DNA from: Opitutus sp. GAS368
GTDB taxonomy: Bacteria > Verrucomicrobiota > Verrucomicrobiia > Opitutales > Opitutaceae
Assembly (NCBI GenBank): GCA_945903465.1
Contig: CAMDOF010000016.1
Span: 1-64,000, forward strand
Reading direction: 5' to 3'
Length of the DNA stretch: 64,000 bases
The notes below the pieces were generated by a model. The model was given only the letters and a program-made list of their open reading frames with translations, ran no database searches and was not told where the DNA came from. The position numbers were made by a program, and so were the translations under genes. Positions 1 to 64,000 of this stretch are shown piece after piece. How positions within the stretch are numbered: position 1 is the first letter of the stretch; every line of letters starts with the position of its first letter.

Positions 1-245
1 GTGGTCAGACCCGCCGGGATCGTCGCGTTGCCGTCTTTGTCTTTGGGCCCCACTTTCAACGTGGCCGTCGGATCACCATTTCCCAAATAAGCCTCCAAAC
101 CGGCCACGCGTTGCTCCAGCGTCGGCGGCGGGGGCGGCGTGGCTGCCGCAGGTGGAGTTTGCGCGAACAGTGAACCTAGGCTCAATCCCAAGGAGAGAGC
201 GAGAAACACGAAGAGCTTGGACCGATACGAGCGTGAACAGGTCAT
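1..245 (-). CDS. amt: Ammonium transporter (Amt), N-terminal part only
   Basis: Start of a second ammonium channel, running off the left edge of the window. About 81 codons are visible. A signal peptide (SKLFVFLALSLGLSLGSLFA) is followed by a Pro-rich stretch and the segment LEQRVAGLEAYLGNGDPTA. This matches almost residue for residue the mature N-terminus of the complete Amt at 839-2341 (VEQRLASLEAYFSNSDPSA), which identifies the product although no membrane segment is reached. It lies downstream of, and on the same strand as, the PII gene at 474-812, so it is probably co-transcribed with it. No strong ribosome-binding site is seen before the ATG at 245. Confidence 0.75.
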   Translation of the reverse strand, partial: MTCSRSYRSKLFVFLALSLGLSLGSLFAQTPPAAATPPPPPTLEQRVAGLEAYLGNGDPTATLKVGPKDKDGNATIPAGLT

Positions 246-473
246 GCGTTGAGGAGTTGGTTTGTGTTGGTTGAGCCGCCCGCTGGGTGAGCTCAGGCCG
301 ACAGGACGGACCGTTCACCTAAAAAACAGCGGAATCTTAACCTTCCTTTAGCAGCGCCCGTGCCAACCCAGCGAAGGGCGCGCAGTTCTGCGACACGAGC
401 CACTCGATTCAGACGCATCAGCAACAAAACCGCCCCGACTTACCGCCGTGCGCCGGTCGTTCAGCCGACAGTT

Positions 474-2341
<1,868 letters not shown>

Positions 2342-2985
2342 ATGAGTGAGACCATGATGAGAACAATTCATCGATTCTAATCAATGCGTGAAATTTTTTT
2401 ATTTAAAATAAATTAAACATCACGTCGGTTCGGCGCGACCGCCCAAAAACTGAAAAAACTCAAACCGAGCGGGGCGAGCTAGCGTGGAACCAAGCCAAGG
2501 ACCGCCCGCTGGCGGGCCGCGTAAAAAACGACCGAGCGCACCCAGCCAGAATCAATAAGGTCGCGACCTGCGCGGGATCACCCAGCCGGGCACTCCCCGC
2601 ACCTGTCAAAATAGCCGAGCCTCTCGCGTCACCCCACCCCCGCAGAACGCCGACCGTGCGACCAGACTCCGGTCGCCAGCCGGCCCAGCCCGGATAAAAC
2701 CTCGACCAACTGCTCCGCCTCGTCGCCTACGCCGCCCGCCGCCTCGTCGCCTACGCCGCCCATCGCAACGTCGCCTACGCCGCCCATCGCCTCGTCGCCT
2801 ACGCCGCCCATCGCAACGTCGCCTACGCGGCCCGCCGCAACGTCGCATCGCCGCGGAATCACGCCCGCCGCGAGGGTCTCATACCCAAACGGCCCACGCC
2901 GCCTCAGCCCAAGATCCCCCGGCTCAGCCCAAGATCCCCCACCAAGGCCGCGGCTCATCCTCACCTGCCAGCCGCCGGCCCGGCC
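2342..2985. other. Intergenic region between amt and the second glnK
   Basis: No convincing gene. The part next to amt (about 2380-2420) is AT-rich and is the best place for the amt promoter. The remainder is GC-rich and contains the 24-bp tandem repeat listed separately. Minus-strand open frames across it merely translate that repeat. Confidence 0.6.
2718..2853. repeat. 24-bp tandem repeat, five units plus a partial
   Basis: Units at 2718-2741, 2742-2765, 2766-2789, 2790-2813 and 2814-2837, with a partial sixth to 2853. The shared core is CGTCGCCTACGCCGCCC. Units alternate between CCT and CAA at their start and between CGCCG and CATCG at their end. It is noncoding by position. The 24-bp period keeps reading frames open, giving an artefactual eight-residue repeat (GVGDVAMG type) on the minus strand. 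Confidence 0.9.
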
Positions 2986-3354
<369 letters not shown>

Positions 3355-3356
3355 TT

Positions 3357-3392
3357 AAAAACCCGCTGCGCAAGCCCGCGTTCTGGCGGGCT
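3357..3392 (-). terminator. Possible terminator for aspS
   Basis: Hairpin AGCCCGC / GCGGGCT at 3373-3379 and 3386-3392 with a six-base loop. Read on the minus strand it is followed about ten bases later by TTTTT (3357-3361). It lies between the end of aspS and the start of the PII gene. The distance from stem to T-tract is longer than ideal. Confidence 0.4.
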
Positions 3393-3455
3393 CGGCGCCG
3401 CCATCCGCCGCCGCGCGCGCGGTGCGGCCCGCTCGCGCACCCACGACACGGCCGC

Positions 3456-5243
3456 TCACTCCGGTTGCACCACGGCAATGTGCAGTTCTTTCAGCTGCCG
3501 CTCAGTTACCGGGGTCGGGCTTTGCGCCATGAGGTCCTGGCCTTTTTGCGTCTTGGGGAACGCAATCACGTCGCGAATACTGGTGGTCCCGCACAGCAAG
3601 GCGCACATGCGATCGAGGCCAAAGGCGATCCCGCCATGCGGCGGCGCCCCATAGGTAAAGGCCTTTAACATATACCCGAAACGGCTCTCCACTACGTCGC
3701 TCGGAATCTTCAGGACGTCTTCAAATACTTTTTTCTGGAGCGCCGGTTGGTGAATACGGATCGACCCACCGCCCAGCTCCATGCCGTTCAACACCACATC
3801 GTAGTGCTGGCCGCGGACCGCCTTCGGATTGGAATCCAGCAGCGCGGCGTCTTCCGGCACCGGCGCCGTGAAGGGGTGATGCGTCGCCACATAGCGATTC
3901 TCCGCCTCATCATGGGACATTAGCGGAAAGTCGACTACCCACAAAAACTTCCAGTCATCGTGGCGGATCGCCAGCTTCCCGCGTTTCACCAAAAGTTGCG
4001 CGGCCTCGAGTCGCATCCGACCAAGGATCGCGCACGCTTTATCCCACCCCGCCGCCGCGAAGAAAATCATGTCGCCCTCGCCGATCCCCAGCTTGGCCGC
4101 CAGCTCGGCTTTTTCCGTCTCGGAAAAAAACTTCACGATCGGTGATCTCCACTCGCCGCCTTCCACCTTGATAAAAGCGAGCCCTCTCGCGCCGAGCGAT
4201 TTCGCAATCTCCTCAAGGCTCTTCAACTCGCCCTGCGTGAGGTCGGCGAGACCCCGCGCGTTAATCGCTTTGATCACGCCGCCCCCCGCCACCGTGGACT
4301 GAAAAACCTTAAAGGTGGAATTTCGGAACGTTTCCGAGAGATCCACCAGCTCCAGCCCGAAACGCACATCCGGCTTGTCGACCCCAAAGCGATTCATCGC
4401 ATCATGAAACGGAAGGCGGGGAAATGGCGTGGGAATGTCCGTGCCGAGGACATCCTTCCAGAGCTTTTTCAACATACCTTCAAAGAGCGCGTAAATATCC
4501 TCACGAGTCACGAACGACGCCTCTACATCCACCTGCGTGAATTCCATTTGCCGATCCGAGCGCAGGTCTTCGTCCCGAAAACAACGGGCGATTTGGAAAT
4601 ACTTCTCCACTCCCGCGACCATCAAGATTTGCTTGAACTGCTGCGGCGACTGCGAGAGAGCATAAAACTGGCCGGCGTGGATCCGTGAGGGCACGAGATA
4701 CTCGCGCGCGCCTTCCGGCGTACTCTTAAAGAGCGCGGGCGTCTCCACCTCGATGAACTCCTGGGAATCAAAATAGTCACGGATCGACTTGGCGGCCTTG
4801 TGACGCACCTGCAGATTCTTGCGCATCTTGGGCCGGCGCAGATCCAGATAACGATAGGTCAAGCGAAGGTCTTCGTTGACCTTGTCGCCCCCCACATCGT
4901 CGAGCGGAAACGGTGGCGTCTCGGCGATATTATAAATCTCGAGCGAGGAGGCGACCACCTCGACCTCACCCGTCGGTAGATTGCGATTCTCGGTCCCAGC
5001 GGGGCGACCGACCACGACACCGGTGATCCCAATGACCGATTCCGGCTTCAGCTGCTGCAACTGAGCCGCGAGGGTCGCGTTGTCCCGTGGCTCCAATTTG
5101 ATTTGGGTAACGCCTTTGCGGTCGCGCAAATCAACGAAGATAATCCCGCCTTGATCGCGGATCGTGTCGACCCAGCCAAGCAGTGAGACGGTCGCGCCGA
5201 GTTCGATGGGAGTGAGCTGGGCACAGTGATGGGTGCGCTTCAT
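3456..5243 (-). CDS. aspS: Aspartyl-tRNA synthetase
   Basis: Bacterial-type class IIb AspRS, 595 residues, normal length. An N-terminal OB-fold anticodon-binding domain (from MKRTHHCAQLTPIELGATVS) is followed by the catalytic core with motif 2 (FRDEDLRSDRQMEFTQVD), the inserted GAD domain and motif 3 (GGIAFGLDRMCALL). It charges tRNA-Asp, and tRNA-Asn too in non-discriminating forms. In the OB-fold the residue that is Leu in E. coli and His in some non-discriminating enzymes (RD-x-G) is Gln here (RDQGG), so specificity cannot be read off. Monocistronic, convergent with nothing nearby. Confidence 0.96.
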   Translation of the reverse strand: MKRTHHCAQLTPIELGATVSLLGWVDTIRDQGGIIFVDLRDRKGVTQIKLEPRDNATLAAQLQQLKPESVIGITGVVVGRPAGTENRNLPTGEVEVVASSLEIYNIAETPPFPLDDVGGDKVNEDLRLTYRYLDLRRPKMRKNLQVRHKAAKSIRDYFDSQEFIEVETPALFKSTPEGAREYLVPSRIHAGQFYALSQSPQQFKQILMVAGVEKYFQIARCFRDEDLRSDRQMEFTQVDVEASFVTREDIYALFEGMLKKLWKDVLGTDIPTPFPRLPFHDAMNRFGVDKPDVRFGLELVDLSETFRNSTFKVFQSTVAGGGVIKAINARGLADLTQGELKSLEEIAKSLGARGLAFIKVEGGEWRSPIVKFFSETEKAELAAKLGIGEGDMIFFAAAGWDKACAILGRMRLEAAQLLVKRGKLAIRHDDWKFLWVVDFPLMSHDEAENRYVATHHPFTAPVPEDAALLDSNPKAVRGQHYDVVLNGMELGGGSIRIHQPALQKKVFEDVLKIPSDVVESRFGYMLKAFTYGAPPHGGIAFGLDRMCALLCGTTSIRDVIAFPKTQKGQDLMAQSPTPVTERQLKELHIAVVQPE

Positions 5244-5456
5244 AGGTACGTAGATCGTCCAGCAAAACCGACGCCCGCCGGAGAGCGCAAACAGAATCTC
5301 GATTCAGCCCGACGGATCGCCTCACGGGCGGACCCGCCCAGTCCGTTTTTAGGAAATGCCGCCGGAGCCAATCGCCGCGATAAAAAATTAAATTTAGAAA
5401 CTTATCCCCGCTTGCGCCCAAGCCCGCCTCTGGCTACGATCTGATTCTTTCGCTCT

Positions 5457-6080
5457 GTGCTCGAAACACTTTTCTCCCACCTTCAGGGTTCACCCTTGGC
5501 GCTTTTCGGTCTTTGGGGCCTGCTCGTTTTTTGTGGCATCGGACTCCCGCTCCCGGAGGATACCATTCTCATCGCCGCCGGTATGCTCGCGAGCGCGCAC
5601 CAGATATCTTGGGTTTACACCAGCGCCCTTATGTATGTGGGCATCCTTGCCGGAGACTCCATCATCTTTGCACTCGGTCGCTATTTCGGCAGTCGCCTCC
5701 TCGAACAACGTTGGACCCAGCGCATTCTCTCGCCCACTCGGCGCGAACGGGTGCAAGAGATGTTCAAGCGCTACGGCGTCACCGTCTTCTTCGTCGCGCG
5801 TTTTCTGCCCGGTCTGCGCGCGCCGATTTTCTGCACCGCGGGCGCCATGCGGGCCAAGTATGGAAAATTCCTGCTGATGGACGGGCTCGCCGCTTTGGTC
5901 AGCGCGCCCCTTTTTGTCTGGCTAGGCCATTATTTTTGGCTCCGCTTCGGTGACGATCTCGCCAGGGCCAGCAGCGCCCTCGCCCGCGCTCGCTCCCTCA
6001 CCTTGGCCGCAGGCTTGGCCTGTTTTACCCTCGTGATCGTCGGCGGTTACTGCCTGTGGCGAAAAACGGCCCGCGCCTGA
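5457..6080 (+). CDS. DedA-family membrane protein
   Basis: Integral inner-membrane protein of the DedA/SNARE-associated (VTT) family, 207 residues with a GTG start at 5457. Four to five hydrophobic segments are visible. The family motifs are present: GLPLPEDTILIAAG near residue 30 and FFVARFLPGLRAPIFCTAG near residue 115, which carries the conserved F-x-R-x3-G-x-R. Family members are undecaprenyl-phosphate or phospholipid flippases needed for envelope integrity; the precise substrate here is unknown. It is divergent from aspS, separated by a 213-bp intergenic region. Confidence 0.85.
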   Translation: MLETLFSHLQGSPLALFGLWGLLVFCGIGLPLPEDTILIAAGMLASAHQISWVYTSALMYVGILAGDSIIFALGRYFGSRLLEQRWTQRILSPTRRERVQEMFKRYGVTVFFVARFLPGLRAPIFCTAGAMRAKYGKFLLMDGLAALVSAPLFVWLGHYFWLRFGDDLARASSALARARSLTLAAGLACFTLVIVGGYCLWRKTARA

Positions 6081-6082
6081 GT

Positions 6083-6195
6083 GGTCCGCCCCCGCTGCCC
6101 GGCCACTGCGCTCACCTCGCGTCACCGGTCGCGGCAATGCTCCCTCGCGTCGGTCCGCCCCCGCTGCCCGGCCACTGCGCTCACCTCGCGTCACC
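6083..6195. repeat. Perfect 44-bp direct repeat, two copies
   Basis: Copies at 6083-6126 and 6152-6195, both beginning GGTCCGCCCCCGCTGCCCGG and ending CTCGCGTCACC, separated by 25 bp. They lie in the gap between the convergent dedA-like gene and gpmI. Function unknown; they could be a dispersed genomic repeat unit. Confidence 0.9.
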
Positions 6196-6214
6196 CACCC
6201 AGCCAGGCGTGCCC

Positions 6215-7810
6215 TCAAACCGTCACCACTAAACTCTCGCCCGTCATTTCGACCGGCTTGGGGATTCCCATCAACGCGAGCACTGTCGGTGCGATATCGG
6301 CCAACCGACCACCGGCACGCAGCGGCGTCTGGCCAGCCACGAAACCTTCGCCCACCACAAATACCTCGACCAGATTCAACGTGTGCGCCGTGTGCGGACC
6401 CGCCACACCCGGGTCCCACATCTGCTCCGCGTTGCCATGATCCGCACAGACCACCGCGCGCCCTCCTTGGCTTTCGATGGCCGCCAGCAACTCACCCACC
6501 CCACGATCCGTCGCCTCGACCGCCTTCACCGTCGCTGACAACGAGCCCGTGTGCCCCACCATGTCGGGGTTGGCAAAATTAACCACCACCAGTCCGAATT
6601 TACCCGAAAGGATCGCCGCCTTCGCCGCCGCCGTCACCTCCGCCGCCGCCATCTCCGGCTGTAAATCATAAGTCGGCACCTTCGGACTCGCCGGGCACGC
6701 GCGCTCCTCACCTGAAAAGGGTTCCTTCCGATAATTATTAAAAAAGAAGGTCACATGGGGATTCTTTTCCGTCTCCGCACACCGAAACTGCGCCACGCCC
6801 GCGGCACTTACCACGCCGCCCAGAATATTCTTTAGCTTCTCCGGCTTGCCCGAAATGACGTGAACCGGCAGCCCGCTCTCGTACTCTGTCATCGTCGCGT
6901 AATAGAGATCAAGTTTCTCGCCTCGCGCGAACTCCTTAAATTCATCAAGCACAAACGCCCGCGTGATCTCCCGCGGCCGATCCCCGCGATAATTGTAGAA
7001 GAGCACCGCGTCGCCATTACCAATCGTCGCGACAGGCCGGCCGTCCGCCCCCATAATCCAAGTCGCCGGCACAAACTCGTCTCCCTTCTGCGTCTCACTC
7101 AGAGGATTCGCGTAATAATTTTCCACCGCCGCCGTCGCGCTGGTTGCCGTCGCCACCGCCGCCCGGCCACTGAGCAGGTCATAGGCCTTTTGTACACGCT
7201 CCCACCGATTATCCCGATCCATCGCCCAGAACCGCCCACACACCGTCGCGATCGTGCCAACCCCGATCGCTCGGCACTGCGCCTCAACTTGCTGCACATA
7301 GGCGAGCCCGCCTGAGGGCGGCGTGTCGCGGCCATCCGTAAAGGCATGAATAAACACCTGTCGCGCCGTCAGGCCGTCCGCCTTCGCTTGACGCAAAATT
7401 CCGTAAAGGTGCTCCAGCATGCCGTGGACCCCGCCGTCCGAGCAGATGCCCATCAAATGCAGCTTCGCCGTCGGCGAGGCCTGCACGCGCGCAACCGCCG
7501 CACGCCAGACCGGATTCTGCGCGAGTTTTTTTTCCGAGAATAGCTTGTTCAGCCGCACCAATTCCTGGTCAACCACTCGGCCCGCCCCAATATTTTCATG
7601 CCCCACCTCCGAGTTGCCCATCTGCCCATCCGGCAGGCCCACATCCCTTCCACTCGCCGAGACCAGCGCATGCGGGTACCTCCGATGCAACGCATCGTCG
7701 CACGCCTTTTTTGCCAAAAAGACCGCGTTGGTCGCGTTCAACGCTGCATCGGGATTCTTGCCCCAACCATCACGGATAACGAGAAGGACCGGCTTAGTGA
7801 ACAAACTCAT
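6215..7810 (-). CDS. gpmI: 2,3-bisphosphoglycerate-independent phosphoglycerate mutase
   Basis: Cofactor-independent phosphoglycerate mutase, 531 residues, interconverting 3- and 2-phosphoglycerate in glycolysis and gluconeogenesis. Alkaline-phosphatase superfamily metalloenzyme with two Mn ions. The N-terminus shows the metal-binding Asp in VIRDGWGKN and the catalytic Ser67 in GQMGNSEVGHENIGAGR. Further family motifs are HAFTDGRDTPP, FFFNNYRKEPF, NFANPDMVGHTG and CADHGNAEQM. It is a single gene on the minus strand with no neighbour in the pathway. Confidence 0.96.
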   Translation of the reverse strand: MSLFTKPVLLVIRDGWGKNPDAALNATNAVFLAKKACDDALHRRYPHALVSASGRDVGLPDGQMGNSEVGHENIGAGRVVDQELVRLNKLFSEKKLAQNPVWRAAVARVQASPTAKLHLMGICSDGGVHGMLEHLYGILRQAKADGLTARQVFIHAFTDGRDTPPSGGLAYVQQVEAQCRAIGVGTIATVCGRFWAMDRDNRWERVQKAYDLLSGRAAVATATSATAAVENYYANPLSETQKGDEFVPATWIMGADGRPVATIGNGDAVLFYNYRGDRPREITRAFVLDEFKEFARGEKLDLYYATMTEYESGLPVHVISGKPEKLKNILGGVVSAAGVAQFRCAETEKNPHVTFFFNNYRKEPFSGEERACPASPKVPTYDLQPEMAAAEVTAAAKAAILSGKFGLVVVNFANPDMVGHTGSLSATVKAVEATDRGVGELLAAIESQGGRAVVCADHGNAEQMWDPGVAGPHTAHTLNLVEVFVVGEGFVAGQTPLRAGGRLADIAPTVLALMGIPKPVEMTGESLVVTV

Positions 7811-8363
7811 AGAAAATAGATTTAGAAAAGAAAGCCTGCTACGGGTGAAGGCTCGGCCCGCTGTCGCAACGTCAAAAAAGCGTCGACATCACATTTTCAG
7901 CCGCGCCGCCGTCCTCGTCCCGCCCAGCGCCGCCGCCCTCGTCCCGCCCTCGCCGTCCTCGTCCCGCCCTCGCCGTCCTCGTCCCGCCCAACGCCGCCCG
8001 ATGCGGCCCGCCACGCCGCCGCCCTCGTCCCGCGCAGCGTCCCGCCCTCGCCGCCCTCGTCCTGAGCGCCGCCACCCCGCACAATAGAATCCCCCATCCA
8101 CCCCCACCGCGCGTCCGGCCGCAGAACCGTGCAACCCCGCAAACCCGCCCGACCGCGCGTTGGCGCCGCTCCTCCCACGCCCATTTACGCGCGCGCCTCC
8201 ACGCGCCCCTCCCCGCCCGCCTTCACGCCCATCTACGCGCGCGCCTCCCGCGCGCGCGCTCCTTGAAATCGCCCTCGGCGATTGCCCGGGCCGGCGCACC
8301 CTCATCGCAGATTCCTGCGCACGACCGTTGAATAAACTCGGTTTTTGCGCACCATTCGCCCTC
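7811..8363. other. GC-rich repetitive intergenic region before hemH
   Basis: A 550-bp gap without a credible gene. From about 7902 to 8070 it consists of imperfect 20-bp units around CCGTCCTCGTCCCGCCCTCG. At about 8177-8254 two longer near-identical stretches around TTTACGCGCGCGCCTCC and CTACGCGCGCGCCTCCC follow. Long open frames on both strands here are low-complexity Arg/Ala/Pro translations. The promoter for hemH is probably close to 8300-8360. Confidence 0.7.
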
Positions 8364-9392
8364 ATGCCCAAACGCGCGATCCTCCTGCTCAACCTCGGCT
8401 CGCCTGACTCCCCAGCCGTACCCGATGTCAAACGCTACCTCCGCGAATTCCTCGGCGACGAACGCGTCATCGATCGACCCGGATCCAAGCTCCTGCGCCG
8501 CCTCCTCGTCAACGGCATCATCATTCCCTTCCGCGCGAAAAACTCCTCCCACGCCTACTCCACGATCTGGACCGCCGCGGGCTCACCTCTGGTCGTCACT
8601 AGCCAACTCACTCAGGCCGCGTTACAAAAACGCCTGACCGCACCGGTCGAACTTGCCATGAACTATGGGCGGCCGGCGATCCCCGATGCCCTGCGCCGCC
8701 TTGCCGCCAGTGGCGTCGAGGAATTACTGCTTTTCCCCCAGTACCCCCATTACGCGATGTCGAGCTGGGAAACGGTCGTGGCCAAGGTCCACCGCGAGGC
8801 CGCTCGCCTCACCCCCACGCTGAAAGTGGTCTGCGCCCCGCCCTTTTACGCGGACCCCGATTACATCGACGCGTTGGTGACCAGCGCCCGCCCGTTTCTC
8901 GACCAGCCCCACGATCACCTGCTATTCAGTTATCATAGCATCCCCAAGCGCCACCTGACCAAGGGCGACTCCTCTAAGGCCCACTGCCTCGTCGTTCCCA
9001 ATTGTTGCGACAACTGCTCGCCCGCCCACGCCACCTGCTACCAGGCCCAGGTTACGCGCACCACTCGGCTCTTTGCCCAACGCGCGGGCCTCGACCCCGC
9101 CCGCTGGTCTCTCGCCTTTCAATCGCGCATCGCGGGCGAGCCGTGGCTCACTCCGTATACGGACTTTGAATACAAAAGACTCGCCGCCGAGGGCCGCACC
9201 CGGATCCTTGTGATCACCCCAGCTTTTGTCACCGACTGCCTCGAGACGCTCGAGGAGATTCGCGTCCGCGGTGCCGAAGAATTCGTCGAAGCCGGTGGCA
9301 AATCATTCACCCATATTCCTTGCCTTAACGATCACCCCGCATTCATCGATTTCCTCGCCAAGCGCACGGGCGAATGGCTCAATCACCCTTAA
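8364..9392 (+). CDS. hemH: Ferrochelatase (possible internal Fe-S cluster form)
   Basis: Inserts ferrous iron (or makes coproheme) at the end of heme synthesis; 342 residues from the ATG at 8364, which opens MPKRAILLLNLGSPDSP. The catalytic His191 (FSYHSIPKRH) and Glu294 (FVTDCLETLEEI) are both present. Between them, at residues 208-225, is a Cys-rich insert: Cys208, Cys214, Cys215, Cys218 and Cys225. From memory of the family, this position and spacing match ferrochelatases with an internal [2Fe-2S] cluster, unlike the C-terminal cluster of animal enzymes. The next gene begins two bases after the stop. Confidence 0.94.
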   Translation: MPKRAILLLNLGSPDSPAVPDVKRYLREFLGDERVIDRPGSKLLRRLLVNGIIIPFRAKNSSHAYSTIWTAAGSPLVVTSQLTQAALQKRLTAPVELAMNYGRPAIPDALRRLAASGVEELLLFPQYPHYAMSSWETVVAKVHREAARLTPTLKVVCAPPFYADPDYIDALVTSARPFLDQPHDHLLFSYHSIPKRHLTKGDSSKAHCLVVPNCCDNCSPAHATCYQAQVTRTTRLFAQRAGLDPARWSLAFQSRIAGEPWLTPYTDFEYKRLAAEGRTRILVITPAFVTDCLETLEEIRVRGAEEFVEAGGKSFTHIPCLNDHPAFIDFLAKRTGEWLNHP

Positions 9393-9393
9393 T

Positions 9394-12168
9394 TTGCGCG
9401 AGCCCACCACCAGTCGCCGCTCCCCCGCCCGCCCGGAAAACCCCGCCGGGGTGGCCGTGTTTCTAATCAACGCGACCGGGCGCATCACCCACGCCAACAC
9501 CGGCGCCCGCCACGGGTGGCCGGAGCTCGCCGACGATTTCTGCGGTCGCGCCTTCGTCAAGCTCTTCGCCTTTGAGATTGTCTCGAGCGACCCCGATTTT
9601 GAGGAGGCGCAGTGGGAAGTGCTGCTCGCCACCGCCCTCGACGGCTCCGCCACGCTCAAGTCTGACCACGGCGCCGCCAGCACGGCCAACAGCACCACGC
9701 ACACCGTCAGTCTCGAAAAAATCCCCGGGCCGACCCTGGGATATATGGCTGTCGTGCAACCACCCGCGTCCCCACCCGCGGCACCACCCGCGGTACCCGC
9801 GCCCGGACTGCCAGTATCGCTAACGGTCCCAGCGAGACCGCCTTCGGCCGGCGACGAGGCCAGCGGGCTGCGCCTGCTCATCGCGGAAAGTGACGGCGGT
9901 TTTTTTGACCTAAATTTTCGCGAGGGCCGCGGGCAATTTTCGGCGACTTGGAAAAAAATGCTCGGCTATGAGCCGAGCGATTTACCCGATACGTTAGAGG
10001 CGTGGCACGACTTGATCCACCCCGACGACTCCAGCGCCGCACCCGACCAGCTGAGCCGGAAACGCCTCGCCGATATCGAGAGCGGCGGCCTCGGCACCCA
10101 CCGCACTCGGCCGTTTAACGTCGAGTTCAGGATGAAGCACCAAGAGGGCCACTGGGTCTGGGTCCAATCCTTCGGCGTCCAATCATTAGACGCGGCCGGT
10201 GAACTCGACCGCGTCATCGGGGTGCACCTCGAAATCTCCGAGCGCAAGGAACTCGAAGAAGCCCTCGTCGTCAACGACACCCGCCTGCACGAGCTTAGCC
10301 ACGCCGGCCCACTCGCCGCCTTCGAACTCGATTTCACGAACGGAATTTTTTGGTTTTCATCCGCTTGGATAAAGTTGTTTGGATTTTCCGAAAGTGACTT
10401 CGCGCCCACTCTCGACGCCTTCGCCGCCACTCTTCCCTTGGCGGCCGAAACGGCTGGCGTCACCGCTTGGCTCAGCCAGCGCGCCCCCGGCCAGAGCTCG
10501 TTCAGCGAGACGGGCTACTTCCACGCCAACGACGGTCGCACCATTCCCGTGGTTTTCGGCGCCCATCGGACCTTCAACCGCAAGCGCGAACTCCAACGCG
10601 TCGTCGGCTTTGCGTGCGCCGCGCCTCTCCCGACTGCCCCAACTGCCCCCAGCGAGCCCCACCTGCCCACGGCGCTAACGCAAGCCGCCTTCGACACCCT
10701 CGCCGAAGCGGTCCTCATCACCGCACCGGACCACACCATTATCTTCGGCAACGCCACCGCGCGCCGGCTTCTGCAACTCGGCACGACCGCGCTCGAGGGC
10801 CAAGCCGTCGACGAAGTCTTTCGTCTCGTTAACCGCCAAACCTTCCAACCACCGGTCTCGCCGGTGACCCGGGCGCTCGCCGCCGAAACCCGCTTACCGC
10901 TCATCACCGACGACGCCCTCATTCCCGTCGCCGAGGGCACCGCGCTCCTCCCCATCGCCTGGACCGCGCAAGCCGCCTTCGCCGAAGATCGCCGCCCCCA
11001 CGGCGTGATCATCGTTTTTCGCGACCCGACCGAGATGACCTTGACGCCCGAGGAGCTCCTGAGCGCCAACCGTTTTGAAGCCCTCAGCATCCTCGCTGGC
11101 CGCATCGCTCACGATTTTAATAATCTCCTCACTCCGATTCTCGGCGCCATCGCCCTCGCCAAGGACCAGCAGGATGACTCGGCCCTCGCCAATGCCGAAA
11201 AGGCCTGCCTCAACGCAAAAGACCTGGCCCAGCAATTACTCACCTTCGCCTCGGGGGGAACCCATCGCGCCTCGGTCTGCGCTTCACGAGCTCTCCTTGC
11301 CGACGCCATCACGATTGCCGCGGCCGGCTCGTCCGCCGAAATTGCGCTCGAAGTCGCCGAGGATGTCGCCCCCGTCTCCGTTGACCGGGCGCAAATTCTG
11401 CACGTGTTTCAAAATCTCATCTTGAACGCGCTCCAAGCCATGCCGCCAACGCCCCACCGGCCCCGGTTGCAGCTCCGCGCCGCTAATATCACACTCGGGC
11501 TGAATCAAGTGCCCGCCCTCACCGCCGGCGACTACGTTGAGTTCGAGGTTCGCGACAACGGCAGCGGGATCGATCCTGCGCATGTCGGTAAAATTTTCGA
11601 CCCGTTCTTCTCGACAAAAAAACACCGCACCGGCCTCGGGCTCGCCACCGCCCTCTCCATTGTGAGAACCCACGCTGGCCAAATCGGCCTCGATACCCAA
11701 GTCGGCGTCGGCACCGCTTTCACCGTATTTCTCCCGAGCTCACGGCCGGCCGTGGCCCCCGCCCCCGCTCGACCTGCCATCAGTCGCTTTCTCACCGGCC
11801 GCATCCTGCTCATGGACGATGATCCGAAAATCTCCATGCTCACCGCCCGCATGCTCCAGACACTCGGATACACCTACGACCTCGCACCCAACGGTGAGCA
11901 GGCGATCGAACTCTACCGACACGCGATCGCGCTCACTAAACCCTACGACGCCGTGATTATGGACCTCACGGTCATCGGCGGCATGGGCGGAGAGGAATGT
12001 TTTGGCGAACTCCAAAAAATGGATCCCGATGTCCGCGCGATCGTTGCCACCGGTTATGATAATGCCGATACGCGGCAACGATTCTTGGAAAAGGGCTTTC
12101 GCGGTTTCCTCGCCAAGCCCTACCGCGTGCCCGAACTCGGCAAGGCCCTAAAAGATATCCTCAACTGA
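9394..12168 (+). CDS. PAS-domain hybrid sensor histidine kinase
   Basis: Soluble-looking hybrid kinase of about 925 residues. The frame is open back into hemH, but the ATG at 9226 lies within hemH. The likely starts are TTG 9394, two bases after the hemH stop, or GTG 9451. Order: three to four PAS-like regions (for example ATWKKMLGYEPSDLP and SSAWIKLFGFSESDF), an NtrB-like HisKA with phosphoacceptor His573 in RIAHDFNNLLTP, a HATPase domain (FQNLILNALQAM, VRDNGSGID, GLGLATALSIV), and a C-terminal receiver with acidic DDD near 808 and phosphoacceptor Asp857. No transmembrane segment is apparent, so the stimulus is probably intracellular. The tight spacing to hemH suggests translational coupling. 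Confidence 0.88.
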   Translation: MREPTTSRRSPARPENPAGVAVFLINATGRITHANTGARHGWPELADDFCGRAFVKLFAFEIVSSDPDFEEAQWEVLLATALDGSATLKSDHGAASTANSTTHTVSLEKIPGPTLGYMAVVQPPASPPAAPPAVPAPGLPVSLTVPARPPSAGDEASGLRLLIAESDGGFFDLNFREGRGQFSATWKKMLGYEPSDLPDTLEAWHDLIHPDDSSAAPDQLSRKRLADIESGGLGTHRTRPFNVEFRMKHQEGHWVWVQSFGVQSLDAAGELDRVIGVHLEISERKELEEALVVNDTRLHELSHAGPLAAFELDFTNGIFWFSSAWIKLFGFSESDFAPTLDAFAATLPLAAETAGVTAWLSQRAPGQSSFSETGYFHANDGRTIPVVFGAHRTFNRKRELQRVVGFACAAPLPTAPTAPSEPHLPTALTQAAFDTLAEAVLITAPDHTIIFGNATARRLLQLGTTALEGQAVDEVFRLVNRQTFQPPVSPVTRALAAETRLPLITDDALIPVAEGTALLPIAWTAQAAFAEDRRPHGVIIVFRDPTEMTLTPEELLSANRFEALSILAGRIAHDFNNLLTPILGAIALAKDQQDDSALANAEKACLNAKDLAQQLLTFASGGTHRASVCASRALLADAITIAAAGSSAEIALEVAEDVAPVSVDRAQILHVFQNLILNALQAMPPTPHRPRLQLRAANITLGLNQVPALTAGDYVEFEVRDNGSGIDPAHVGKIFDPFFSTKKHRTGLGLATALSIVRTHAGQIGLDTQVGVGTAFTVFLPSSRPAVAPAPARPAISRFLTGRILLMDDDPKISMLTARMLQTLGYTYDLAPNGEQAIELYRHAIALTKPYDAVIMDLTVIGGMGGEECFGELQKMDPDVRAIVATGYDNADTRQRFLEKGFRGFLAKPYRVPELGKALKDILN

Positions 12169-12469
12169 ACCGAGCCGGCCGGCGAGGGCCCGGCAACTGC
12201 CGCCGCGGCCCGGGCCCAGGCGACTTTCCCGCCGATTGCAACAACCCCGAACGGGCGGTTGCCCCAACGAATCCGGCGGACGGCAGTCACGACCCGCAAG
12301 GCCCCGGCGGAGGTCGGCCTGCACCGAGCGTTTCCAAACGACGCAGGTCGACGCCACCCGAACCGCTGCACCCGCCTTCACCCGCCGCGGCCGCGAACGA
12401 GCGCCCCAACCGGGCGAACTCACCGCTTGGCCTGACCGCGAGCGTCCAGCTGCGCCTGAGGCTCGCGAC
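12169..12469. other. Intergenic, no feature recognised
   Basis: About 300 bp of GC-rich sequence between the convergent kinase and ruvC genes. The open frames across it are Arg/Pro-rich antisense shadows of ruvC. No T-tract hairpin was found. Confidence 0.6.
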
Positions 12470-13081
12470 TCACTCCCGCCAGGTAAACGCGTGACAAAGT
12501 GCCACGCCCGCCGCGTCGGCCTCATCCAGCGCCAACGTCCGACCGTGGCCCAGCAGGGCCATCACCGTCCGCGCCATTTGCTCTTTGCTCGCGCGACCCG
12601 CGCCCACCACCGCCTGTTTCACCCGCAGAGGGGCGTATTCAAAAACCGGACACCCATGCAACGCGGCCGCCGCGATCGCCGCGCCCCGCGCCGCCCCCAA
12701 AATCTGCGCCGTCCGGATATTCTGCACGTAAATCGTCTGCTCCAAGGCCACGTGGCGCACGCCCGTACCCACCATAAACGCCGTCACCGCGCGATGAATC
12801 TCCCCCAGAGCGAACGCCAGCGAATACTTCGGAGCCACCTTGACCGTCTGACAACGCAACAACACCGGCGAGCGACCAGCCACAAACTCGATCAACGCCA
12901 GACCGGTGCCACGCAGAGAGGGATCAATCCCCAAAACCACTCCCACGAACGGCGTGCGCGGTCTCACGCCCAAGGAGGCCGCCCCCGTCGCGGCCGCGTT
13001 ACCCGGCACCGCCACCGCCGCCGGGATCGGCTTCCCCGCCAACTTCGCCGCCCACATCTGCCGCGCATTCATTCGTGCCAT
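12470..13081 (-). CDS. ruvC: Holliday junction resolvase RuvC
   Basis: Crossover-junction endonuclease acting with RuvAB. I start it at the ATG at 13081 ([10 protein letters not shown]). The RNase H-like catalytic acidic set is visible: Asp53 in [10 protein letters not shown], Glu114 in [11 protein letters not shown], and Asp186/Asp189 in [14 protein letters not shown]. At 203 residues it is longer than the usual 160-175 because of an Ala/Pro-rich N-terminal extension of about 45 residues before the first strand. It is the last gene of a recF-TauE-ruvC group on the minus strand. ruvA and ruvB are not in the window. Confidence 0.93.
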
Positions 13082-13088
13082 GATCGTA

Positions 13089-13823
13089 TTAAAACAAAAG
13101 TTTGATACCCGCGATAATACTGAGCGCCAGTGCGATGTTCTCAAATCCTCGCTGATCAATTTTCATCACCCATTTCCGACCAAACCACGCACCGACAAAA
13201 ACGAGCGGGAAAAGCAGCAGGTTCAGCGAGAAACTCGCCGCGTTGATCAGACCCAGATGCATCATAAACGGGACTTTAAATAAATTCAGCAGCAGGAAAA
13301 ACACCGCGGCCGTCCCCACAAAATCCATTTTTGGCATGCGCATCGCCAACAGGTAGACCGCCATGAGGGGACCGGCCGCGTTCGCCACCAGCGTTGTAAA
13401 ACCCGCCAGGACTCCCACCGTCGGCGCAAACCAGGCCCCGTGCATCGGCTCCCCGCCCACCGACCACCGCCGCCGGAGATGAAGACCCGCCAAGGAAAGC
13501 ACAATCGAGCCGATCAACCAACGGGCTTGCCGCTCGTTGATTAAGTCCAACGCAAAGTAACCCAGTACCACCCCCGCCGCCGTCCAAGGGAAAAGGCGGC
13601 GAATATGCTGCCATTTCGCGTGTTGCCGGTAAGCCGCCGCCGCCAAAAAGTCGCCACAGCACAACAGCGGCAAGACCATCCCCGTGGCCTCTTTCGCCGG
13701 CATCAGCTGCGCAAAAATCACCACCGCAAGCATCCCGAGTCCCCCGATCCCCGCTTTCGAAATCCCTACAATCAACGCGGCCAGAATTACCCAAAGCCAG
13801 TCCCACCCCTGTAACGCCATCAT
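13089..13823 (-). CDS. TauE/SafE (TSUP) family membrane permease
   Basis: Inner-membrane protein of 244 residues with seven to eight hydrophobic segments. The duplicated family signature appears as [20 protein letters not shown] near the N-terminus and [20 protein letters not shown] in the middle. TSUP proteins export sulfite, sulfoacetate or other organosulfur anions; the substrate here cannot be inferred. The start overlaps the recF stop in an ATGA (13820-13823), and ruvC begins 8 bp downstream, so the three genes are probably one transcript. Sulfatases elsewhere in the window make an anion-export role possible but unproven. Confidence 0.85.
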
Positions 13824-14929
13824 ACCGTTAGCCCTTCCGTGAACCCACCGTCACTCACCTGAAAAACCTGCCAACGGTCCCTCCCCACCAGCCCACCACC
13901 CACCATTTCCGAACCGTCAAAATGAGTGCCCGTGGCAATAATCTGCGACTCCGGGTCCAGCGCACCCCAAAAGCGCGTCCGCCGCGCTGGATCGAGCTCC
14001 CCAAGCACATCATCGGCCAATAACACCGGGCATATGCCGCTTCTCTCTCGAAACCAAGCCGCCTGCGCCAGTCGGAGGGCCAACACCACCGAGCGTTGCT
14101 GGCCCTCCGACGCAAAATCCTTCGCCGAGGATCCCTTCACGTTAAAACGAAAATCATCCCGGTGGGGCCCGGTCTGGGTACTCCGCAACTGCTGATCGCG
14201 CGCACGACTCGCCTCCATTTTCGCCAGGAGGGCCTCCGCATTGGGCTCCGGAAAATTCGGCTCATACACCAAACTCGCCGGCTCATCGTTACCCGAGAGC
14301 CGCGCGTAGGTCGTCATTAGGCTCTGCCCCAGCGCCTTCAACCCATCTGCTCGGCGGGCAATCAACTCCGCCGCCGCCGGCGCCAAGGCCGCCTCAAAGG
14401 CCGCCAACTCCGCCGGTGAGCCCCGGCCCAATTTAAGCAGCGCATTGCGCTCCGCCAACGCCCGCGTTGCCGTCTGCAGCACCCGCAAATAACCGGCGTC
14501 CATCGCCGCCATCGTTAAATCGAGCCAGCGCCGACGAATCGCCGGAGCCCCGCGAACCAACTGAATGTCCTGCGCCGAAAAAACCACCGTCGGAAACTTG
14601 CCCAAGTAATCGCTCAGCTTCGTCACCCGCTCCTGATCGCACCACAGCTCCTTCCCTTCCCGCCTGATCTTTATCGTCACCGCGGTCTCACCTTGCCGCT
14701 CATGCTCAACCACAAATGCCAAGGCCGCCACCGGCTGCCCTAGGCCCACCAGCACAGCCGTGTCCGTCGTTCGAAACGAACGCAACGCCGTCAAAAAACC
14801 CAACGCCTCCAATAAGTTCGTTTTTCCTTGGCCGTTGGCCCCTACCAAAAACTGCTGCCGACCGGAAAATTCCAACGCGGCAAAGCCCACGTTACGAAAA
14901 TGCCGGAGCGTAAGTTTGCGCACGCGCAT
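13820..14929 (-). CDS. recF: DNA replication and repair protein RecF
   Basis: SMC-like ATPase of 369 residues that loads RecA with RecO and RecR at gapped DNA. Walker A GANGQGKT at residues 30-37 follows [15 protein letters not shown], the typical RecF start. The signature region [16 protein letters not shown] and Walker [12 protein letters not shown] are intact. Unusually for RecF it is not next to dnaA, dnaN or gyrB in this window. It is the first gene of a recF-permease-ruvC unit. Confidence 0.95.
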
Positions 14930-15338
14930 AAAATAATCAGTAGTGCCGACCCCACCACACGTAGCGAGCTTGATTCAATTTTCGTCACCTCGACGCCAGC
15001 GCTCGCGACGGCGCAACCCCGATTCACTCGGCCCAGAAACGTTTTCCTCCCCAATTCCCCAGTCCCCCCAACCCGCCCACACCGCCCTTTTTTCGTGCGA
15101 CGCCCCCTCTGACGCCGCATCCGCAGACTCCCCTTGCCCGCACCGCCCTACTTAAAATAATTTTCCTGCCCTCGTTTAAAAAACTTCTCCCGCAGTGGAT
15201 TTCGCTCACTTGCCGCCGGGGCGCTGGCTCCGTTTCAAATCACGCGCCGATCGTTTAATCGATTAACCGGATTGCTCTTTGCGGGTACGCACCTACGTTC
15301 CCGCGCGCCCTCCCCTTTTTCCGTCCCTCACGCTTTTT
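14930..15338. other. Divergent intergenic region between recF and the HEAT gene
   Basis: About 410 bp with no supported gene. The stretch around 15155-15190 (AATAATTTTCC and nearby AT-rich bases) and the stretch 15240-15270 are the least GC-rich and probably carry the divergent promoters. Confidence 0.5.
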
Positions 15339-15926
15339 ATGAACGCTGAAAATTCTTCCGCCGTCCCCGCGACCAAGCCCAAAAAAATGGTCTCCGGCAA
15401 CCCGGCCGATCGCTACTCAAACGCGGGACCTTCCCCGGACCCTTGGGAGCAATGCGCCCGCCTCGAATACGGCCACGACCGCAGCTACGCTTGGACCGTC
15501 CGTGAACAGGTCATCGCCACGCCGCCCGAGGGGCGTACCCGCCTCGAGGAAAAAATCCTCACCGCTCTCGCTACTTCCGGCCGGACCGACGCCGGCCTCG
15601 CCTTCCTTTGCCAGATGCTCGCCATGATCGGCTCGGCCCAATGCGTGCCCGCGCTCGCTCCCTTGCTCCGCGCCCCCGCTTCCGCTGAGGCCGCCCGCTA
15701 CGCCCTCGAACCCATCGCCGGTCCCGCGGCCGACGCCGCCTTCCGCGATGCCCTCAGCGCTCTCACCGGCTCAGCCAAAGCTGGCCTCATCGGCAGCATC
15801 GCGATCCGGGGTGATCGCAGCGCCGAACCCCTTCTGATCGCCCTCAAAAACTCCTCCGGCGAACCCGCCATCGTCCGTGAGGCCGCTACCCGCGCCCTCG
15901 CCCGCCTCACCACCTTCAAAGCCTGA
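15339..15926 (+). CDS. HEAT-repeat-like protein
   Basis: Protein of 195 residues with no signal peptide; start chosen at the ATG at 15339 (MNAENSSAVPATKPKK). After a charged N-terminus, residues 70-195 form helical repeats of about 30 residues (GLAFLCQMLAMIGSAQCVPA; SGEPAIVREAATRALARL), typical of HEAT/PBS-lyase-type scaffolds. In Verrucomicrobiota and Planctomycetota such genes often precede Gfo/Idh oxidoreductases, and here the Gfo/Idh gene follows 6 bp later. The role is likely as a binding partner; no enzymatic residues are apparent. Confidence 0.72.
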   Translation: MNAENSSAVPATKPKKMVSGNPADRYSNAGPSPDPWEQCARLEYGHDRSYAWTVREQVIATPPEGRTRLEEKILTALATSGRTDAGLAFLCQMLAMIGSAQCVPALAPLLRAPASAEAARYALEPIAGPAADAAFRDALSALTGSAKAGLIGSIAIRGDRSAEPLLIALKNSSGEPAIVREAATRALARLTTFKA

Positions 15927-15932
15927 CGCGCC

Positions 15933-17234
15933 ATGAACACTCCTCTCCCTTTCACCCGCCGCCAATTTATCCAAAAATCGGCAGTCGCGAGCGCCGCCAT
16001 CACCGTCCCCTTCATCCTGCCTTCCGGCCTCCGTAGCCAAAATGCCCCCAGCAAGAAAATCACCGTCGGGATTGTCGGCTGCGGTAACATCGCCGACAGC
16101 CACTTTCCGCCCCTCCTCGGCTCACCGGAGTCCGTCCGCGTCGTCGCCGTATGTGATGTTGATAGCGTCCGCCTCGCCGCCGGTGCCGCCCGGGTCAACC
16201 AGGCCTACGGGAATAAGGACTGCCAAACCTACAGCGATTTTCGCGAGCTCAACCAACGCACGGAGATCGATGCTATCTTCGTGTGCACCCCCGACCATTG
16301 GCATGCCCTGATCGCCATCGATGCGCTGCGCCACGGCAAGGATGTCTACTGCGAGAAACCCCTCACCCTCACCATCGCCGAGGGGCGCGCGCTCGTTGAT
16401 ACCGCCCGAAAATATAACCGCGTCGCCCAACACGGCACCCAGCACCGCTCCATGAAGCGGTTTCACGACGTCGCTGAGTTCGTACGCAATCAAGGCCTCG
16501 GCAAACTCGACCGCATCGACTGCTTCATCCCCCCCAATAATCGCTTTTGCGGCGCCACCTGGACGCCCGAGGCCGTACCCGCCAATCTCAACTGGGATAT
16601 GTGGCTCGGGCCCGCTCCGTGGCGTCCCTACAACTCGAAAGGTTGCCACTACAACTTTCGTTTCATCTCTGAATCCGCCTACGGCCAAGTTACCAACTGG
16701 GGCGCCCATTACCTTGATATCGGGCAGTGGGCCCTCGGCATGGACGATAGCGGTCCCGTCGAGGTCGAAGGCCATGGCGAATTCCCCAGCAGCGGGCTTT
16801 TCACCAACTGCACCAACGTCAACTTCACCGTCCGTTACGCCAATGGCGTACCGATGAACTGCCGCACCCGCTTCGAGGGCGGCGGCACGGTTCGCTTCGT
16901 CGGCGAGCGCGGCTGGCTCGATATTTCACGCGATAAAATGAGCGCCTCCGACAACAATCTCCTCCGCGAGATGCAGGCACCTGATAAAAAAATCTCACTC
17001 CCGCTCAGCAATAATCACCACGATAATTTTTTTGAGTGCGTGCGCTCCCGCCAGCGGCCCATTGCGGACGTGGGACTCGGTCATCGCACGACGACCGTGT
17101 GCAACCTCGGGCAAATCGGGATGGTGCTCGGACGCAAATTGAAATGGGATCCGGTCAAAGAGGCGTTCATTGACGACGACGTGGCGAACCGCCTCCGGAC
17201 CCGCGCCATGCGCTCACCTTGGTCACTCGCGTAA
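15933..17234 (+). CDS. Gfo/Idh/MocA family oxidoreductase with Tat signal
   Basis: NAD(P)-dependent sugar or inositol oxidoreductase, 433 residues, exported folded. A twin-arginine signal (TRRQFIQKSAVASAAITV) precedes the Rossmann motif VGIVGCGNIADSH. The family catalytic segment is CEKPLTLT, followed by a C-terminal dimerisation domain with NWGAHYLDIGQWAL. Verrucomicrobiota and Planctomycetota have large sets of such periplasmic oxidoreductases acting on sugars. It forms a two-gene unit with the upstream HEAT protein and ends at a clear terminator. The substrate cannot be inferred. Confidence 0.88.
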   Translation: MNTPLPFTRRQFIQKSAVASAAITVPFILPSGLRSQNAPSKKITVGIVGCGNIADSHFPPLLGSPESVRVVAVCDVDSVRLAAGAARVNQAYGNKDCQTYSDFRELNQRTEIDAIFVCTPDHWHALIAIDALRHGKDVYCEKPLTLTIAEGRALVDTARKYNRVAQHGTQHRSMKRFHDVAEFVRNQGLGKLDRIDCFIPPNNRFCGATWTPEAVPANLNWDMWLGPAPWRPYNSKGCHYNFRFISESAYGQVTNWGAHYLDIGQWALGMDDSGPVEVEGHGEFPSSGLFTNCTNVNFTVRYANGVPMNCRTRFEGGGTVRFVGERGWLDISRDKMSASDNNLLREMQAPDKKISLPLSNNHHDNFFECVRSRQRPIADVGLGHRTTTVCNLGQIGMVLGRKLKWDPVKEAFIDDDVANRLRTRAMRSPWSLA

Positions 17235-17250
17235 AGGCAATTCGTCCATC

Positions 17251-17288
17251 GGCCGCGATGCGCCCGCGAACGCGCGGCGGCCTTTTTT
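17251..17288 (+). terminator. Rho-independent terminator after the Gfo/Idh gene
   Basis: Stem GGCCGC (17251-17256) pairs with GCGGCC (17277-17282), with further GC pairing inside the loop. TTTTTT follows directly at 17283-17288. It lies 16 bp after the Gfo/Idh stop, between convergent genes. Confidence 0.75.
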
Positions 17289-17306
17289 CTCCCGTAGTTT
17301 GATGGG

Positions 17307-18752
17307 TCAGAGTTTCTTCGCCTTCTTCGCTTTCGGGGCCGTGGTCGCAGCGTAAAGGAGCTGGGGATTTTCCACCAGACCCGCTGGCCGCACGCCCGGT
17401 CCAGGAGTGCCATCGCCAATATCAGCCGCCATCTGTCGGGCCAAAGCCTGCAACCTTTGAACCACGTCCGGGTGCTGCGCCGCCACGTCCGTGCGTTCGC
17501 CGATTTCGTTGTCGAGATGATAGAGCCGAAGGCCCGGCGCCGTCGCTTTGAGTGATCCTTGGCTCCCGCGGGTCGCCTCGGCCTGCGGGCTGAGCGCCAG
17601 TTTCCAAGGCCCAACCCGCACTGCTTCCAAGTTGTAAGCTCGGTAGTAGTAATGGGCCTCGCGAGCAGCGACGTTCGTTTTACCGAGCAAGAGCGGCGAA
17701 ATATCGCGACCGTCAATTTTTCGATCAGCCGGCACCACTCCCCCAGCGAGGGTCACAAACGTCGGTAAAAAATCGATCGTCCCCGCCACCGTGTCACTCA
17801 CGCTTGCCGCGGCGATCCGTCCGGGCCACCACGCGAGGGTCGGCACCCGGACCCCGCCTTCCCAGGTTGAGCCTTTGCCGCCACGTAAGGGCCCCGCGGT
17901 GCCGGCGTCTTCGCCCTTTGGCAACCACGGGCCGTTATCGCTGGTAAAAATGACCAGCGTATTCGTGTCGAGTTGCCACTCGCGCAAGGCGGCGAGGACC
18001 CGGCCGACACTCTCATCCACTTCCTCGACCCAATCGCTGTACCGACCATGGGGCGAACGTCCCTGAAATTTCTTGCCCGGATGAATCGGGACGTGCACCG
18101 CGGTGTGCGGCAGGTAGAGAAAAAAAGGACGCGCCCGATTTTCTTGGATAAATTTTAGAGCCTCATCGGTGTAGCGCTCCGTCAGACGATCCTGGTCATC
18201 GCCTGCCAGCAACTCGATCACCTGTTCACCACGCATCAGCGGAACGACCGACGACCCCGTTTGCACGGAAGGGCGCATCATGTCATTCGAGTAAGGCAGG
18301 CCAAAGTAACGATCGTAACCATGGCGGGTGGGCAGAAACGCCGGTTGGTCACCAAGATGCCATTTACCAATACACATCGTCGCGTAACCCTGCGTTTTCA
18401 ACAACTCCGCGACGGTCTTTTCAGAGTCGTTGATGCCATTTTTGCTGCCCGGCGGGAAGACCCCGGGAATCGAAACACGGGCGCCGTAGCAACCGGTGTT
18501 GACTTGGGCACGTGACACCGAGCAAACCGGCGCAGCGTAAAAGCTCGTTAGCTTCAACCCCTCCCGCGCCATCCGGTCGAGGTGGGGCGTGCGATTCAAC
18601 GTGGAGCCAAACGGCCCGATATCGCCATAGCCCATGTCATCGATAAAAATCAGCACGACGTTGGGCTTCACTGGAACCGCCGCGGCGATCGGCCCAGCGG
18701 CCAAGGACCACCCGGCGGCAACGATCATGAAAAGGATGCGGAAGTTTTTCAT
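17307..18752 (-). CDS. Secreted arylsulfatase-type sulfatase
   Basis: Type I sulfatase, 481 residues, with a signal peptide ending near AAGPIAAA. Metal-binding IFIDDMGYGDIG at residues 35-46. The formylglycine position is Cys77 within CSVSRAQVNTG, so the usual third-position Pro/Ala of the CxPxR motif is Val here. Also present are CIGKWHLGDQ and VIFTSDNGPW. It would hydrolyse sulfate esters from glycans in the periplasm. N-acetylgalactosamine-6-sulfatase-like is the closest impression, but the substrate is not established. No maturase (FGE or anSME) lies in the window. It is convergent with the Gfo/Idh gene. Confidence 0.9.
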   Translation of the reverse strand: MKNFRILFMIVAAGWSLAAGPIAAAVPVKPNVVLIFIDDMGYGDIGPFGSTLNRTPHLDRMAREGLKLTSFYAAPVCSVSRAQVNTGCYGARVSIPGVFPPGSKNGINDSEKTVAELLKTQGYATMCIGKWHLGDQPAFLPTRHGYDRYFGLPYSNDMMRPSVQTGSSVVPLMRGEQVIELLAGDDQDRLTERYTDEALKFIQENRARPFFLYLPHTAVHVPIHPGKKFQGRSPHGRYSDWVEEVDESVGRVLAALREWQLDTNTLVIFTSDNGPWLPKGEDAGTAGPLRGGKGSTWEGGVRVPTLAWWPGRIAAASVSDTVAGTIDFLPTFVTLAGGVVPADRKIDGRDISPLLLGKTNVAAREAHYYYRAYNLEAVRVGPWKLALSPQAEATRGSQGSLKATAPGLRLYHLDNEIGERTDVAAQHPDVVQRLQALARQMAADIGDGTPGPGVRPAGLVENPQLLYAATTAPKAKKAKKL

Positions 18753-19381
18753 CGGCGGAGTTTTTCGAAGACCAGGAGAAATGATTTAAGTTAGCGGGCT
18801 GGCCGATTCCTCTGCTCACTTACCGGAACTGGCCCAAGCCGCAGAAACGGCGGCAAGCGCGCTCGCGGACCGCCACCACCTTTTCGTACCACCAGCAAGG
18901 AAGGCGATCACTTTCGCAGCCGAACCTTCAGGGCGAGGCCCTTGATGATCCCGCCAGCAAGACTCCGTAGACCTAAAAAATAGCACCAAAGAAAAGAGTT
19001 AAAGAATGGATAAAATACTCGATAAAATACCCACGCCCCCTGCTTGGCTAAATCCCCAAAAAGAGCCTGGTCGCCCATTCTCCGATGGTCGGGCGGCGCC
19101 CGGGTAAGCTGAGCGCGTGCTCTCGAGCCAGTCGACTCGGCCAGAAGCCATCGCCGCAATTTGACCGGCAAGTGGCGCGCCCGCGCGACATCGGCCCAAG
19201 CCAGCGAGAGCGGAAAGATATCAGGACCCCGCCTCACCGTACGGCCAGACCCGGATTGCGCCGCTGAGCACCGAACAACCGCGACCAGGGCCGAGTGACC
19301 GCCGGCGATCGCGCGCCGCCATCGATCTCTCGCCGAAATCGGCTTGGCTCGGCCCTGACCACGGTGCTACCTGTTCACCGT
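18753..19381. other. Intergenic region, no gene supported
   Basis: About 630 bp between the divergent sulfatase and lactonase genes. A minus-strand frame at 18908-19237 has a hydrophobic stretch (WVFYRVFYPFFNSFLWCYFL), but no ribosome-binding site and an atypical Arg-rich start, so I do not call it. The AT-rich part at 18975-19035 may hold promoter elements. Confidence 0.5.
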
Positions 19382-20515
19382 ATGAATTCTCTGCCCCTCC
19401 TTCGCGCGGCCACCTGGTCGCTTTCCTTCCTCGGCTTACTTGGCTCTGCTCGTGCGGAAATCCTACCCGTATTTTTCGGCACCGGCGGCCCCGGAGCCAA
19501 GGGCATTTATCGCGCCACATTCAACACGGCAAACGGTAAATTGACCGCCGCCGAACTGGCCGCTGAAATCGGTTCTCCAGGCTTTCTGGCGCTCCACCCA
19601 GACGGGGAAAAACTTTACGCCACCGCCAACTTTTCCGGCGGGCCCGGGGTCGCCGCCTATACCGTCAAACCCGGCGGCGTCCTCGAGGCGCTCAACCAAG
19701 CCCCCACCGGCGACGGCGGCGCGGCTCACGTCGCCGTCCACCCCTCCGGAAAATTTCTCCTCACCGCGCAATACGGTAACGGCTCCACCGCCCTGTTTCC
19801 GCTCGACGCCGCCGGCCGCGTCGGGACGGCCAAAGTGACCAAACACCCAGGCGGCTCTCGCGTCGTCAAAGATCGCCAGGATGCCTCGCACGCTCACTAT
19901 TGCGGATTTTCTCCCGACGGCACATTCGCGCTGGTCCCCGATTTGGGGCTCGATGGCATCGTCATCTACCGCATCAACACCGCGATCCCGTCCATCGAGC
20001 GCCACGGCTTTGCCGCCTCCGTCCCAGGCGGCGGCCCGCGGCATCTGAAATTTTCGCCGGATGGAAAATTTATCTTCCTGCTCAACGAGATCGCCTCTTC
20101 CGTCACCACCTTTGCATGGGACGCCACCGCCGGGACGGCTCGCCAACTCGCCACCGTCCCCGCCCTCAGCGACGCCGCCAAAGCGAAGGAAGCCTTTAAC
20201 TCCGCCGCGGAAATCCTCATGCATCCCAGCGGCCGTTTCGTTTACTCGTCCAACCGCGGCCATGATTCCGTCACCCTCTATCGCGCCGAACCCACCACGG
20301 CGGCCCTGACGGTCGCCCAAGTGCAGCCCGTGCGCGGAGCCTTTCCTCGCAACATCAATCTCGCGCCCGGCGGTGAGTGGCTCCTCGCGGCTGGGGCCGA
20401 CTCGAACACCGTGTCCGTGCACCACGTGGACCCGACCACGGGCGAGCTGACCTATCAAACCAAGGGCGTGATCAACGTGCCGGCTCCCATCTGCATCCTT
20501 TTTGCACGGCGTTAA
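19382..20515 (+). CDS. Secreted lactonase of the YbhE / 6-phosphogluconolactonase type
   Basis: Seven-bladed beta-propeller lactonase, 377 residues from the ATG at 19382. A signal peptide (ATWSLSFLGLLGSARA) directs it outside the cytoplasm, so a true 6-phosphogluconolactonase role is unlikely despite the fold. Repeated blade motifs are GFLALHPDGEKLYA, HVAVHPSGKFLLTA, HLKFSPDGKFIFLL and EILMHPSGRFVYSSNRGHDS. Exported members are common in Verrucomicrobiota next to sugar oxidoreductases and may open sugar lactones made by them. It is a single gene here. Confidence 0.85.
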   Translation: MNSLPLLRAATWSLSFLGLLGSARAEILPVFFGTGGPGAKGIYRATFNTANGKLTAAELAAEIGSPGFLALHPDGEKLYATANFSGGPGVAAYTVKPGGVLEALNQAPTGDGGAAHVAVHPSGKFLLTAQYGNGSTALFPLDAAGRVGTAKVTKHPGGSRVVKDRQDASHAHYCGFSPDGTFALVPDLGLDGIVIYRINTAIPSIERHGFAASVPGGGPRHLKFSPDGKFIFLLNEIASSVTTFAWDATAGTARQLATVPALSDAAKAKEAFNSAAEILMHPSGRFVYSSNRGHDSVTLYRAEPTTAALTVAQVQPVRGAFPRNINLAPGGEWLLAAGADSNTVSVHHVDPTTGELTYQTKGVINVPAPICILFARR

Positions 20516-20931
20516 CCGCCCCGCCCGCCGCCACGCTGACGCTCCCTGCTTTTAAGCGCGCGGCGGACCGCAAGCCGGCCGCGGCGTTCCTGCGCCTCAC
20601 ATCATCGCCGCAGTCACCGCTCATCACCGCTGCCTCCGGCGATCAAGTCGAGCGCGCCACCCTCCCGCCCAACATCGGCCGAACCTCCGCTGCACACCTT
20701 CAGCGCACACTCGTAATCAAGTATCCCCAAAAGGACGAAGCGCCAAGGCGGTGCCGGTTATTTTAACATAATCCGTGAAATTTCGACGAACCCGCGACGT
20801 GCCTCCTCAGAGCCCCCGCCTCGCGGGCTTAACCGATACCCAGGCCTTTATTTCCTACTGCCCGAACCGCTTGCCTGCGCTCGGTCGCCGGCCTTCACTG
20901 AGTATCCACCATTAACCTACCGCGCCTTCCC
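20516..20931. other. Intergenic region, no feature recognised
   Basis: About 415 bp of GC-rich sequence with a short AT-rich patch at 20755-20790 (TTATTTTAACATAATCCG), the likely promoter area for the PfkB kinase gene. Confidence 0.5.
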
Positions 20932-21816
20932 ATGCCGCTTCCTTCCGTAATCTGCTTCGGAGAAATCCTCTGGGATTTCTTACCCGACGGAATATTTCCC
21001 GGCGGGGCGCCCTTTAACGTCGGCTACCATTTGCACCAACTCGGCGTACCCACGCACATCGTTTCTGCCGTCGGGCAGGACGTTTTAGGTGATGAATTGA
21101 AGCGCCGGCTGGAGGTTTGGGGGCTACCCGTCGACGCCATCACCCGCCCGCGCGCCCTCCCCACCGGCTTCGTCCGCGCCACCCTCGGGGCAAACGGCGA
21201 CGCGCATTATGAAATTATGCCCGGTGTCGCTTGGGATGCCATTGACGTAAGTGAGCCGACCCTCGCCCATGCCGCCGCCGCCGGCGCCATCATTTACGGC
21301 TCGCTGGCCCAACGGTCCCGCCATAACCGCACGGCCCTCACGCGCCTTCTGGCCGCGCTGCCCTCGTCCGCTTGGCGCGTCTTTGATGTGAATCTCCGCG
21401 CCCCCTACGACGACCTCGCTCTCGTCCGCGAACTCGCCGGCCAAGCGACGCTTTTGAAGCTCAACCACGAGGAAGCGGCGCGGCTCATCGGCGAGCGCGC
21501 CCAAGCGGCCCAAGGTGAAGCCCACGCCCGAACTCTGGCCGCCGAAACGGGTGCCAACACGATCGTCATCACCGCCGGAGCCGCCGGCGCGGGCCTGCTG
21601 CGCGCCGGGGAGTGGCATTGGGAAAAAAGCCTGAGCATCCAAGTGATGGATACGGTGGGCGCTGGCGATGCCTTTCTGGCCGCGCTGGTCGCCCACCTTC
21701 TCCAAGGGGCCTCCGCCCCGGCCAGCCTGGCCCACGCCTGCCGCCTCGGCGAATGGGTCGCGAGCCAGCGCGGAGCCACCCCCGCCCATCCCGCCGCACC
21801 GCCAACGCCAAGCTGA
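20932..21816 (+). CDS. PfkB-family carbohydrate kinase (fructokinase-like)
   Basis: Ribokinase-fold sugar kinase, 294 residues. The N-terminal substrate motif is FPGGAPFNVGYHLHQLG, and the ATP and catalytic motif is DTVGAGDAFLAAL with the catalytic Asp near residue 247. The start (ICFGEILWDFLPDG) resembles bacterial fructokinases. It would phosphorylate a ketohexose such as fructose. It lies 104 bp upstream of a sulfatase on the same strand, which suggests shared use in glycan catabolism, though an independent promoter is possible. Confidence 0.88.
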   Translation: MPLPSVICFGEILWDFLPDGIFPGGAPFNVGYHLHQLGVPTHIVSAVGQDVLGDELKRRLEVWGLPVDAITRPRALPTGFVRATLGANGDAHYEIMPGVAWDAIDVSEPTLAHAAAAGAIIYGSLAQRSRHNRTALTRLLAALPSSAWRVFDVNLRAPYDDLALVRELAGQATLLKLNHEEAARLIGERAQAAQGEAHARTLAAETGANTIVITAGAAGAGLLRAGEWHWEKSLSIQVMDTVGAGDAFLAALVAHLLQGASAPASLAHACRLGEWVASQRGATPAHPAAPPTPS

Positions 21817-21919
21817 CCGCAACCGCCGCCGCCCCGGCAAGGTGCGCGGGCGCGAGTCTACCGCCACTGCTGACACCTCACGACCTTGCCTTGGGGCGCC
21901 GAACCCCTTGGATTTCCCC

Positions 21920-23356
21920 ATGTTGTCCTGCCCCTGCCCTCGCCTCTTCCGGCCGCTGGTTTTCATCGCGAGCAGCCTCGCGAGCCTCGCCACTCACGCC
22001 GCCCCGTCCAATCCGCCGAACATCCTGTTCATCGCCGTCGACGATCTCAACCACTGGGTCGGCCATCTCGGACGCAACCCACAAACGCAACCCCCCCACA
22101 TCGACCGGCTGGCCGGGATGGGCGTCACCTTTCGCCATGCCTACTGCGCTGTACCCGCATGCGAACCGGCGAGGGGCGCGCTCATGGGCGGAAGGCGGCC
22201 GTGGAGTACCGGACTTTACTATAACGGCGATAAATGGAAGAATTACCTACGCGAGGGCGAAGGCCTGACCATGCCGTTTAAACGGGCCGGTTACCGCGTC
22301 GCGGGCGCGGGTAAAATCTACCACGGTGATCAATATTTTCCGAGCGAATGGCACGAGTACATGGACTCGAGCGCACTCTCCGCCAAAGGTGAGGGGGTCG
22401 ATAAAGACGAAGGTTTTCACAAGCCCCTGCGTCACGATCTCAAGGACGAGGATTTGATGGACTGGCACACGGTAAATTATTGTATCGAGCGGCTGCAGGA
22501 GGATCGCCGTGCGCCCTTTTTCGTCGCTTGCGGGCTGCACAAACCGCATCTGCCGTTTGCCGTGCCGCGCAAATACTACGCCCCGTTTCCCCTCGAAAGC
22601 ATTCAACTGCCGCCACACCGCGCAGATGATCTGGCCGACGTACCGGCGGGCGGAATAAAAATGGCCAAGCCCAACGGCGACCACGCGCAATTTCTGCGCG
22701 ATGGCAATTGGCGAAATGCGATCCAATCTTACCTCGCCGCCATCGCGTACACCGACATGAACGTCGGCCGCTTGCTCGATGCCCTCGCAAAGAGCCCGCA
22801 ACGCGACAACACGATCGTAGTTTTCTGGGGGGACCACGGCTGGTCACTCGGTGAGAAAAGCCACTGGCGCAAATTTGCGCTTTGGGAAGAACCGACGCGG
22901 GCCCCCTTCATCGTGGTGGCACCCGGCGTCACTAAGCCCGGCGGCGTCTCCACCCGCACCGTCGATTTCATGAGCATCTACCCCACGCTCTGCGAGCTCG
23001 CCGGAATCCCCGTTCCGGCCCATGTGGAAGGGAGCAGTATCCTATCCCTGCTCCGCGATCCCCAGGCGCCCTGGAGCCAACCCGCCATCACCACGCACGG
23101 ATTTCAGAATCACACCGTACGCACGGAACAATGGCGTTACATTCGCTACGCCGATGGGGGCGAAGAACTTTACGACGAAACCGCCGACCCCTACGAATGG
23201 ACCAATCTTGCCAAGAACCCCGCCTTCGCCACGACCAAGGCCGATCTAGCAAAATGGCTGCCCAAAAAAAATGCTCCGCACACCGGCCTCGGCCGGGCCG
23301 ACGAGGGCGATGAGGCCGCGGGCGTCCCAAAGGGTAAGCGGACCAAAGCAAAGTAA
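21920..23356 (+). CDS. Secreted sulfatase (iduronate-2-sulfatase-like)
   Basis: Type I sulfatase, 478 residues from the ATG at 21920, with a signal peptide ending near SLATHAA. Metal site FIAVDDLNHWVG; formylglycine motif Cys81 in CEPARGALMGGRRPWSTG, a regular CxPxR variant. GAGKIYHGDQYF and VFWGDHGWSLGEKSHWRKF are characteristic of the iduronate-2-sulfatase and choline-sulfatase branch. The C-terminus is a Lys/Arg-rich tail. It differs in subfamily from the sulfatase at 17307-18752, so the two probably remove sulfate from different positions or glycans. Confidence 0.9.
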   Translation: MLSCPCPRLFRPLVFIASSLASLATHAAPSNPPNILFIAVDDLNHWVGHLGRNPQTQPPHIDRLAGMGVTFRHAYCAVPACEPARGALMGGRRPWSTGLYYNGDKWKNYLREGEGLTMPFKRAGYRVAGAGKIYHGDQYFPSEWHEYMDSSALSAKGEGVDKDEGFHKPLRHDLKDEDLMDWHTVNYCIERLQEDRRAPFFVACGLHKPHLPFAVPRKYYAPFPLESIQLPPHRADDLADVPAGGIKMAKPNGDHAQFLRDGNWRNAIQSYLAAIAYTDMNVGRLLDALAKSPQRDNTIVVFWGDHGWSLGEKSHWRKFALWEEPTRAPFIVVAPGVTKPGGVSTRTVDFMSIYPTLCELAGIPVPAHVEGSSILSLLRDPQAPWSQPAITTHGFQNHTVRTEQWRYIRYADGGEELYDETADPYEWTNLAKNPAFATTKADLAKWLPKKNAPHTGLGRADEGDEAAGVPKGKRTKAK

Positions 23357-23682
23357 GCTGCCACGCCCGCCGAGCGCGGCCAACGACCGGTCCGACGCTC
23401 GGCGCGATCACGGCCGTGCGTCCCGACCGCGGCCCTGCGCCGAGCTCAGGACCGAGCTCGACTGGCGGTGCGGACGCCTACATAGGCCGCCACGCTCGGC
23501 GGACTCTTTGAGCAACCGAACGTTTCGTGGGATCGAAATCGCCGATCATCTTCTCCCCGATCGCCGCGCTCGCGCGACCTAGAATCGAATCGCGACCACT
23601 CAACCTTAGCTCAGGCGATTTGCGTTAATTCTTGTTGCCTCCACCGAGTTGACTAACCTCGAACGTATTCTCGTGAACGCCG
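23357..23682. other. Intergenic region, no feature recognised
   Basis: About 325 bp with no supported gene or hairpin. The stretch 23605-23640 (TTAGCTCAGGCGATTTGCG and adjacent bases) is the least GC-rich part and may hold the promoter for the kinase at 23683. Confidence 0.5.
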
Positions 23683-26600
23683 ATGCCACCGCATGAAAAT
23701 ACCGCCGGGCCGCCCAGCGCGCCGCCACGCGCGCCGCCTGCGGAGACCAAGCGCGCTTTCCTCGTGGCACTGGCCCTGGGCGGCTGGCTGCTCATCACTA
23801 CCGCCGCCACGACTTTAGTCGTTAAAAACGCCGTCGGTGAATCAAGCCTTCGCGAGTTCAGTGTTCGCTGTCAGGAAATTCACCTTGAAATGGCCGATCA
23901 TCTCCAAAAAGGAGCCGACCGGCTGAACCGCAGCGCCGCTTTTTTGAGTTCGCCAGAGAGCCGCGTGACGCGCGCGGACTGGCAGCGTTTCATGGCAGCG
24001 CAACCCGCCCTCGGGAAAATCCCCGGCCTCCAATCCGTCGGCTTCGCTCGGCACCTTAACTCATTCGACTTAAACCGGCATCTCGAGGAACTCCGCGCCG
24101 AGGGTTTCCCTAACTACACCCTCCGACCCGAAGGAGAAAGCACCAGTTATGCGCCTATCACCTATGCGGAGTCCCTCAACCCAGGCACCTCCACCCAGCT
24201 AGGATTCGATCTCCTGAGCATCCCCGCTTGGCGGCGCGCGCTGCTCCGGGCGCGCGACGAACGGCGCACCACCCTTGCTGAAAAAACAACTTTCCCCCAC
24301 ACCCCCGACCCAAAAGCCGCGGTTGAGTTCACGATTTTCGCTCCCGTTTTCGGTCCCTCGCTCAACGACCCTCTGCGCCTCAACCCACCCTCCCGCCTGC
24401 TGGGCTGGATTTATCATCGCTACCCATTCGATCCTTGGTTGCGCGGCGTCTTGGGCGATTCCGACCTCACGAATACTCCCGATATCCGCCTGGAAATTTT
24501 TGACGGGGACGACCTCTCGGCGTCCTCGCAGCTCCACGACACCTCCCCGCTCCCAGCGCCGGCGATCGGCGCACGCGCAGCGGTGACCAACCAGAAAATT
24601 CTCAACGCCGCTGGGCACCAGTGGACCTTGCGTTTCACCCAGCTCAGCCCCACCGGCTTCTTCGGCCGTGGCGACCGCCGAATCTGGCTCACGCTCATCA
24701 TTGGCACCACCAGCAGCCTGTTCCTCGCAGCACTGCTCTTCTCCCTGCTTAAAATTCACCCGCGCCTACCGCCGCCAGCACAAACCTCGACGCTGGCCAT
24801 GGAGCCCGGCGAAGACATCTTCCGAGCCATCCTTGATTCTAGCGTCGACTGGGAAATCTGGTGCGGGCCCGACCGGAAAATCCGCTGGGTGAACGCCGCC
24901 GCTGAGCGCATCACCGGATATACTCCCGCTGAAATCATCGCCATGCCCGATCTGGCCGCAGTCATGATCGCGCCGGACGATCGCGCGAGATTCCGAAACT
25001 GCTTGGAAAGCGAGCCCGCTGAGAGCGGCCGCGTCAGCCCCAGTTTCATTTGTATCCATAAGAATGACACGAAATTTCTGGTCGGATTTTCATGGAGACC
25101 CCTTCTGGGTTCGTCCGGTCATTCTAACGGCTGGCGCCTCACCGGGCGGGACCTCAGCGCCCAGCAACAACTTGAAACGGAGCTGCGACGCTCCACCGCG
25201 GCTCTCGAACAATCGAACCTCGCGATCATGATCACAGATCAGGGCGGCAAAATCGAATTCGTTAACCACGAATTTACGGTTATGACCGGCTATACCTCCG
25301 CTGAAGTGATCGGCCGAAATCCGCGCTTGCTCAAATCGGGCCAGACTCCCGCGACGACTTACCAATCCCTTTGGCAGCAGCTCAACCGAGGGGAAAGCTG
25401 GCGGGGCGAGTTCATTAATCAGAAGAAAAATGGCGAAATCTTCTGGGAGGACGTTAATATCGCTCCTTTGCGCAACGATCAGGGCACCCTCACCCACTAC
25501 GTCGCCATCAAGCACGACATCTCCGAGCAGCGCCGGCTCCAAATCGAGCTCAAAGAATCTAACGATCGCCTCAACTTGGCGACCCGCGCCGGTGGCGTCG
25601 GTATTTGGGATTATAACGCACCCAACGCAACGATGGTGTGGGATGACCAGATGCTGCGACTCCACGGACTCACCCCTGAGCAATTCAGCAATCACGGCAC
25701 CTCTTGGATTCAAAGCATCCATCCCGAGGATCGCCTCCGCTATACCACTACTTTCGAGCGCGCACTCAAGGGCGGGGACTCATTCGAGTTGGAATTCCGC
25801 GTCATCTGGCCAAACGGCTCGATCCACGAGATCAAGGCCTTGGCCGTCGTGTTCCGCGATGCGCGTAACCGACCCCATCGAGTCTGCGGCACTCATTGGG
25901 ATATCACCCTCGAAAAGTCGACTGTCGCGGCCTTGCTGAGCAGCGAATCGCTCCTCCAATCAGTCCTTGAATCCACCCCGCTGGGTTTACTCGTCGTCAG
26001 CCACCCCACCTCCGAGATCATTAACTTCAACAACCGGTTCTGCCAAATCTGGTCGTTGGAAGCGCTCTCCGCACCCATGCGCCGCGGCGAGACTGGCTAC
26101 CGTGATCTCCTGGCTCACTGCTCTCAACGATTGGCTGACGCACCCGCATTTATGGCCGGCCACACGGCGTGGTCCGACCCGCTCCCTCTTGAAACGGTCG
26201 AGTGTGAGATCGCATGCGTGCAGAATCAAACGATTCGCTACTTTTCCACCCCCATCCCCGACGTCGACCCCCAAAAGCACCGCCGCCTCCATGTGTATGA
26301 AGATATCACCCTGAAAAAACGTCACGCCGCCGAGATCGCCACCAGCTTGGAGAAGGCCAACCTTGTTGCCGAAACCCGGGCGCGGTTCATCTCAACGATC
26401 TCGCACGAGTTCCGCACACCGATGACCGCAGCGATGGCGGCGGCGGAATTACTCCAGTACCATTTTGACCGCATCGCCCCCACCAAGCGCAACGAGCTGC
26501 TCGCTCGCATCGGGGCCTCCCTCCATCGCCTCACGGAAATCCTTGATGACGTCCTCGTCTTAAACCGCGCGGATGCCCAGCGCACGGTCGTTCGTCTTTC

Positions 26601-27048
26601 ACCCGTTAATCTGCCCACCTACCTGGAGAACATCATCGAAGAGATCCGGATCAGCGATCGCGATAACCACCCGTTCTCCCTGCACGCAGAGGGCGACTTG
26701 ACGGCCGTCACTTCCGACCCCCATCTCCTTCACCACATCGTTTCCAATCTCCTCAGCAACGCCGTCCGCTACTCTCCGGCCGGCCGGCCGGTGATTATCC
26801 GGATCGCCGCCGAGGCCACGCAGACCGTCATCGATATCGAAGATCACGGCATCGGTATTCCTTCAGACGATCTTGCCCGAATCTTTCAACCTTTCGAACG
26901 CGGCACCAACGTCGGCAACACGCCCGGCACTGGCCTCGGCCTCAACATCGCCGAGCGCATGGCCGGCCTGCTCGCCGGCACGCTCACCGCTAGATCCACC
27001 CTCGGCACCGGCACCTGTTTTACGCTTTTACTCCCTCACCAGCACTGA
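23683..27048 (+). CDS. CHASE-domain multi-PAS sensor histidine kinase
   Basis: Membrane sensor kinase of 1121 residues. A first membrane helix near residues 25-47 (FLVALALGGWLLITT) is followed by a periplasmic CHASE domain of about 250 residues (LQSVGFARHLNSFD; YAPITYAESLN) and a second helix near 335-360 (LTLIIGTTSSLFLAALLFSL). Four PAS/PAC units follow (for example ITGYTPAEI, MTGYTSAEVIGRN and LRLHGLTPEQF), then HisKA with His908 in ISHEFRTPM and a HATPase with GLGLNIAERMAG. It lacks a receiver domain. The REC-kinase genes downstream are the obvious partners. CHASE domains sense small extracellular ligands. Confidence 0.9.
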   Translation: MPPHENTAGPPSAPPRAPPAETKRAFLVALALGGWLLITTAATTLVVKNAVGESSLREFSVRCQEIHLEMADHLQKGADRLNRSAAFLSSPESRVTRADWQRFMAAQPALGKIPGLQSVGFARHLNSFDLNRHLEELRAEGFPNYTLRPEGESTSYAPITYAESLNPGTSTQLGFDLLSIPAWRRALLRARDERRTTLAEKTTFPHTPDPKAAVEFTIFAPVFGPSLNDPLRLNPPSRLLGWIYHRYPFDPWLRGVLGDSDLTNTPDIRLEIFDGDDLSASSQLHDTSPLPAPAIGARAAVTNQKILNAAGHQWTLRFTQLSPTGFFGRGDRRIWLTLIIGTTSSLFLAALLFSLLKIHPRLPPPAQTSTLAMEPGEDIFRAILDSSVDWEIWCGPDRKIRWVNAAAERITGYTPAEIIAMPDLAAVMIAPDDRARFRNCLESEPAESGRVSPSFICIHKNDTKFLVGFSWRPLLGSSGHSNGWRLTGRDLSAQQQLETELRRSTAALEQSNLAIMITDQGGKIEFVNHEFTVMTGYTSAEVIGRNPRLLKSGQTPATTYQSLWQQLNRGESWRGEFINQKKNGEIFWEDVNIAPLRNDQGTLTHYVAIKHDISEQRRLQIELKESNDRLNLATRAGGVGIWDYNAPNATMVWDDQMLRLHGLTPEQFSNHGTSWIQSIHPEDRLRYTTTFERALKGGDSFELEFRVIWPNGSIHEIKALAVVFRDARNRPHRVCGTHWDITLEKSTVAALLSSESLLQSVLESTPLGLLVVSHPTSEIINFNNRFCQIWSLEALSAPMRRGETGYRDLLAHCSQRLADAPAFMAGHTAWSDPLPLETVECEIACVQNQTIRYFSTPIPDVDPQKHRRLHVYEDITLKKRHAAEIATSLEKANLVAETRARFISTISHEFRTPMTAAMAAAELLQYHFDRIAPTKRNELLARIGASLHRLTEILDDVLVLNRADAQRTVVRLSPVNLPTYLENIIEEIRISDRDNHPFSLHAEGDLTAVTSDPHLLHHIVSNLLSNAVRYSPAGRPVIIRIAAEATQTVIDIEDHGIGIPSDDLARIFQPFERGTNVGNTPGTGLGLNIAERMAGLLAGTLTARSTLGTGTCFTLLLPHQH

Positions 27049-27106
27049 GGTAAAACCACTCACCAGCACCAAGGTAAGACAACTCACGACCACTCATTTG
27101 AAATCA

Positions 27107-28228
27107 ATGAAACATCTGACTCACTCCACCGTTTTACTCGTCGAAGACGACCCCGGCATCCGTGAGTCCTTGGCGGATATCCTTACCCTCAACGGCATCC
27201 GCACGATCACCGCCGACGATGGCCTCGCCGGCCTTGCCGCCGCTCGCCAACATGCGCCCTCGCTCATCATTACGGACATCCGCATGCCCGGGCTCAACGG
27301 CTACGAGTTGCTCGAAGCCATTCGCCAAGATGCATCGCTCCGCACCATTCCAGTCATCGTTATCTCCGCCAAAGCCGAACGCGCCGCCACCCGCCGCGCC
27401 ATGGATCTCGGCGCCGACGACTTCATCACCAAGCCGTTCACCGAGGAAGAGGTCATCCGTTCTGTCGCCAGTCGCTTGGAAAAAAAAGATCTCCTCGACG
27501 AACTCGCCGCCTTCGCCCACACCGTCGCTCACGATCTCAAAAATCCCCTCGCGACCTTGACCGGGCGCATCGAACTGACCGACATGATGGTCGGCGAGGT
27601 CGACGAACCCACGCTCCGCCACCACCTCGCGCAGGCCCGCAAGGCCGCCCGCCGCCTCAACGATATCATCGAGGAGCTCCTGCTGCTCGCTGGCGTCCGC
27701 CAACAAACCGTCGCGTCCGTTCCGCTCAACTCGGACACCGTCGTCGCCGAGGCCACCGACCGCCTCGAGTATCTGCTCAAACAACACAACGCCAGCGTCC
27801 GCCTCCCCAAAACTTGGCCACCCGCTCACGGGCATGCCCCTTGGGTCGTCGAGGTCTGGGTCAACCTGATCAGCAACGCCGCGAAATACGGTGGCACCCA
27901 GCCAGTGATCACCCTCGGCGGCGCCACCAACCCAGACGGCGGCTCAACCCGATTTTGGGTCCAAGACGAAGGCCTCGGGGTCAGCCCCGCTGACCAACCG
28001 CACATATTTGTGCCTTTCGCCCAGCTTTCCCTAAATCGAACCAACGGCCACGGGCTCGGCCTCTCCATCGTCCGTCGCATTATCGAAAAACTCGGCGGTC
28101 AGGTCGGCTTCAGCAGCCCACCAGGGGCCGGCGCGCGTTTCTGGTTCGAACTGCCCAACCATCACCATGACCCCCTCACCCCCGCCTCCAGCACCAGCCA
28201 ACTCCCAACCAGCCCCCATCTGACATGA
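27107..28228 (+). CDS. Receiver-histidine kinase fusion protein
   Basis: 373 residues from the ATG at 27107. The N-terminal receiver has acidic residues EDD at 13-15, phosphoacceptor Asp57 in ITDIRMPG and Lys109 in TKPF. A kinase core follows with His142 in TVAHDLKNPLATL and a HATPase with NLISNAAKY and GLGLSIVRRI. It has no membrane segment. It starts 58 bp after the CHASE kinase, preceded by a short imperfect duplication (CTCACCAGCAC twice at 27035-27070), and overlaps the next gene by ATGA. The layout suggests it takes phosphate from one kinase and passes it on. Confidence 0.88.
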   Translation: MKHLTHSTVLLVEDDPGIRESLADILTLNGIRTITADDGLAGLAAARQHAPSLIITDIRMPGLNGYELLEAIRQDASLRTIPVIVISAKAERAATRRAMDLGADDFITKPFTEEEVIRSVASRLEKKDLLDELAAFAHTVAHDLKNPLATLTGRIELTDMMVGEVDEPTLRHHLAQARKAARRLNDIIEELLLLAGVRQQTVASVPLNSDTVVAEATDRLEYLLKQHNASVRLPKTWPPAHGHAPWVVEVWVNLISNAAKYGGTQPVITLGGATNPDGGSTRFWVQDEGLGVSPADQPHIFVPFAQLSLNRTNGHGLGLSIVRRIIEKLGGQVGFSSPPGAGARFWFELPNHHHDPLTPASSTSQLPTSPHLT

Positions 28229-29304
28229 AAATTCTCATCGTCGAAGATGACGCCTCCATTCGGGAAATCCTTCAAGACCTCCTCGAGATTAACGGCCACA
28301 CCGTCACCGCCGCCGCCGACGGTCAGGCCGGGATCGATCTCGCTCAACTCGGCCCCGAGCTAATCCTTTGTGATATCGGCCTCCCCGATAAAAACGGCTT
28401 CGAAGTCCTCGCCGCCCTCCGTCAAATCGAGACGTGCCGCGAGATTCCTTTCATTTTTCTCACCGCCCGCGCCGACCGCGATGATCAACGCCGCGGCATG
28501 GCGCTCGGCGCCGATGATTATATCACCAAGCCGTTCACCCAACGCGATATCACCGAGGCCATCGCCGCACGCATCCAACGCCAACAACCCCTCCGCGCCC
28601 GCGTCGCCCAACTTCTCGCCGAGCGTCGCACCGAAATCGGCGCCAACTGGTCGCATGAATTATTAACGCCCCTTAACGGCGTCCTCGGCGGTTTGGCGTT
28701 AATCGAGGCAGAGGCCGATACGATCAAACCCAACCAGCTCAGAGAACTCTTGGCCCTCATCCGCGATGGCGCCGAAAGACAATTCACATTCTCCCGCAAA
28801 CTCATCCTTTTCTACGAACTCGAACGTCTCAAAACCAACCCCTCGAAGTACGCACCTGGCCGCTGTGAAGCGGATGAAATCATTTACGCGGCGGCCAACC
28901 CCGCGGACCACCCGGCCATTCGGCCCAGCGATCTCAACGTGAGCTGTGGCGTCGCCGCCATCGCCGGCACCTCCAGCCATCTTACGGCCGCACTCAGCGA
29001 GATCATCGAGAACGCCTTCCGCTTTTCTCGGCCAGGTGACCGAGTGAACGTCTCCGGAAATCGCCGCGGCCACCGCTATCATATCGTCGTCACCGATCAC
29101 GGACCTGGCCTGACCGCCGAACAACGCGCCCACCTCGCGCCGTTCACTCAATTCGACCGCGGCCGGCAAGAGCAACAGGGCCTCGGCCTCGGTCTCGCCA
29201 TCGCCCGCCTCACCGCGGAGTCCGCCCTCGGAGAATTACGACTCGAAGCCACCGGCCCGGGCGAGCGCGGACTCAAGGTCACCTTCGATCTGCCCTCGCT
29301 TTAA
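28225..29304 (+). CDS. Second receiver-histidine kinase protein
   Basis: 359 residues; the ATG overlaps the previous stop (ATGA, 28225-28228). Receiver with Asp50 in LCDIGLPDKNG and the TKPF Lys at 102, then a HisKA-like helix pair with His144 in NWSHELLTPLNG, and a HATPase (EIIENAFRFSRPG, VVTDHGPGL, GLGLGLAIARL). Soluble. It closes a three-gene signalling operon that contains no helix-turn-helix or other output domain, so the final effector must be encoded elsewhere or the proteins control each other. Confidence 0.87.
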   Translation: MKILIVEDDASIREILQDLLEINGHTVTAAADGQAGIDLAQLGPELILCDIGLPDKNGFEVLAALRQIETCREIPFIFLTARADRDDQRRGMALGADDYITKPFTQRDITEAIAARIQRQQPLRARVAQLLAERRTEIGANWSHELLTPLNGVLGGLALIEAEADTIKPNQLRELLALIRDGAERQFTFSRKLILFYELERLKTNPSKYAPGRCEADEIIYAAANPADHPAIRPSDLNVSCGVAAIAGTSSHLTAALSEIIENAFRFSRPGDRVNVSGNRRGHRYHIVVTDHGPGLTAEQRAHLAPFTQFDRGRQEQQGLGLGLAIARLTAESALGELRLEATGPGERGLKVTFDLPSL

Positions 29305-29409
29305 TCAACCCAACGCTCCAGCCAGCACGCGACTCGGCAAAGTCACCCCCGCCAACCGCCCGCCGCCGCGGCCCACTCACAACGCGTCGCTTCGGCACGC
29401 TTGCGGCCA

Positions 29410-29515
29410 GCATAAAAATCTTGGCCGGCCACGAACGCGGCAACCTATCGACTCGCGCGCCTTCCCCCGCCCCCGCATTCGCATAAAAATCTTGGCCGGC
29501 CACGAACGCGGCAAC
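29410..29515. repeat. Perfect 35-bp direct repeat, two copies
   Basis: Copies at 29410-29444 and 29481-29515, starting GCATAAAAATCTTGGCCGGC and ending GAACGCGGCAAC, with a spacing of 71 bp between starts. They lie directly after the signalling operon at the start of the gene-debris region. Confidence 0.92.
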
Positions 29516-29519
29516 GGCG

Positions 29520-29966
29520 GCGAGTTCGGGCGCGACGGGTTCGATCCAGTGATAGCCGACGGCTTTTCCGCAGCCCGGCCGCCGCGCCCAATGTCACCAA
29601 GATTTCGTTGTCACGTAGCGTGCCCGTGCAGGACGAGTTCCGCACGCCCGATCGGCCGGACAACCTGCGCTGGGCGATGGTGACCCGCGCCAATGGGACG
29701 ATCAACGGCGCGGCGCGGCGCGCGCCACGCTTTCATCAGCAGGCCGTACGCTGCGACTCGGTGTGCGCGAACCCACTTCGGCGAACCTGAATATTTATCC
29801 GACGGATCCGCCGCCGGCCGCGACCGACGCGCGCAACGAGGGCACACGCCTGCTCGGGTTCGAAGTCAGCGTGTCTGCCGGACAGCTCGAACGCCTCATC
29901 GTGCACCTCGCACCTGAAAGCACCCCGACTTCCCCGCCGGCAATCGAGTGGTTGGAAAGCTGGTGA
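29520..29966 (+). pseudogene. Remnant of a secreted polysaccharide-lyase-like protein (C-terminus)
   Basis: Two frames joined by a shift near 29740-29765 read like the C-terminal beta-sandwich of a heparinase II/III-type lyase. The first gives NLRWAMVTRANGTINGA and the second gives VREPTSANLNIYPTDPP, then GFEVSVSAGQLERLIVHLAP, ending at the stop near 29966. No start or N-terminal domain remains. Family assignment is an impression from the residue pattern only. The fragment is too short and broken to be functional. Confidence 0.4.
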
Positions 29967-29972
29967 AACCGC

Positions 29973-30680
29973 TCACGCCGGGCGGAGCGTAAATTCGCTG
30001 GTGAGGAACTCACCCGTATCCCCGTTGGCACGGTGCGTGCAGCGGATCCGCCGCAGGATGATCCCTTCGACGGACGCGACGAGTCGGCGGCAGTGATGCC
30101 GACGGGGTTGGCATCGGTGCGATCGATCGGATTCTCGCGGGTGACAGTCAGATTCTTTTTTTTCTTGGGGAGGGAGATGCGGTCGCCGCCGCCGCTTTGT
30201 TTCTGTTTTAGCCATCGGGGCGTAGTCGATGCTGGCGCAGTCGCAGGCGGTGAGGACTTTGCGGCCGGCGGGGGCGTGCTGGCGCCGCGTGTCCCGCGCG
30301 AGGCGTTTGCGGGCGTGCCCGTCGTGTTCCTTTTTACCCTGCGCGTGCGTCAGGCGGGTGAGCGCCTAGGGGCGCAGGTTGAAGGCGAAGAAGTGGCCGA
30401 TCGCGCGTTTCGCGCCGTCGATCGGATCAGCGTGGACGGCGGCCCGGTGCCAGGTGCCGTCGGCGGCGTCGAGATCGAAGTCACGCAGGCAGTCGAGTTG
30501 GGCGAAGCGATCATCGGTGAGCAACTGAGCGACGCGGGCGCGGCCTTGCTGGCAGAGCTTCAGGCGGCGGGCACTTTCGAGGGTCGTGAAAACATGGGCG
30601 ATCCCGGGACACTCCGGAAACAGGGGGCGACGCGCTGCCGGAAGCCGCGGCCGCTGGGATGGTCGTGAAGGCCGCGCGTC
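29973..30680 (-). pseudogene. Decayed DDE transposase (IS4-like)
   Basis: Read on the minus strand, a recognisable transposase runs through at least one in-frame stop and two frameshifts. Fragments in order: FPECPGIAHVFTTLESARRL, DDRFAQLDCLRDFDLDAADG, TWHRAAVHADPIDGAKRAIG, a TAG stop after FAFNLRP, then ALTRLTHAQGKKEHDGHA, VLTACDCASIDYA, and after a shift VASVEGIILRRIRCTHRANG with EFLTSEFTLRP. A conserved Asp-rich centre is visible. No terminal inverted repeats were identified. IS4 membership is inferred from pattern. Confidence 0.55.
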
Positions 30681-31118
30681 GCACCCGGGGTCAACCCCGT
30701 ATCATCGCATAGACTGGGGCAGTGCTGAAAATCAGCACACGTGGCGGCCAGACCGTCGAGTGGAGCCAAAAGCGTCGATTGCAGCAAAAGAGAGGAAGAG
30801 GCCATGAAGGCGCAAAAAAATCCTCACCAGCAGAGCAACCATTAAATAGTACGGGGTGCGGCCGGGGATTTAGCGCGGGAGTGCGCGCAGCCCTACGATC
30901 GGTGGCAGGCGAGCCCACCGCGAACGGTGCGGCCGGCGATTTAACGCGGGAGTGCGCGCAGCCCTACGGCGCGCGCGGCCCTACGGCGCTGCGCGTCCCT
31001 GAAACCGAGCTTCGCCACGGCCCTCCCGGCGGGCCGCCATGGGCCTTCAGCGATTTTTTTTCGCGCCAATTTTGGACACCCATCCGGACGAAGATTGATT
31101 TGTGATTTGGGACGATGC
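30681..31118. other. Intergenic debris, no gene supported
   Basis: About 440 bp between the transposase remnant and the AraC regulator gene. It contains two near-identical 25-bp stretches sharing GATTTA(A/G)CGCGGGAGTGCGCGCAGCCCTAC, at about 30867 and 30939. Nothing else recognised. Confidence 0.5.
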
Positions 31119-32018
31119 TCACCCTTGGAGCGGCGCCGCCACGACATCCAACTCATGCGAGCGGCGATACTCACGCGGCGAGCAACCGCAGGCGCGGCGA
31201 AAGGCTTCGTTGAATCGGCTGATCGATAGGAAACCCGACTCGAACGCGATTTCCGTCACGGTCTGCTCGTTGGTGGCGAGCAACCGTTGGGCGTGGGAGA
31301 TGCGGTGTTGGGTAAGGTAGCTGATCAGCGTCGTCCCGAATGTTTTTTGAAACAAGTTCATCGCGTAGTTCGGGTGCAGCTTCACCGCCGCTCCGATCTG
31401 CGCCACCGTCAGCTTTTCCGTGTAGTTTTGGGCGATGAAGCACGCCATTTGTTCGACTTTGTTCAACCCAGTATCAGTGATCGTGGCGATCCGTTCCCGT
31501 TTGGTGCGCGCCGTTTTGCACACGGGCAGCTTGAGCGCCATGCGAATCAGCCGCGCCTGGATCTCCAACAGCACCGGCCGCTCCAGCTCCGACGATTTTT
31601 TAGCCAAGTCGTCTTCCCAATGTCCGAACAGCTGCCGATCAGAATTCGACCGCTCGGTCGTCGCTTCACTGACGAGGCGGCCCTGCATCAACGGCTGGAG
31701 CAACTTCTCCGGCAACCGCCACTGTAAAAAACACTGGAGCGGAATCGTCGCCACGTAGTAGGACGTTCCAGTGCCAAAATCGATAATCTGGTGCGGAATC
31801 GCCGCCCAGAACACGCTCAGTTTTCCCGCTTGGACTACGGTCTTCGTGCCACCGAGCAGATAAGTCACCGAACCAGACTCGAGAAAGTTGAGTTCGACTT
31901 CGTTGTGATGGTCGGGCCGCCGCATCGGCGACGGTCGCCAGTGCACGCACGTCAGCCCATAAGGCGCAAAATCGGGACGGTTTGGATCAAACGAAAGCGC
32001 ATGCGGGTTTCGGGTCAT
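31119..32018 (-). CDS. AraC-family transcriptional regulator
   Basis: Carbohydrate-type AraC regulator, 299 residues; the ATG at 32018 is preferred over 32054. The N-terminal cupin-like sensing domain contains NEVELNFLESGSVTYLLGG. Two C-terminal helix-turn-helix units follow: LTVAQIGAAVKLHPNYAMNL, and TVTEIAFESGFLSISRFNEA ending GCSPREYRR. It is transcribed away from the broken TonB receptor and the ABC/enzyme genes, the standard position for a local activator responding to the imported sugar. It is the only regulator in the 31-49 kb cluster. Confidence 0.9.
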   Translation of the reverse strand: MTRNPHALSFDPNRPDFAPYGLTCVHWRPSPMRRPDHHNEVELNFLESGSVTYLLGGTKTVVQAGKLSVFWAAIPHQIIDFGTGTSYYVATIPLQCFLQWRLPEKLLQPLMQGRLVSEATTERSNSDRQLFGHWEDDLAKKSSELERPVLLEIQARLIRMALKLPVCKTARTKRERIATITDTGLNKVEQMACFIAQNYTEKLTVAQIGAAVKLHPNYAMNLFQKTFGTTLISYLTQHRISHAQRLLATNEQTVTEIAFESGFLSISRFNEAFRRACGCSPREYRRSHELDVVAAPLQG

Positions 32019-32156
32019 GGGGCTTTGTCTTAGGATACCGCTAGAAAAAGCCAAGAAGACGGAAGACTGCTGGTAAAAAGATATGCTACCGTCTCCGCTT
32101 GCGATCGCCCCTCCGTTGCCGCCCCCCCTCCGTCTACAAAAAACCCACTAACCCAT
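32019..32156. promoter_or_regulatory. Divergent regulatory region, AraC gene / receptor gene
   Basis: The 138-bp gap between the start of the AraC regulator (minus) and the TonB-receptor remnant (plus). It must contain both promoters and probably the AraC-type operator. I see no confident -35/-10 pair or direct-repeat operator by eye. Confidence 0.4.
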
Positions 32157-34389
32157 ATGCTCAGCCCGATCCTCTGGGATTCTGACGTTCGCTCGAGCGC
32201 CTCCGCGCTCAATCGTTGCGCCGCCGTCGCCGCCCTCGCCGTGTCTTTTTCGATCTCGCCCAATACAGGTCTAGGGCAGGCCTCCGGCACCGGCGCGATC
32301 GCTGGTTCGGTGAAAAACGAATCTACGCAAAAGGTCCACGAACGAGCCACCGTGGCCATCGCGGGCACCAACTTGGTGGGCCTCGCCGCTGCCGACGGTA
32401 GCTTTCGTCTCATCGGCGTGCCGGCCGGTGCGCAGACGGTGCAGATTGGCTACCCCGGCCTTAAAGACAAACCGGTCACCGTTTCGGTCGCGCCGGTGGC
32501 AGCCACCACCGTCGACGTCGCGCTCAAGAGCGACGTGCTGCAAATCCCGGAGTTCCGCGTCACGGGGAAGCGCGAAGGGAACGCTTACGCGATCCAGCAG
32601 CAAAAGAATGCGGAACCCCAGCGCAACATGGTTTCCACCGACGTTTTCGGGGCCGTCGCCTCAACGCCACGGTGAACCTCACGGGAAACTCCAACTGGAT
32701 GACGCTCGCCAAAACCTCCGGTCCCGACGATCACGCCACCCGCAAGCTCAGCCCGGGCGGTTCGATCAGCTACTCGGACAGCTTTCTGAACGGGCGCCTG
32801 GGCGTCGCGTCGAGCTTGAGCAAACTCTACGTCAACGGCTTTGGTGGCACCGCCTACAACACCTACACGACGAATGCCAGTGGCACCTTCGTCAGCCAGT
32901 ATCAGCGCGAGGACCACCAGAATTTCACGATCCGCCAGGGCAGTTCGCTCAACCTCGACTACAAGGTGAATGAGTCCACCACCGCCTTCGTGCGGACGAC
33001 CTTCACCGATCATTACGATACTTTCCGCAACCGCTTCCTCCGGTTCAACACCGGCACGATCGTCGGCGCAGCCACCTCATCCCGGGTCGAAACGACGAAT
33101 GGCAACACCGAGCAGAACATGAGCATCGGGGACAAGAATAACGGTTCCACCACGCTCAACGCCGGCGCGAAACACCGCTGGGCGGGCTGGACAGTTGACT
33201 ACGACGCCGCGTATTCGCGCGCGTTCAACCACTACGACTACCTGCCGAGAAATTTCAGCGCCATCACCCTCCGCACCTCCGGAGTGGGCTATATTCTCGA
33301 ACAGGATCCGGCGCGCGCACCTGCGGCGCGTTTGGTCCAGACCGCCGGCGCCGACGCGTATAAGCTCGGCAACGGGGCCTACGCGCCGCTCGCCAACTCG
33401 ATCACCGTCGGAGATCGCTCCTCGGTGGACACGGTCGCGAGCGGCCAGGGCCGCGTGCGCCGCGAATTCACCGGCGAACGCCCGTTCACCCTCGGGTCCG
33501 GCCTGTCGCGGCAAAAACAGGAACGCGTCCGCCAAAATCCGAGCAAGCGCTGGAGCTACGCCGGACCCGACGGCGTGGTCGGCACCGCCGACGACACGAC
33601 GGCGGCCAATAGGCAGCGTTTCGCCGAGCCCGAATACGCGCCGCGGCTCTACTTCGGCGAGCGCAGCCCCGATCAATGGATCAGTCCGTTCCAGCTCGCC
33701 AAGTTCTATGCGCAAAGCCCCGCCGCTTTCGTGGAGGACGTGCCCAACAGCTACGATGTCGCCTTCCGCAACCACCAGCGCATCGAGGAAATCATTTGGG
33801 CCTACTATGTCATGGGCAGTTTGAAGTTGGGTTCACTCGACGTGCTCGCCGGCCTGCGCCTTGAGGAAACCTACGTCGATGGCGACGGCGCGAAGCAAAA
33901 CAACGCTGCCGCCGCCGGCCTCGTGCTCAATTCGCACGCCTATCACCAGGCGCGTTTCAGCCGCACGAGCGCGAGCACGCGTTACCGGCCGATCCGTTCA
34001 AGTATCTGCACCTCACGTGGCACGCCAACAAGCCGCTCCAGGCCCGCGCCAGTTACTCCGAGTCGATCGGCCGGCCGAACTACGGCAGCATCATCCCCGG
34101 CCTTTCCGGCATCACCGCGACGACCGTCACCGTCGCCAACACGGCGCTCCGCCCACAACGCTCGGAGAATCTCGACGCCAGCATCGAGTGGTATCCCAGC
34201 CGCACGAGTTCCTTCATCGCGGCGCTGTTCCGCCAGGACATCAAGGATTACATCGTAAACAACACCCAGCGCATCACCGCGCCGATCCCCGACCTCAGCA
34301 TCGGCCAGGATCTCCTCGGCGGCCGCTCCACGCGCCTTGGCACCGGCGGCGGCACCGCGCTCACGCTCACCTTGGCGGCCCGATTCTGA
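32157..34389 (+). pseudogene. TonB-dependent receptor, disrupted
   Basis: Outer-membrane sugar receptor with at least two lesions. The first piece (32157-32675) has a signal region, a carboxypeptidase-regulatory-like domain (GTGAIAGSVKNES, VAIAGTNLVGLAAADGSF) and the pre-plug segment NMVSTDVFGAV. It then jumps with a frame change straight to barrel sequence (RLNATVNLTGNSNWM), so the plug of roughly 150-230 residues is missing. The barrel runs to about 33965, where a second shift occurs. Restoring frame gives [20 protein letters not shown] and [15 protein letters not shown], ending at the stop 34387-34389 without a normal C-terminal strand. It cannot make a gated receptor as read. Sequencing error could explain the shifts but not the lost plug. 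Confidence 0.85.
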
Positions 34390-34493
34390 CCTTGATTCAG
34401 CGGCTCTCACTTCAACGCCGGACTCGCCTTTCGGCGCGTGCGGCGTTGGCTTATTCTCTGGGCTTTAGACTTCACCCGTTACCAATCAATCCA

Positions 34494-35453
34494 ATGAAAA
34501 TTCCCCGCCTGCTCCGAGTCCTCGCGTCTATCTGCTTGGTCGCCCTGACGCTGTCAAAAGTCGCCGCTGCGGCCGATACCAAAGCCGCCGGCAACCGCAA
34601 AGTCGCCGTCGTTGTCTCGACGCTCAACAATCCTTGGTTCGTCGTCCTCGCCGAAACCGCCCGCGATCGCGCCAAGGAACTCGGCTTTGACGCCACGATC
34701 TTCGATTCACAAAACGACCCCGCCAAGGAGTCGCAGCATTTTGACAACCTCATTTCCTCCGGCTATCGCGCTGTGCTCTTCAATTGCACTGACGCGAAAG
34801 GCTCCATCGCCAACGTCCGCCGCGCCAAGGCGGCCAACATTCCCGTCTTCTGCATGGACCGTGAGATCGAGGCCAACGACGCCGCCACCTCGCAAATTCT
34901 CTCCGACAATTATTCCGGCTGCGTCGCGCTCGGCCAGTTCTTCGTCGAGCAGATCGGCGAGACGGGCAAATATGTCGAACTGCTCGGCATCGTCGCCGAT
35001 ACCAACACGTGGAATCGCTCGAAAGGCTTCCACTCCGTCGTAGATCGCTTCCCCGGCCTGAAAATGGTCGCGCAACAAAGCGCCGAGTTCGATCGCAGCA
35101 AGGCGCTCGAAGTCCTCGAAGCCCTCCTCCAGCGCAATCCTGATATCAATGCCGTTTTCTGCGGCAATGATGCCATGGCCATGGGTGCCTATCAGGCCCT
35201 CCTCGCCGCCGGAAAAGCCGGCAAAGTAAAAGTCTTCGGCTTCGATGGCGCGGACGATGTCGTGAAAGCTGTCGCCGAGGGCAAAATTGCCGCGACGGTC
35301 ATGCAGTTTCCCAAAACGATGGCACGCACCGCCGCGGAGAACGCCGACAAGTATATCAAGGGCGAACGGAAGTTTCCCCAGCGCACTCCCGTCGCCGTCG
35401 AGCTCGTAACGAAAGCTAACGTAAACAAATTCGGTGACTATGGCCGCAAGTGA
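34494..35453 (+). CDS. Sugar ABC transporter periplasmic binding protein (RbsB type)
   Basis: Substrate-binding protein of the Peripla_BP_4 family, 319 residues, start at the ATG at 34494. The signal peptide spans about residues 1-27 ([20 protein letters not shown]). The mature part starts [20 protein letters not shown], as in ribose- and xylose-type binding proteins, with the ligand-contact region [10 protein letters not shown] and [13 protein letters not shown]. It delivers a monosaccharide, probably a pentose, to the ATPase and permease encoded at 36162-38682. First intact gene of the transport operon, 105 bp after the receptor remnant. Confidence 0.9.
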
Positions 35454-36162
35454 ACAAGTGGGGCGGGTCTCTGCTCCGCCCTCGAATCGTCGAGCGGCCG
35501 AGAGGGCAGGTCAAAGACCCGCCCGACTACTCGCTGCTACCCTCACGCTCGCCGTTCTCCTCTACTTTTTCCCGCTCTTCCATGTCGTCTCTTTGCAGAC
35601 TCAGGCCGCCGCTGCCGCGACGGCGGCCGCGTCCGCATCCGCGGCTTTCGATCCCGTCACCGCTGCCGCTAAATTCTGGCAGATCGATCTCCCCGCCGCC
35701 GCCACGCGCGCAGTGGAATTACCGGCCCTTGCACCAGCCATTCGGGCGAACGCCGAGAGTGCCAAAACCCAATTCTCAAAATCCGCTGGTCTCGGCACCG
35801 CCTACTTCTTCGTCCGTGGCAGCGGCAAAGTCCTCTCCCGTGATCGCAATTATCTCCGCCTCGCCCCCGCAGGCGCAGAATCTGAGATCGTCGCGCTCCG
35901 CATCGGCCCGATCTTCGGCAACACGGTGCGTGACGGCAGCGGCCTGCTCGACGTGAATTCGTTTCCCGGCCTGCAGGAATTCAACGCGCTCGCGGCCGCG
36001 CTCAACGCGCTCGTGGAAAAAAGCGTCGGGCCGCTGCTCCGCGAGAAGGCCGTCGTCGGCACCACCGTCCACTTCGCCGGCTGCGCCGAAGCGCCCGAGG
36101 GCGCCGCCGAAGCCGGTGAGCCGCTCCTGACGATCATTCCCGTCCAAGCAGAAGTCCTCTGA
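35440..36162 (+). CDS. DUF2291 family protein
   Basis: About 240 residues; the ATG at 35440 overlaps the end of the binding-protein gene, with a GTG six bases upstream as an alternative. A single N-terminal membrane anchor ([19 protein letters not shown]) is followed by an Ala-rich stretch and a domain containing [36 protein letters not shown] and [14 protein letters not shown]2291 proteins occur almost only inside ribose-type ABC operons; their role is unknown and probably periplasmic. The gene overlaps the ATPase gene downstream by one base, so all are translationally coupled. Confidence 0.8.
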
Positions 36163-37700
36163 TGAGCGCCGACCCTAACATCGTGCTCGCAGCCGCGGGC
36201 ATCACGAAATTCTTTCCCGGCGTGCGCGCGCTCGGCGGGGTGTCGATCCGCGTGCGGCGCGGCCGGCTCCTCGCGCTGCTCGGGGAGAATGGCGCCGGCA
36301 AGTCCACGCTCATGAACATCCTCTCCGGTGTCTTTTTACCGGACGAGGGCACGCTGTATCTCGACGGCCGGACGGTGAGCTTTCCCAACCCCAGCGCCGC
36401 GCTCGCCGCTGGCATCGCTATCGTTTTTCAGGAGCTGAATCTCATTCCGCATCTTTCCGTGGCGGAAAATATTTTCCTCGGCCGGGAGCCGCGCACGCGC
36501 TTCGGCCTAATCGACTATCCGCAGCTCAACGCCGCCGCCGCCGCCGTGCTCAAGCGGCTCGCCCTCGCGGTCGAGCCCACGGCCCTCATCGCGGATCTGC
36601 GCGTCGGCCAGCAGCAACTCGTCGAGATCGCCCGCGCCGTCTCGGTGGACGCTCGCGTGCTCATCCTCGACGAGCCCACTTCATCGCTCTCTGCTCACGA
36701 AGTCGACGTGCTCTTCAGCGTGATCACCGAACTCAAGAGCCGCGGTGTCGCGTTGATTTACATCACGCACAAGTTCGACGAGCTGGCCCACGTCTGCGAC
36801 GACGTGACGATCATGCGCGACGGCTGCGTCGTCGGTGAATCCCTTTACGCCGATCTCACACGCGACGCGTTGGTGCGGCTGATGGCCGGGCGCGAAGCGA
36901 AGGAGACGTTTCAAAAATCGCCGGCCGTGCTGGGCGACGAGCTCCTGCGCGCCGAAGCCATCTGCCTGCCCGGTGCGGGTGCGGGGCGTCCGTTCCTCGT
37001 TGAAAATATCTCGTTCGCGCTCCGCCGCGGCGAAGTGCTCGGCATCTTCGGTCTGGTCGGTGCCGGCCGCACGGAGCTGCTCGAAACGCTGTTCGGCCTT
37101 CATGCAAAACGCGCCACGGGCCAACTCAGTCTCGAAGGAAAACCCATCAACTTTACCTCTCCCGCTGCGGCCCTCGCCGCGGGCCTCGCCTTGGCTCCCG
37201 AGGACCGTAAGCGCGACGGCCTGGTTCTCCCCATGAGCGTCGCGGCCAACGCCAGCCTCGCGAGCCTCGAACGTACGCTCCACGCCGGGTTCGTCAGTGC
37301 GACGCGCGAGACCGCCTATATTACGCCCTACATCGAGCGGTTCCGCGTCAAGACGCCTTCGCTCGACCAACTCATCGTCAACCTCTCCGGCGGCAACCAG
37401 CAGAAGGTCATCCTCGCCAAGTGGCTCGCGACCGGCCCGAAAATACTCCTCCTCGACGAGCCCACGCGCGGCATTGATGTGAACGCGAAGCGGGAGATCT
37501 ACGCCTTCATCGACGAACTCGCCCGGCTCGGCCTCGGTCTGATCGTTGTGTCGTCCGAGTTGTCCGAGATTCTCGCGCTCGCCGATCGCGTCTTCGTGAT
37601 GTGCGAGGGCCGTCAGACGGCGGAGTTCACCCGCACCGATGCGACGCCGGAAAAAATCCTCGCGGCCGCGTTTCCCACCAAGACGGCCTCCGCCGCCTGA
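36162..37700 (+). CDS. Sugar ABC transporter ATPase, two nucleotide-binding domains (RbsA/MglA type)
   Basis: 512 residues, the normal length of a fused monosaccharide importer ATPase. Domain 1 has Walker A GENGAGKST (41-49) and Walker B VLILDEPTSSLS. Domain 2 has the degenerate P-loop FGLVGAGRTELLE usual for this family, the signature VNLSGGNQQKV and ILLLDEPTRGIDV. It powers uptake through the permease at 37702. Start overlaps the DUF2291 stop by one base. Confidence 0.93.
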   Translation: MSADPNIVLAAAGITKFFPGVRALGGVSIRVRRGRLLALLGENGAGKSTLMNILSGVFLPDEGTLYLDGRTVSFPNPSAALAAGIAIVFQELNLIPHLSVAENIFLGREPRTRFGLIDYPQLNAAAAAVLKRLALAVEPTALIADLRVGQQQLVEIARAVSVDARVLILDEPTSSLSAHEVDVLFSVITELKSRGVALIYITHKFDELAHVCDDVTIMRDGCVVGESLYADLTRDALVRLMAGREAKETFQKSPAVLGDELLRAEAICLPGAGAGRPFLVENISFALRRGEVLGIFGLVGAGRTELLETLFGLHAKRATGQLSLEGKPINFTSPAAALAAGLALAPEDRKRDGLVLPMSVAANASLASLERTLHAGFVSATRETAYITPYIERFRVKTPSLDQLIVNLSGGNQQKVILAKWLATGPKILLLDEPTRGIDVNAKREIYAFIDELARLGLGLIVVSSELSEILALADRVFVMCEGRQTAEFTRTDATPEKILAAAFPTKTASAA

Positions 37701-37701
37701 C

Positions 37702-38682
37702 ATGAGCGGATCGAAATTCACGTTTTCCTTCCGTAAGTTCCAGTCGCTCTTCGCCCTGGCGATCATGGTCGGCGCCCTCGCGCTTCTCTCCGACAAGTTT
37801 TTCACGCCCGACAACAGTTGGAATATTTTGCGACAGATCTCGGTGAACCTCTGTCTTTCGATCGGTATGACGCTGGTCATCCTCAGCGGGGGCATCGATC
37901 TCTCGGTGGGTGCGATCCTCGGTCTGGCTGGCGCCGTCACGGCCGGCCTGCTGAAAAACGGGTTGGCTCTCCGAGGGCTGGAGGCGCGCCTAGAGTTTAC
38001 GGTCACTGGTGCGATTGTTGCTGGTATCGCGGTCGGCGGTGCCGCGGGTTGGTTCAACGGCTTTGCGATCACGCGCTTTCGACTGCCGCCCTTTGTCGCA
38101 ACCCTTGGCATGCTCTCCATCGCGCGCGGCCTCACGATGCTGTGGACCGGCGGGTTTCCCGTCACTTCGCTGGGATCAACGTTCGGTTTCCTTGGCACCG
38201 GGGCGATCCTCGGCATGCCGATGCCGGTCTGGATCATGCTCGCGCTCGTCGGGAGCTTCGTCGTCGTGACGCAGCGCACGCGCTTTGGCCGGCACATCTA
38301 CGCCGTCGGCGGTAACGAGCGCGCCGCTCGCCTCACCGGTCTCAACGTCCCGCGGATCAAGCTCGCCGTTTACACGCTCGCAGGCGCGCTCGCCGGCGTC
38401 GCCGGGCTCATCGTCACCGCACGCCTCGACTCCGCGCAACCCAACGCCGGCCTCGGTTATGAACTCGACTCCATCGCTGCCGTCGTCATCGGCGGCACCT
38501 CGCTCTCCGGCGGTCGTGGCTCGATCGGGGGCACCGTGCTCGGTTGCCTGATCATCGGCGTGCTCAACAATGGTCTTTTTCTCCTCAACGTGTCGCCCTT
38601 CTGGCAGCAAGTCATCAAGGGCCTCGTCATCCTGGTCGCCGTGGCCATCGACAAACTCAACGCCCGCGGGCGTGAATCCTGA
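37702..38682 (+). CDS. Sugar ABC transporter permease (RbsC type)
   Basis: 326 residues, about eight to ten membrane segments, start at the ATG directly after the ATPase stop. Family landmarks are [39 protein letters not shown] and [20 protein letters not shown]. It forms the membrane channel of the ribose/xylose-type importer. Its stop overlaps the start of the DUF1593 gene by one base, tying the importer to the secreted hydrolases in one transcript. Confidence 0.93.
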
Positions 38683-39977
38683 TGAAATTCTTCCGGATTT
38701 TTTCCGCCCTCCTTACCCTGATTCTCGCCGCTGGATTGTCGTCCGCTGCGCCCGCCCGCCCGCGCGTGATCGTGTCGACCGATATTGGTGGCACCGATTT
38801 CGATGACTTTCAGTCCCTCGTGCATTTGCTGGTCTACGCCGACGCCATCGACCTCGAGGGCATGATCGCCTCGCCGTGGGGCCCGGCCCGTAATCGCCGG
38901 CACCACCTGCTCGACCTGGTCGATCTCTACGCGCGCGACTACCCGAATCTCCGCACCCATTCGCCTCACTACCCGACGCCTGCACACTTGCGCGGCATCA
39001 GCAAGCAGGGCGGCCTCGACTCGGCCGACCTGCGCGGTTTTGGCGCCCGCACCGAAGGATCCGATTGGATCATTTCCTGTGCGAAAAGCGCCGACGCGCG
39101 CCCCTTGTGGCTGCTGATCTGGGGCGGCATCGACGACCTCGCGCAGGCGGTGCACGACGACCCGTCGATCAAGTCGAAACTCCGGGTGTATTTTATCGGG
39201 GGGCCGAACAAGAAGTGGTCCGCCACGGCTTACGACTACCTGGCGCGCGAGCATCGCGACCTCTGGATCATCGAGTCGAATTCGACCTATCGTGGCTGGT
39301 TTATGGGTGGCGACCAATCCGGCGATCTCGGCAATGAGGCGTTTGTCAGCGCGCACGTCAAAGGCCGCGGTGCGCTCGGCGACTACTTCGTCACGATCGC
39401 ACCTAAAATCAAAATGGGGGACACGCCTTCGCTCGCTTATGTGTTCGGCGCCATGCCGGAGGATCCTTCGAAAGATTCGTGGGGCGGCCACTTCATCCGG
39501 GCGTGGGAGCGGCCAAGGCACACGTTCGACCAGGCGCCGATGGCGGGCGACCGGGTTGAGGTCTACTCGATCGTGGATTTGGTCTATCGACCGAGCGGCG
39601 CGACCCCGGCTGACCCCAAGGCGACGCTGATCGTCGAGAAGCAGGAGTTCACGGGCTTTCAGGCCAGCGACGGAGCGTGGCATTTCCTTTTCAGCCCAAA
39701 AGATGCGCGCACGTTTTCCTACCAGATCGCCAGCAACCACCCGGGGCTCAATGGTCAGACCGGTGCGTTTACGTCGGTGCGGCCTGATCCCGCTCGCGCG
39801 AAAACGCCGTCACGGCGCTATCCTCATTGGTGGATCGACGATCCCGATTCGCGTTGGCGGGAAGGCAACGAGCAAGGCGCAAAGACGGTCAGCCGTTGGC
39901 GCGCTGAATTCCTGCGCGACTTCGCCGCGCGCCTGGAGCGTTGCCGGACGCCAGCTCCTCGTTCCTCTCTGCGATGA
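38682..39977 (+). CDS. DUF1593 nucleoside-hydrolase-like secreted protein
   Basis: 431 residues with a signal peptide ([15 protein letters not shown]). The mature N-terminus has the nucleoside-hydrolase-like metal cluster [14 protein letters not shown] with Asp34, Asp39, Asp41 and Asp42. DUF1593 proteins have the nucleoside-hydrolase fold and occur in polysaccharide-use loci, where a furanoside hydrolase role is plausible but not proven. The C-terminus ([20 protein letters not shown]) contacts the usual second domain. It is coupled to the permease (one-base overlap) and to the pectate lyase (ATGA). A second, diverged copy is at 42515-43939. Confidence 0.87.
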
Positions 39978-41062
39978 TTCTCCGTTTACACCCATTCGCT
40001 CTCTTCACCCTGGCTGTCGGCACTCTGCTGCCAGCTGCAGAATCACCGCCGCTCCGGTGGGGTTCCAGCGCCCTCCGCCAGAAGCCCGAGTGGTATGCCT
40101 CCGCCGCGGCGCACTCCGCCGCTACAACGGTTCTCGGTTACCAATCCGAAGTCGGCGCCTGGCCGAAAAACACCGACCTGCTCGCGCCCGCAACGCCCGC
40201 CGCCTTGGCCGCGGTCGCGAAAGGCGGTCTCGCGAACACGATCGACAACGGCGCGACCACCACCCCACTGCGCTTCCTCGCGCTGGTCGCCACTGCCTCT
40301 CAAGACGGGACGTTCCACGCGCCGATCCTTCGCGGCGTCGATTACCTTCTCGCCAGCCAATATGCGAATGGCGGCTTCCCTCAGTTCTACCCGCTGCGCA
40401 AGGGCTACTACTCGCACATCACGTTCAACGATGACGCGATGATCGACGCGCTCACGCTCCTGCGCGATATCGCCGAGAGCCGCGAGCCATTCCGTATCAT
40501 CGACTCAGCCCAGCGGGCGCGTGCCGCCGATGCGGTGAAGCGCGGCGTCGCTTGCATTCTGCAGACGCAGATCAACCACGAGGGGCGCGTCACGGTCTGG
40601 TGTGCCCAGCACGACGAGCAAACCCTCGCCCCCGCCTGGGCCCGTAAATACGAGCCACCCTCGCTCTCCGGCGCCGAGAGCGTCGGCGTCGTGCGTTTTC
40701 TGATGTCCGTCGCCATGCCCTCGCCCGAAATCGTCGCCGCCATCGAAGGTGCCGTCGGGTGGTTCCGCGCCGTTCCGATCACCGGCCGGCGGATCAAATC
40801 CCTGCCGCAGCTCGGAGGCAAACCTGACGCCCTCCTCGTCGACGATCCAGCCGCCCCGCCGCTCTGGGCGCGCTTCTACGAACTCGGCACCAATCGTCCG
40901 CTTTACATGGATCGCGATTCCAAGCCTCTCTATGACTTCGCCCTCGTAAGCTACGAACGCCGTAGCGGCTACCACTACCACACCACCTCGCCGGCCTTAC
41001 TCCTCGATCGCGACTACCCCGCCTGGCGCGCCCGGCTCGCCGCCACTTTCAACGCGAAATAA
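39974..41062 (+). CDS. PL10-type pectate lyase
   Basis: 362 residues from the ATG at 39974, which overlaps the previous stop. A signal peptide ([17 protein letters not shown]) marks it as secreted. Alpha/alpha-barrel polysaccharide lyase family 10 features: WRSS-like start [65 protein letters not shown], and [20 protein letters not shown]. It would cleave polygalacturonate by beta-elimination, showing that the locus targets pectin. Confidence 0.9.
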
Positions 41063-41069
41063 TCTCTCC

Positions 41070-42511
41070 GTGAAAACCCTCCGCTCAGTCCTGCGGCTTT
41101 TTACCACCAGGCTTTCCCTCGCCGCCACCGCGCCTTCGCCTGCCAGTCCTCTCCGCGTCGCCGCCGCTAGCCGCACGTCAGCGCAGGCCGACCGCCCGCC
41201 GCTCTTCTCGCTGGGCGACACCGCTTGGCTCCGTGCGCAGAAGCTCAATTGCGAGAAAACAAAAACCTGCTTCGAAAATCTTCGCACGCAGGGCTTCACC
41301 CTCGTCCCGTGCTGCGTCGTCCCGTGCTCCGTCGTCCCGTGCTGCGTCGTCCCGTGCCTGCACGACAAGGGGTTCAATGGCCGTCCCGCGCTGGTCGACG
41401 AAACCATCACGACATTAAATGCCGCGCCCGGCCGTTCGCCGTCCGACCCTGCTCAACCCAACTACTGGGATCACGTCGCCTCCATCGTCGATACCGCCGC
41501 GGCCAACGGCATCATCGTCGCCATCGCGCCGGTATCGAGCCACACGGTGCGCCGCACGCCGTTCACCGCCGCGCTGGTCGCGCCCTATATCGATCAAGTG
41601 GCGCCGCGCTCCCAGAGCTGCGCCAACGTCATTTGGCTCAAGGGCGGCTCCGGCCGCGGCCACGAAAATGCGGATCTCTGGCAGGTCATCGGCGAAACCC
41701 TCAAGTACCGCGCGCCCCCGCGACTCGTCTCGGCCCATCCCTTTAGACGCACCGTGTCAACGGAGTGGTTCAAGGATACCCCATGGCTCGACTTCCCTAG
41801 GTTCACCTGCTTCCAACGGCGCTACCATCAGGATACCGACGGCCGAAAATTCAGTGAAGACAACTGGCGCCACGTGCTCGCGTCCCGCGCCCCCGCGCCC
41901 TCGCGCCCGGTGCTCGATGCCGAGCCGGCCTCCGAGACTACGCCCCAAGGCCTGCACAAACCCGAGGAGCCCTGCCGGACTGGCCACGACTCGCGCCAGT
42001 ACGCCGATTGGTCCGTGTTTTCCGGCGCCCCCGGTCACACCTTCGGGGCGAACTCCGTCCGCCAAGTTGAAATTCCCCTCGAGAAGAAGCCCGCGAGCGG
42101 TGCCCAGGGCTTCATCCTGGAGCGTCTCGACAGCGAGGGCGCGGGCCAGATGTGCCACCTGAAAAACCTGCCGCTCTCGCGGCCTCTCCTCGGCCGCGTC
42201 AACGACCGAGCGCACGCCGCCGGCGACGAAGGTGAGAAATACGACCGTGTGCTCATCACGCGCGGCGCCGGCGGCGTGCTCGCCTCCACCGACACCGGCG
42301 CACGTTCACGCTCCAGCTGCGCACGCGCGGCGTCGGGTCGTTCCAGGGCGGATGGTTCCATCCGCGCACCGGCGAAGCGGCGCCGGCCGGTTCCCACCCC
42401 GGCACCGACGCGGTCCCCTTCGCCCCGCCGGGCGCGTCCGCCCCAGCCAACGACTGGGTCCTCGTCCTCGACGCGGCTACGAAAGACTTCAAGGTACCCG
42501 GCGCACTCTGA
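41070..42511 (+). pseudogene. DUF4038-family glycosidase (apiosidase-like), frameshifted
   Basis: GTG start at 41070. The (beta/alpha)8 hydrolase domain of DUF4038 type is recognisable: PPLFSLGDTAWLRAQKLN, ANVIWLKGG, TPWLDFPRFTCFQRRYHQ, EDNWRHV, VLDAEP and YADWSVFSGAPGHTFG. A one-base loss near 42297-42301 throws the end into a wrong frame running to 42518. In the restored frame TFTLQLRTRGVGSFQGGWFH and VLVLDAATKDFKVPGAL end at 42511, four bases before the next gene. The usual Asp of the GGD motif is Ser (GGSGRG), and a 15-bp expansion sits at 41302-41361. DUF4038 includes the GH140 apiosidases; activity here is doubtful. Confidence 0.75.
41302..41361 (+). repeat. 15-bp in-frame tandem repeat inside the DUF4038 gene
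   Basis: Four units of TCGTCCCGTGCTGCG (fourth divergent) at 41302, 41317, 41332 and 41347. They encode VPCC-V repeated, an unusual Cys-Pro-Val run. Being a multiple of three it does not break the frame, but it replaces a strand-loop region normally close to the active site of this family. Confidence 0.92.
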
Positions 42512-42514
42512 TTT

Positions 42515-43939
42515 ATGAAACTTAAAATCATCGGCCTACTTCTCCTCGCCGCGGCGACCAGCGTCGCCGCGCACGCCGCCGAAAATCCCCGCGTCTTCGT
42601 GCTCACCGACATCGAGAACGAGCCCGACGATGCCATGTCGATGGTGCGTTTTCTCACCTACGCGAACCACTTTGAAATCGAAGGGCTGATCGCCACGACC
42701 TCGATCCACCAGCGCAGCCACGTCGCGCCGCAGTCCATCCGGCGGATCGTCGAGGCCTACGGCAAGGTGCGCGACAACCTGGAAAAACATGAGCCGGGCT
42801 TTCCGACCAGTGCGCACCTACTCACGCTTGTGAATCAGGGGCTGCCGGTTTACGGCCTGACGGGAGTGGGTGAAGGCAAAGACTCGCCGGGCTCCGAGCT
42901 GCTAATCCGCGCGATCGACCGCGACGATCCCCGGCCGCTTTGGGTGCCGGCCTGGGGCGGTCCCAGCGTGCTGGCGCAGGCGCTCTGGAAAATCCGCGCC
43001 ACCCGTTCGCCTGAATCCCTCGCCAAGGCGGTCGCGAAACTTCGCACTTACACGATCTCCGATCAGGACGACTCCGGTCCCTGGCTGCGGAAGGAATTTC
43101 CCGCTCTGTTCTACATCACGAGCCCCGGCTTCAACGCCGGTGGCGCTTATCATCACGCCACGTGGAGCGGTATCAGCGGAGACTATTTTCATGCCCGGTG
43201 TCCCGGCGCCGATTTCACGCTCGTGACAAACGAGTGGCTCGATCGTAACATCCGCAAGAAGGGCCCGCTCGGTGCCGAGTATCCGCGTTGGGACTTTCTC
43301 ATGGAGGGCGACACGCCGAGTTTCCTCGGTCTGATCGCCAATGGACTCAACGCGCCCGAACATCCCGACTGGGGCGGTTGGGGCGGCCGTTACGAGCTCT
43401 ACACTCCGCGCCCGCAGAAATGGCACCTGTATCCGGAAACGCGCCCGCTCTGGAGCGACGCCGACGACGAAGTTCTGGGCGTCGACGGACGCTGGTACGA
43501 CACCAACCACGCGACCATCTGGCGTTGGCGCGAAGCCTATCAGAACGACTTTGCTGCGCGGATGGATTGGACGGTCAAGGCCTACAAAGACGCCAACCAC
43601 CCGCCTGTGCCCAAGCTTGCCCACGCCGCCGAACTCACGGTCAAACGCGGCGCCCGCGTCGATCTCAGCGCCGAGAGCACCACCGATCCCGATGCCGATA
43701 CGCTGTCGTATAGTTGGTTTTATTATCCCGAAGCGGGCACGTTCGCGACCGCCAACGCGCGCTCCGGTCAGCCGCTCGAAATCCGTGGTTTCGATCAACC
43801 CAAGGCGTGGTTCACCGTGCCTACGAACCGGGTCATGGCACCGGGCACCGGTACCATGCATATTATTCTTGCTGTGACCGACCAAGGCGCACCCCGGCTC
43901 ACCCGCTACCAGCGCGTGATTGTGACAGTCGTCCCCTGA
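42515..43939 (+). CDS. DUF1593 nucleoside-hydrolase-like secreted protein, second copy
   Basis: 474 residues with a signal peptide ([18 protein letters not shown]). Metal-site-like motif [14 protein letters not shown] (Asp32, Asp38, Asp39), then [15 protein letters not shown] and [14 protein letters not shown]. Unlike the first copy it carries the full C-terminal Ig-like DUF1593_C domain (residues about 380-474, [20 protein letters not shown]). Low identity to the 38682 copy suggests different substrates. Four bases separate it from the restored end of the DUF4038 gene. The substrate is presumed to be a pectin side-chain glycoside. Confidence 0.88.
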
Positions 43940-44066
43940 GCCACTTTATCTGCCCACCACCAAGCCCCGGCAGGATGGGAGCAAGCCCCGCCATCTCCTG
44001 CGATCCTCGCTGCTCCGCTGAACTTCACTCGCTCGCCATCCCTTCGCTTAACCGCCCGCTTTTCCC

Positions 44067-45491
44067 ATGTCCACTCCTCGCACCACCCTCGGTGTTATCA
44101 TCGGCAACCGCGACTTCTTCCCCGACAAACTTGTCGCCGAAGCCCGCGCTGACCTCGTCACCCTCTTTGCCGAAATCGGCGTTGACGCCGTCCTGCTCGA
44201 TCCCGCCGCGACCAAACTCGGCGGCGTCGAGACCCACACCGACGCGCGTCAGTGCGCCGAGCTCTTCCGCAAAAACCGCGACCGTATTTCCGGCGTCCTG
44301 GTGTGCCTGCCGAACTTCGGCGACGAAAAAGGCGTGGCCGATACGCTGAAACTCGCCGGCCTCAACGTGCCCGTGCTCGTGCAGGGCTACCCCGATGACC
44401 TCGACCGCCTCGACGTGATCCGTCGCCGCGACGCCTTCTGCGGAAAAATTTCCGTCTGCAACAATCTCCGCCAGGCCGGTATCGCTTTCACGCTCACCAC
44501 GCAACACGTGGTCCACCCGCTCCACGCCTCGTTCCGCGCCGACCTGAAGAATTTCATCGCCGTCGCCCGTGTGGTGCAGGGTTTGCGCAAGGTCCGCATC
44601 GGCGCCGTTGGTGCCCGGCCGGGTGCATTCAACACCGTCCGCTACTCCGAAAAGATTCTTGAGCGCCACGGCATCTCGGTCACCACTGTCGACCTCTCTG
44701 AAATTCTGGGAGCCGCCGCAAAAATAGGTGAGACCGACAAACGCGTGGTGTCGAAGATCGACGAGATCAAAGCTTACGCCAACGCGACCGCCGTCCCGCC
44801 CGCGAAGCTCATCCAGATGGCCCGCCTCGGGCTTGTCCTCGACGACTTCGTCGCCGCTAACCACCTCGATGCGACCGCCATTCAGTGCTGGACGTCCGTC
44901 CAGGCCAACCACGGCTGCAACGTCTGCACCTCGATGAGCATGATGAGCGAGAACTTTCTCCCCAGCGCGTGCGAAGTGGACGTCACCGGCGTGCTCACGA
45001 TGTATGCGATGCAACTCGCGTCGTCGTCACCCAGCGCGCTCGTCGATTGGAACAACAACTACGGCACCGACCCCGATAAGTGTGTGCTCTTCCACTGCGG
45101 CAATTGGGCAAAGTCTTTTCTCCCCGACATCAAAATCCTCAACGCCCCCATCCTCGGCTCGACCCTCGGCGTCGAAAACACGTGGGGCGCACTCGATGGC
45201 CGTACGCCTGCCACACCGCTCACCTACGGACGCATCACCACCGACGACACCGCCGGCGTCATTCGCACCTACGTCGGCCAAGGCGAGTTGACAAACGATG
45301 AGCTGAAAACCTTCGGCAACCGTGCCGTGGCCCGCGTGCCGAAACTCCCAAAGCTCATGCATCACGTCTGCCGCGAGGGATTCGAGCACCACGTCGTGAT
45401 GAACTCCTCTCATACGGCCGGCATACTCGCCGAAGCTTTCGAGCGCTATCTGGGCTGGGAAGTTTATCATCACGCCGCCCCACAGGACTAA
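44067..45491 (+). CDS. L-fucose/L-arabinose isomerase-like protein
   Basis: Cytoplasmic sugar isomerase, 474 residues. The fucose-isomerase-type metal ligands are identifiable by pattern: Glu303 in ACEVDVTGVL, Asp327 in LVDWNNNYG and His343 in LFHCGNWA, and the N-terminal domain starts LGVIIGNRDFFPDKLV. It would convert an imported aldose to the ketose. A 127-bp gap separates it from the secreted enzymes, so a second promoter is possible. The next gene begins one base after the stop. Substrate is not determined by sequence; the transketolase and kinase downstream suggest a pentose. Confidence 0.86.
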   Translation: MSTPRTTLGVIIGNRDFFPDKLVAEARADLVTLFAEIGVDAVLLDPAATKLGGVETHTDARQCAELFRKNRDRISGVLVCLPNFGDEKGVADTLKLAGLNVPVLVQGYPDDLDRLDVIRRRDAFCGKISVCNNLRQAGIAFTLTTQHVVHPLHASFRADLKNFIAVARVVQGLRKVRIGAVGARPGAFNTVRYSEKILERHGISVTTVDLSEILGAAAKIGETDKRVVSKIDEIKAYANATAVPPAKLIQMARLGLVLDDFVAANHLDATAIQCWTSVQANHGCNVCTSMSMMSENFLPSACEVDVTGVLTMYAMQLASSSPSALVDWNNNYGTDPDKCVLFHCGNWAKSFLPDIKILNAPILGSTLGVENTWGALDGRTPATPLTYGRITTDDTAGVIRTYVGQGELTNDELKTFGNRAVARVPKLPKLMHHVCREGFEHHVVMNSSHTAGILAEAFERYLGWEVYHHAAPQD

Positions 45492-45492
45492 C

Positions 45493-46332
45493 ATGCCCAC
45501 CGACGGCGAACTCGCCCGCAAATCTCTCCAATACCGGCGCAATGTTCTGCGCTGGATCAAGCACGCCGGCGCCGGCCACACCGGCGGCAGCCTGTCTTGC
45601 GTGGATATCCTGAACGTCCTTTATAACCGCATCCTCCGCGTCTCCCCCGCTACGTTCACCGATCCGAAGCGCGATCGCTACATCCAGAGCAAGGGCCACT
45701 CGGTCGAGGCGCTCTTCGTCGTCCTCGCCGACTGCGGATTTTTTCCCGAGTCGGATCTCGAGACGCTTTGTGGCTATCAATCCGCCTACGTCGGCCACCC
45801 GACGCGCCACGTGACGGGTGTCGAGCAAAACACCGGCGCCCTCGGCCACGGCCTTCCCCTCGCCGTCGGCACCGCGCTCGCCAGCAAGCTCGACGATGCG
45901 GGCTTCCGTGCCTTCACCCTCCTCGGCGATGGCGAACTCGCCGAAGGTTCAAATTGGGAAGGCGCACTCGCCGGCGCGCATTACAAATTAGACAACCTCA
46001 CCGTGATCATCGACTGCAACACCCTCCAGATCACCGGTCGTACCAAGGACGTGATGAACCACGAACCTCTCGCCGAAAAATGGGCCGCCTTTGGCTGGGC
46101 CGTGCGCACCATCGACGGGCACAACCTCGCCGCGATCACCGCGGCCCTCGAGCAACCCCTCGAAGCCGGAAAACCCTCGTGCGTTATCGCCCGCACCACG
46201 AAGGGCAAGGGCGTCAGCTTCATGGAGGACGTCGGCAAATGGCACCACGGCGTGCCCAGTGCCGATGAACTTGCCCGCGCCTACGCCGAACTCGACGGCG
46301 CGATTGCGCAGCTCTCAGGAGGTGCCGCTTGA
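45493..46332 (+). CDS. Transketolase, N-terminal (ThDP-binding) subunit
   Basis: 279 residues corresponding to the first half of transketolase. The thiamine diphosphate motif GDGELAEGSNWEGAL starts at residue 145 and ends with IIDCN near 176. GHTGGSLSCVDIL and SKGHSVEALFVVLAD are typical N-terminal sites. It must pair with the C-terminal subunit, whose TTG start overlaps this stop (46329-46332). Split transketolases are frequent in dedicated sugar pathways rather than in the central pentose phosphate route, which fits this operon. Confidence 0.93.
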   Translation: MPTDGELARKSLQYRRNVLRWIKHAGAGHTGGSLSCVDILNVLYNRILRVSPATFTDPKRDRYIQSKGHSVEALFVVLADCGFFPESDLETLCGYQSAYVGHPTRHVTGVEQNTGALGHGLPLAVGTALASKLDDAGFRAFTLLGDGELAEGSNWEGALAGAHYKLDNLTVIIDCNTLQITGRTKDVMNHEPLAEKWAAFGWAVRTIDGHNLAAITAALEQPLEAGKPSCVIARTTKGKGVSFMEDVGKWHHGVPSADELARAYAELDGAIAQLSGGAA

Positions 46333-47339
46333 GCGCGCCCGCCCCTTCCATGTATTCTCCGGCGGCGAAGGCGGTCGCGGAGAAACTCGGCCTCAAAATG
46401 GGCCGCGCCAATCTTGAAGAATTTGCCGACACGCTGCTCACGCTGGCAAAAGCTGACCGCAACATCCTCGCCGTCACGAGCGATTCGCGCGGCTCCGGCA
46501 AGCTCGGCCCCTTCGGCCAGGCGCTACCCAAGCAGATCGTCGAAGTTGGCATCGCCGAGCAAAACCTTGTCGGCATCGCCGCGGGTCTCGGTTCCTGCGG
46601 AAAAAATGTCTTCGCCGTCTCTCCGGCATGCTTCCTCACGGCGCGTTCGCTGGAGCAGGTGAAAAACGACATCTGCTACTCCGACCATCCCGTGACCATC
46701 GTCGGTATCAGTGCTGGCGTCAGCTACGGTGCGCTCGGCACGACCCATCACTCCCTGCACGATTTCGCCGTCCTGCGTGCGATCAACAATCTCACGATCG
46801 TTGTTCCCGCCGACAACTTTGAGACCCGGGAAGCGGTGAAGGCCGCCGCCGCGCACGACCAGCCCGTCTATCTCCGCTTCGGCAAGGCCGCGATCTACAC
46901 GCTCCCGGCCGCCGACACCGCGCCCTTCGCCTTTGGCCAAGCCCGCGTGCTCCGCCAAGGCAACGACGTCGCCTTCATCGGCACCGGCGAGACGGTAATC
47001 CACTGCCTTCTGGCCGCTGCGCATCTCGAAACCACCGCCGGTTTACATTGCCGGGTGATCAGTCTTCCGACGTTGAAGCCGCTCGACGTCTCCGCGGTCC
47101 TCGCCGCCGCCCGGGAGTGCCGCGCCGTCGTCACCGCCGAGGAACACATGATCAACGGCGGTCTTGGCGAAGCTGTCGCCGGCGTGATCGCGCAAGCCGG
47201 CATCGGCAAGCGCTTCAAGATCGCAGGCATCGCCGACGAATACACCGCCACCGGCAGCCAGGCCGACATCTTCCGCCACTACGGTCTGACGATGGAGGGC
47301 CTCTCGGCCGCCGCCGCGGGACTGCTGCAACGTTCCTAA
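46329..47339 (+). CDS. Transketolase, C-terminal subunit
   Basis: 336 residues with a TTG start overlapping the previous stop; an ATG at 46350 is an alternative. The pyrimidine-binding domain has the catalytic Glu77 in VEVGIAEQNLVGIAAGL, followed by SAGVSYGALGTTHHSLHDFA and the C-terminal regulatory fold (VVTAEEHMINGGLGEAVAGV). Together with the upstream subunit it forms a heteromeric transketolase that would move a C2 (or related) unit from a ketose phosphate to glyceraldehyde 3-phosphate. Confidence 0.93.
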   Translation: MSAPAPSMYSPAAKAVAEKLGLKMGRANLEEFADTLLTLAKADRNILAVTSDSRGSGKLGPFGQALPKQIVEVGIAEQNLVGIAAGLGSCGKNVFAVSPACFLTARSLEQVKNDICYSDHPVTIVGISAGVSYGALGTTHHSLHDFAVLRAINNLTIVVPADNFETREAVKAAAAHDQPVYLRFGKAAIYTLPAADTAPFAFGQARVLRQGNDVAFIGTGETVIHCLLAAAHLETTAGLHCRVISLPTLKPLDVSAVLAAARECRAVVTAEEHMINGGLGEAVAGVIAQAGIGKRFKIAGIADEYTATGSQADIFRHYGLTMEGLSAAAAGLLQRS

Positions 47340-47342
47340 CCC

Positions 47343-48824
47343 ATGCCCCTTTTCCTCGCCCTCGATCAAAGCACCTCCGCCACGAAGGCCCTGCTCTTCG
47401 ATGCCGACGGCCGCGCCCTCGATCGCGAATCGCGCGACCACCGTCAGCACTACCCGCAGCCCGGCTGGGTCGAACACGACGCCGAGGAGATCTGGCAAAA
47501 TACCCTATCCGTCCTCCACGCGCTCGTCGCCCGTCACACCCCGCGCCTCGCTGAGGTCGTCGCGCTCAGCATCACCAACCAACGCGAAACCATTGTCGTC
47601 TTCGACCGCGCGACGGGCCGCCCACTTCACCCGGCGATCGTCTGGCAGTGCCGACGCGGCGACTCCATCTGCGCCGAGCACTCCGCCGCTGGTCACGCGC
47701 CGCTCATCCACGCACGCACCGGCCTCAAACTCGACGCGTATTTCTCGGCCTCGAAACTCCAGTGGCTCTTGCGCCATCGAGATGATCTCCGTGTTCGCCT
47801 CAGCGATGGCTCCGCGCTCATTGGCACTATCGACACTTACCTCATTTACCGGCTCACGCAGGGCCGCGTTTTCGCCACGGATCCTACTAACGCCAGTCGC
47901 ACACTCCTTTTCGACATCTCCCGACTCTGCTGGGACGAGGAACTCTGTGCGATCTGGGAAGTACCGCCGCGCGCCTTGCCCGAGGTGCGTGAAAGCTCGG
48001 CTAGCTTTGGTGATAGCACGATCGATGGCCTCCTCCCGCAACCGTTACCGATCAGAGGTGTCATGGGCGATTCCCAGGCCTCCCTCTTCGCTCATCGGGG
48101 CTTCACGCCAGGTGCGGCCAAAGTCACGTTTGGCACTGGCTCCTCGCTACTGCTGAACATCGGAACGCAGCCACGTTTTCCGAAAAGTGGGGTGCTCACT
48201 ACGGTCGCATGGGTCCACGCTGGCGTGCCGGTCTACGCGTTCGAGGGTATTGTTATTTCCTCAGCCTCGACGCTAACCTGGCTGCGCGACCAACTCCGGC
48301 TCGCGCCCGACGTCGCATCCATCGAGTCACTGGCGATGGCCGCGCCCGACAATGGCGGCGTCTATCTCGTGCCAGCTTTCACCGGCTTGGGCCTGCCCCA
48401 CTGGAACTCAACCGCCCGCGCCGCGATTACCGGGCTGTCCCCGCATAGTGACTGCCGCCACATCGCGCGTGCGGCGTTCGAGTCGATCGCCTTTCAAATG
48501 AGCGACGCACTTGCAGCGATGCAAGGGGAGGCAGACGTACCCATTACCTCAATCCATGGCGATGGCGGCCCCACTGCCAGCAGATTTCTGATGCAACTGT
48601 GCGCCGATCTCGCAGGCATCGATTTGCACGTCTCGACAATGGCAGATTGCTCCGCCTACGGCGCGGTGCTCGCCGGACAGCTTGGACTCGGTAGGTATCA
48701 TTCGCTCAGCGACCTTGACGCAATTTTCCGTGCCGAAACCGTCTATCGCGCGACCCTCTCGGTCGGTCATATCGAGGCTATGCGGGCGGGCTGGAGTCGT
48801 AGCGTTCAGGCAACCCTCCGGTAG
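47343..48824 (+). CDS. FGGY-family carbohydrate kinase (glycerol-kinase-like)
   Basis: 493 residues. FGGY motifs: LALDQSTSATKALLFDADG at the start, HYPQPGWVEHDAEEIW, ITNQRETIVVFDRATGRPLH and IVWQCRRGD, very like glycerol kinase in its N-terminal half. The ATP site follows (KVTFGTGSSLLLNIG, ITSIHGDGGPTASRFLMQL). In this operon it would phosphorylate the ketose made by the isomerase and feed the transketolase. Glycerol kinase itself cannot be excluded. It begins 3 bp after the transketolase stop and is the last gene of the cluster. Confidence 0.88.
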   Translation: MPLFLALDQSTSATKALLFDADGRALDRESRDHRQHYPQPGWVEHDAEEIWQNTLSVLHALVARHTPRLAEVVALSITNQRETIVVFDRATGRPLHPAIVWQCRRGDSICAEHSAAGHAPLIHARTGLKLDAYFSASKLQWLLRHRDDLRVRLSDGSALIGTIDTYLIYRLTQGRVFATDPTNASRTLLFDISRLCWDEELCAIWEVPPRALPEVRESSASFGDSTIDGLLPQPLPIRGVMGDSQASLFAHRGFTPGAAKVTFGTGSSLLLNIGTQPRFPKSGVLTTVAWVHAGVPVYAFEGIVISSASTLTWLRDQLRLAPDVASIESLAMAAPDNGGVYLVPAFTGLGLPHWNSTARAAITGLSPHSDCRHIARAAFESIAFQMSDALAAMQGEADVPITSIHGDGGPTASRFLMQLCADLAGIDLHVSTMADCSAYGAVLAGQLGLGRYHSLSDLDAIFRAETVYRATLSVGHIEAMRAGWSRSVQATLR

Positions 48825-49079
48825 GGTTCGCTCGGCACCTAATAGGCGGGAACCTCACGCGCCAACGAAAGCACCGCGATTGCCAGCGTGCCCATTGGTC
48901 GGGAAAACGCGTCGGGCAGCTTCTCGGTTGCAAACCTTCCGCAGTGGCAGGAGCGAAGCTCACCTCCATCAAACTGAATACCCCAACGGCTTCCCCTTCG
49001 CCGGGCCTGCGACGGACAAGTGCCCGCCGCTTACCGGGAGCGATTCAATAGCCGTCGATTTTTAAGACGAGAAAGACGT
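48825..49079. other. Gap between FGGY kinase and transposase remnant
   Basis: About 255 bp, no gene or convincing terminator. The right end abuts the IS1380-like remnant and may contain its terminal repeat, which I could not define. Confidence 0.5.
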
Positions 49080-49500
49080 TCAGGCTTGGAGGGATTCTAT
49101 TGCATGGCAGTCGAGCGGGGCGGTGAGTTTCTCGATGAGCTGGACCCACCAGCCGCGGACCGCCCAGCCTTCGATGGCGAGTTTTGGGGGTCGCCTTGCC
49201 CAGACGCGGCTGAAGACGGCCGGACGCGTGAACAGCCGACAGCGCAGCGTCACCTGTTCGCACTTGCCGAGCTGGCCGAGCCGGCGTTGCCGCAGCACGC
49301 AAAGGTTTTCGGCGGCGATGGCTAGGTGGCACGCCGCCTCCGTAGACCAAAACTTCTGGCCGCACCGGCCCTTGATGAGGAAATGGCGGCCCAGTTCTTT
49401 GATCCGATTTTCAATGTCGGCGCGGCCGTGGTCGCGCCGACACACCGCCAGCGCGTCAAACTCGCTGAACGTGGCGGGACGAAAACCGCCAAAAATGGGC
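49080..49500 (-). pseudogene. IS1380-like transposase, C-terminal remnant
   Basis: On the minus strand the frame gives the characteristic C-terminal block of IS1380 transposases: HGRADIENRIKELGRHFLIK, then FWSTEAACHLAIAAENLCVL, TLRCRLFTRPAVFSR, LAIEGWAVRGWWVQL and a stop near 49080. Upstream of about 49500 the frame no longer resembles a transposase and the N-terminal two thirds is missing. It is therefore a dead fragment. Confidence 0.7.
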
Positions 49501-50101
49501 GGTTTGAACAGGGTTGTGTCCGCAGGGATGAATCTTCTTGGAACTTCAAAAAAAATATTTTTCTGGTTCTTCCTAACGACACGTCGCTTGCAATGGTCGT
49601 TCACTGGTGATTTTCCAACCGCCGGTTTTGGTGGTGCTGCCACCGCCACTCTCACACCGCGAGCCACTCGCCTCGGTAAGTGGCCGCGTAACGCAGATGC
49701 CCGCCCCCGCGCTTCGCCGCGTGCAGATAAGGATGTTCGACGATCAACGCGTCACAACCGGGCCGACTCCGCCGGCTCACTCAGCAGCCGCAACTGCCGG
49801 TGCTCGCACCCGAGTTGTTCGCTCGCACGGGGACGTCGCCATCGTGCTTTCGCCTTGGCCATACACGCCACGTCAGCTGCTCCGACAGAAAATATTCCCC
49901 TAAAAAACACCGATCTTTCGACATCATCAGGTAATTATTTACCCGAAAAAATCGGCCTTATCCATGGCCCTGCTCGGTGGGGAATTTTCCCCGGCACAAT
50001 TTGCCTTAAAAATTCTGATTTTATATTTTAATACCTAATAAACAATAGTTTATAATAACAATAAAATAAATGGACTAATTAATGCAAAGAGAAAGTTATC
50101 T
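49501..50101. other. Non-coding region with an AT-rich island
   Basis: The left part is GC-rich debris. From about 49985 to 50101 base composition changes abruptly to AT-rich (TTTTATATTTTAATACC; AATAAACAATAGTTTATAAT), unlike anything else in the window. Inverted repeats GGTAA / TTACC (49930-49944) and GGGGAA / TTCCCC (49979-49992) lie at its left edge. Possible promoter or a relic of acquired DNA. Confidence 0.6.
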
Positions 50102-50314
50102 ATGCACCATGCTTTGACCGAGCACCCATCATCTATCGAACTATTCACCCGAGAGCGGCGGAAACAGCGCCTGCTCCAGTTCCTCGAGCGATTTGACCGC
50201 CGCTCTTGGTCGAAAAATCCGGATGTTCCCTTTCTGCTCCCGTTCAGTACCCCCGAAGCGAAAGGGTTCGCCGCGGTGCGGACGGTTCGCCGGGCGGCGC
50301 GGGCTTCAAATTAA
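50102..50314 (+). CDS. Small hypothetical protein, doubtful
   Basis: 70-codon frame starting MHHALTEHPSSIELFTRERR directly downstream of the AT-rich island. It is rich in Arg and Glu in its first half (RRKQRLLQFLERFDRRSW) and looks helical there. The second half loses protein-like character. No good ribosome-binding site and no recognisable family. It could be the surviving N-terminus of a larger lost gene. Confidence 0.25.
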   Translation: MHHALTEHPSSIELFTRERRKQRLLQFLERFDRRSWSKNPDVPFLLPFSTPEAKGFAAVRTVRRAARASN

Positions 50315-50681
50315 CAACCACGCGCCACCACCCAAAGGCACGCCGCACTCTCGAGCTCAGCACCCGCTGAGCGGGGGGTGCGGTTACCTCCCGTTTGGGC
50401 GTTGGGTTGGTCGTCGCCAACCCTCTTTTAGCAGCAAAGATCGCTCATGGATTGCGCATCTGCCCAAGGGAAGCTTTGGGCGGCGCTCGGAGGCTTCGGT
50501 CGACCTTAATCTGCTGCACGCGTCGATCTCGTCAAAGCTCTGCAGACGATTCAAAATCCAGATCGAATTGACCCTCCGAGGCCCCGGCAGCGCTTCATTC
50601 AGACGGAAATCCGCGTCTCCCGGGGAGTGGGGCAGGTGCCACCAAGCGGAGTCGCGAGGAAGCGTCCGTCGAGCGCGCTTC
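50315..50681. other. Gap, no feature recognised
   Basis: About 370 bp of GC-rich sequence with scattered short open frames in both directions, none with family-like sequence. Confidence 0.5.
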
Positions 50682-51368
50682 TCAATCGTCAAAACCACCC
50701 ACCGTCATCGATTGACCGTTGTGCTTGCTCCCCAATTTCAGAATGAAGGGCGCCGCGACCTTGGCCCATTGGTCCGCCTTAGGGTGAGCAGAGGCCCCAT
50801 CCGCCCAGCAGGCGCGAAGCATATCGGTATCGATCACCCCAGGGTTTAGCGGCACCGCGGCCAGACCGGGCGGCAACTCAGCCGCCAACGCTTTCGTCAG
50901 CCCTTCAATCGCCCACTTCGACATACAATACGGGGCCACTTCAGGGGAAACACTCCGCCCCCAGCCAGAACTGAGGTTAACGATCACGCCTTTTTTGCGC
51001 GCGACCATCGCCGGCACAAAATGCCGGATCACGTTCTGCACACCACGAATGTTCACATCGACCAACTTCGTAAACTCCCGGTCATCCTGTTCCCAAAGGG
51101 GGGCGAGGCGATTCATCACCCCCGCATTGTTGATCAAAAAATCAGGCGGACACTCATTCTCCAAAACTTTCGCAGCCCAAATCGCGACCTTCGAGTCAAG
51201 CGCCACATCCACGACAGAAAAATCATGCGGCGACGCATGCGTGAGACGCAGATCAAAAATCGCCTCACCGCTTCGCCCGCACCCCAAAACGGTATGGCCA
51301 CCACGGATAAACTCCTCGGCCAAAGCCCGCCCGAGGCCACGGGTGACACCCGTTATCGCGATTTTCAT
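50682..51368 (-). CDS. Short-chain dehydrogenase/reductase
   Basis: Classical SDR, 228 residues. Cofactor motif ITGVTRGLGRALAEEF (Gly-rich, residues 5-20), NNAG at 80-83, catalytic Ser in VNLSSGWGRS, Tyr147 and Lys151 in YCMSKWAIEG, and PGVIDTDM. Cytoplasmic NAD(P)-dependent oxidoreductase of unknown substrate. It is somewhat shorter than the usual 250 because the C-terminal substrate loop is reduced. It stands alone on the minus strand. Confidence 0.9.
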   Translation of the reverse strand: MKIAITGVTRGLGRALAEEFIRGGHTVLGCGRSGEAIFDLRLTHASPHDFSVVDVALDSKVAIWAAKVLENECPPDFLINNAGVMNRLAPLWEQDDREFTKLVDVNIRGVQNVIRHFVPAMVARKKGVIVNLSSGWGRSVSPEVAPYCMSKWAIEGLTKALAAELPPGLAAVPLNPGVIDTDMLRACWADGASAHPKADQWAKVAAPFILKLGSKHNGQSMTVGGFDD

Positions 51369-52048
51369 CGCATAAAGCTAGCAAGCACCCCCCCCAATCT
51401 AGCGAGTAGAAAATCACTCCGCCCGCACCCGCCGACCTACCGATCGGACTTAAAAACTCAACAACTCTGAAATCAATTCGTTGCGAGTTTGAGTTCCTAA
51501 AAAATCCGTGATTTCGCCAGCACCCTCGCACCCCGGTTAAGCGAAGCCCGAAAGGCTCCTGGCGACGCAGCGGGCCGCGCGAGGGCCCGACCTGGGTACG
51601 CCACTGCTCGTATTACTCCTCGTATCGCCAACGCCCACTCCACCCACCCAGCCTCACGAAAACTCAACATCGCAACCGGGAAGCTCAAACCACGCTTCCC
51701 CTCAAATCCGGTCCCACTCAGCGACCGTCAACGCGGCCGCTGAGATCACTCGTCTCCCTCGCCTCATTTGCCCGACGAGGTCGAGCGCGAGTTTCAGCTC
51801 GGTTCCCGTCAGGTCGCCCCAAAAATCGCAGTCCGCTGGGTTTCTTGCTCACCCACACTTTAAAATCGGGGAATTTTGCCCAACCTTAGTCCGAGAAAAT
51901 AAATCAGCCCCGAGTCTCAGTTTTACCCCCGCTCACCCAACCGCTGAAACAGATCGCGACCTTCAGTTAAAATTTAGTCGCCAAACGACCTAACATTAAG
52001 AGAAACCTAAGTCTGGTGAACACGGTTTAGCTTCTTCTCCCCACCTGA
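51369..52048. other. Long intergenic region, no feature recognised
   Basis: About 680 bp between divergent genes. It has patches of lower GC at 51440-51510 and 51960-52030 (AGTTAAAATTTAGTCGCC; CCTAACATTAAGAGAAACC) that may be promoters. I looked for structured RNAs and tRNAs here and saw none. Confidence 0.5.
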
Positions 52049-52285
52049 GTGCAGCCCAATCCGCCCAAACCTCCTTCGTCGGCCGATCACCTTAAGCTGG
52101 GCCGACGGCAACAGATCAGCGACCCAACGCGCCGAGCCCGCCACAGGGAAAAGCACCTGCGCCAAGCCCAAGGGTTCGGAATCGCTCTCTTTTTCTTAGC
52201 GATCTTGATTGGTGCCCTACTGCTGATCGGGAAAGGGTGCAGCGCGAACGCTTCCTCCGCCAGCCAACGTTTATCCAGCGGGTGA
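52049..52285 (+). CDS. Small single-pass membrane protein
   Basis: 78 codons with a GTG start at 52049. The basic N-terminal half (RRQQISDPTRRARHREKHLR) is followed by one hydrophobic helix (GFGIALFFLAILIGALLLIG) and a short Ser-rich tail beginning KGCSANASS. The positive-inside rule places the N-terminus in the cytoplasm. No family recognised. It ends about 50 bp before the tRNA on the other strand. Confidence 0.5.
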   Translation: MQPNPPKPPSSADHLKLGRRQQISDPTRRARHREKHLRQAQGFGIALFFLAILIGALLLIGKGCSANASSASQRLSSG

Positions 52286-52336
52286 ACGCCCAAGCAACTG
52301 CGCCAGAGGCGTGAGGAAAACGCTTCCAGCAAACTC

Positions 52337-52411
52337 TGGAGGCGCGGGTCGGAATTGAACCGACGCATAGAGGTTTTGCAGACCTCGGCCTTACCACTTG
52401 GCTACCGCGCC
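52337..52411 (-). tRNA. tRNA-Cys (anticodon GCA)
   Basis: Minus-strand cloverleaf of 75 nt including an encoded CCA. The acceptor stem GGCGCGG pairs with CCGCGCC, the discriminator is U73 as expected for tRNA-Cys, the anticodon loop is CTGCAAA with anticodon GCA, and the T arm GTCGG-TTCAATT-CCGAC is perfect. Confidence 0.97.
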
Positions 52412-52571
52412 CTGCCTGAGAACCCTCAAACGTGCAGGAAAAAAATCCCTGCGCAAGCGCCGAAATCTCAAACCACAAAATTCAAATCACCCCTTTCTCA
52501 AAATAATCACCACGTGCATCAATTTGGTGCTTCAGTCGGAGTTCCGGATTAGACATTCCTCGACCACTCTC

Positions 52572-53351
<780 letters not shown>

Positions 53352-53502
53352 TTCTCGCCGCCGGAGCCCGGATCGCTCGCTGCGGCGGAGCGATCGCTCC
53401 ATCGACGCCTATCGCCCCCATGCCTTCCACTTCCCTCGGTTCTAAGGTGGCGCTGCACCAGCCACGCCTGTCCCCTTTAATGAAACGAGGGAGGCGTTCG
53501 CG

Positions 53503-54312
53503 ATGATCGCCTCGTTTGAAAAATATCGACAAGCCTTCCTCGTGGGGCTGCAAAGCAATATCGTCTACCGCTGGAATTTCGTAGTGCGGGGATTCTTCTC
53601 ACTGTTTCACCTCGCCGTCGTCTTTATTCTTTGGGGGGCCGCCTTTGCCGGTACTGAAAAAATTGGCGGCTTCGACCTCCGGCAAACGCTAACGTATTTC
53701 ATCACGCTGCTGGTCCTGCAATTTTTCATCAGCGCGTTCAACGAAGACTACCAAATCAGCGAGGAAATCCGCAACGGTCTGATCAACCAGTTTCTCCTGA
53801 AACCGATCAACTATTTCCTCTACCGCTTCAGTATTTTCGTCGCCGCTCGGCTGGTGACAGGCGCCTTGATTCTACTGCCCCTGCTCATCGCGCTACCCTT
53901 CGTTCACGACTCACTCACCTTTCCCGTCGATGGCTGGCGCTTTGCCGTCATTATCCCCGCCCTCACGCTCTCCGCGCTCATTCAGTTCAGCATCGCCTAC
54001 TGCTTCGGAATGCTGACCTTCTGGTTTCTGGAAATCCAAGGGTTCGTCATTCTCTCCATGGCGATCGAGTCCGTCCTCGGCGGGCAACTTTTCCCACTCG
54101 ATCTGCTCCCAGAATCAGTCTACCGGGTCGCCCAGTTTCTGCCATTTTATTATCAGATGTATTTCCCCGGAGCAATCATCACCGGTCGCATTGATCTCAC
54201 TCAGGCTTTGCAGGGATTGTTGATTCAAACGGGCTGGGTCATCGCCCTCCTTCTCCTCAACCAACTCCTGTGGGTCCGTGGACTTCGCCGCCACACCGCC
54301 GTGGGCGGTTGA
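53503..54312 (+). CDS. ABC-2 family membrane protein
   Basis: 269 residues, six hydrophobic segments (VVRGFFSLFHLAVVFILWGA, LTYFITLLVLQFFISAFNED, GALILLPLLIALPFV and others). It resembles the DUF990-type ABC-2 permeases that come in pairs with an ATPase. The segment DYQISEEIRNGLINQFLLKP is typical of the cytoplasmic coupling region. A sister protein follows 11 bp downstream. The ATP-binding gene usually found in front is absent. Probably half of an exporter of unknown substrate. Confidence 0.85.
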   Translation: MIASFEKYRQAFLVGLQSNIVYRWNFVVRGFFSLFHLAVVFILWGAAFAGTEKIGGFDLRQTLTYFITLLVLQFFISAFNEDYQISEEIRNGLINQFLLKPINYFLYRFSIFVAARLVTGALILLPLLIALPFVHDSLTFPVDGWRFAVIIPALTLSALIQFSIAYCFGMLTFWFLEIQGFVILSMAIESVLGGQLFPLDLLPESVYRVAQFLPFYYQMYFPGAIITGRIDLTQALQGLLIQTGWVIALLLLNQLLWVRGLRRHTAVGG

Positions 54313-54323
54313 ACCCAACAACC

Positions 54324-55112
54324 ATGCGCCATTATCTCAACGTCTGGCTAGCCAGCGCACGATACTCCATCGTCCGCACCCTCATGTTCCGAGGTGATTT
54401 TCTCGTCTGGTCGCTGGTCGAATTTTTCTGGATGAGCGTAAATCTTCTGCTGATTTCCGTCATCTATCGCCACACCCAGTCCATCGCTGGCTGGAGCCAG
54501 TACCAAATGATGCTCCTCGTCGGCACTTCTATGCTCATCCAGCGCTTCCTCATGGGATTTTTCTGGAGCAGTATTTTCGATATGGGTCGCAACGTGCGCA
54601 CTGGGAATTTCGATTTTTTCCTCGCCCAGCCCGGTAACATTATGTTCATGACGACGACGCGGAAACTCGACCCCGACGGACTCATCAATGCAGTCGTCGC
54701 CGGCGGGGTCGTCGCCTATGCTGCCCACCAGCTGAACCTGCACCCGAGCCTGCTCGACCTCGGGATGTACGCGGGCCTCGTGCTCTGCGGATTAGTCATC
54801 CACTACAGCATCCTGATTCTCTCAGTTTCAGCGGTCTTCTGGCTCACGAGCGCACAAGGGGTCGAAGGTGGCTACTTCACCTTGACCGAGTTTTCGAGAC
54901 TACCTCGCGAAGCTTTCAAGGGCGTCAGTAACGCCCTGTTCGTTTGGTTTCTGCCGGTCGTAGTCGTTAGTAACGCACCGGCGCGAATTCTCCTCCATGG
55001 CTTCGACCTGGGGTGGGCGCTGTGGCTGGCCGGCCTCGCCGCCGGCTGGTTTGCACTCGCTGTTTTCGTCTTCTATCGCGGTCTTCGACGCTACGCCAGC
55101 GCGAGCTCATGA
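54324..55112 (+). CDS. ABC-2 family membrane protein (partner)
   Basis: 262 residues from the ATG at 54324; six hydrophobic segments, including LVEFFWMSVNLLLISVIYRH and GLVIHYSILILSVSAVFWLT. The DUF990-type coupling region NVRTGNFDFFLAQPGNIMFM parallels the upstream protein, so the two form a heterodimeric membrane unit. It overlaps rnc by ATGA (55109-55112). Confidence 0.85.
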   Translation: MRHYLNVWLASARYSIVRTLMFRGDFLVWSLVEFFWMSVNLLLISVIYRHTQSIAGWSQYQMMLLVGTSMLIQRFLMGFFWSSIFDMGRNVRTGNFDFFLAQPGNIMFMTTTRKLDPDGLINAVVAGGVVAYAAHQLNLHPSLLDLGMYAGLVLCGLVIHYSILILSVSAVFWLTSAQGVEGGYFTLTEFSRLPREAFKGVSNALFVWFLPVVVVSNAPARILLHGFDLGWALWLAGLAAGWFALAVFVFYRGLRRYASASS

Positions 55113-55804
55113 GCGCGTCACGCTCGGACCTAGAGGCCCGCATTGGCCATAGCTTCCGCGACCCCTCGCTCCTCCGGTGCGCCCTCACCCATCCGTCGCT
55201 GCTGCCGGAACGACCAGACATCACGGAAAGCAACCAACGACTCGAGTTCCTCGGTGACGCTGTCGTCCAGTTGGTGCTCACGCAGGCGTTGTTCGAGTTA
55301 TTTCCCAAGGAGCGCGAAGGCGCCTTGAGCAAACACCGCGCCGCCTTGGCCAACGGTGGTTTTCTCGCCCAAATCGCCCGAGAAATCAGCCTCGATCGTC
55401 AAATCCAACTGGGCGCAAGTGAAGAGTCCGCGGGCGGGCGCGATCGCCCGGCCGCACTCGAGGATGCCTTCGAGGCACTCATGGGGGCGGTGTATCTCGA
55501 CGGTGGTTTCGCGGAGGTCCAAGCCGTGATCCTCCGCATTTACGGGCCGTTGAGCGTGAGGCTGGCCACGGTGCAGCACCTCGCGAATCCCAAGGGCCAT
55601 CTCCAAGAAATTTTCCACCCTAAGCACGGTACCAATGCCCTCCGCTACGAGGTTGTCAGCACCGACGGCGTCGACCACGCCCGCAACTTCGAGGTCACCG
55701 TCTACCTTTTGGAGCGTGCCCTCGGAACTGGCCGAGGCAGTTCAAAAAAAGCGGCCGAAGAGTCCGCCGCGCGTGCCGCTTTAAACAATTTGCCCAAAGA
55801 ATAG
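55109..55804 (+). CDS. rnc: Ribonuclease III
   Basis: Double-strand-specific endoribonuclease, 231 residues from the ATG at 55109, which overlaps the upstream stop. Catalytic signature NQRLEFLGDAVVQLVL (Glu46, Asp50) and the second acidic site in ALEDAFEALMGAVYLDGG. The C-terminal dsRNA-binding domain runs from NPKGHLQEIF to SSKKAAEESAARAAL. It processes rRNA and other structured transcripts. It is followed 13 bp later by the CRISPR array. Confidence 0.95.
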   Translation: MSASRSDLEARIGHSFRDPSLLRCALTHPSLLPERPDITESNQRLEFLGDAVVQLVLTQALFELFPKEREGALSKHRAALANGGFLAQIAREISLDRQIQLGASEESAGGRDRPAALEDAFEALMGAVYLDGGFAEVQAVILRIYGPLSVRLATVQHLANPKGHLQEIFHPKHGTNALRYEVVSTDGVDHARNFEVTVYLLERALGTGRGSSKKAAEESAARAALNNLPKE

Positions 55805-55817
55805 GGACGGCTCCCAC

Positions 55818-56213
55818 CATCAGATGCCCGCGCGCACGGGCGTGAGTCGAGGATACGCACCACCGACGGCGCGCCGCTTATCAGATCCCCGCGCGCACGG
55901 GCGTGAGTCGTGCCGCCGGATCGCGCGCTCGCGATAAAGCATCAGATCCCCGCGCGCGCCGGGCGTGAGAGCGTCATGCGGATTTCTCTTCGCGTTATTT
56001 GCATCAGATCCCCGCGCGCACGGGCGTGAGGCCAGATTTGGTCCAACGAGCCAGGGCGCCGCCATCAGATCCCCGCGCGCACGGGCGTGATTCCGTCGAG
56101 CTGCTCCCCGACGTCGTCGCAGTCATCAGATCCCCGCGCGCGCGGGCGTGAGACCGTCCTGTCGTTGTGTTGTGTTACTGAGTTTGCCAGATCCCCGCGC
56201 GCGCGGGCGTGAG
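55818..56213. CRISPR. CRISPR array, 7 repeats and 6 spacers, type I-E-like repeat
   Basis: 29-bp repeats start at 55818, 55879, 55940, 56002, 56063, 56124 and 56185; all six spacers are 32 bp and share no sequence. The repeat core is CAGATCCCCGCGCGCACGGG, with C-A-T before it and CGTGAG after it. Variants: repeat 1 has G for the first C of the CCCC, repeat 3 has one extra base, repeats 6 and 7 form the perfect palindrome CCCGCGCGCGCGGG, and repeat 7 has lost the first three bases. A 29/32 pattern and the GC hairpin fit type I-E. Read on the minus strand the 8 nt after GGGG (ATCTGATG) would be the crRNA handle. The decayed repeat 7 argues the opposite. No cas gene lies in the window. Confidence 0.95.
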
Positions 56214-56711
56214 AGGGTGCCGGGGCACCGAAACCTCCGTCCTTTATTCCTGATATCCGCGAGGATAAACCTGCGTCGAAGAGACGCTCGTCCCTCCGCA
56301 GTCACGCCGCCGATCCGGACCGTTCGTCATCCACCAAAGATTGACCTGATCCGAGGCGCACGTGGCTCACCGCCGGGGCCCGACTGGCTCGCGCTCCCCC
56401 CCGCCATCACTTCCGTCGTCCGCCGGCACCCATCGAAACTCGTTCAATCCGCAAGCCCGGCCCAACCATCGACGCGCGCCCAAGCGGACCGAAAACGATC
56501 CCTCCACGTCGTACCACCACCCCGCGGGTACAGTCACCCGCTTCGATTGCCCTGCATCGCTGCGATTGGGCGGCAGAGCGTCGTGACGAGCGACCTTCGC
56601 CCTCCGGCCAGCGAACACCTGGTCAACGTTAGCGCCGCTCAAAACTCTGCTTGGCGCCAACCACGCGCCCTGCGCTCCAACGTCGACCACGGACCGCGCG
56701 CTTCTGAGTTG
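56214..56711. other. Region between the CRISPR array and mfd
   Basis: About 500 bp with no supported gene. The mfd frame is open through it, but that extension would start inside repeat 6. If the array is transcribed leftwards the leader would be at 56214-56300. A stretch at 56251-56270 (GATATCCGCG, then AGGATAAAC) sits one period beyond repeat 7 and vaguely resembles a decayed eighth repeat. Confidence 0.5.
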
Positions 56712-59700
56712 ATGTCATCCTCGAATGAAGTCGTTTCTCTTCTCCCTTCGCGTATGCCGCCGCTCACGTCTCTCTCTCGCCGGAAACTTACCGGGGTCTG
56801 CGCGTCCGCTCGCGGCGCCGTCATCACCGAGCTCTTTCACGTCCATCCCGCACCCGTCTGGCTGGTCGTAACCGATAACCTCAAGGCCGCGGAACAACTC
56901 GCGGAAGACCTCGTCTTTTTTCACGCCGCGAGTTCGCGGATGCGTCAACAAAACACGCTCGTGCTTCCTGAAGCGATGCTCGGTGACGGCGATATGCGCG
57001 ACGCCTTTGCGGCCTCCAGCGACCGGCTGACCGTGCTTGCCAGCCTCCGCGCCGTCCGCGGTTTTACGGTCACACCCGACACGCTCGTCGTCGTCACCAC
57101 ACCGGCCGGCTTGCTCCAAACCGTCCCGGCACTCGAGGAGTTGGCCACGCGCGAACGCACGCTGCGCCGCGGTGAGGTGCAGCCATTTCAAGCTCTGCTC
57201 GAGAGCTTGCAAAAGCTCGACTATGATTCCGAAGCCGTGTGCGAGGCACCCGGCCAATATGCTATCCGCGGTGGTATCATCGATGTCTACCCAGTCACCG
57301 CCAACCAACCCTACCGCCTCGATTTTTTTGGGGATGAGATCGAATCAATCAGGGAATTTGATCCGATTACACAGCGCTCGGGCGCCGCCGTCGAAAGCAT
57401 CTCGCTCGTGACCTCGCCGCGCGTGCGCCTCGATCCTTCCAAGACTGGGCTGGCCGACTATCTGACGACAAATACGCACGTCGTGTTCATCGAGCCAGCG
57501 ACGCTCGAGGAGACATTGAGTGCGTTGGCGCGGACGGGGAGCGACACTTTAAACCCGCTCCTCGCTCGCGTCGCAGCCGCTTTTGCCGTGAGCGACCTCG
57601 ACGAGACCAGCGGGCTTTTCGACGGCGTCTCCGAAGAAGCGACGTGGGATACCGAGAGCATGACCCATCACCGGCGATACCCAGAAGACACCTTGGTCGC
57701 GCAAGAACGTCTCACCATGGAGGGAGACGTCCGCCGGACATTTCTACTCCAGGTGGCCGCATGGAAAAAAAGCGGCTACCGCATCCTGATGGTGGTTTCG
57801 AAGGCCGGAGAAGAACAGCGCGCGCAAGAGATTCTTGCCGAGGATCCTCAGCTAAAGGGAATTGATCCGCAGTGGTTACGAGGAACCTTAAACGAAGGCT
57901 TCCGCATCACGTTTCGAAACGGAGCGACTTTAACGCCGACCGCGGCTGCCAGCGAGGCCCCTGCAAAATCCCCGCGGCGCGTCAGAAAACCCACCACGAA
58001 CCAGGACCCCGCCGGTCTCGTCGTGGTGACCGAGACGGAGATTTTCGGCAGGCAACGCGCCCGCCGCCCCGCACTCGGCGCCCGCTCGGTTGCGCATCGC
58101 GCCCAAGTCGACCAGCTCCTCGATTTCTCCGAACTGGTCGAAGGTGATTTCGTTGTACACCTCCAGCACGGGATCGCGTTGTACCGCGGCCTCACCAAAC
58201 TCGACACGGCGCAAGGCCGGCGCGAGGTGATCTCACTCGAATTCGATGACCACGTCACCCTGCACGTTCCCCTGCAAGAATCACACCTCATCAGCCGCTA
58301 CGTCGGCCTGAGCAAGACGCGGCCGCAACTCGGACGGATTGGATCAAACCGGTGGGAAAAAGCCCGGCAGGCCGCCGAACGCGCAACCATTGATCTCGCG
58401 GCGGAACTCCTCCGAATTCACGCCTCCCGCGAGGCCCAGCCAGGCTTTGCCTGCCCGTCTGACACGACGTGGCAGAAGGAATTTGAGGCCTCCTTCGCCT
58501 TCACCGAGACGCGCGATCAATTACGAGCGATCCACGAAACGAAAGCGGATATGGAAAAAACCCGGCCGATGGATCGCCTGATTTGTGGCGACGTGGGCTT
58601 TGGGAAAACGGAGGTCGCCATTCGCGCGGCGTTCAAGGCGGTTCAGGGCGGGCGGCAAGTCGCGTTGCTCGTCCCCACGACGGTGCTCGCACAGCAGCAC
58701 CTCAACACGTTTCGCGAGCGCATGGCGGGTTACCCCATCGCGATCGAAATGCTCAGTCGATTTCGCAGCCGCGCCGAAATAAAAAAAATCCTCGCCGCGA
58801 CGACGGCAGGGCAGGTCGATATTCTCATCGGCACGCACCGGCTCATCCAACGCGATGTCATCTTCAAAAATTTGGGCTTGGTCGTGATTGATGAAGAACA
58901 GCGTTTCGGAGTGAGCCACAAGGAGGCGTTCAAGCGACTGCGGGAGACGGTCGATGTCCTCTCGATGAGCGCGACGCCTATTCCGCGGACCCTCTACATG
59001 GCACTGACGGGCGCTCGCGATCTCAGCGTGATCGAGACTCCTCCGACCAATCGTCACCCCATCCAAACTATTGTAAAAACCTACGACGAAAAAATCGTCG
59101 TCGACGCCGTCAACTACGAATTGCGGCGTGGTGGTCAGGTATTTTACCTCCACAATCGCGTGCAGACGATCGAACTTGTCGCGGCGCGCCTCCGAGAACT
59201 CCTCCCTGGAGTGACGATCGGCGTCGGCCACGGGCAGATGACGGCTGATGAATTGGAGGAGGTCATGACGGAATTTGTCGCTGGCCGTCATCAGGTCCTG
59301 GTCTCGACGACAATTATCGAAAGCGGCCTCGATATCCCGAATAGCAATACGATCATCATCGAAGGAGCCGACCGCTTTGGCCTTTCGCAACTCTATCAAC
59401 TCCGCGGTCGCGTCGGCCGTTTTAAACACCAAGCCTACGCCTACCTTCTGCTCCACCGCCACACGCGCTTGCTCGAAGTGGCGCGGGAACGCCTCACGGC
59501 AATGCGTCAGCACACCCAACTGGGCGCTGGCTTCCGCATCGCGATGCGGGACCTCGAACTGCGCGGCGCCGGTAATCTTCTCGGAGCGGAGCAGAGCGGC
59601 CACATCGTTGGCGTCGGTTTTGAGCTCTACTGTCAATTATTACGCCAATCGGTCGCCCGCCTGAAAGGCGAAAAGCATGCCTCCGCCATTCGCGCGAGCG

Positions 59701-60242
59701 TCAAACTCGACTTTGTCTTCGTCGGCGACAGCGCCGGAAGCGCGCGCCTCGGATCCCCACCAACGGGTGGGCCGGAGCACGGGGCCCGCTCACCAGCGAG
59801 CCGCGGACGCCACGAAGACGGCTACACCGCGCTGCGCGATGCCGAGAACGAGCACGTTATCGAGGTCGACCCGATTCAGGCGCGGATTCCAGCCGCCTAC
59901 GTCACGGAAACCCGTCTGCGCATCGATTTTTACCGAAAACTCGCCATGGCCGGAACGACCAGCGACCTTAAACAAATTGAGGAGGATATGCAGGACCGCT
60001 TTGGTAAATTCGGTGAAGAGGTCAAAGCGCTCATCCTCACCACGGAAATCAGGATTCGCGCGGAACAAAAAAATATTATTTCCGTCGAAACCGATGCCAA
60101 CCGTCTGAAGTGCCTTCGTCACAGTGGTCGCCGCGACGACTGGGTCCAGGTCGGAACCCGTTTTCCAAGGTTGACCGCCCCCAAGCCTCTTCTACGTTTG
60201 AAGGAAATCATCTTGTTTCTGAATAATCTGCCCAACCCATGA
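56712..60242 (+). CDS. mfd: Transcription-repair coupling factor Mfd
   Basis: SF2 translocase that removes stalled RNA polymerase and recruits UvrA. I start it at the ATG at 56712 (1176 residues; usual about 1150) rather than far upstream. The UvrB-homology module includes LVVVTTPAGLLQTVPALEEL and YAIRGGIIDVYP. The CarD-like polymerase-interaction domain is VEGDFVVHLQHGIALYRGL. Motor motifs are ICGDVGFGKTEVAIRAA (Walker A), VVIDEEQRFGV (DEEQ box), SMSATPIPRTL and QLRGRVGR. A polar Gly/Arg-rich insert of about 35 residues (around GPEHGARSPASRGRHEDG) near the C-terminal domain is unusual. Its stop overlaps the next start. Confidence 0.95.
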   Translation: MSSSNEVVSLLPSRMPPLTSLSRRKLTGVCASARGAVITELFHVHPAPVWLVVTDNLKAAEQLAEDLVFFHAASSRMRQQNTLVLPEAMLGDGDMRDAFAASSDRLTVLASLRAVRGFTVTPDTLVVVTTPAGLLQTVPALEELATRERTLRRGEVQPFQALLESLQKLDYDSEAVCEAPGQYAIRGGIIDVYPVTANQPYRLDFFGDEIESIREFDPITQRSGAAVESISLVTSPRVRLDPSKTGLADYLTTNTHVVFIEPATLEETLSALARTGSDTLNPLLARVAAAFAVSDLDETSGLFDGVSEEATWDTESMTHHRRYPEDTLVAQERLTMEGDVRRTFLLQVAAWKKSGYRILMVVSKAGEEQRAQEILAEDPQLKGIDPQWLRGTLNEGFRITFRNGATLTPTAAASEAPAKSPRRVRKPTTNQDPAGLVVVTETEIFGRQRARRPALGARSVAHRAQVDQLLDFSELVEGDFVVHLQHGIALYRGLTKLDTAQGRREVISLEFDDHVTLHVPLQESHLISRYVGLSKTRPQLGRIGSNRWEKARQAAERATIDLAAELLRIHASREAQPGFACPSDTTWQKEFEASFAFTETRDQLRAIHETKADMEKTRPMDRLICGDVGFGKTEVAIRAAFKAVQGGRQVALLVPTTVLAQQHLNTFRERMAGYPIAIEMLSRFRSRAEIKKILAATTAGQVDILIGTHRLIQRDVIFKNLGLVVIDEEQRFGVSHKEAFKRLRETVDVLSMSATPIPRTLYMALTGARDLSVIETPPTNRHPIQTIVKTYDEKIVVDAVNYELRRGGQVFYLHNRVQTIELVAARLRELLPGVTIGVGHGQMTADELEEVMTEFVAGRHQVLVSTTIIESGLDIPNSNTIIIEGADRFGLSQLYQLRGRVGRFKHQAYAYLLLHRHTRLLEVARERLTAMRQHTQLGAGFRIAMRDLELRGAGNLLGAEQSGHIVGVGFELYCQLLRQSVARLKGEKHASAIRASVKLDFVFVGDSAGSARLGSPPTGGPEHGARSPASRGRHEDGYTALRDAENEHVIEVDPIQARIPAAYVTETRLRIDFYRKLAMAGTTSDLKQIEEDMQDRFGKFGEEVKALILTTEIRIRAEQKNIISVETDANRLKCLRHSGRRDDWVQVGTRFPRLTAPKPLLRLKEIILFLNNLPNP

Positions 60243-61258
60243 CGTCCCGTCGCAGTCTCCTTTTCGCCCTCTTAACCGCCGCGGCGAACCTGTCTGGCTT
60301 TGCCCAAGCCCCCCAGCCGGCCATTCCCTCCAACAGCGCCGTCTCCGAGGGCATGAGCCTGCGATTCGCCAATGGCATTGTCGCCGTGGCAGAGGAAAAA
60401 ATTATCACGGTAGCGGACATCATGCAGTACATCGGGCCCCTCCTCCCGCAAATCCGCCAGGAGGCAAAGTCGGAGAAAGAATTCCAAGAACGGCTCGAAC
60501 AGCTTCAAGATAGCGCGATTCAAGATCTCGTGGACCGCGTCCTCATCGTCAAAGAGTTCAGGAAAGACGAGAAGCGGAATATACCGATCAGCTACGTCGA
60601 CCAAGAAATTGCCAATGAGCTCGCTGAGCGTTTCGAGGGAGACCGCTCCAAGTTTCTCGCCTTCCTGCGATCCAAGGGCCAGACGGTTCGAGACTACCGG
60701 AAAGAGGTTGAGGAAAATATCATCTTTTCCTACATGCAGGGTCAGCAAAGGAAATCTGCCAGCGTCGTCAGCCCCGTCCGCATCGAGACTTTTTACACTG
60801 AAAACAAGGATCGCTTTTACCAAGAAGATGCCGTTCACCTGCGCCTGATTCAGCTTTCACGCACCGAGTCCGAGACCGACGCAACGCTGACTCAACAATC
60901 AGAGCAAGTGCTCGCCCGCTTAAAAGCGGGGGAAAAATTTGAAGATCTGGCAAAAGAATTCAGCAAAGATATGCGTCGCTCCAAGGGCGGCGACTGGGGC
61001 TGGCAAAAACGTTCGGATTTCCGCAAAGAATTTAGCGAAGTGGCCTTCGATCTTAAGCTTAATGAAGCCTCGAAGCCGATCCTGCTGCCTGAGGGTGCTT
61101 TCATCCTGTTTGCCGAGGAGCGCAAATACGCGGGGATTCAGCCCATCGACGAGGTCCGCGACCAAATCGAGCGGATGCTGATTCAGCAAATGCAACGCGG
61201 CACGCAGGAGAAGTGGTTGGAGCGGCTCCGGCGCAACGGCTACGTCAAGCATTACTGA
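60239..61258 (+). CDS. SurA-like periplasmic chaperone / PpiC peptidylprolyl isomerase
   Basis: 339 residues; ATG overlaps the mfd stop (ATGA). A signal peptide (LLFALLTAAANLSGFAQA) precedes a SurA-type N-terminal helical domain (residues about 40-190; LEQLQDSAIQDLVDRVLIVK) and one parvulin domain (residues about 195-300), with AVHLRLIQLSRTESETD, FSKDMRRSKGGDWGWQKRSD and EAFILFAEERKY-like sequence. It would help fold outer-membrane proteins. There is one parvulin domain rather than the two of E. coli SurA. A terminator follows. Confidence 0.9.
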   Translation: MTSRRSLLFALLTAAANLSGFAQAPQPAIPSNSAVSEGMSLRFANGIVAVAEEKIITVADIMQYIGPLLPQIRQEAKSEKEFQERLEQLQDSAIQDLVDRVLIVKEFRKDEKRNIPISYVDQEIANELAERFEGDRSKFLAFLRSKGQTVRDYRKEVEENIIFSYMQGQQRKSASVVSPVRIETFYTENKDRFYQEDAVHLRLIQLSRTESETDATLTQQSEQVLARLKAGEKFEDLAKEFSKDMRRSKGGDWGWQKRSDFRKEFSEVAFDLKLNEASKPILLPEGAFILFAEERKYAGIQPIDEVRDQIERMLIQQMQRGTQEKWLERLRRNGYVKHY

Positions 61259-61293
61259 TTTCTACCGCCGCAACTTTTGGTTGCACTCAAGCC

Positions 61294-61323
61294 GATCGCC
61301 TCCGCCCGAGGTGGTCATTTTTT
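61294..61323 (+). terminator. Rho-independent terminator after the mfd-surA unit
   Basis: Nine-pair stem GATCGCCTC (61294-61302) with GAGGTGGTC (61308-61316), including two G-T pairs, loop CGCCC, then A and TTTTTT (61318-61323). It lies 35 bp after the stop of the SurA-like gene. Confidence 0.8.
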
Positions 61324-61393
61324 CAGTCGGGCGACTCTCGTGGCTTGCAGAACTTCGGCCCGGGAAATCCGTCGGCCACTGCGTCAAAACCGT

Positions 61394-61612
61394 CTAATCC
61401 CTCGGGCCAATTTCCTCGCAAAAATTAAATTCTGGTCGCCGGCGACGTAAAAACCGCGGGCCCGCCGCGAGTGATTCCTTCAGAAAATAATCCTGCTCCT
61501 GAGTCTCGTAATCGAGTTGCAGGGCTAGCGCCGCGATTCGGCGAAACGTTCTCCGAACCGATCGCACCGGAACGTAATGCCGATCGGCGCTCTGTTCAGA
61601 ATCAACGTTCAA
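61394..61612 (-). CDS. Small hypothetical protein
   Basis: 72 codons on the minus strand with a TTG start. The middle part (RRIAALALQLDYETQEQDYF, then LKESLAAG) reads like a real amphipathic protein, and the tail is basic (PRFLRRRRPEF). No family recognised, no good ribosome-binding site, and codon use is less GC-biased than in neighbours. A remnant of a larger gene is equally possible. Confidence 0.3.
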   Translation of the reverse strand: MNVDSEQSADRHYVPVRSVRRTFRRIAALALQLDYETQEQDYFLKESLAAGPRFLRRRRPEFNFCEEIGPRD

Positions 61613-62046
61613 AGTCAGCGTTTAAAATCGACAAAACCGGACTAGGCAGATCAGCCGAGAACAGGCAAAGGGTACGATACGAAATCCTGCCGGCGGGCGG
61701 CGGGAGGGCGGTCTCGGAAAACGGTTGAGCGGAGGCCCTGGCGCATCACTGCTGAGCCCCTGGGAAGGACCGAGGACGACTGAGAATACCTCCGGTGGCT
61801 CCGCCATGCTGAGAGGAACGTCACGATGCGCCCATAGTAGGCGGGGCGTGCTTTTGAGCGGGGCCAAGGCACCCGCGGGAATGGCTTGGAGAGTCGGCAC
61901 CGCCTCGCCGCAGCGGGCCACGCGCGATCGGGGTTCGCGGAGCGCTCACCAGAGAGACCGAGGCGCCCCCCGCCAGACCCGCCCCGTGCGAGATTTGCGA
62001 AATCCGCTTGGACGCCGCCCATCGCCCGCTCTAGTTTAACGTTATC
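61613..62046. other. Intergenic region before the glycosyltransferases
   Basis: About 430 bp with no recognisable gene. The last bases before the start (AGTTTAACGTTATC, 62033-62046) are AT-richer than the rest and probably lie near the promoter. Confidence 0.5.
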
Positions 62047-63306
62047 TTGATAGCTCCGCCTCCCGTCATCGCCTACCTCTTCACCACGTTCCCAAAGAAC
62101 ACGGAGACTTTTCTTCAACGAGAAATCATTGCGATGAAAGCCCTGGGGGTGCAGCTGCGGCTCTTTTCTCTATGGGGCGGCGGCGGCAGCTTTCGCGGTT
62201 TACCCGTTGCGCACTTTAACAAATGGCGGCTGCTGACCTTAATCTGGTTGATTCCTTACGAATCGATCCGCCGCCCTCGCGTGCTCGGACAGTTGTTGCG
62301 CGGTCTCGGCACCCGCCGCGCCCCGTCTTGGCTGAATTTCTGGGAAAATATGCTCGGGGCCGGCTTCGCCTGCCTCTACGCAAGGGCCTTTCGCCATGCC
62401 CCCCCCACGCTGGTGCACGCGGCTTGGGGCGGGGCCCCCGCCACCGCCGCGTGGATCCTCTGGCGGATCAACGGCCAACGATTCAGCGCCGCCGCGCATG
62501 CGTATGATATTTACGAATACGGAGGCGACTGGTGGTTGCACGACAAGCTCCAACACGCCGCGTTCGTGCACACCTCGACAGAAATGGGGCGCCGCGCCCT
62601 CATCGCGCGGGGGCTTTCGGCAGACCGCGTGATCTGTATTCGCCGCGGTCTCGACCGGATGCCCGCGATGAAGGTCCTGCGGACATTGCGGACCCCCCTT
62701 CAACTCGTGTGCGTTGCCCGGTTAGTCGAGAAAAAGGGCCTCGATCACCAATTGCGAGTCTACGCCGCACTGCGCGCGGCCCATGTTCCCTTTGCCGCGC
62801 GCATCATCGGGGAAGGACCCTTGCGCTCTGAGTTGGAGAAACTCGCCGGGCATCTTGGAGTCTCGGCCCACCTCACCTTTACCGGCCATCTACCTCTCCA
62901 TGAGGTCTGGACTCAATTAGAATGGGCCGACGTCCTGCTGCACACTGGCATCATCGCCAGCAACGGCGACCGCGACGGCCTGCCCAACGTGATTCCCGAG
63001 GCGATGTCTGTGGGCGTACTGGTCCTCACCTCCCCCGTGGCCGCCACCACCGAGGCGATCACCCAAGGCGTCACGGGCTTGGTGGCTTCAGTGGAAACCC
63101 CCGCCGATTGGGTCGCGGCCCTGCGCCGGCTCTCGCACGACGACGTCTTCGCCGAAAAACTTCGGGCGGAGGCCCGCGCTTGGGTCGAACATAATTTTGA
63201 CGCCCACCAGAACGCGCGCCGCTTGCTTAGCCAATTTGAGAAAGCCATCGCGACCACCCCGACGGTGACCGCACCTAGCCCCAAAGTCGCGCCCGCCGCG
63301 CCATGA
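62047..63306 (+). CDS. GT4-type glycosyltransferase
   Basis: 419 residues with a TTG start at 62047. GT-B fold retaining transferase. The N-terminal acceptor domain starts VIAYLFTTFPKNTETFLQRE. The C-terminal nucleotide-sugar domain has LQLVCVARLVEKKGLDHQLR, ARIIGEGPLRSELEKLA, HLTFTGHLPLHEVW and the EX7E-like DGLPNVIPEAMSVGVLVLTS. It probably adds a sugar to a lipid-linked polysaccharide or lipopolysaccharide precursor. Its stop overlaps the next glycosyltransferase start by ATGA, so the two act together. Confidence 0.88.
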   Translation: MIAPPPVIAYLFTTFPKNTETFLQREIIAMKALGVQLRLFSLWGGGGSFRGLPVAHFNKWRLLTLIWLIPYESIRRPRVLGQLLRGLGTRRAPSWLNFWENMLGAGFACLYARAFRHAPPTLVHAAWGGAPATAAWILWRINGQRFSAAAHAYDIYEYGGDWWLHDKLQHAAFVHTSTEMGRRALIARGLSADRVICIRRGLDRMPAMKVLRTLRTPLQLVCVARLVEKKGLDHQLRVYAALRAAHVPFAARIIGEGPLRSELEKLAGHLGVSAHLTFTGHLPLHEVWTQLEWADVLLHTGIIASNGDRDGLPNVIPEAMSVGVLVLTSPVAATTEAITQGVTGLVASVETPADWVAALRRLSHDDVFAEKLRAEARAWVEHNFDAHQNARRLLSQFEKAIATTPTVTAPSPKVAPAAP

Positions 63307-64000
63307 TTTTTTTCGACGTCACAAAAACGGGTCGGGCCGCCCATCGTTCAGGGTTAATGCGTGTCACCACGCGGTTGCGGGCCAGCCTTGCAACCAGCGC
63401 CGTTGAGATGATCTGGGGACCCAAGGGGCCCAGTTGGCCGAGGACGGTAGTCCGTGCGCCGCAGCCGAACGACTGGTTACTCACGGCCGAGTTATTCTCA
63501 GAAGAAGAGCGGCCTGGTTTCAGTAATTTCCTGGCGAATCGACCGTGCCGGCTCGCAGGCATTTTTCACGACGCAATACCACTCAAGCACCCACAGACAA
63601 CGTGGCCGCAGAGCGTGGCCCGTCATCCAAGTTACCTTAAGATGCTCTCCCGCTTTGACCGTATCTGGGCGGTGTCAGCGGCGAGTCGCGAGGAACTCCT
63701 CGGATTTTGGCGTTGGCAAGGGGTCGAAGACCCGCCGCCGGTCGACGTGCTGGCGTTGGGGGCGGATTTTTCAGGAGAGCCTCGCATCAGGCCACGGACT
63801 CGCCAGCCTGGGCCGGAGGCGGGACTTCCAGCATTCCTCACCTTGGGCATAATCGAACCACGTAAGAATCAGGACTTCTTACTCGACGTCTGCGCAGCGC
63901 TTTGGGACGACGGGGCTCGGTTCGAGTTGCACGTGGTGGGCCGCGTCAATCCCCACTTCGGTCGATCGACCCTCGCGCGGCTCAAACAGCTCCAAAAAAA
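63303..64000 (+). CDS. Glycosyltransferase (group 1), N-terminal part
   Basis: Runs off the right end of the window; about 232 codons visible from the ATG at 63303, which overlaps the previous stop. MIFFDVTKTGRAAHRSGLMR is a typical start of rhamnosyl/mannosyltransferase-like GT4 proteins (V-x-x-SGL-R-V). It continues with AGIFHDAIPLKHPQTTWPQS, YLKMLSRFDRIWAVSAASRE and FLTLGIIEPRKNQDFLLDVC. The open end explains why no stop is seen. Likely part of a longer surface-polysaccharide cluster. Confidence 0.85.
   Translation, partial: MIFFDVTKTGRAAHRSGLMRVTTRLRASLATSAVEMIWGPKGPSWPRTVVRAPQPNDWLLTAELFSEEERPGFSNFLANRPCRLAGIFHDAIPLKHPQTTWPQSVARHPSYLKMLSRFDRIWAVSAASREELLGFWRWQGVEDPPPVDVLALGADFSGEPRIRPRTRQPGPEAGLPAFLTLGIIEPRKNQDFLLDVCAALWDDGARFELHVVGRVNPHFGRSTLARLKQLQK

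Follow-up and report, generated by a model that had tools for sequence, protein, structure and literature searches.

A putative D-apiose uptake and transketolase cluster with pectin hydrolases in a Verrucomicrobiota-like genome

Which sugar is handled by a gene cluster that joins a ribose-type importer, pectin-side hydrolases and a split transketolase? The question was raised by a locus in the window, the 64,000-nucleotide stretch of DNA analysed here, which the original prediction had described as a co-oriented cluster behind an AraC regulator, putatively serving an apiose-like branched pentose. All genes named there, including the split transketolase and the FGGY kinase, were found at their places and on their strands, while a DUF2291 gene (35440-36162) between the binding protein and the ATPase, and a broken TonB-dependent receptor between the AraC gene and the binding protein, had been missed. 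We established which genes are present and in what order, and analysed homology, trees, conservation and co-occurrence; from these we infer the substrate, each reaction, import and AraC regulation. D-apiose is the best-supported substrate, and the island probably imports and catabolises pectin-derived D-apiose. The features are as follows:

31119-32054, minus strand: AraC-family regulator (PF12833/PF00165), divergent to the cluster
32157-34389, plus strand: broken TonB-dependent receptor, pseudogene-like (tblastn pieces in three frames)
34494-35453, plus strand: RbsB-type sugar-binding protein (PF13407, scored on a longer frame)
35440-36162, plus strand: DUF2291 protein of the importer (PF10054)
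36162-37700, plus strand: sugar ABC importer ATPase (PF00005)
37702-38682, plus strand: sugar ABC importer permease (PF02653; frame open from 37639)
38682-39977, plus strand: NH1, nucleoside-hydrolase-like protein (PF07632)
39974-41062, plus strand: PL10 pectate lyase (PF09492, TIGR02474; frame open from 39941)
41070-42518, plus strand: GH140-like protein (PF13204, DUF4038; frame shift near 42300)
42515-43939, plus strand: NH2, PF07632 (375 bits) and Sde0182_C protein
44067-45491, plus strand: aldose-ketose isomerase of the fucose/arabinose isomerase fold (PF02952), proposed D-apiose isomerase
45493-46332, plus strand: transketolase subunit A (TKA), TPP-binding half (PF00456)
46329-47339, plus strand: transketolase subunit B (TKB), pyrimidine-binding and C-terminal parts (PF02779/PF02780)
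47343-48824, plus strand: FGGY kinase of the glycerol-kinase-like group (PF00370/PF02782), proposed apulose kinase

From 34494 to 48824, the intergenic gaps, computed with the likeliest gene starts picked by hand, ranged from -14 to +7 nt, except for 127 nt before the isomerase gene. The order isomerase-TKA-TKB-kinase was also found in Verrucomicrobiota and Planctomycetota, and in Bacillota with a distant isomerase; since it recurs across phyla, the order is not due to chance. A relative of the AraC protein (>40% identity) was present in 12 of the 40 module-clade loci checked. The receptor remnants, recovered with the 989-aa TonB receptor of genome G088 as the tblastn query, reached at most 62% identity, and the parts matching residues 175-277 and 811-955 of this relative were absent.

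In the proposed route, PL10 would cut the galacturonan backbone, apiose would be freed by exported hydrolases (the GH140-like protein, the two PF07632 proteins, or all of them), and it would enter via the RbsB-type importer. The isomerase would then convert D-apiose to apulose and the FGGY kinase apulose to apulose 4-phosphate, whose two-carbon unit would be transferred by the two-subunit transketolase to glyceraldehyde 3-phosphate, yielding xylulose 5-phosphate and dihydroxyacetone phosphate; the AraC protein would regulate the cluster. The chemistry of this transketolase route for apiose was reportedly described by Carter et al. 2018, and our literature search found no publication on apulose. 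According to PMC13001218, in which the SE15 cluster is the query sequence, strains of E. coli and E. fergusonii that carry the cluster were able to grow on D-apiose, unlike K-12, and apsI is absent from Escherichia and present in Pectobacterium. The SE15 cluster, as compared here, held a DUF2291-containing importer, an FGGY kinase and a split transketolase.

The predicted fucose-isomerase-like enzyme was confirmed as a PF02952 gene. It was 55% identical, over 98% of its length, to fucose-isomerase-family genes of Rahnella and Sodalis. Those genes lie in apiose-type clusters in which the transketolase and kinase genes share 72-79% identity with aptA, aptB and aplK of E. coli. In the isomerase tree, from which short or duplicate rows were excluded as from the TKA and kinase trees, the window clade was sister to the Rahnella/Sodalis isomerases (95/80), and the isomerases of three loci (L062-L064) fell outside the clade of window, Rahnella and Sodalis, though these loci have the transketolase. 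The predicted fold was like that of L-arabinose, D-arabinose and L-fucose isomerases, AraA and FucI among them, at 11-15% identity to the AraA and FucI structures. The same genome held a second PF02952 gene (C31, 579 aa), whose assignment as an L-fucose isomerase was not established.

TKA was 52% identical to E. coli AptA and TKB 41% identical to AptB. Against 271 plasmid records of split transketolases, TKA stayed below 60% identity throughout, and in the TKA tree, which carries a warning of long branches uniting AptA with a Caballeronia sequence, the window lay outside the AptA clade. Many other split transketolases came at least as close to TKA as AptA did, and transketolase identity was therefore dropped as proof of the apiose route. 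The kinase was 35% identical to E. coli AplK and, in a quick tree, lay outside the AplK clade. Its best named family was glycerol kinase (TIGR01311, 532.8 bits, below the cut-off of 590.35), as was that of the apulose kinase AplK (495 bits, same model), and PRK00047 scored 526.9 bits, above its cut-off of 498. The original prediction had held that a kinase grouping with glycerol kinase would speak against apiose; formally it does group there, yet AplK scores alike, which makes the name uninformative, and it was dropped as a refutation. At the two sites occupied by DQ and CF in E. coli GlpK, the window kinase and AplK both carry DS and SS, so that the Gln and Phe of GlpK, which we take to be glycerol-contacting active-site residues, are each replaced by S in the window kinase. 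DS and [STC]S occupied these sites in 65 of 69 aligned kinases (>200 bits or from annotated clusters), the two above included, and DQ was present in 4. Genes annotated as 'glycerol kinase' at loci of this kind are probably misnamed.

We also assessed the genomic surroundings of the module in relatives. Of 374 phylum genomes, 10 carried OiaX-like genes (E 1e-100 or better), and every one of these belongs to the 12 genomes with TKA at ≥65% identity (Fisher p 5e-18, kinship uncorrected); 8 of the 10 belong to the window's family. The best NCBIfam family of these RuBisCO relatives was OiaX, a D-apionate enzyme (498-512 bits, below the cut-off of 700). In Aeoliella, the kinase gene is immediately followed by OiaX- and OiaK-like genes. 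None of the OiaX and OiaK matches reached the curated cut-off, and the window's own genome had no OiaX match at 1e-100 and only weak and partial OiaK matches. Module neighbours in other genomes included GH127, GH78, GH141, PF13204, a BT1020-like propeller and a beta-L-arabinofuranosidase-like protein; the own genome gave one marginal GH127 match. It is conceivable, though unlikely, that the OiaX/OiaK-like pair beside GH127 in relatives serves another branched acid sugar from rhamnogalacturonan II, e.g. aceric acid. The neighbour tally drew 129 proteins, each 250-1300 aa long and encoded within 8 kb of TKA, from 34 loci, with the duplicates L069, L108 and L109 excluded; five that run to a locus end were dropped, which left 124 for the scan.

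The importer has the architecture of apiose clusters: its DUF2291 gene occupies the same position in the E. coli, Klebsiella, Rahnella, Sodalis and Rhizobium clusters, and its ATPase and permease shared 43% and 41% identity with their counterparts in the E. coli apiose cluster. The binding protein, however, does not support the predicted apiose importer, being closer to a Thermotoga ribose-binding protein than to those of apiose clusters. Its best solved relative was the ribose-binding protein 2fn8 (176 of 284 residues identical, 62%), which we take to be that of T. maritima, and identity to R. etli 5ibq, the first match of the binding proteins of the E. coli cluster and one Rhizobium cluster, was 44%. 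This likeness favours D-ribose or D-arabinose as the substrate, as does the predicted isomerase fold; the isomerase product would then be D-ribulose, which the kinase would phosphorylate to D-ribulose 5-phosphate, with the transketolase as an additional pentose-phosphate enzyme. A similar Thermotoga operon was read as one for ribose/D-arabinose in PMC3750489: the T. maritima ribose operon shares a ribose-type ABC importer, a transketolase and two predicted D-arabinose enzymes, but it has a ribokinase and RbsR, and the passages describing it mention no pectin hydrolase. Against D-ribose or D-arabinose, no ribokinase or epimerase family was found in the cluster, nor did one appear at 11 loci where 43 neighbouring proteins matched 25 families (for the other 81 neighbouring proteins, 25 of 102 families were listed); moreover, the sister group of the window's isomerase clade comes from apiose clusters of the E. 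coli type, and OiaX-like genes track the module. To our knowledge, pectin carries neither sugar, and we regard this explanation as improbable.

L-arabinose or L-fucose from pectin side chains is a much fainter prospect. Besides the AraA/FucI superfamily fold, it draws on the neighbouring proteins of relatives, 9 of the 124 being GH127 and at least 1 GH95; however, the domain search found no aldolase or epimerase family among the cluster genes, a result that also favours apiose, and in particular neither an L-ribulose-phosphate epimerase nor a fuculose-phosphate aldolase, identity to the AraA and FucI structures is low, and we know of no place for a transketolase in the L-arabinose and L-fucose routes. 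Sulfofructose transketolase is a two-subunit enzyme, and where sulfonate replaces phosphate a kinase is not expected in the operon. A sulfo- or other unusual sugar passing through a transketolase, like the reported sulfofructose transketolase (sulfo-TK) route, is scarcely credible here, as the weak match of the isomerase to sulfoquinovose isomerase SftI (77.6 bits, cut-off 700) stands against the operon kinase and the lack of any recognised sulfonate gene among the cluster's genes.

Among the pectin-side hydrolases, PL10 was confirmed by TIGR02474 (318 bits, cut-off 189.8) and by PF09492, also above its cut-off. The predicted DUF4038 glycosidase does carry PF13204 (173.9 bits, cut-off 26.5), but its gene is damaged: the C-terminal 200 nt, from about 42300, are in another frame, and a 15-nt repeat lies at 41299-41357. 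At the motif whose Asp we take to be the GH140 catalytic residue, three solved relatives and the own-genome copy C93 have GGD, whereas the motif reads GGS in the window copy and in the four relatives nearest to it (L044-L047). Because of the frameshift and the lack of this Asp, apiose release by the GH140-like protein is unproven.

Both predicted DUF1593 proteins carried PF07632 and began, judged by eye, with signal-peptide-like starts. D34, D39, D41, D42 and D247 of NH1 were invariant in 9 of 9 aligned sequences, and D32, D38, D39 and D266 of NH2 in 14 of 14; these acidic residues presumably form the calcium site of nucleoside hydrolases. The predicted fold of NH1, of modest model confidence (pLDDT 70), was nearest to 2yhg. 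PF07632 genes adjoin the module in Verrucomicrobiota, Bacteroidota and one gammaproteobacterium, and a TIM-barrel isomerase in the alphaproteobacterium Croceibacterium. Within the fetched stretches (up to about 10 kb either side), PF07632 occurred in 15 of 28 named module-clade loci versus 0 of the 12 remaining loci of that clade, and it was above cut-off in 6 of 12 module genomes versus 25 of 362 others of the phylum. Apart from the window's genome, the five others of these six have the gene at a distance from the module or on a different contig; in G088 it comes after the importer genes, well away from the module. With this distant placement and the 0 of 12 remaining loci, PF07632 was not upheld as an obligatory part of the module. 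The 51 copies in a set of 13 genomes were not used statistically, these genomes having been picked for PF07632 at their loci. Apiose, a rare branched sugar, is a furanoside in the plant cell wall, and it is conceivable, if unlikely, that PF07632 proteins are a new O-furanoside hydrolase family freeing apiose or other pectin furanosides and replacing the damaged GH140-like gene. Our literature search found no publication on DUF1593, and none linking nucleoside hydrolase, rhamnogalacturonan and polysaccharide utilization.

Taken together, the isomerase kinship, the E. coli, Rahnella and Sodalis clusters, the OiaX/OiaK-like coupling and the rhamnogalacturonan-II-type hydrolases near relatives make the predicted D-apiose transketolase route well supported, at the level of sequence, as the catabolic core, whereas the importer's binding protein and the GH140-like gene do not support D-apiose. 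Compared with the apsI-aplK-aptA-aptB route of E. coli and Pectobacterium, with which it shares a DUF2291-containing RbsB-type importer, an FGGY kinase and a two-subunit transketolase, the window differs in its binding-protein subgroup, in the clades of TKA and kinase, in having AraC instead of the sugar-binding regulator of E. coli, and in holding pectin hydrolases inside the operon. The transketolase pair and kinase also occur in a TIM-barrel cluster form (Paraglaciecola, Rhizobium SL42, Streptomyces and Croceibacterium), which has a PF01261 isomerase instead and no relative of the window isomerase in the fetched stretches. Paraglaciecola and Rhizobium share the window's importer type, and a DeoR regulator is common to these two and four fucose-isomerase-type loci. 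Bacteroides rhamnogalacturonan-II systems resemble the loci of relatives in the neighbours listed above, but the window holds only PL10, the damaged GH140-like gene and the two PF07632 proteins.

Apiose use is reported for Enterobacterales, Bacteroides and Clostridia in PMC13001218. The locus is most likely the known transketolase route, now with changed parts, in a Verrucomicrobiota-like genome. This reading would add Verrucomicrobiota and Planctomycetota to the groups that use the route, bring import, pectin cutting and catabolism together in a single operon, and place isomerases of two unrelated folds in one gene neighbourhood. It gives a checkable reason to doubt 'glycerol kinase' annotations at such loci, and marks PF07632 as a candidate furanosidase family. 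The coupling of OiaX-like genes to the module suggests that, the window's own genome excepted, many such bacteria have two parallel apiose-related routes.

The window belongs to an assembly of 8.16 Mb (93% complete), and its closest named relatives, judged by transketolase subunit A (TKA), are Opitutaceae and other Opitutia. The + strand island genes named in the original prediction were recovered within one co-oriented run of twelve genes, in which intergenic distances lie between -14 and +7 nt except for a single gap of 127 nt:

34494-48824, + strand: importer (binding protein, DUF2291 protein, ATPase, permease), NH1, PL10, GH140-like protein, NH2, isomerase, split transketolase (TKA, then subunit B, TKB), FGGY kinase

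NH1 and NH2 are PF07632 nucleoside-hydrolase-like proteins. A broken TonB receptor and then a divergent AraC gene lie 5' of this run; the receptor pieces occupy three frames, show at most 62% identity to a 989-aa relative and lack two internal stretches. Positions 23683-29304, just 5' of the island, hold genes for a 1121-aa CHASE-PAS sensor kinase and, at 28225-29304, for a receiver-histidine kinase protein.

A search of the named-genome collection with TKA as query yielded 56 loci. Isomerase, TKA, TKB and kinase genes were clustered in Verrucomicrobiota, Planctomycetota and, in a different gene order, Bacteroidota, often accompanied by the importer, and the TKAs of module loci formed a single 39-row clade (100/100) in the TKA tree. 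The results demonstrated that this four-gene module is genuine and widely distributed. In 13 of 387 Verrucomicrobiota genomes (the window's own counted), an isomerase orthologue of at least 73% identity was present. The TKA of Paraglaciecola hydrolytica falls within the 39-row clade, and its locus carries a TIM-barrel isomerase instead; in Rhizobium SL42 and Streptomyces, relatives of the latter adjoin genes for transketolase and kinase, and in Croceibacterium one shares a plasmid with such genes. A DeoR regulator with 52-57% identity to that of Paraglaciecola was detected in Rhizobium SL42 and four fucose-isomerase-type loci. Because one module-clade locus has a TIM-barrel isomerase and the DeoR regulator is common to both types, the two isomerases, although unrelated, probably have the same function. 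A distant version of the module was observed in Listeria (locus L123, 3576-10789), where a fucose-isomerase-like gene (26% identity to the window isomerase), TKA, TKB and a 'glycerol kinase' lie beside a beta-glucoside-type PTS and a DUF4038 gene; this locus possibly serves apiosyl-glucoside uptake.

According to a 2026 paper (PMC13001218), D-apiose supports growth of E. coli strains that possess a ten-gene cluster but not of K-12, and the D-apiose isomerase gene apsI is present in Pectobacterium and absent from Escherichia. Like the window, the E. coli SE15 apiose cluster combines a DUF2291-containing importer, an FGGY kinase and a split transketolase. A Rahnella and Sodalis plasmid cluster, whose transketolase and kinase genes share 72-79% identity with E. 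coli aptA, aptB and aplK, also carries a fucose-isomerase-family gene (55% identity to the window isomerase) that we infer to be a putative apsI. In the isomerase tree (67 rows), this gene and the window clade were sisters (95/80). The isomerases of loci L062-L064 branched outside this grouping, as did those of six Verrucomicrobiota genomes in which no transketolase was seen beside the isomerase, some of these isomerases lying at contig ends. The sister position favors the D-apiose transketolase route originally predicted, but in a quick kinase tree the window kinase stood apart from the clade of the E. coli apulose kinase AplK, which counts against the simple picture. In Succinivibrionaceae, loci L070, L072 and L074 hold apiose clusters of the E. 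coli type, with 72-73% identity for the binding protein and 60% for the kinase, and an SDR that shares 63-64% identity with one of the E. coli SDRs; these stretches yielded no relative of the window isomerase.

Firm grouping of the kinase with glycerol kinase had been named beforehand as an outcome that would count against the prediction. Its best models and solved relatives were indeed glycerol kinases, but the same model scored AplK at 495 bits, compared with 533 bits for the window kinase. After exclusion of weak matches (200 bits or less), 65 of 69 aligned kinases showed DS and [STC]S at the sites of DQ and CF in E. coli GlpK, while DQ occurred in four, namely GlpK and three Flaviflexus proteins located in loci with a split transketolase. 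No second gene comparable in identity to the window kinase was found in its own genome, so a glycerol kinase role is conceivable.

The strongest rival explanation is that the island serves D-ribose or D-arabinose. The window binding protein is nearer to 2fn8 (62% identity), presumably a T. maritima protein, than to R. etli 5ibq (44%), a structure reportedly solved with apiose; 5ibq was the top-ranked match of the E. coli and Rhizobium SL42 binding proteins. One study interprets a similar Thermotoga operon as a ribose operon, with two predicted D-arabinose enzymes and a transketolase (PMC3750489). In genome G088, a TonB receptor gene stands with those of the importer, NH1 and NH2 in a run apart from the module; the importer and PF07632 genes are therefore an independent block, which in the window is joined to the catabolic genes.

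Several module loci carry further genes related to those of apionate enzymes. In Aeoliella, the module kinase gene is followed by genes for a RuBisCO-like protein and a DUF1537 kinase; L048, L051 and L104 have the same pair close to the module. Their best NCBIfam models were OiaX (3-oxo-isoapionate-4-phosphate decarboxylase; 498 bits in L094, 512 in L104) and OiaK (3-oxo-isoapionate kinase; 368 bits in L094, 373 in L048), all under the cut-off of 700. Both enzymes are reportedly steps of the D-apionate route, from work by Carter et al. in 2018. OiaX-like genes (E 1e-100 or better) were present in 10 of 374 Verrucomicrobiota genomes, all ten belonging to the 12 genomes whose TKA reaches at least 65% identity (Fisher p 5e-18, kinship ignored; 8 of the 10 belong to the window's own family). 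The distance to TKA was about 13 kb or less in seven, about 29 kb in one, and two had the genes on different contigs. No OiaX match at 1e-100 was found in the other two module genomes (the window's own and G143), and OiaK matches in the own genome were weak and partial. Among relatives, the pair occurs with GH127 in L152 (6790-11694) and with altronate-dehydratase-like, SDR and enolase-superfamily genes in L148 (3685-9384), and may there belong to a pathway for another branched or acid sugar.

A ribB or ribBA gene (3,4-dihydroxy-2-butanone-4-phosphate synthase) was observed near the module in six loci of three phyla:

L049, 5392-6507: ribB/ribBA
L062, 5473-6051: ribB/ribBA
L098, 5332-6426: ribB/ribBA
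L099, 14464-15498: ribB/ribBA
L100, 14864-15901: ribB/ribBA
L120, 13685-14278: ribB/ribBA

A Shinella transketolase-kinase cluster is likewise flanked by ribB. The linked gene may be a spare copy, needed because RibB would be inhibited by one of the ketose phosphates in the pathway. In the window's own genome, the single PF00926 gene lies on a contig other than the window's.

Within the island, the GH140-like gene has a frame shift near 42300. Its product and the four nearest relatives (L044-L047) carry GGS, and three solved relatives and the PF13204 copy elsewhere in the genome carry GGD, whose Asp is presumably the catalytic residue. Several acidic residues are kept throughout the aligned NH1 and NH2 relatives, and the predicted NH1 fold is closest to 2yhg, a Saccharophagus protein. 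Saccharophagus Sde_0182 is described as having no activity on nucleosides and as a possible furanose binder (PMC8910321).

The neighbor scan covered 124 selected proteins from 34 loci, in sets of 81 (the commonest 25 of 102 families) and 43. Module neighbors included GH127 (3/81 and 6/43), the alpha-L-rhamnosidase catalytic domain (3/81 and 2/43), PF13204 (3/81 and 1/43), GH88 (2/81) and GH141 (3/43). In two Phycisphaerae loci, the gene after the kinase encodes a protein with a partial match to a beta-glucuronidase/beta-L-arabinofuranosidase model (374-403 bits against a cut-off of 1800), and the Paraglaciecola locus contains a BT1020-like propeller. The roles of these proteins suit rhamnogalacturonan II. 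GH127 gave a single marginal match in the window's own genome, so the polymer used there may be a simpler one that contains apiose, for example apiogalacturonan. Taken together, the substrate of the island is quite probably D-apiose, processed via a variant of the transketolase route; what is new is this variant form of an already known route.
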